Shown here piece by piece: positions 1 to 16,465 of a stretch of 16,465 nucleotides of DNA (position 1 is the first letter of the stretch; each line of letters begins with the position of its first letter). This DNA comes from Gracilaria vermiculophylla (lineage: Eukaryota > Rhodophyta > Florideophyceae > Gracilariales > Gracilariaceae), in contig JAHNZQ020000005.1 in NCBI GenBank assembly GCA_019155205.2, forward strand, positions 1 through 16,465, written 5' to 3'. The notes beneath the pieces were generated by a model, which worked only from the letters and a program-made list of their open reading frames with translations, was not told the origin of the DNA and did not search any database. The position numbers were made by a program, and so were the translations under genes.

Positions 1-72
1 TATTTCACAAAAGAATTCAATACTCATGATATTTCAGAAGGATTTGTTATTTATGAAAAACTTTCTATTTAA
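1..72 (+). CDS. C-terminal end of a first Rep (ORF482-like) copy, cut by the window edge
   Basis: The first 24 codons of the window, ending in TAA at 70-72, give a peptide ending EGFVIYEKLSI. The complete Rep at 7962-9410 ends EGFVIYEKLNI, and the preceding residues also align loosely. This is therefore the tail of a second replication-initiator gene of the same family, whose body lies upstream of the window. Codons and stop are intact, but nothing can be said about the rest of the gene. It means this region holds at least two plasmid-type rep genes in the same orientation about 9.3 kb apart, as expected for two related plasmids integrated in tandem or a co-integrate. Chance agreement of 10 of 11 terminal residues in frame with the stop is very unlikely. 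Confidence 0.85.
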   Translation, partial: YFTKEFNTHDISEGFVIYEKLSI

Positions 73-213
73 AAATATAACATAAACTATTTTTAGATAC
101 TTATGGGGTTAGACTGCATAGAAAATTGATTAAATTTAGTCCTATATAGTTTCTATATTAACTTTTTAACCAGTAACTATAAGGATCTAATCTAGTTCCA
201 ACAATCGAGTATA

Positions 214-252
214 CCTTTAAAAGTAGTCCAGACTACGGACTCTTTTTAAAGG
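214..252. terminator. Strong imperfect hairpin between rep copy 1 and toxin module 1
   Basis: CCTTTAAAA (214-222) pairs with TTTTAAAGG (244-252), and AGTCC (225-229) pairs with GGACT (237-241). A 2-nt internal mismatch separates the two helices and the loop is the 7 nt AGACTAC. It lies 142 nt after the first Rep stop and 44 nt before the next ATG. It could end transcription of rep copy 1 or be a structured element of that plasmid's origin. The rest of 73-295 shows only AT-rich DNA plus the TACTTATGGGGT motif at 98-109, which recurs at 9656-9667 downstream of the other rep gene. Confidence 0.55.
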
Positions 253-295
253 TAAGAAAATATTAATAATATCTTTTAAAAAATTATAGTTAGAA

Positions 296-1732
296 ATGGA
301 TAGATATGTATTTAGAAATTTTGTGTTAGGTTACTTTTTTGGTTGCTTTCTGTTTTTTTTGACATCTGAACAGAATTTAAACTTGGCAAAAATGGAAAAA
401 ATTGATCTTAGATTGCTAAAAAATGAAATAGTAGTTTTGAATTTAAGTGCTAATAAAAATATCTTTGTTAACACGTATGAGTCTTCGATTTATGATGTGG
501 AAGAAGTTGCGGTTAAAAAAGAAAACTCGATTCCAATTCCAATAAATATCAAAACAAAAAACGGAAAAAATTCTATTTTCGTTGAAGCTTTTCAAGCAAT
601 TCGAACGTTTCCAGCTCGTCCAAATTTAAACTATTATGATCCAGTTGAAAAACGAATTATCAAACCCTCAGTAATATTACAAGCACATTTGACGTGTATG
701 AAACAAGTTCAAGATTTACCTCGACAAATTATAAAAAAAGATAAAAGCGTCAAATTTGATAAAAATTATAGTGGCCTTTTTAAGAAAAATGAAAATTATG
801 AAAAGGTTTTTGGTTATAACTTGTACTTGGAGGAAAATCTCTCTAAAGATTCTTCAAAGAATAAAATAAAACAAGGGAAGCAAAAATTATTTAAAAAATA
901 CGGTAAAGAATCAGAACAGTATCTCCGAAATAATTTATTTGAAAATCCGTGTATTATTAAATCGGAGAAATGCAAATATTTGGACACTGATAATTTCGTA
1001 ACAATTTATTATGATGAATTTACAGACCTATTCGCAATCGTAGATTTAAAGAAAAATTGTTTGTTAGATTTTGGTATTGCGACAGAAATAAAATATGCTG
1101 AAATTTTCGCTTACAAATCTTCTGGTACTGTAAAATCACAGGAGATTTGTTTATCCCCAAATCAACGATTAGAAGATGATTCTCTGATCTCCCAAAATTT
1201 AGAATCTGGAAAATCTAATGAATTAGAAGTCTATCAAGAACCATATCTTCTAAGCTATGATGATGCTATAGCTGTATTAAAATCAAGATATGGCCGAATA
1301 GATGCCCTAAATTTTATAACTGTTGATAATGGTGAGTTCAAAATCCAAGAACAACAAGCTGCAAAAAAAATAGAACATGCGGTTTGTTTTGGAATAAAGA
1401 CAGAGGACTATGATTTTTCACAAGACCAAGCAAAAGAAATCAATGCTAACGGTGGAATCGTGGCTTATCTGCGAAAAGGTAACAAATTACCAAGCCTGGA
1501 TTTGATCAGGGCTTATCAAAATGCTATCAAAAATTTTTGTGAAGATCCGAATCAATCGGTTAGAAATGATAGGAGCACTTTTCGAGGGGAACCTTCTATT
1601 ACGTTTTTCAATCAAGAAACTCGACAAGTTGTTATTTTCGATCAAGAAACAAAGATTTTTATAACCGCTTATAAACTTGCTGAACGTAGTGTTGATGAGT
1701 ATTTAACAACTGGTAATATTGGAAGTAATTAA
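296..1732 (+). CDS. Large secreted/anchored toxin-like protein with C-terminal colicin-D-like nuclease domain
   Basis: 478 aa. Residues about 8-24 are a hydrophobic segment (signal peptide or N-terminal anchor). Residues 25-350 are not recognised. Residues about 355-478 follow the order of landmarks of colicin-D-type tRNA anticodon nuclease domains: KIEHAVCFGI (358-367, with His361 in the place of the catalytic His), a Gly-containing strand region near 430, FFNQETRQVVIFDQ (437-450), FITAYKL (455-461) and a terminal GNIG (473-476). The family cuts tRNA anticodon loops; that activity here is inferred. The immunity gene follows after 23 nt. A weaker look-alike, TIYYDEFTDLFAIVDLKK at about 236-253, suggests a degenerate earlier copy of the domain. 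Unlike the other toxins of the window it lacks the PQxPxxESV linker. ATG 296 is the first start and no clear ribosome site precedes it. Confidence 0.7.
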   Translation: MDRYVFRNFVLGYFFGCFLFFLTSEQNLNLAKMEKIDLRLLKNEIVVLNLSANKNIFVNTYESSIYDVEEVAVKKENSIPIPINIKTKNGKNSIFVEAFQAIRTFPARPNLNYYDPVEKRIIKPSVILQAHLTCMKQVQDLPRQIIKKDKSVKFDKNYSGLFKKNENYEKVFGYNLYLEENLSKDSSKNKIKQGKQKLFKKYGKESEQYLRNNLFENPCIIKSEKCKYLDTDNFVTIYYDEFTDLFAIVDLKKNCLLDFGIATEIKYAEIFAYKSSGTVKSQEICLSPNQRLEDDSLISQNLESGKSNELEVYQEPYLLSYDDAIAVLKSRYGRIDALNFITVDNGEFKIQEQQAAKKIEHAVCFGIKTEDYDFSQDQAKEINANGGIVAYLRKGNKLPSLDLIRAYQNAIKNFCEDPNQSVRNDRSTFRGEPSITFFNQETRQVVIFDQETKIFITAYKLAERSVDEYLTTGNIGSN

Positions 1733-1755
1733 ATTTAAAAATTAAGTAAAATTTT

Positions 1756-2247
1756 ATGACTAAAGATTTGGAAAAAAAATATCAGAACTTGAACAAAAAA
1801 AGACGCTACGAACTTTTGAATTACGATAAAAAACGACATCTTGAACTTTTGAATAAGCAGGGTGATGAATTCAAGTCAAAACTTCGAACTTATTCGATCA
1901 TACTAATCGATCATTTAAATTGGGAAATTCGGGATCAATATTTGGAATTATTAGAGAATTATAGGGAGGAGAAAATTGATAGTTTTAACTTCCAGATCAG
2001 ATTTTGTGAACGGTATGAATCTATTGAAAAAGTGGCAGATCTATTAAAATCGAATCGAGTTCTTCTTTCTCCTGATCAAAACTCCTTAGATTTTGGAGAT
2101 TTACTCTCAGAGATAGATAGTTGTTGCAAAGCGTATTCGGACGATCCGGAACCTTTTCGAAATAAGTTTGAAATTGGAGATGTTGAATTTCGAATTTCAA
2201 TTGAAAAAATTTATTTCAAAATTCAAAAATATTTGAACGAAGAGTGA
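1756..2247 (+). CDS. Colicin-D-immunity-like protein, module 1
   Basis: 163 aa, predicted cytoplasmic, charged and helical, starting 23 nt after the toxin gene and so probably cotranscribed. It aligns with the minus-strand protein at 14979-15488: both begin with a Lys/Arg-rich helix (YDKKRHLELL here, YQKERHLELL there), share LSPxxxSLDF (104-113), an acidic YxxDPE (127-132) and a C-terminal EFR..IEKIY..IQKYL helix. The C-terminal 100 residues (KIDSFNFQIRFCERYE, then acidic residues, then a closing helix) resemble the pattern of bacterial colicin D immunity proteins (Colicin_immun family), which bind and block the nuclease domain. The N-terminal 60 residues are an extra coiled/helical extension compared with the roughly 90-residue colicin D immunity protein. 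Family assignment is by pattern, not by search. Confidence 0.68.
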   Translation: MTKDLEKKYQNLNKKRRYELLNYDKKRHLELLNKQGDEFKSKLRTYSIILIDHLNWEIRDQYLELLENYREEKIDSFNFQIRFCERYESIEKVADLLKSNRVLLSPDQNSLDFGDLLSEIDSCCKAYSDDPEPFRNKFEIGDVEFRISIEKIYFKIQKYLNEE

Positions 2248-2265
2248 TGAATTATATCACTCTTC
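2239..2265 (+). terminator. Hairpin overlapping the immunity stop codon
   Basis: GAAGAGTGAT (2239-2248) pairs perfectly with ATCACTCTTC (2256-2265) around a 7-nt loop. The TGA of the immunity gene lies inside the structure. Few Ts follow, so it may act as an RNA 3'-end stabiliser, as often in plastids, as well as a terminator. Confidence 0.6.
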
Positions 2266-2304
2266 TATATTTCACCTTCACTCCCATTTTAAGGCCACAA
2301 TTTC

Positions 2305-2460
2305 ATTGAAGTATCACCCTACTCAACATATTGAGTAGGCTTCAGGGGCTCCTTCTTCAAAACTAAATTATTTTATCTTTCAGCTTCATCACTGATACCT
2401 GTTTATTTTCGACTTTATTTAGCTGAAGTTATATCACCCTACTTAATCTGTTAAGTGCGC
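2305..2460 (+). repeat. Repeated ATCACCCTACTyAA hairpin motif downstream of immunity gene
   Basis: ATCACCCTACTCAA near 2314-2326 forms a perfect 9-bp hairpin, CCTACTCAA (2318-2326) with TTGAGTAGG (2331-2339). About 115 nt later ATCACCCTACTTAA occurs again with a 6-bp ACTTAA/TTAAGT hairpin. An inverted relative, GAGTAGGGTTTCA, lies near 14870-14882, in the equivalent place downstream of the minus-strand immunity gene of module 4. The motif therefore travels with the 3' flank of colicin-D-type immunity genes. Function unknown. Confidence 0.5.
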
Positions 2461-2508
2461 TTAAATCGATCTGCCCTTAAAATAAAGGGCTTCTAAAATG
2501 AGATTTAT

Positions 2509-2600
2509 CTAATTGTTTGAGGGTTTCAATTGTTGATATAATTTGGATTTTCGAATAGAATCGTATTTGATGGAATATCCTTTCGATTGAAATGGAAACT
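2509..2600 (-). pseudogene. Remnant (A) of the ORF335 3' end
   Basis: Read on the minus strand this segment gives KGYSIKYDSIRKSKLYQQLK, closely matching the last 25 residues of the 335-aa protein at 5665-6672, followed by a few extra codons and a TAG at 2509-2511. Just upstream the frame is broken: the counterpart of the NSLFQ codons contains a shift and an in-frame stop. It is too short and broken to be a gene. It converges on module 1, as copies B and C converge on modules 2 and 3. Confidence 0.7.
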
Positions 2601-2710
2601 ATTTTTTGTATAGCTTAGTATAACCTAGGTAAATCAAAATCGATTTTTTATACTAAAATTCCTTAGTTGATATTAAGTTGGTAAAATCCGTCAGAATTAC
2701 GACTTACTTA

Positions 2711-2739
2711 CAAAAAGGGTTACATTTTGGCCCTTTTTG
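2711..2739. terminator. Perfect 9-bp hairpin in the 2.6-2.99 kb spacer
   Basis: CAAAAAGGG (2711-2719) pairs with CCCTTTTTG (2731-2739) around an 11-nt loop. It sits between remnant A and module 2. The remainder of 2640-2975 is AT-rich with A and T runs; I see no gene and could not choose a convincing promoter for module 2 in it. Confidence 0.4.
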
Positions 2740-2989
2740 AGATAAAATACGGATCGTTGATTATTGAATAAGCTGTATTTATAAGAGTTTAATTAACTTG
2801 AATTCACCTTTAAAAAAAAATAAAGGTTTACACTTTAAGAAGACATTTCCCTTTTTTAGATTTATTAAAGAAATTTTTTAAAAAAAAAAGTTTAAATTCT
2901 TGTACTGTTTGAAGAGATTATGTAAACTAAAGTGTACTCTTAATTTTTTTTAATTTTAAACTAAAATATTAATTTAGGAGAGTTTTTTT

Positions 2990-3144
2990 ATGAAGAAGTT
3001 GAATATTCTTGGGCTGATACTATTTCTAGGCTCGTTCGTTTATTTTTTTAAAAAGTCGAGAAAATTTCGACAATCGATTGGGGCTGCTATACTAGCTACA
3101 TCTATCCTTGCCTCTGGACCATTAAAATCCGAGGCAAAAGCGCA
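2990..3144 (+). pseudogene. Secretion leader of module 2 toxin gene, separated from its toxin part by a frameshift
   Basis: AGGAG at 2976-2980 stands 9 nt before the ATG. The reading frame gives a hydrophobic segment (residues about 5-20), a basic stretch KKSRKFRQS, a second hydrophobic run (AAILATSILASG) and a signal-peptidase-like EAKA end. The same order is found in module 4 (KFRQSIIAAF... then TTARAAG), so this is a conserved leader for export across a membrane. After about codon 51 the frame continues open to 3469, but that tail is out of frame with the conserved protein. The conserved sequence resumes in the -1 frame from about 3142, near AAAAGCGCAG. This is either a 1-nt deletion, a sequencing error or, less likely, programmed slippage. 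As it stands the leader is not joined to the toxin. Confidence 0.7.
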
Positions 3145-3747
3145 GATGCTTTTACTCCTCAACAACAGACTCCCCATAGTCAGAGGAATAGAGATTCTTT
3201 TAGTCAGGCTACAAAAAAACCAAGCTCAGAAAACCCCAATAATAATGGTTCAGATGGAGGTGGAGATGATGATAAGGGTATGCCACAATGTCCGAAAGTC
3301 GAATCAGTTGAAGAAACAGAAAAGCATCTTGAAAATATTGATGGATACATTAGGCGAATGGAAGAAAGTTCAGATTCAGAGAGTGAAGAAGAGCAGTGTC
3401 CGATTCATGAACAAAAGAAAGGAGGGATTGCTGAATTGCCAGACAGTTCCGAATATATCTATGGTTTAGAAACTAAAACTGCTAAAAAAGCATTAAAAAA
3501 AGTTTGGAAAAATCCGAATGCTCGGCAAGAAGTACTGGAAGCACTAAGTAAAATAGAGAAAGGAGAGCTTCTTCCACGAAATGAAAAAGATTTTAAAGGT
3601 TTTAAAAGCTTAAAAGAACTTAAATTTTCAAATACTCGAATGCTAATGCAACCTGGGAAAGATGGAGAACCTGATAAAATTGTGGTAATATGTATGCGTA
3701 GGGATTTGGACGATTTAGTTCCTAAATTAAGAAAGAAATACGAGTAA
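3142..3747 (+). pseudogene. Linker plus RelE/ParE-like C-terminal toxin domain of module 2 (out of frame with its leader)
   Basis: In this frame the sequence runs through a Gln/Ser/Asn/Gly-rich stretch with acidic residues, then the conserved linker PQCPKVESVEETEKH (from the first in-frame ATG at 3280) and an acidic Ser/Glu stretch. About 90 C-terminal residues follow, with a helix KKALKKVWKNPNARQEV, a KGEL turn, then GFKSLKELKFSNTRML and a strand ending VICMRRD. That helix-helix-strand layout with the xSLxELxF...RxL core resembles RelE/ParE-type mRNA-cleaving or gyrase-directed toxins; I give it as a likely fold, not a proven family. The gene is followed 17 nt later by a small acidic protein. 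If only ATG 3280 is used, a 155-aa protein without signal peptide would be made in the cell that encodes it. Confidence 0.62.
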
Positions 3748-3764
3748 AATAAGGAAATAAAAAT

Positions 3765-4115
3765 ATGAAGATAAAAAGAATTGAGTTTCTCCATGAAATA
3801 ACCAATATCGAGAATGAAAGCGTTGATGTTGCTATTGAGGACGAAAACGGTAATACGTATACAATGGACGTTAGTACTCCGGGAGATTTACAGGATGCAA
3901 TGGAGCAAGAAAAAACAAACTTTATTACACCCGGGGCTCCAAAGATCATCGTCAAAAAACTAACGAAAGAAATTGTTACAGAAGCAATCCAAGCTTATGC
4001 AAAAAATGAAGGTTACTATCTAAAACTTTACCAATTTGCTGATGAAATTGATATTTCTATTTTCAATAAATTAGCAGAGGAAAAACGTGCTTTTTGGGAC
4101 TTTGAAGAGGAATAA
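3765..4115 (+). CDS. Putative immunity/antitoxin protein of module 2
   Basis: 116 aa, acidic, no membrane segment. It starts 17 nt after the toxin stop with an AAGGAA ribosome site upstream, so the pair is probably one operon. Visible parts: an N-terminal strand region (IEFLHEITNIENESVDVAI), an acidic central loop, PGAPKIIVKKLTKE (57-70) and a C-terminal helical region YYLKLYQFADEIDISIFNKL. It does not resemble the colicin-D-type immunity proteins of the other modules. This fits its toxin having a different C-terminal domain. Immunity role is inferred from position, size and charge only. Confidence 0.6.
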   Translation: MKIKRIEFLHEITNIENESVDVAIEDENGNTYTMDVSTPGDLQDAMEQEKTNFITPGAPKIIVKKLTKEIVTEAIQAYAKNEGYYLKLYQFADEIDISIFNKLAEEKRAFWDFEEE

Positions 4116-4117
4116 CA

Positions 4118-4153
4118 AATAAGTAGCTCGAAATATATTTTAAGCTACTTATT
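4118..4153. terminator. Bidirectional hairpin between module 2 and convergent remnant B
   Basis: AATAAGTAGCT (4118-4128) pairs perfectly with AGCTACTTATT (4143-4153), an 11-bp stem with a 14-nt loop, starting 3 nt after the immunity stop. It stands between two convergent reading frames and could end transcription from both sides. Confidence 0.6.
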
Positions 4154-4175
4154 GAAAACTCTAAGAAATGGCTTT

Positions 4176-4410
4176 TTATTCTTTTAGCTGTTGATATAAT
4201 TTTGTTCGTCGAATACTTTTATATTTGATGGAATATCTTTTGGATTGAAATAAACTATTTGGATCTTTACTTTCGTAATACTTCTTCAAAGATATTTTCC
4301 CTTCCGCTTGAAGTTGAAATCCTGTTTTAATAATTTCTATCTTCTCTTCTTGAGGAAGATTCGCTAAAGTGATGAAATTATGGTGATTTAGGCCTTTTTC
4401 TGTATCCAAG
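4176..4410 (-). pseudogene. Remnant (B) of ORF335: C-terminal domain only
   Basis: An open minus-strand frame of 77 codons matching residues about 259-335 of the 335-aa protein (NFITL...EEKIEII..GFQLQAEGKISLKKYYES.DPNSLFQ...SIRRTKLYQQLKE). It has no ATG; the only possible start is TTG. The homology to ORF335 stops at about 4405-4410, where the sequence changes directly into the Ser/Arg-rich part of the module 3 toxin gene on the plus strand. That makes this a recombination junction. The C-terminal domain is well conserved despite truncation, which hints at conservation as DNA rather than as protein. Confidence 0.72.
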
Positions 4411-5127
4411 GATAAACAGACTCCCCATAGTCAGAGGAATAGGGGTCTTTCTAGTCGTGCAGCAAGGAAACCAAGTAATAATGGTAATGGTCCAGGAAAA
4501 CCGAATAATAATGGGTCAGGTGATGACGACGATGATAATGGCGTTCCACAATATCCAAAAGCAGAATCTGTTCAAGAAACAGAGAAACGAATTGAAAATA
4601 TGGATGAATACATTGCTAGAATGGAAGAAAGTTCGGATTCCGAGTCCGATTTTGATGAAGAGCAATGTGAAGTTGGTGAAAAGATAACAAGAGTCGTCTC
4701 TAAAGATAGCAGCATTACAAAAGTATCTTCTTCAACAGTTCGGGATAAAGGTAAGCATATTCCAGAATTTCTTAGTAAGGAACGCTTGAAAGGGGTGTTC
4801 GATGCTAGTAAATTGAAATATCTAAATTACGAAGATCGATTAAAATATTTGCGAAATAGAAACAATTTACCGGACGATGTGGTTTTTGAAGCACAAGATA
4901 AAATTGGAGAATTCTTATCAGCAGATGATACTTTTATAGCTCCGGGTTTTTTAGGATCACGAAAAATCAGAGGTACTGTTTTTATTAATTTAAGATTAAA
5001 CCAGTTCGGTTTTCGAGATGAGGGTTCCAATAAATATCGAACTGGCGGGTATATGAGTGACAAAAAAATTCGAATAGTAGTAAATTCAGGCTTTCATTTA
5101 TTTCCTACAGCAGGTGCCAATAATTAA
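4411..5127 (+). CDS. Orphan toxin of module 3: linker plus C-terminal toxin domain, no leader
   Basis: The DNA from about 4413 is clearly homologous to 3163-3400 of module 2 (shared ACAGACTCCCCATAGTCAG). It encodes the same Ser/Asn/Gly stretch, an Asp run, linker PQYPKAESVQETEKR and an acidic stretch MEESSDSESDFDEEQ. The leader and signal peptide are missing, and the first in-frame ATG is at 4600, inside the linker. The C-terminal domain (about 150 residues) differs from module 2: it has KGKHIPEFLSKERL, a YEDRLKYLRNRNNLP helix, a strand region VFINLRLNQFGFRDEG, then TGGYMSDKKIR and a final GFHLFP. The strand/Gly order and its immunity gene suggest a colicin-D-like fold, but the HA..FG motif is absent and a His-based Ntox-type fold is also possible. 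Likely a silent, swappable cassette. Confidence 0.65.
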   Translation, partial: DKQTPHSQRNRGLSSRAARKPSNNGNGPGKPNNNGSGDDDDDNGVPQYPKAESVQETEKRIENMDEYIARMEESSDSESDFDEEQCEVGEKITRVVSKDSSITKVSSSTVRDKGKHIPEFLSKERLKGVFDASKLKYLNYEDRLKYLRNRNNLPDDVVFEAQDKIGEFLSADDTFIAPGFLGSRKIRGTVFINLRLNQFGFRDEGSNKYRTGGYMSDKKIRIVVNSGFHLFPTAGANN

Positions 5128-5146
5128 ATTATTCTATGAATATTAA

Positions 5147-5632
5147 ATGATGAAACATAATTTAAATCTCGTTCGGTATAAAGAGTTATTAAAAAAAGAA
5201 AAAAATTTAAATCTGGAAAATAAATCATTACTTATTGAAAATAAAGATGAATTCTTAGAATTTCTTTCTTATAACAGCAAATTAGAAAATTCGATATCTT
5301 ATCAGAATAAGGAGAAATATTACTCGTTAATATCTCAATATCTAGATAATTTAATTCCACCGCACTTATTTCAGGGGGAATTTGTAGAATTGGAGCAAAA
5401 AGATGCTAAAGCTGCGAAAATTTTTCTAAATGAGATAAAAGAATCACAGACGTTTTCAATCGGGTTAATAGCGATAAAATTTGGATCGCTGGTTGGTAAA
5501 ATATCTAAATTATCAGATATCGCGAATGAATTTGGCCCCGAGGAAGGTATTAGTAACGAAAACTTTCGGAAATCAATCAAAAAAATTTATTCTGAAATGG
5601 TAGCTTTAGAAAATCAATCGGAAGAAATATAG
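5147..5632 (+). CDS. Immunity-like protein of module 3 (colicin-D-immunity-like C-terminus)
   Basis: 161 aa beginning with two adjacent ATG codons, 19 nt after the orphan toxin. The N-terminal half is Lys/Glu/Asn-rich and helical. The C-terminal half has FGSLVGKI, an acidic EFGPEE, then GISNENFRKSIKKIY. This matches FSKIISGLI...FLTEEEFREVIQ in the protein at 11263-11808 and the LDF...EFR...IY pattern of the other two immunity proteins. I take it as a diverged member of the same family, probably neutralising the neighbouring C-terminal domain. No membrane segment or signal is visible. Confidence 0.6.
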   Translation: MMKHNLNLVRYKELLKKEKNLNLENKSLLIENKDEFLEFLSYNSKLENSISYQNKEKYYSLISQYLDNLIPPHLFQGEFVELEQKDAKAAKIFLNEIKESQTFSIGLIAIKFGSLVGKISKLSDIANEFGPEEGISNENFRKSIKKIYSEMVALENQSEEI

Positions 5633-5664
5633 ATCTAATTGTAAACCTTATCGATAGTAATTCT

Positions 5665-6672
5665 TCACTCTTTTAAACTTTTATAAAGTGGAGTACGTCT
5701 AATACTGTCATATTTGATACTGTAGCCTTTAAGTTGAACTAAACTATTTGGATCTGTGCTTTCATAATAATTCTTCAATGAGATTGTTCCTTGAGCTTGA
5801 AGTTGAAATCCTCTTTGAATGATTTCTATTCGCTCCTGTTCTGAGATTTTTCCTAAAGTAATGAAATTGGATCCATTAAGGCCTTTCTGTTGATTTGAGG
5901 ATATATTATACGGTTGGCTTGGTTTGCTGTCCTTAAAATCGATTTTAGAGGCCTCTGAGAGAGTTTTTGATTCAATATCTTTTCGCCGAGAAGTTGAATC
6001 TCTAATTTCACTACGTACGGCACTTCGTTTCGGATCATTTTCTGGCAAATAAAGCTCCTTTTTTCCTTCCAGGGTATAATGACCCTGCTGAATAGCTTTC
6101 GAGTATTCTAGGGGCTGTGAAGGCTCGCTGGGAGCATATTTTGGATTCTCTAGCTTAGATTCTAATTGAATTATTTTTTGTTGTATTTTTTGTTGAAGTC
6201 TTTCGACTTGCTCCGCTAGAGAATCAACTTGATTTTGAAGAATTTGAATCTTTGCATCCAAACCAGGACTCGAACTCGGGTAAGTAGAGTTGCTAGCTTC
6301 AGTGTATCCAAATAAAAATTGAAGGAGAGCACCTTTTTTGTTTTGTCGAATAATATTTTGGACCTTTCGCCAAAAGAAAGGTTGTAGATTTGTGTCTAAA
6401 ATTTCATAATTGTCTCCGTTTTCAAGAATTTCTAATGCGTAAAGAAAAAAACCTCTGAGAGATCGTATTTTTCGTTGTTTAGAATCTAATTCTTCGATTA
6501 CTTGGGCTACTGAATAAAGAAAATCTATCTGAATGTTTGTTTGTGAAAAGAGAAACAGATAATAATTTTGATCGACTTGAAAATAGGAGTAAAAAATTTT
6601 TTGTTCTTTCAACTGATTAAAAATAGAAGAATCTGGAATTTGTTGTGTTTGAAAAAAGAAAATGTTTTGCAT
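5665..6672 (-). CDS. ORF335: unrecognised coiled-coil protein with a conserved C-terminal domain, source of the dispersed remnants
   Basis: 335 aa with an ATG start and the only full-length copy of this family in the window. Residues 1-125 form an N-terminal domain rich in Phe/Tyr/Gln, with a helical stretch SVAQVIEELDSKQRKIRSLRG (54-74, basic at its end). Residues 138-175 are a clear coiled coil (IQILQNQVDSLAEQVERLQQ and on), so it probably oligomerises. A Pro/Ser/Lys-rich linker covers about 178-260. Residues 262-335 are a compact domain with several predicted helices (ISEQERIEIIQRGFQLQAQG, SLKNYYES, then KGYSIKYDSIRRTPLYKSL), basic enough to bind DNA. I do not recognise a named family; plasmid regulation, partition or recombination are guesses. 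It is convergent with module 3 and divergent from the recombinase-rep operon, and has its own promoter. Confidence 0.75.
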   Translation of the reverse strand: MQNIFFFQTQQIPDSSIFNQLKEQKIFYSYFQVDQNYYLFLFSQTNIQIDFLYSVAQVIEELDSKQRKIRSLRGFFLYALEILENGDNYEILDTNLQPFFWRKVQNIIRQNKKGALLQFLFGYTEASNSTYPSSSPGLDAKIQILQNQVDSLAEQVERLQQKIQQKIIQLESKLENPKYAPSEPSQPLEYSKAIQQGHYTLEGKKELYLPENDPKRSAVRSEIRDSTSRRKDIESKTLSEASKIDFKDSKPSQPYNISSNQQKGLNGSNFITLGKISEQERIEIIQRGFQLQAQGTISLKNYYESTDPNSLVQLKGYSIKYDSIRRTPLYKSLKE

Positions 6673-6708
6673 ATTATTTTGTTTTTGTATTTTTTATAAG
6701 CGTATTTA

Positions 6709-6737
6709 ATTATAAATAATATATGTTAATTTGTAAA
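6709..6737 (-). promoter_or_regulatory. Sigma-70-type promoter for ORF335
   Basis: On the minus strand TTTACA (6732-6737) is followed by a 17-nt spacer and a perfect TATAAT (6709-6714). Transcription would start near 6702, about 30 nt before the ORF335 ATG. The TAAGCGTA motif at 6697-6704 overlaps the expected start point. Confidence 0.65.
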
Positions 6738-6977
6738 GTGTTAACAATGATTTTTTCTACTACAGTTTGTTTAGTATAGTATTATACTCTAAATTAATCT
6801 AATTTAAGCAAATATTTTGTCGTAATTAATCTTGTGGTGTTTAAAAGTAGTATTGGAAAGTTTTAATGGGCGTATTTATATATACGCTTATTTAATAGTA
6901 TAGTTTATATCTATTGTAGAAACTTAATCTAACAATTGAATTCTTTATTTTCTGGTAAAAAGGGGCTATAGGAGGAA

Positions 6978-7085
6978 ATGACGTTCTTTCTGCAAAAAAA
7001 ATCCTTCTTCGAGGTATATAAATTTAGAATATTTACGCTTAAAATAAGTTTATTGTGCATTTTGCCCTGTATTAGAGTGTTTTAA
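6978..7085 (+). CDS. Possible 35-aa peptide with strong ribosome site
   Basis: AGGAGG at 6970-6975 precedes ATG 6978 by only 2 nt, and an open frame of 35 codons ends with TAA at 7083-7085. The product is basic at first and hydrophobic towards the end (LKISLLCILPCI). The TACGCTTA motif lies inside the frame. The tight spacing and small size leave doubt; it may be a chance purine run. Confidence 0.22.
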   Translation: MTFFLQKKSFFEVYKFRIFTLKISLLCILPCIRVF

Positions 7086-7250
7086 ATGTAAGAATATGAG
7101 TTATTTGTAGAAAGTTTAGAGTCGTACTTATGTATTAAGCGTAATTAATATTTATTAAGATTAATTATCCGTAAGTGTTATATATTGTTTGTTTGGGGTA
7201 AATCTATTAAAACCTCAGTTTTTTGTTTTTTAAATTAATATTTTTAGGTC

Positions 7251-7279
7251 TTGACAAATAAAACCCTTTTAAGTAGTAT
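7251..7279 (+). promoter_or_regulatory. Sigma-70-type promoter of the recombinase-rep operon
   Basis: TTGACA (7251-7256), a 17-nt spacer and TAGTAT (7274-7279). It is followed by AGGAG at 7300-7304, four nucleotides before ATG 7309. The consensus -35 and ideal spacing predict strong transcription by a bacterial-type (plastid-encoded) RNA polymerase. Confidence 0.75.
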
Positions 7280-7308
7280 AAAAAACAAAAATAGTGAATA
7301 GGAGAAAA

Positions 7309-7965
7309 ATGTTTGAAGAAATTCCTAAAAATTGTAGATATGGTTACATTCGAGTAAGTTCTCAATCACAAGAAGAAAATTCTTCTTTAGAATCCCAGAA
7401 AGAAGAATTAATGAAATTCGGGGTTCCAGAAAAAAACATTCGGCTGGAAGTTGGATCTGCGACTGATAAAATTGAAGAACGACCAGTTTTTTATCATCTG
7501 ATTAATGATGAGTTAAAAGAGAAGAATTTATTAGTTGTGACTAAAATCGATCGTTGCAGTCGAAATACTTTGGAGTTTTTGAAATTGCAAGAGAAACTTT
7601 TTAAAAATAAAGTTACTTTTCTATCTTTAGATTTGCCTTATTCAAGTGATATGGCAGTAAACAAATTAATTGCAACGAATCTTGCTGCAATTGCTACTTT
7701 TGAAACTGAACGACGGAAGGAGCGTCAGCGTCAGGGTATTGAAGCAGCTCGAAAAGCCGGTAAATATTTAGGTCGTAAAACAGTAATTACAAAAAAATTA
7801 ATTGCTGAAGTTCAAGATTTGAAAGAAAATAAGAATTTGTCAATCACTCAAATTGCAAAAATAACAGGGAAAGGTCGTAATACAATTTATAAAGTTTTGA
7901 AAAAAGAATTAAATTATATTCCATACAATCGATTAGTCAAAAATATTAACAATGATAAGAAATGA
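7309..7965 (+). CDS. Serine site-specific recombinase (resolvase/invertase family)
   Basis: 218 aa from ATG 7309, chosen because AGGAG (7300-7304) is well placed before it; the frame is also open from a GTG at 7294. The catalytic domain has YGYIRVSSQS (11-20) with nucleophile Ser17, KIDRCSRNT (79-87) with the conserved Asp-Arg and a second Arg, and the long E-helix FETERRKERQRQGIEAARKAG (131-151). The C-terminal helix-turn-helix is SITQIAKITGKGRNTIYKVL (178-197). Length and order fit the small Hin/gamma-delta resolvase type, which cuts DNA through a Ser-DNA link and recombines short sites as a tetramer. It overlaps rep by 4 nt (ATGA), so the two are translationally coupled. Diatom plasmid and plastid recombinases of about 218 aa are the closest relatives I recall. 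Probable role: resolving plasmid multimers or integrating the plasmid. Confidence 0.95.
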   Translation: MFEEIPKNCRYGYIRVSSQSQEENSSLESQKEELMKFGVPEKNIRLEVGSATDKIEERPVFYHLINDELKEKNLLVVTKIDRCSRNTLEFLKLQEKLFKNKVTFLSLDLPYSSDMAVNKLIATNLAAIATFETERRKERQRQGIEAARKAGKYLGRKTVITKKLIAEVQDLKENKNLSITQIAKITGKGRNTIYKVLKKELNYIPYNRLVKNINNDKK

Positions 7966-9410
7966 AACAATTTACTTTTGAGAAAGAAAACTTCCAACCT
8001 GATTATATCGCTTTTAAATTCGAAGTATTAGATTGGTACGATCGAAAACAGATTTTAGGTTATTTGTTTAAGATTGGATTTAATACGTATTCTGGGCTCC
8101 CTCCTAAAGCGAACGAGATTCGAACTGATCCGAAAAAAAAATTCAAAATCTATGTCACTGAAAATATCCCAGGCTGGGATGGAACAGTTTTACATTTTAC
8201 TGGAAAGAATGCGAAATATTTTTATGATTTAGTGAAAGGAATGCACGTTGAATGGCCATTTTACCAGGACGCAACTTTGACTCGATTTGATCTTGCTTTT
8301 TGTCGCTATCATAAAAAAACTGACAAGATTTCTGCCTCAGAATTTCTTTTTATGTGCTTCGAAAAAATAAAAACTACTCATCGAAAAGTTATTATGGAAA
8401 AAAATAAGTCGGGTCTTATCGAACGAATAGGGCATCGAAAAAATAATCGGTACTATCGCATCTATGAAGATACCGAAAATCGAAACTTTTTAAAGTTTGA
8501 ATATGAATTGAAATATAAAGCCTTGGTGGGATATCAAGATTTAGTAGTTTTAAACCAATACCAACAATTCGAGCATCAACTTTCTTTTGAATTTATAAAC
8601 CAATTTGCGAAATTATTACCTCTGCAGTATTCTTATATGGATTGGCTAGTTTATCGAGTACGGCCATTCAGAAAACGATCAAAAAAATTGCCTCAGAAAG
8701 CATTTCACACAGATTATATAGTTAATAGAACTTTCAGCAAATATAGTGAGCGGAAAAGTTTTTGGGATTTGTTACAATTTTTAGATTACATTCAACAGTT
8801 AAGTTATCAAACGGATCATCTTCGCGATATTCAGTACAGATTGGTTAACTTTCCGGTTCAGGATTTCTTAATTTATAAAAACCAATCAAAAAACAGTTAT
8901 CAAATGAAAAAAGCACGTGAATTTTTTGACCAACTACAAACTAATTCATTGATTCAATATTTCTCTAAGAATTATTACCGTAGCTTAATTACAATCCCAA
9001 ACGTTGAACTATATAGAGGCAAACAGAATACATTGATGGCAGAAGTTTGGATAGCTGAAGAGTTATTTTATTATGCTTATCCGTTTTTATTTCCAGACTT
9101 TATTCGACAAAAAGTTACTAAGCATCAATTTGAAGTTCAGTTTTACGTTATTCAAATTTTTACTTCAGTCAATTTGGAGAAAACTTTTTTTATCAAAGAG
9201 TATTTTCAAAATTACTCATCCGCTTTAAACAATTCTCAAAAGACCGAGATTAAGAATTATTTTATTCAACTTATTCAAAGGTTAGAAGAGTATAATCTAA
9301 TAGAATCTAACTTTAAGATTCTTCAAGATGGTAATTTTTTCAAGACTCCTGAATTAACTTCTAAAAATATTAATGAAGGTTTTGTTATCTATGAAAAGCT
9401 CAATATTTAA
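7962..9410 (+). CDS. Plasmid replication initiator, pT181/Rep_trans-like (ORF482 type)
   Basis: 482 aa, start ATG overlapping the recombinase stop (ATGA). Landmarks in order: an N-terminal strand region (DYIAFKFEVL, 14-23), LTRFDLAFCRY (106-116) corresponding to the RxDxA metal/DNA motif of rolling-circle Reps, and NRYYRIYED (162-170) followed by LKFEYELKYK (177-186). The last pair closely follows the RxxRIYxK...xVEIELK signature of staphylococcal pT181-family Reps, so the nicking Tyr is probably Tyr168 or Tyr165. The C-terminal 250 residues are aromatic-rich and not recognised. Known small Reps of this family nick the double-strand origin to start rolling-circle replication. The length equals the 482-codon ORF I recall from diatom plasmids. 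Intact copy; a second one ends at position 72. Confidence 0.8.
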   Translation: MKQFTFEKENFQPDYIAFKFEVLDWYDRKQILGYLFKIGFNTYSGLPPKANEIRTDPKKKFKIYVTENIPGWDGTVLHFTGKNAKYFYDLVKGMHVEWPFYQDATLTRFDLAFCRYHKKTDKISASEFLFMCFEKIKTTHRKVIMEKNKSGLIERIGHRKNNRYYRIYEDTENRNFLKFEYELKYKALVGYQDLVVLNQYQQFEHQLSFEFINQFAKLLPLQYSYMDWLVYRVRPFRKRSKKLPQKAFHTDYIVNRTFSKYSERKSFWDLLQFLDYIQQLSYQTDHLRDIQYRLVNFPVQDFLIYKNQSKNSYQMKKAREFFDQLQTNSLIQYFSKNYYRSLITIPNVELYRGKQNTLMAEVWIAEELFYYAYPFLFPDFIRQKVTKHQFEVQFYVIQIFTSVNLEKTFFIKEYFQNYSSALNNSQKTEIKNYFIQLIQRLEEYNLIESNFKILQDGNFFKTPELTSKNINEGFVIYEKLNI

Positions 9411-9547
9411 CATACCGTTCGATGTTAAACTTCATTTTTTTTTTTTTTTTTTAGATCTAATAATTTAGTTTTTATCACAGATTTTAACATAGTTTCCATA
9501 ATATTTAAAATCAATAATCTTACATAGTTCCATCTCTACTTTGCATG

Positions 9548-9564
9548 GGTTATACTAAGCTATA
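9548..9564 (-). repeat. 17-bp element shared in inverted orientation with 2609-2625
   Basis: GGTTATACTAAGCTATA at 9548-9564 is the exact reverse complement of 2609-2625, and in both the TATA end is followed one base later by an A run. The two copies lie 6.9 kb apart, one beside remnant A and one after rep. A partial third relative, AAGCTATGTTAAACC, follows near 9602-9616. Confidence 0.55.
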
Positions 9565-9881
9565 AAAAAAAAGTCTCAAATCAAACGTAAAGGTTGTTGA
9601 TAAGCTATGTTAAACCTGATATTTGTCGCAACTCGAATACTAAAATCACTCTAATTACTTATGGGGTATTTAAAATGCGGGTTTCCCCAAAATTTAGGTC
9701 CGGTTCTTAATATTTTGCTATAGTTGTGAGTATTTTTCGTTTTCTACCTCTAGGTTCGATTTTCTTTGAATTATCTTTTATCTTTACGCTTTTTAAAAAT
9801 TTTCCTAACCATAATTGTAAATTAATACTTCTTTTCCAATTAGAAGTATACCGTTTTTTTAGAGTAAGTTTTATTTTCTAT

Positions 9882-9911
9882 AAAACAGATGATTAGACTG
9901 TTTTTTTTTTA
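9882..9911 (+). terminator. Weak intrinsic terminator
   Basis: AAAACAG (9882-9888) pairs with CTGTTTT (9898-9904), and the T run continues to 9910. The stem is short and AT-rich. Confidence 0.4.
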
Positions 9912-9943
9912 GCCAAAAGCTAGTAAAAAAGTTTCCATAAGTC

Positions 9944-9980
9944 AGCAAAAAAGTTTCCGTGCTATGGAAACTTTTTTGCT
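9944..9980. promoter_or_regulatory. Perfect 15-bp hairpin with an additional direct copy
   Basis: AGCAAAAAAGTTTCC (9944-9958) pairs perfectly with GGAAACTTTTTTGCT (9966-9980) around GTGCTAT. A direct copy of AAAAAAGTTTCC precedes it at 9925-9936, so the strand could fold in alternative ways. It may be a bidirectional terminator or an origin structure; three copies of one 12-mer favour the latter. Confidence 0.55.
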
Positions 9981-10020
9981 AACTAGAACATGTCGAATTC
10001 CCTGTCTTTTCAATGGAAAG

Positions 10021-10113
10021 CTGAAATGGGGCATTTCAGAATTTTCATTTTCTTCTGTCATACCCCGTCATACCCCGTAACTAAAAAAAAATAACTTTTT
10101 TTTTTTTTTAGTT
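10021..10113. repeat. Hairpin, tandem 10-mers and A/T-tract inverted repeat
   Basis: CTGAAATG (10021-10028) and CATTTCAG (10032-10039) form a tight 8-bp hairpin with loop GGG. GTCATACCCC is then repeated head to tail at 10057-10066 and 10067-10076. AACTAAAAAAAAA (10079-10091) pairs with the T run ending AGTT at 10113. The GGGGTAT core of the 10-mer (reverse strand) recurs in the post-rep motif at 9656-9669. Confidence 0.55.
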
Positions 10114-10169
10114 CCAGATTAGATACGTTTGAAATAATTATAAAACTAATAATTAAGAATATTTTCTCC

Positions 10170-10209
10170 GTTCACCTAGGGTTGACTATGTTCATCTAGG
10201 GTTGACTAT
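10170..10209. repeat. Two tandem 20-bp iteron-like repeats
   Basis: GTTCACCTAGGGTTGACTAT at 10170-10189 is followed directly by GTTCATCTAGGGTTGACTAT at 10190-10209, with one difference. Two 20-bp direct repeats about one to two helical turns long resemble iterons or operator sites bound by a plasmid Rep or regulator. TTGACT in each copy also resembles a -35 box. Confidence 0.7.
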
Positions 10210-10276
10210 ACTGTTGCCAAAAATAAAAATAGATTAAATTAGGTTAAAATAGATTAAAATAAGAAAAAGTTGTTAA

Positions 10277-10399
10277 TCAAGAAAGAATTTGTCGGCCACT
10301 CAAATAGAGAAAGTGACAGGGAAAGGTCGGAATACAATTTATAAAGTTTTGAAAGAAGAATTAAATTATATTCGATACAATCTACTAAAACTAAAATAA
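10277..10399 (+). pseudogene. C-terminal remnant of a second serine recombinase
   Basis: In frame up to TAA 10397-10399 the segment encodes TQIEKVTGKGRNTIYKVLKE followed by ELNYIRYN. It matches the helix-turn-helix and tail of the recombinase at 7309-7965 nearly residue for residue, and the DNA is clearly homologous. A TAA stands directly before it and the catalytic domain is missing. No rep gene follows. This is the scar of another plasmid unit, broken or replaced. Confidence 0.85.
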
Positions 10400-10456
10400 A
10401 TATTTTAGTTTTTCGAGTACAATGAGTATTACTAAATATTAAATGGTACAAAAAAG

Positions 10457-10567
10457 ATGCCAAAACCAAACGACTCTGATAATAATAATAATAATAATAA
10501 TGATTCTGAAAATAGTAAGTTTGAATTTAATTCGAGTCAAAACTTTTATTATGAAAAGAAAAAGTGA
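10457..10567 (+). CDS. Possible 36-aa Asn-rich peptide containing an (AAT)7 run
   Basis: ATG 10457 opens a 36-codon frame ending TGA 10565-10567. Seven AAT codons in a row (10481-10501) give an Asn run. The TGA lies in a small hairpin, TGACAT/ATGTCA, followed by TTTTT, as happens at the end of the module 1 immunity gene. No ribosome site is evident. It could be coding or simply a microsatellite in decayed DNA. Confidence 0.25.
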   Translation: MPKPNDSDNNNNNNNDSENSKFEFNSSQNFYYEKKK

Positions 10568-10686
10568 CATCTTAATGTCAGATTTTTGAATAGGTCATAA
10601 TATTTATAAATAGCTCAGAAAACAAGTAACAAAAGGGTTTTGTAGAATTTGAAGTTTTAAAAATTTTTAAAAAATATAAGATTGGA

Positions 10687-10703
10687 ATGTGTTCTAAACA
10701 CAT
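10687..10703. promoter_or_regulatory. Palindrome upstream of the 173-aa ORF
   Basis: ATGTGTT (10687-10693) and AACACAT (10697-10703) form a 7-bp palindrome with a 3-nt centre, ending 41 nt before ATG 10745. It could be an operator or a leader hairpin. I see no clear promoter between 10568 and 10745. Confidence 0.3.
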
Positions 10704-10744
10704 GATACATTGTTTAAAAAATCAGTAAATAAAATTTAACTTTT

Positions 10745-11266
10745 ATGGCTTCGAAAAGTTTTAAATCAATTTTAAAATCTTTAAAAAATTTTGCGATTGC
10801 TTGTTTTTTTGGTTGGTTAATATTCTCTCCGGTCCCTGGAAAAAATACTAAGCAATCAAAGCAATCTATTGAAAAAATACTATCGATTACCGGTGGTTCC
10901 GTGGATAATTTAGATGAAAAAAAATTTCTAAGAGAAATGTTAGCGAAACATTTTCCTGATTGGGAAGCAAGAGTATCTATAGAGAATCAAGAAGCTAGAA
11001 TTTATTATAAGGCGACACGAAGACTAAAAGAGTATAAAAAATCTCATCCTTTGTTAAAAATCCCTGAAAACTGGCTAACGGATGAAGAAAAGTCTGCGAT
11101 AAATTATTTTCATGGAAGGGGGGACTACAAAAAATATCAAGATCCTAAAGTTTCCCCAAATTTATTTGATACTAGGAAAACTTTCTTAAAGAAGATGGAA
11201 GAGAAAGAAATGCGTGAAAAATTTTTAGAAAATTATAATCGACTGAATCCTATCAAAGAAAACTAA
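10745..11266 (+). CDS. Unrecognised 173-aa protein with N-terminal membrane anchor or signal
   Basis: A basic N-terminus is followed by a hydrophobic segment at about 15-29 (NFAIACFFGWLIFSP), then a soluble, strongly charged region: LDEKKFLREMLAKHFPDWEA (56-75), an Arg/Lys-rich helix near 85-100, EEKSAINYFHGRGDYKKY (114-131) and a Lys/Glu-rich C-terminal helix. I recognise no family and no linker of the kind found in the toxin genes. It converges with, and overlaps by 4 nt, a minus-strand immunity-like gene. A leader plus short charged C-terminal part beside an immunity gene could make it a toxin-like effector, but the opposite orientation argues against a normal pair. Confidence 0.6.
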   Translation: MASKSFKSILKSLKNFAIACFFGWLIFSPVPGKNTKQSKQSIEKILSITGGSVDNLDEKKFLREMLAKHFPDWEARVSIENQEARIYYKATRRLKEYKKSHPLLKIPENWLTDEEKSAINYFHGRGDYKKYQDPKVSPNLFDTRKTFLKKMEEKEMREKFLENYNRLNPIKEN

Positions 11267-11808
11267 CTTTCGTTGATGAAGTATTTTTCTACTTTCATCA
11301 ACGAATTTTGAATTACTTCTCGGAACTCTTCTTCGGTCAAAAAACTTTCTTCAGGATCTGCATCGAATCCTTCTAAAAAAGGTATTAGACCTGAAATAAT
11401 TTTAGAAAATCCAAAACTTTTTGGGTCTAATTCAATGTTTGCCTGACGTCTGAATTCCTCTTTTAAATCCCGGGCTTCATTCACGTTAGATAAACTTGGA
11501 TATAAAAACTCCGCCACAAAGTCTATAGTACTTAATTCATACGCAACAAACTTTCGCATGCGTTCGCGATAATATTGACGGGATTCCCAAAAAGGATAAT
11601 CTGTTAGTAATTGCTTATAATCTTCAACTTGATTATATTGGCACGATCGACACCAATCAAGTACTTTTAAAGAGAACTTGATTAATGTATTTTTACTTTT
11701 TGGATATTTTCTTTTCAAATAACTATGAGCTTCGAACAGAAAATATGAAAATTCCAATGATTCTATTAATTTCTCCCGGCTTTTTGGGAAAATGTTAAAA
11801 ATATTCAT
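11263..11808 (-). CDS. Lone colicin-D-immunity-like protein without an intact toxin
   Basis: 181 aa. The N-terminal part is helical and aromatic (SLEFSYFLFEAHSYLKRKY). The C-terminal 100 residues contain LSTIDFVAEFLYPS, a helix ARDLKEEFRRQ, SFGFSKIISGLI, acidic FDADPEES and FLTEEEFREVIQ. The series matches the plan of the three other immunity proteins and of colicin D immunity proteins. In those modules the toxin lies directly upstream; here the upstream DNA (11841-12010 minus) holds only a frame with stops. The gene may persist because it protects against toxins made by related elements. Its 3' end overlaps the 173-aa ORF on the other strand. Confidence 0.62.
   Translation of the reverse strand: MNIFNIFPKSREKLIESLEFSYFLFEAHSYLKRKYPKSKNTLIKFSLKVLDWCRSCQYNQVEDYKQLLTDYPFWESRQYYRERMRKFVAYELSTIDFVAEFLYPSLSNVNEARDLKEEFRRQANIELDPKSFGFSKIISGLIPFLEGFDADPEESFLTEEEFREVIQNSLMKVEKYFINES
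11269..11305 (+). terminator. 12-bp hairpin ending the 173-aa ORF, inside the convergent gene
   Basis: TTCGTTGATGAA (11269-11280) pairs perfectly with TTCATCAACGAA (11294-11305) and is followed by TTTTG. It starts 3 nt after the plus-strand TAA and lies within the last codons of the minus-strand gene. It would serve as a plus-strand terminator while being translated on the other strand. Confidence 0.5.
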
Positions 11809-11840
11809 AGAAAGTTATTTATTACTTTTAATTTGGATAA

Positions 11841-12010
11841 TTATAATTCGTTATTGTTATTGCTCAGATCAGTGATTACTTTTACCTCTGGCTGTTCCAA
11901 CATTCTTGGAATATCGGCCGGATCGAAGCTTGCACCTGACTATAACTTACCATCTTGTTTGCCACCTTTGTGAAAATATAAATTTGAAACTGTAGAGATC
12001 CTAGCTTATA
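11841..12010 (-). pseudogene. Possible remnant of the partner upstream of the lone immunity gene
   Basis: The minus strand reads FDPADIPRMLEQPEVKVITD and ends in TAA (11841-11843) 32 nt before the immunity ATG, a spacing like that of the real toxin-immunity pairs. Upstream in the same frame come YFHKGGKQDGK and two in-frame stops, so no complete gene exists. The segment reads like protein but I cannot name it. Parts of it are richer in G and C than the surroundings. Confidence 0.33.
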
Positions 12011-12056
12011 TCGGTTCGAAACCTTATCTATTTTTTTAATTTACAATAATAATATT

Positions 12057-12542
12057 ATGCTAATAGTCAAACCTGTTCACAAACGATATGCTTTTAATAA
12101 TTTGACATCAACCGATTATACTGATCTTGCTTGTAAATATTCTACATGCAAACGTTATGGCTTTCGAGGTATTGTTGCTTTCGCAACGGGTACTGGAACT
12201 CTTGGAGTTGTTAAGTCGTTATTAAAAGGCCATCTTGTCCAATATGGTAAACGACGAGTCGTTGGTGTATTCTTAACTGGTGTCACTTACACTTGTGCAC
12301 CTGCAATCGCGGTCTTAACAAACGCTACTCGTGTTGTCCGATGTTGCAAGGTCGTTTTCAATGTTGTTGGTTGGGGACTTGAAGCTGCTGAGGATATCGG
12401 CACTCTTGTTTTTCTTCCTGTCGACCTTGCTTTATTCGGCCAACCAATTCCAACTGGGAAATCTAATAGATTTAGCGACTGGGACAGAATTGAAGATATT
12501 ATTGCCGAATTACCTGGAACAAACATAACAATAGATGAATAA
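12057..12542 (+). CDS. Unrecognised 161-aa Cys-containing membrane protein with atypical composition
   Basis: Three hydrophobic stretches are visible: about 38-56 (GIVAFATGTGTLGVVKSLL), 66-88 (RVVGVFLTGVTYTCAPAIAVL) and 98-130 (VVFNVVGW, then LVFLPVDLALFGQPIP). Six Cys occur at 26, 31, 80, 96 and 97 region, including a CC pair and C-x4-C. The tail (DWDRIEDIIAELPGT) is soluble and acidic. Codon choice (CTT, GTC, GGT, ACT, CGT) and higher G+C differ from the neighbours, so it may have come from another source. It is followed by a 12-bp hairpin and then a convergent ORF335 remnant, the same 3' setting as the toxin/immunity modules. A small membrane-active toxin, an immunity protein and an unrelated gene are all possible. 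Confidence 0.55.
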   Translation: MLIVKPVHKRYAFNNLTSTDYTDLACKYSTCKRYGFRGIVAFATGTGTLGVVKSLLKGHLVQYGKRRVVGVFLTGVTYTCAPAIAVLTNATRVVRCCKVVFNVVGWGLEAAEDIGTLVFLPVDLALFGQPIPTGKSNRFSDWDRIEDIIAELPGTNITIDE

Positions 12543-12601
12543 TAAGGTAAAATTTCGAACCTATTGACCCAAAATTAGCTGATATTGAACAAGTTAATGA
12601 T

Positions 12602-12635
12602 TTTTGGAAAAGTGACAAAAATAACTTTTCCAAAA
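12602..12635 (+). terminator. 12-bp hairpin after the 161-aa ORF
   Basis: TTTTGGAAAAGT (12602-12613) pairs perfectly with ACTTTTCCAAAA (12624-12635) around a 10-nt loop, 60 nt after the stop. The remaining spacer to 12761 has a short G+C-rich patch near 12703-12736 but no gene. Confidence 0.55.
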
Positions 12636-12761
12636 CCAATAATCTTACTCATTTAACATTAAAATCCAACAGGCTCTCAAACGTCCTTCAAAAACTTTAG
12701 ATGTCCTCTCCAAAGGACGGCGCTGTCGCTTCGGTATAATACATTTAAGTTTTTTATTCTT

Positions 12762-13260
12762 TTAGATTTTGATTTTTAGATTTGAATAAAGTTTGGTTCT
12801 TCGTATGCTTTCATATTTGATACTGTAGCCTTTAAGTTGAAATAAGCTATTTGGATCTTTACTTTCGTAATACTTCTTCAATGAAATTGTTCCTTGAGCT
12901 TGAAGTTGAAAACCTAATTTAATAATTTCAATCTTTGCATCTTCTGAAATCTTTCCCAAAGTGACGAAATTTTGCCGATTACGCCCTTTCTCTTCATTCG
13001 AGGATATATTCTGACTATGAGAAAGTGTCTTAAAACCGATTTTAGAGTCCTCTGAGAAGCTTTTTGATTCGAGATCTTTTGTCTGATAAGCTGGGTTTCT
13101 GATTTGATTCTCATTTTGTGTCAAATAAGGCCCCTTTTTTTCGTTGATAGTAGAATTCCTTGCTGACTAATCTTCGACGATTTTAGAGGCTGTGAAGGCC
13201 AGCTGAGAGCATACTTTTGGTTTTATACTAGCATTTCCTTCGGTTATTTTTTATCCAAAA
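12762..13260 (-). pseudogene. Remnant (D) of ORF335: C-terminal half
   Basis: The last 120 codons are open (TTG is the only start) and match residues about 215-335 of the 335-aa protein, including SKSFSEDSKIGFK, NFVTLGKISEDAKIEII and SLFQLKGYSIKYESIRRTKLY. Further upstream on the minus strand, to about 13215 and perhaps 13260, DNA similarity continues (AGTATGCTCTCAGC against AATATGCTCCCAGC) but stops and shifts break the frame. The N-terminal domain is missing. It converges on the 161-aa ORF. Confidence 0.75.
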
Positions 13261-13316
13261 TTTTTTATAATCTTTTTGATACTATTCACAAAAACAATCT
13301 TTCGAAACGTATTCAA

Positions 13317-13736
13317 TTGAGGAAAAAATTACATTTGAAAAATCTAATAAAAACGATTATTGCTTTTTGTTGGAAGTCTATTCAAAATTGGCTTCTACGC
13401 ATTTTGCAAAAATCTTTGTTACTCACGACCACAATCGATCGGTTAATGACAGCCATCCAAATTTTTTTAAACAAATTTTTCAAATACCCTTTCAGATTTA
13501 AACGCAATTTTCGTCTCTTCAAGATTCTACTGGACATTTTTATGGAAATTTTTCTAGTATTTTGTTCCTTCATGAATGAATGTTTATTTTTTAATCATAT
13601 AATAAAATGGCTGAGTCAGTGCCGAAATATTATGCGATTTTTAATGAAAGAATACCTATGCATAACTTATGCTTTATACTTCATTCTTCTAGGTCTTTTT
13701 GGCATATTGGTCGGTTTTTTATTAGGTATCTATTGA
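13317..13736 (+). CDS. Putative basic membrane protein, uncertain start
   Basis: An open frame of 139 codons from TTG 13317, open even further upstream; the first ATG is at 13446. The product is strongly basic and hydrophobic (FKYPFRFKRNFRLFKILLDIFMEIFLVFCSF) and ends in a clear membrane segment, YALYFILLGLFGILVGFLLGIY without its last residues forming a tail. No ribosome site or family is recognised. AT-rich DNA easily gives Phe/Ile/Leu-rich chance frames, so I rate this about even. It lies between two ORF335 remnants, together with the next ORF. Confidence 0.4.
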   Translation: MRKKLHLKNLIKTIIAFCWKSIQNWLLRILQKSLLLTTTIDRLMTAIQIFLNKFFKYPFRFKRNFRLFKILLDIFMEIFLVFCSFMNECLFFNHIIKWLSQCRNIMRFLMKEYLCITYALYFILLGLFGILVGFLLGIY

Positions 13737-13805
13737 CACAAGTATAAGAATGAGAATGAACAGATAAGCCCCATATATCTATTAATTTTATTACTTTTAT
13801 TAAAC

Positions 13806-14072
13806 ATGCTTTATAATCACGGATTCGATTATGGTTTATTGCGTAATTTATACAATTCATCTCTAGCATCTAACATTGCGGATCCATTTGAGGAATTTTC
13901 TTTCGGACCTTTACCACAAATTGAGAGTCGTCCATTCAAACTCATTTTAAAAGAGCCAGAAAAAATACCTCAGATTCCATTCCCAATTTTGGATGATCCA
14001 TCTGTAAATGTTGAGATTGATTTTATTTGGGATGAGGATGAGTCATTCGAATATAAGTTTGAATTATTTTAA
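13806..14072 (+). CDS. Unrecognised 88-aa acidic protein
   Basis: ATG start and soluble, acidic product with a Pro-rich middle (LKEPEKIPQIPFPILDDP) and an Asp/Glu/Phe-rich end (IDFIWDEDESFEYKFELF). It follows the membrane ORF by 70 nt. A basic hydrophobic protein followed by a small acidic one has the look of an effector/neutraliser pair, but nothing in the sequence proves it. Codon bias is in keeping with real genes of the window. Confidence 0.45.
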   Translation: MLYNHGFDYGLLRNLYNSSLASNIADPFEEFSFGPLPQIESRPFKLILKEPEKIPQIPFPILDDPSVNVEIDFIWDEDESFEYKFELF

Positions 14073-14311
14073 TTCTATCAAACTCTAAGTGAGAAAGTCA
14101 AACATTAGGTTTTTATATGCTTTTGTTTACTTGATCCTAAACCTTTTGTAGTTAATTCAAATTATAAGGGTGATCGATTCATGGAAAAGCTAATTCTTTT
14201 AATTCACATATAAATCACTTCTTATAGAACATTTTTTTATACTATACCCCAGATGAATAGTAAGTACGAGTCGAAAGGAATTCAATATTTTTATGGAAGG
14301 GTCATAAGATT
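14073..14311. other. Spacer without recognisable feature
   Basis: AT-rich; a weak inverted pair AGGTTT/AAACCT lies near 14108-14144. I see no gene, promoter or strong hairpin. Confidence 0.4.
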
Positions 14312-14803
14312 CAAATATGCTCTCAGCGACATCTTAAGGGGTCTAGAATGGAGATAAATTTGTTTTAGGTATGATTCTACCCTGAAGAGTGAAAAGGCGC
14401 CTTATTTGACAGAAAATGGTAGTGAAGTTAGAGATTCAACTTCTCGGGGAAAAGATATGGAATCAAAAAGCTTCTCAGAGGCTCCTAGAAGCCCCTTTTA
14501 GCCACTTTCAGGAAGTCAGCAGTAAATATATCCTCTGCTTCGCAAATCCCGAAATTGAAACCAATTTCGGCAAATCAAGAGAAAGGCCTTAATCAGCCAA
14601 ATTTCATCACTTTAGGAAAGATTTCAGAGCAGGAGAGAGGCGAAATTATTCAAACTGGATTCCAACGACAAGCTGAGGGAAAGATTTCATTGAATAAATA
14701 TTATGAAAGTACCCAAACAGATAGCTTATTTCAATTGAAAGGATATTCCCTTAAATTTGAAAGCATACGACGCACAAAATTATATCAACAATTGAAACCG
14801 TAA
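14312..14803 (+). pseudogene. Remnant (E) of ORF335: C-terminal half
   Basis: Similarity to the ORF335 gene begins at about 14312 (AATATGCTCTCAGCG, equivalent to residues 178 and on), the same part of the gene where remnant D becomes recognisable. It runs to the TAA at 14801-14803. The middle contains stops and shifts (after SKSFSEAPRSPF, for example), while the last 82 codons are open from a TTG: NQPNFITLGKISEQERGEII, then SLFQLKGYSLKFESIRRTKLY. No ATG start. It converges on the module 4 immunity gene. Confidence 0.78.
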
Positions 14804-14810
14804 AATAACT

Positions 14811-14868
14811 AGGAGGAGAAATGTCTTCTGAGAGGTCTATATTAGTCGATTTAAGACCACTTTGGTGA
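14811..14868 (+). promoter_or_regulatory. Consensus ribosome site followed by a 15-codon frame
   Basis: AGGAGG (14811-14816) stands 4 nt before ATG 14821, ideal spacing, but the frame ends at TGA 14866-14868 after 15 codons. It looks like the start of a gene whose body was lost when the flanking DNA was rearranged, or a short leader peptide. Confidence 0.35.
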
Positions 14869-14933
14869 CTGAGTAGGGTTTCACGATGAAGATAGCATAT
14901 TTCATTAATATGTCATCGTCATCAGTGAAAATA

Positions 14934-14983
14934 AATAAATTATTTTATTAAAATTACAACCCTGGTTAATAAAATAATTTATT
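14934..14983. terminator. Long 18-bp inverted repeat between remnant E and module 4
   Basis: AATAAATTATTTTATTAA (14934-14951) is the exact reverse complement of 14966-14983, with a 14-nt loop containing ACAACCCTGG. The right arm includes the stop codon of the minus-strand immunity gene. It is the strongest palindrome of the window and fits a 3'-end structure for module 4. Confidence 0.65.
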
Positions 14984-15488
14984 CTTTCAGAAGGTTTTGT
15001 ATTTGAAGATAAATTGTTTGAACTAAATCTCGAAATTCCTTTTTTTCTCTTTCCCGAATTTCAAGAGATTCTGGATCAGGATCGTAACCATAACAAGCTT
15101 CCAATATTTCATCAGTTAATTTTGAAAAATCTAATGATTTTTTATGAGGTGATAAAAGAATGAAATTGGATTCCAACATATCTGCTGCTTCACTGTTTAA
15201 TACATCTCTTTCAGAGAATGCTTGGCAAAACTCCCCAATAGTTATTTTATTTTTGAGAAATTTTTCTTGCAACTGTAAAAAATACTCCCGTGTTTCCCAA
15301 TTTAATTGCTCCTGCAATAAAGCTGAATAACGCGAAAGTTCAAGAGCTTCTTCACTTTCGTCAATAGAGAGTGATTTTAATTCTTCTGAACGCTTTAAGA
15401 GTTCCAGATGACGTTCTTTTTGATAATTCGATAATATGCGACGTTTATCTTGTTCTATTTTATTTAATTTTTGATTCAAATTGTTCAT
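14979..15488 (-). CDS. Colicin-D-immunity-like protein, module 4
   Basis: 169 aa, soluble. Its ATG lies inside the end of the toxin gene (29-nt overlap), so toxin and immunity translation are coupled. It aligns with the module 1 immunity protein: YQKERHLELLKR near the N-terminus, an EQLNWETREYFLQLQEKFLK helix, KITIGEFCQAFSERD, LSPHKKSLDF, a YGYDPDPES acidic stretch and EFRDLVQTIYLQIQNLL at the end. The KIxxxEFxxxFxER pattern followed by a Tyr-Asp/Pro acidic loop is the colicin D immunity arrangement. Both toxins with this immunity subtype carry colicin-D-like domains, which supports the assignment. The gene ends in an 18-bp inverted repeat. Confidence 0.72.
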   Translation of the reverse strand: MNNLNQKLNKIEQDKRRILSNYQKERHLELLKRSEELKSLSIDESEEALELSRYSALLQEQLNWETREYFLQLQEKFLKNKITIGEFCQAFSERDVLNSEAADMLESNFILLSPHKKSLDFSKLTDEILEACYGYDPDPESLEIREREKKEFRDLVQTIYLQIQNLLKE

Positions 15489-16465
15489 AAAATTTTTCGT
15501 TGCTTGAGTTATTACCTAGTGTCCCACCACCTGTTCCCATATTCCCAGATTCTTTTACTTGATTCATATATTTTTTTCCTCTTTTACCTAAAGTAATCAT
15601 ATCACCATTATTTTGGCTGTCATCAAAAACAACAATAGCTGAGCTTTTGCCTGATTTTGACATATTCTGATTTTCGTAAATAGAGATTGGAGTTTTGCAA
15701 TTATGAGTATAAGATTTATCAATAAGTAAGCGGGTTTGAGGTTCTAAACAGATATCTTTTAAAAGATGTTGATAGTCTTTTAAAAAAGACGATGGCGGTA
15801 ATGGATAACCTTTCTGTAAATATTGATATAATCCCATTCCGCGAATTAAAGTGACATGTTCAGCTTTCATACCATAATCTACAGGGTTTAATCCGATTTC
15901 TGGAGCGTGTGGAGTTTTTTTAGCAGCCATCAATCCGCTGATATGATGTTGCTCATTGACATTTAACCTTTCTGGTACATTCGTTTCAGCGTATTTTTTC
16001 GCTTCTTCATATGTTCTAATATCAGGTAATTCTAACGCTTCCTTAACAGTTACCGCAGATGGATATTCTGCAAAATCATCTTCACTTTCACTTTCTGTAC
16101 CTGAATCGCTCACCTCGCTCATTTGGCGAAGGTGGTCGTCAATCCTTTCAACTCGTTCTTCTGTTTTTTCGACTGATTCTGTTTGCGGAAATTGTGGCAA
16201 ACCATCTCTGTCTGAATCAGAACCAAAATCATCAGGTTTTCCTGGCCCTGAACCATCATTGCTTGATCTACCACTAAAGAAACCTGAACGATGACTAGGA
16301 CGACTCTGATATTGTGGTTGTGGTGTAAAAGCATCAGTTTCACCTGCTGCACGAGCTGTTGTCAGGCCTGAGAAAAAGAAAGTTGCAGCCGCAAAGGCAG
16401 CAATGATTGATTGCCGAAATTTACCACTAGTTTTATAGTAATAGATAAATAAACCTAAAAATGTT
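15460..16465 (-). CDS. Polymorphic toxin, intact leader and colicin-D-like C-terminal domain; start lies beyond the window
   Basis: The frame is open from the window end to TAA 15460-15462. It encodes a hydrophobic segment, KTSGKFRQSIIAAFAAATFF and a signal-peptidase-like TTARAAG, then a Gln/Ser/Arg stretch (about 16345-16260) and a Gly/Asp-rich stretch. The linker PQFPQTESVEKTEERVERID follows from 16200, then an acidic Ser/Glu stretch. The toxin domain (about 15930-15530) has PHAPEIGLN, with His codon 15907-15909 as candidate catalytic residue, then FLKDYQHLLKDI, an IYENQN...SAIVVFDD strand pair and a final ESGNMG, as in the module 1 toxin. A 24-residue tail follows. The likely reaction is tRNA anticodon-loop cleavage, inferred from fold only. 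This is the one copy where leader, linker, toxin and immunity all stand in frame. Confidence 0.75.
   Translation of the reverse strand, partial: TFLGLFIYYYKTSGKFRQSIIAAFAAATFFFSGLTTARAAGETDAFTPQPQYQSRPSHRSGFFSGRSSNDGSGPGKPDDFGSDSDRDGLPQFPQTESVEKTEERVERIDDHLRQMSEVSDSGTESESEDDFAEYPSAVTVKEALELPDIRTYEEAKKYAETNVPERLNVNEQHHISGLMAAKKTPHAPEIGLNPVDYGMKAEHVTLIRGMGLYQYLQKGYPLPPSSFLKDYQHLLKDICLEPQTRLLIDKSYTHNCKTPISIYENQNMSKSGKSSAIVVFDDSQNNGDMITLGKRGKKYMNQVKESGNMGTGGGTLGNNSSNEKFYEQFESKIK

What the first reader, a model, noticed from the sequence alone, without database searches (positions are those of the whole stretch)
2990..16465. Polymorphic toxin-immunity system in a plastid-plasmid-type setting
Three genes (2990, 4411, 15460 minus) share leader-adjacent sequence and a linker PQxPxxESV..TE followed by an acidic Ser/Glu stretch, yet their C-terminal domains differ, and each is followed within 20 nt (or overlapped) by an immunity-like gene. 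This is the defining layout of bacterial polymorphic toxins. I know of no description of such a system beside the recombinase/rep genes typical of diatom chloroplast plasmids.
Basis: partly seen in the sequence, partly recalled or inferred. Interest (0 to 1): 0.92.

Follow-up and report, generated by a model that had tools for sequence, protein, structure and literature searches.

The report
Toxin–immunity arsenal in diatom plastid DNA
A diatom's chloroplast DNA carries a set of bacterial-style toxin genes with a shared front end and interchangeable killing ends, each followed by its own antidote-like gene, a kind of weapon system known from bacteria for which we found no report in a chloroplast.

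The parts
   Evidence: Pfam Colicin_D E 0.0013, 19.4 bits, below cut-off 25; joins colicin D class 1 by BLAST; His of the colicin D active site kept; hydrophobic segment
1756..2247 (+). immunity gene of module 1, Colicin_immun superfamily
   Evidence: 42% identical to 14979-15488; hhalign against the plastid colicin-immunity-type profile E 4e-20
2531..2604 (+). remnant of the shared downstream repeat
   Evidence: blastn
2990..3469 (+). ORF holding the common leader of module 2; its frame differs from that of the linker and toxin
   Evidence: ORF list; leader match C19:3002-3127 and linker match C19:3118-3396 in different frames
3280..3747 (+). linker plus C-terminal toxin domain of module 2, RelE-superfamily fold
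3765..4115 (+). immunity-like gene of module 2 (ImmA family)
   Evidence: 143 homologues; homologues follow the RelE-group toxins at C19:92232, C19:96394 and C2:130449; no relation to the colicin-immunity-type profile (E 0.61)
4182..4415 (+). copy of the shared downstream repeat (3' part of the ORF family of 5665-6672, opposite strand)
   Evidence: blastn, repeats
4415..5127 (+). orphan tail cassette: linker plus colicin D-fold C-terminal domain, no leader (module 3; first ATG of the frame at 4600)
5147..5632 (+). immunity gene of module 3, Colicin_immun superfamily
   Evidence: hhalign E 1e-16; 37% identical to C19:101214-101690, which follows the same toxin class
5665..6672 (-). ORF whose 3' part is the dispersed repeat found downstream of about half of the immunity-type genes
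7294..7965 (+). serine recombinase (SerC / pCf ORF217-218 type)
   Evidence: Pfam Resolvase 3e-27
7962..9410 (+). 482 aa plasmid-type ORF beside the recombinase (pCf1 ORF482 / pCf2 ORF484 type by position and length)
   Evidence: no meaningful Pfam or PHROGs match; three further relatives on the contig; plasmid layout from PMC2873285 passages
11263..11808 (-). orphan Colicin_immun-like gene
   Evidence: hhalign E 8e-13
12774..13012 (+). copy of the shared repeat
14571..14790 (-). copy of the shared repeat downstream of the immunity gene of module 4
14979..15488 (-). immunity gene of module 4, Colicin_immun superfamily, overlapping the toxin gene by 29 nt
15460..16465 (-). toxin gene of module 4, open from leader through linker to a colicin D-type C-terminal domain; start codon lies beyond the window
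   Evidence: 70 homologues, P0001 98% identical with its own start; leader DNA 98.99% identical over 197 nt to C19:100388-100584 and no further; motif elements KK, HAPE, TLGK

Best explanation
This is a family of plastid-encoded polymorphic toxin-immunity modules carried on plasmid-type insertions in diatom plastid genomes. SHOWN by sequence: one leader (two hydrophobic segments) and linker (GPGKP..PQxPxxESV..TE, then an acidic stretch) is joined to interchangeable C-terminal domains, and each module's immunity-type gene lies directly downstream; leaderless tail cassettes also occur. SUPPORTED by fold, profile and active-site motif: the C-terminal domains in the window are RNases of the Barnase-EndoU-ColicinE5/D-RelE (BECR) type, namely colicin D-like tRNases (296, 4411, 15460) and a RelE-like RNase (2990); the partners are colicin-immunity-type proteins for the first group and a separate ImmA family for the second. 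INFERRED: the leader puts the toxin in or across a bacterial-type (Sec/thylakoid) membrane; when the toxin reaches a stroma without the matching immunity protein it cleaves bacterial-type tRNA or ribosome-bound mRNA and stops plastid translation; carriers are protected. The benefit goes to the plastid haplotype or plasmid that carries the pair, for example where plastids or plasmids of different origin meet. New specificities would arise by swapping the tail cassette through the shared leader/linker upstream and the shared repeat downstream.
Confidence: 0.72

Rival explanations
1. Addiction only: the modules are plain toxin-antitoxin pairs that keep a plastid plasmid from being lost, acting inside one plastid, with no export and no competition between plastids.
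For: They lie beside a recombinase and a plasmid-type ORF; the 2990 toxin domain is of the RelE fold, typical of type II toxin-antitoxin pairs; the immunity-type genes are open frames in 8 of 8 modules where the whole gene can be read.
Against: Addiction does not need a membrane leader (48 of 48 testable leaders have two hydrophobic segments at a lenient threshold) nor diversification of the C-terminus on a constant front end; immunity genes lie downstream and those of the colicin D group are of colicin-immunity type, unlike usual antitoxins.
Confidence: 0.2
2. Decaying remains: bacterial toxin loci entered diatom plastids by horizontal transfer and now have no function.
For: 2990 is frame-broken, 4411 lacks a leader, the C2 copy is degraded; orphan immunity-like genes occur.
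Against: Open toxin frames at 296, 86269, 92232, 96394 and 121173, and at 15460 and 100386 as far as they can be read; active-site His invariant in 15 diverged domains; 99.2% DNA identity of an immunity gene between plastids whose sampled core protein genes are 78-91% identical; 70 and 143 environmental relatives, with leader core and linker both present in one open frame in 46 of 81 toxin relatives.
Confidence: 0.13
3. Weapon or defence outward: the toxins act on bacteria, parasites or phage-like invaders of the plastid rather than on rival plastids or plasmids.
For: Targets of colicin D- and RelE-type RNases (recalled: bacterial-type tRNA-Arg, ribosome-bound mRNA) exist in bacteria too; export-like leader.
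Against: Export from a plastid with four membranes has no known route for plastid-encoded proteins (recalled); no defence family matched for eight window proteins (PADLOC).
Confidence: 0.08
4. Assembly artefact: bacterial toxin loci joined to a plastid contig by mistake.
Against: The colicin D/immunity pair at 121173-121915 lies 0.3 kb from psaB and 3 kb from rbcS; leader DNA is shared within the contig; a second plastid-like contig carries the same family; leader and ImmA were not found in GTDB genomes by pattern scans.
Confidence: 0.02

Closest known systems
Bacterial polymorphic toxin systems (Zhang et al. 2012, PMC3482391)
   Same: Constant N-terminal part with interchangeable C-terminal toxin domain, immunity gene directly adjacent, BECR-fold RNase toxins and a colicin D motif (passages); leaderless tail cassettes as known from bacterial systems (recalled)
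   Different: Lies in a plastid genome; leader is short with no recognised secretion-system domain; RelE-type ends recur, whereas Zhang et al. saw RelE as a polymorphic toxin end only once (passage); plastid and chloroplast do not occur in the held part of the text
Colicin D and its immunity protein (PF11429/PF09204; PDB 1v74, 1tfo, 5znm)
   Same: Catalytic domain fold and motif, immunity family, toxin gene next to immunity gene
   Different: No colicin receptor-binding or translocation domains were identified; most plastid versions are strongly diverged and, of those scanned on the contig, only two pass Pfam's Colicin_D cut-off
Type II toxin-antitoxin RelE/YafQ/HigB toxins
   Same: Fold of the 2990 C-terminal domain
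   Different: Here the domain is the tail of a larger leader-bearing protein and the partner gene, with no known domain, lies downstream
Diatom plastid plasmids pCf1/pCf2 and the plasmid-derived plastid insertions of Kryptoperidinium foliaceum and Haslea silbo (PMC2873285, PMC8070900)
   Same: Serine recombinase genes and ~480 aa ORFs, plasmid-derived DNA in a plastid genome among many unexplained ORFs
   Different: No toxin or immunity genes are mentioned in the passages read; their unexplained ORFs were not available for comparison here

Membership tests
Polymorphic toxin system | Homologues alike at the N-terminus but with different C-terminal domains | tested here: met
Polymorphic toxin system | Small immunity gene directly next to the toxin gene | tested here: met
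   All nine toxin-type genes on the contig; family assignment
Polymorphic toxin system | C-terminal domain is a toxin domain | tested here: met
   By fold or family:
Polymorphic toxin system | Recognised trafficking (secretion) domain | tested here: inconclusive
   Two hydrophobic segments in 48 of 48 testable leaders at a lenient threshold, no known secretion domain
Polymorphic toxin system | Toxin kills, partner protects | not testable with these tools
   Needs experiment
Colicin D tRNase (PF11429) | Score above Pfam cut-off | tested here: not met
   For the window proteins: 296 scores 19.4 against 25; the 15460 domain and the 4600-5127 ORF have no match. Met for C19:121173 (52.7) and C19:86269 (32.7)
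Colicin D tRNase (PF11429) | Motif [KH]K, Hxx[ED], [TS]xxK (from Zhang 2012) | tested here: met
   15460: KK, HAPE, TLGK; C19:121173: KK, HSGD, SGWK; incomplete in 296 (HAVC) and 4411 (DK, TGGY) (read by eye)
Colicin D tRNase (PF11429) | Catalytic-domain fold | tested here: met
RelBE-type toxin-antitoxin system | RelE-superfamily toxin fold | tested here: met
RelBE-type toxin-antitoxin system | Stand-alone toxin with an antitoxin gene, usually upstream and DNA-binding | tested here: not met
   The toxin domain is a tail behind a leader/linker in relatives such as P0048 and P0050; the partner is downstream and has no known domain
pCf-type diatom plastid plasmid | Serine recombinase next to a ~482 aa ORF in plastid DNA | tested here: met
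   direct comparison with pCf sequences was not possible

The most novel reading that the evidence does not exclude
Plastid genomes themselves wage toxin warfare: diatom plastids carry an exchangeable, exported arsenal of colicin- and RelE-type RNases with matching immunity genes, spread by plastid plasmids, which decides which plastid or plasmid lineage survives when different plastids meet. This would be an organelle-encoded counterpart of bacterial polymorphic toxin competition.
Probability: 0.38. Interest if true: 0.96.

Novelty: new variant of a known kind. Interest (0 to 1): 0.87.

Why it matters
Organelle genomes are usually seen as stripped of conflict genes. A polymorphic toxin-immunity family in diatom plastids would make competition between organelles, and the persistence and spread of plastid plasmids, directly testable with known enzymes and antidotes. 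It offers a possible identity for some of the unexplained ORFs reported in plasmid-derived plastid insertions, supplies many new colicin D- and RelE-type RNases with their candidate inhibitors, and provides markers that could affect plastid inheritance in diatoms.

Tried and rejected
Pfam, NCBIfam and PADLOC gave no direct family for most window proteins. Scans of IMG/VR and of GTDB contigs for the leader/linker and for the ImmA family, of IMG/VR for the 482 aa ORF, and tblastn of PLSDB for P0001 and ImmA found no relative; the contig scans depend on short peptide patterns, so they are weak evidence of absence. A profile of the leader family (A1) and one of the 4411 class (A5) found no meaningful PDB sequence match; only fold comparison showed colicin D. 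The plastid colicin immunity protein C19:121529 found no PDB sequence match. Considered and rejected: bacterial contaminant; a relation between ImmA and the colicin-immunity type (hhalign E 0.61). A programmed frameshift at 2990 could not be tested. Left out of the 10-of-10 pairing count: C2:96066-96494 (looks like colicin D by eye, no Pfam match); C2:54434 (tail assigned only by alignment and motif, no Pfam match; its partner is of the colicin-immunity type, E 3e-19, so it would agree); C2:6229 (restriction-enzyme-like tail, other partner type). One search printed a chance figure for an 11-module tally that I no longer use. Papers: the listings showed no report of polymorphic toxins in plastids; only listings were seen except for passages of PMC2873285, PMC3482391, PMC8070900 and PMC6608930; the library lacks most subscription journals.
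Full report
WHERE THE WINDOW LIES. The window is G000:C19:1-16465, identical base for base to the start of a 202,106-bp contig. C19 carries a diatom-type plastid gene set: among others rbcL, rbcS, psbA, psaA, psaB, atp and rpo genes, a long ribosomal protein cluster, tufA, groEL, dnaK, ftsH, tatC and 25 tRNA genes (gene names from reading the translations). Its RbcL is closest in the PDB to 7yk5, 5mz2, 5n9z and 5oya (that these are diatom enzymes is recalled). The assembly holds four rbcL copies (C19, C2, C17, C20), so it looks like a mixture. C2 (497,724 bp) is plastid-like in the two 10-kb places read (one of them with 3,195 withheld bases), and its RbcL is 96% identical to that of C19. Three stretches of C19 are withheld, including 16466-34451 next to the window.

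THE OBSERVATION. At the DNA level the 2990 and 4411 cassettes agree at about 0.7-0.9 per 30 nt from 3170 to 3400, after which agreement falls to about 0.4; 15460 joins them more weakly over the same linker. The three C-termini fall in different BLAST classes, and the three following ORFs start 17 nt, 19 nt and -29 nt from the toxin stop. Corrections: the 2990 leader and the linker-plus-toxin part lie in different frames; 4411 has no leader; 15460 is open throughout but its start is withheld; the module at 296-2247 was not listed. Within the contig, the leader of 15460 and that of C19:100386 are 98.99% identical over 197 nt and then diverge, an abrupt front/tail boundary.

POLYMORPHISM. A search with the 15460 protein found 70 relatives among 2157 candidates. 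By best local alignment 52 of 70 share only the front (leader and linker, at times a little more), 9 only the tail and 9 nearly the whole length (table); a few of the 52 are truncated proteins with the same tail (for example P0013, P0016). In the 81 proteins, the leader core was found in 51, the linker in 59 and both in 46. Of the 59 linker-bearing proteins, 53 had a tail of 60 aa or more. With 11 tails from C19 and C2 these make 64 tails in 10 single-linkage classes, six of them with three or more members, all six present on linker-bearing proteins; C2:6229 puts a seventh, restriction-enzyme-like tail on the linker. The linker pattern is short, so a few of the 59 (for example P0011) may be chance pattern hits. 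The same tail also occurs behind other leaders (P0011, P0012, P0014, P0015; P0195, P0197, P0198).

THE IMMUNITY GENES. I compared with a profile (A7) of five plastid colicin-immunity-type proteins, three of which pass Pfam's Colicin_immun cut-off and two of which have no such match. Against it, 1756/14979 score E 4e-20, 5147/101214 E 1e-16 and the orphan 11263 E 8e-13; the ImmA family of 3765 does not match (E 0.61) and serves as a contrast. Pairing is consistent: RelE-group tails (3280, C19:92232, C19:96394, C2:130449) go with ImmA, and colicin D-group tails (296, 4411, 15460, C19:86269, C19:100386, C19:121173) go with colicin-immunity-type genes, 10 of 10 modules where both sides were assigned. 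These modules share ancestry, so they are not independent trials. Two cases were forecasts that held. The immunity gene at C19:101214 had been matched to 5147 before its tail was read and found to be of the 4411 class. The class 3 gene C19:96394 turned out to be followed after 5 nt by a frame, cut off by withheld sequence, that matches ImmA (E 2.7e-18) and not the colicin-immunity type (E 0.91). C2:54434 agrees (partner E 3e-19), but its tail is assigned by motif only. The restriction-like tail on C2 lies next to a pentapeptide-repeat-like gene (by eye).

MOBILITY AND CASSETTE STRUCTURE. The 2990-type tail and its ImmA gene on C2 are 95.0% (337 nt) and 99.2% (265 nt) identical to C19, while thiG, ccsA, psaC, rbcS and rbcL stretches of the same contigs are 78-91% identical (short tRNA stretches are 96-100%). 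This points to recent transfer, though the C2 copy is degraded. The window also carries a serine recombinase (Resolvase 3e-27) followed by a 482 aa ORF, the kinds of gene found on pCf1/pCf2 (PMC2873285 passages); Haslea silbo plastids have a 32-kb insertion with 28 non-conserved ORFs, and similar plasmids (PMC8070900 passages). A repeat, the 3' part of the ORF 5665-6672 family, occurs at 13 places on C19; 7 of 13 immunity-type genes, including 6 of 8 modules with readable downstream DNA, have it in the same orientation within 300 nt downstream, against 1.15% of random positions. Tail cassettes thus often lie between two shared sequences, which could serve for homologous exchange. The repeat may instead simply mark copies of one ancestral plasmid.

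MECHANISM. Shown: layout, recombined fronts and tails, consistent pairing. Supported: RNase tails of colicin D and RelE type. Inferred: membrane passage by the two-segment leader (48 of 48 testable relatives at a lenient threshold; fewer segments in some C19 genes at a strict one), attack on plastid-type tRNA or mRNA, protection by the partner, and selection through competition between plastids or plasmids. I rate the identity as a polymorphic toxin-immunity family at about 0.9, working toxins at about 0.7, and competition between plastids or plasmids as the main role at about 0.4-0.5.

NOVELTY. The leader was not found in GTDB contigs, IMG/VR or PLSDB, nor was ImmA (the contig scans rest on short patterns). 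Paper searches combining polymorphic toxin, colicin, toxin-antitoxin or immunity protein with plastid, chloroplast, diatom or plastome terms listed no report of such a system, and the held part of Zhang 2012 (first 300,000 of 357,715 characters) has no occurrence of plastid or chloroplast. Published diatom plastid ORFs could not be compared here, so members may already sit unrecognised in GenBank. The kind of system is known; the organellar setting, the leader and the repeated RelE-type tails make it a new variant.

Noticed in passing
G000:C2 (497,724 bp): A second plastid-like contig more than twice the size of the largest diatom plastid genome named in a 2021 abstract (216,580 bp, PMC8268801, listing), with a single rbcL match; either a greatly expanded plastid genome or an assembly artefact.
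   Followed up: partly
C19:124571-129762 (-): A 608 aa reverse-transcriptase-like ORF (125034-126860) lies between two psaA-like parts. Haslea silbo has a psaA group II intron with an RT ORF named orf608 (PMC8070900 passages), so the plastid may belong to a Haslea relative. Read by eye.
   Followed up: no
C19:193027-193883 (-): Two overlapping small genes, the first with a HECAERHHE stretch; could be a further toxin-immunity pair of another kind, no Pfam support.
   Followed up: partly
C2:5601-8043 (-): Linker-bearing restriction-enzyme-like tail next to pentapeptide-repeat-like genes, perhaps a third toxin-immunity pairing type (by eye).
   Followed up: partly
window 10745-11266 (+): 173 aa ORF with an N-terminal hydrophobic stretch whose end overlaps the orphan immunity gene 11263-11808(-) tail to tail; no meaningful family match.
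   Followed up: no
window 12057-12542 (+): 161 aa hydrophobic ORF in the stretch of higher G+C, no meaningful family match.
   Followed up: no
window 10265-10387 (+): Remnant of the serine recombinase gene (10283-10387 is 88% identical to 7831-7935).
   Followed up: no
C19:174061-177709: A 565 aa reverse-transcriptase-like ORF (175355-177052) lies between petB-like and petD-like genes, probably a group II intron (read by eye).
   Followed up: no
C19:66159-66617(-), 79244-79516(-), 197199-197573(-), 197697-198119(+): Further immunity-like genes of both families without an obvious toxin gene beside them (79244 by eye only).
   Followed up: partly
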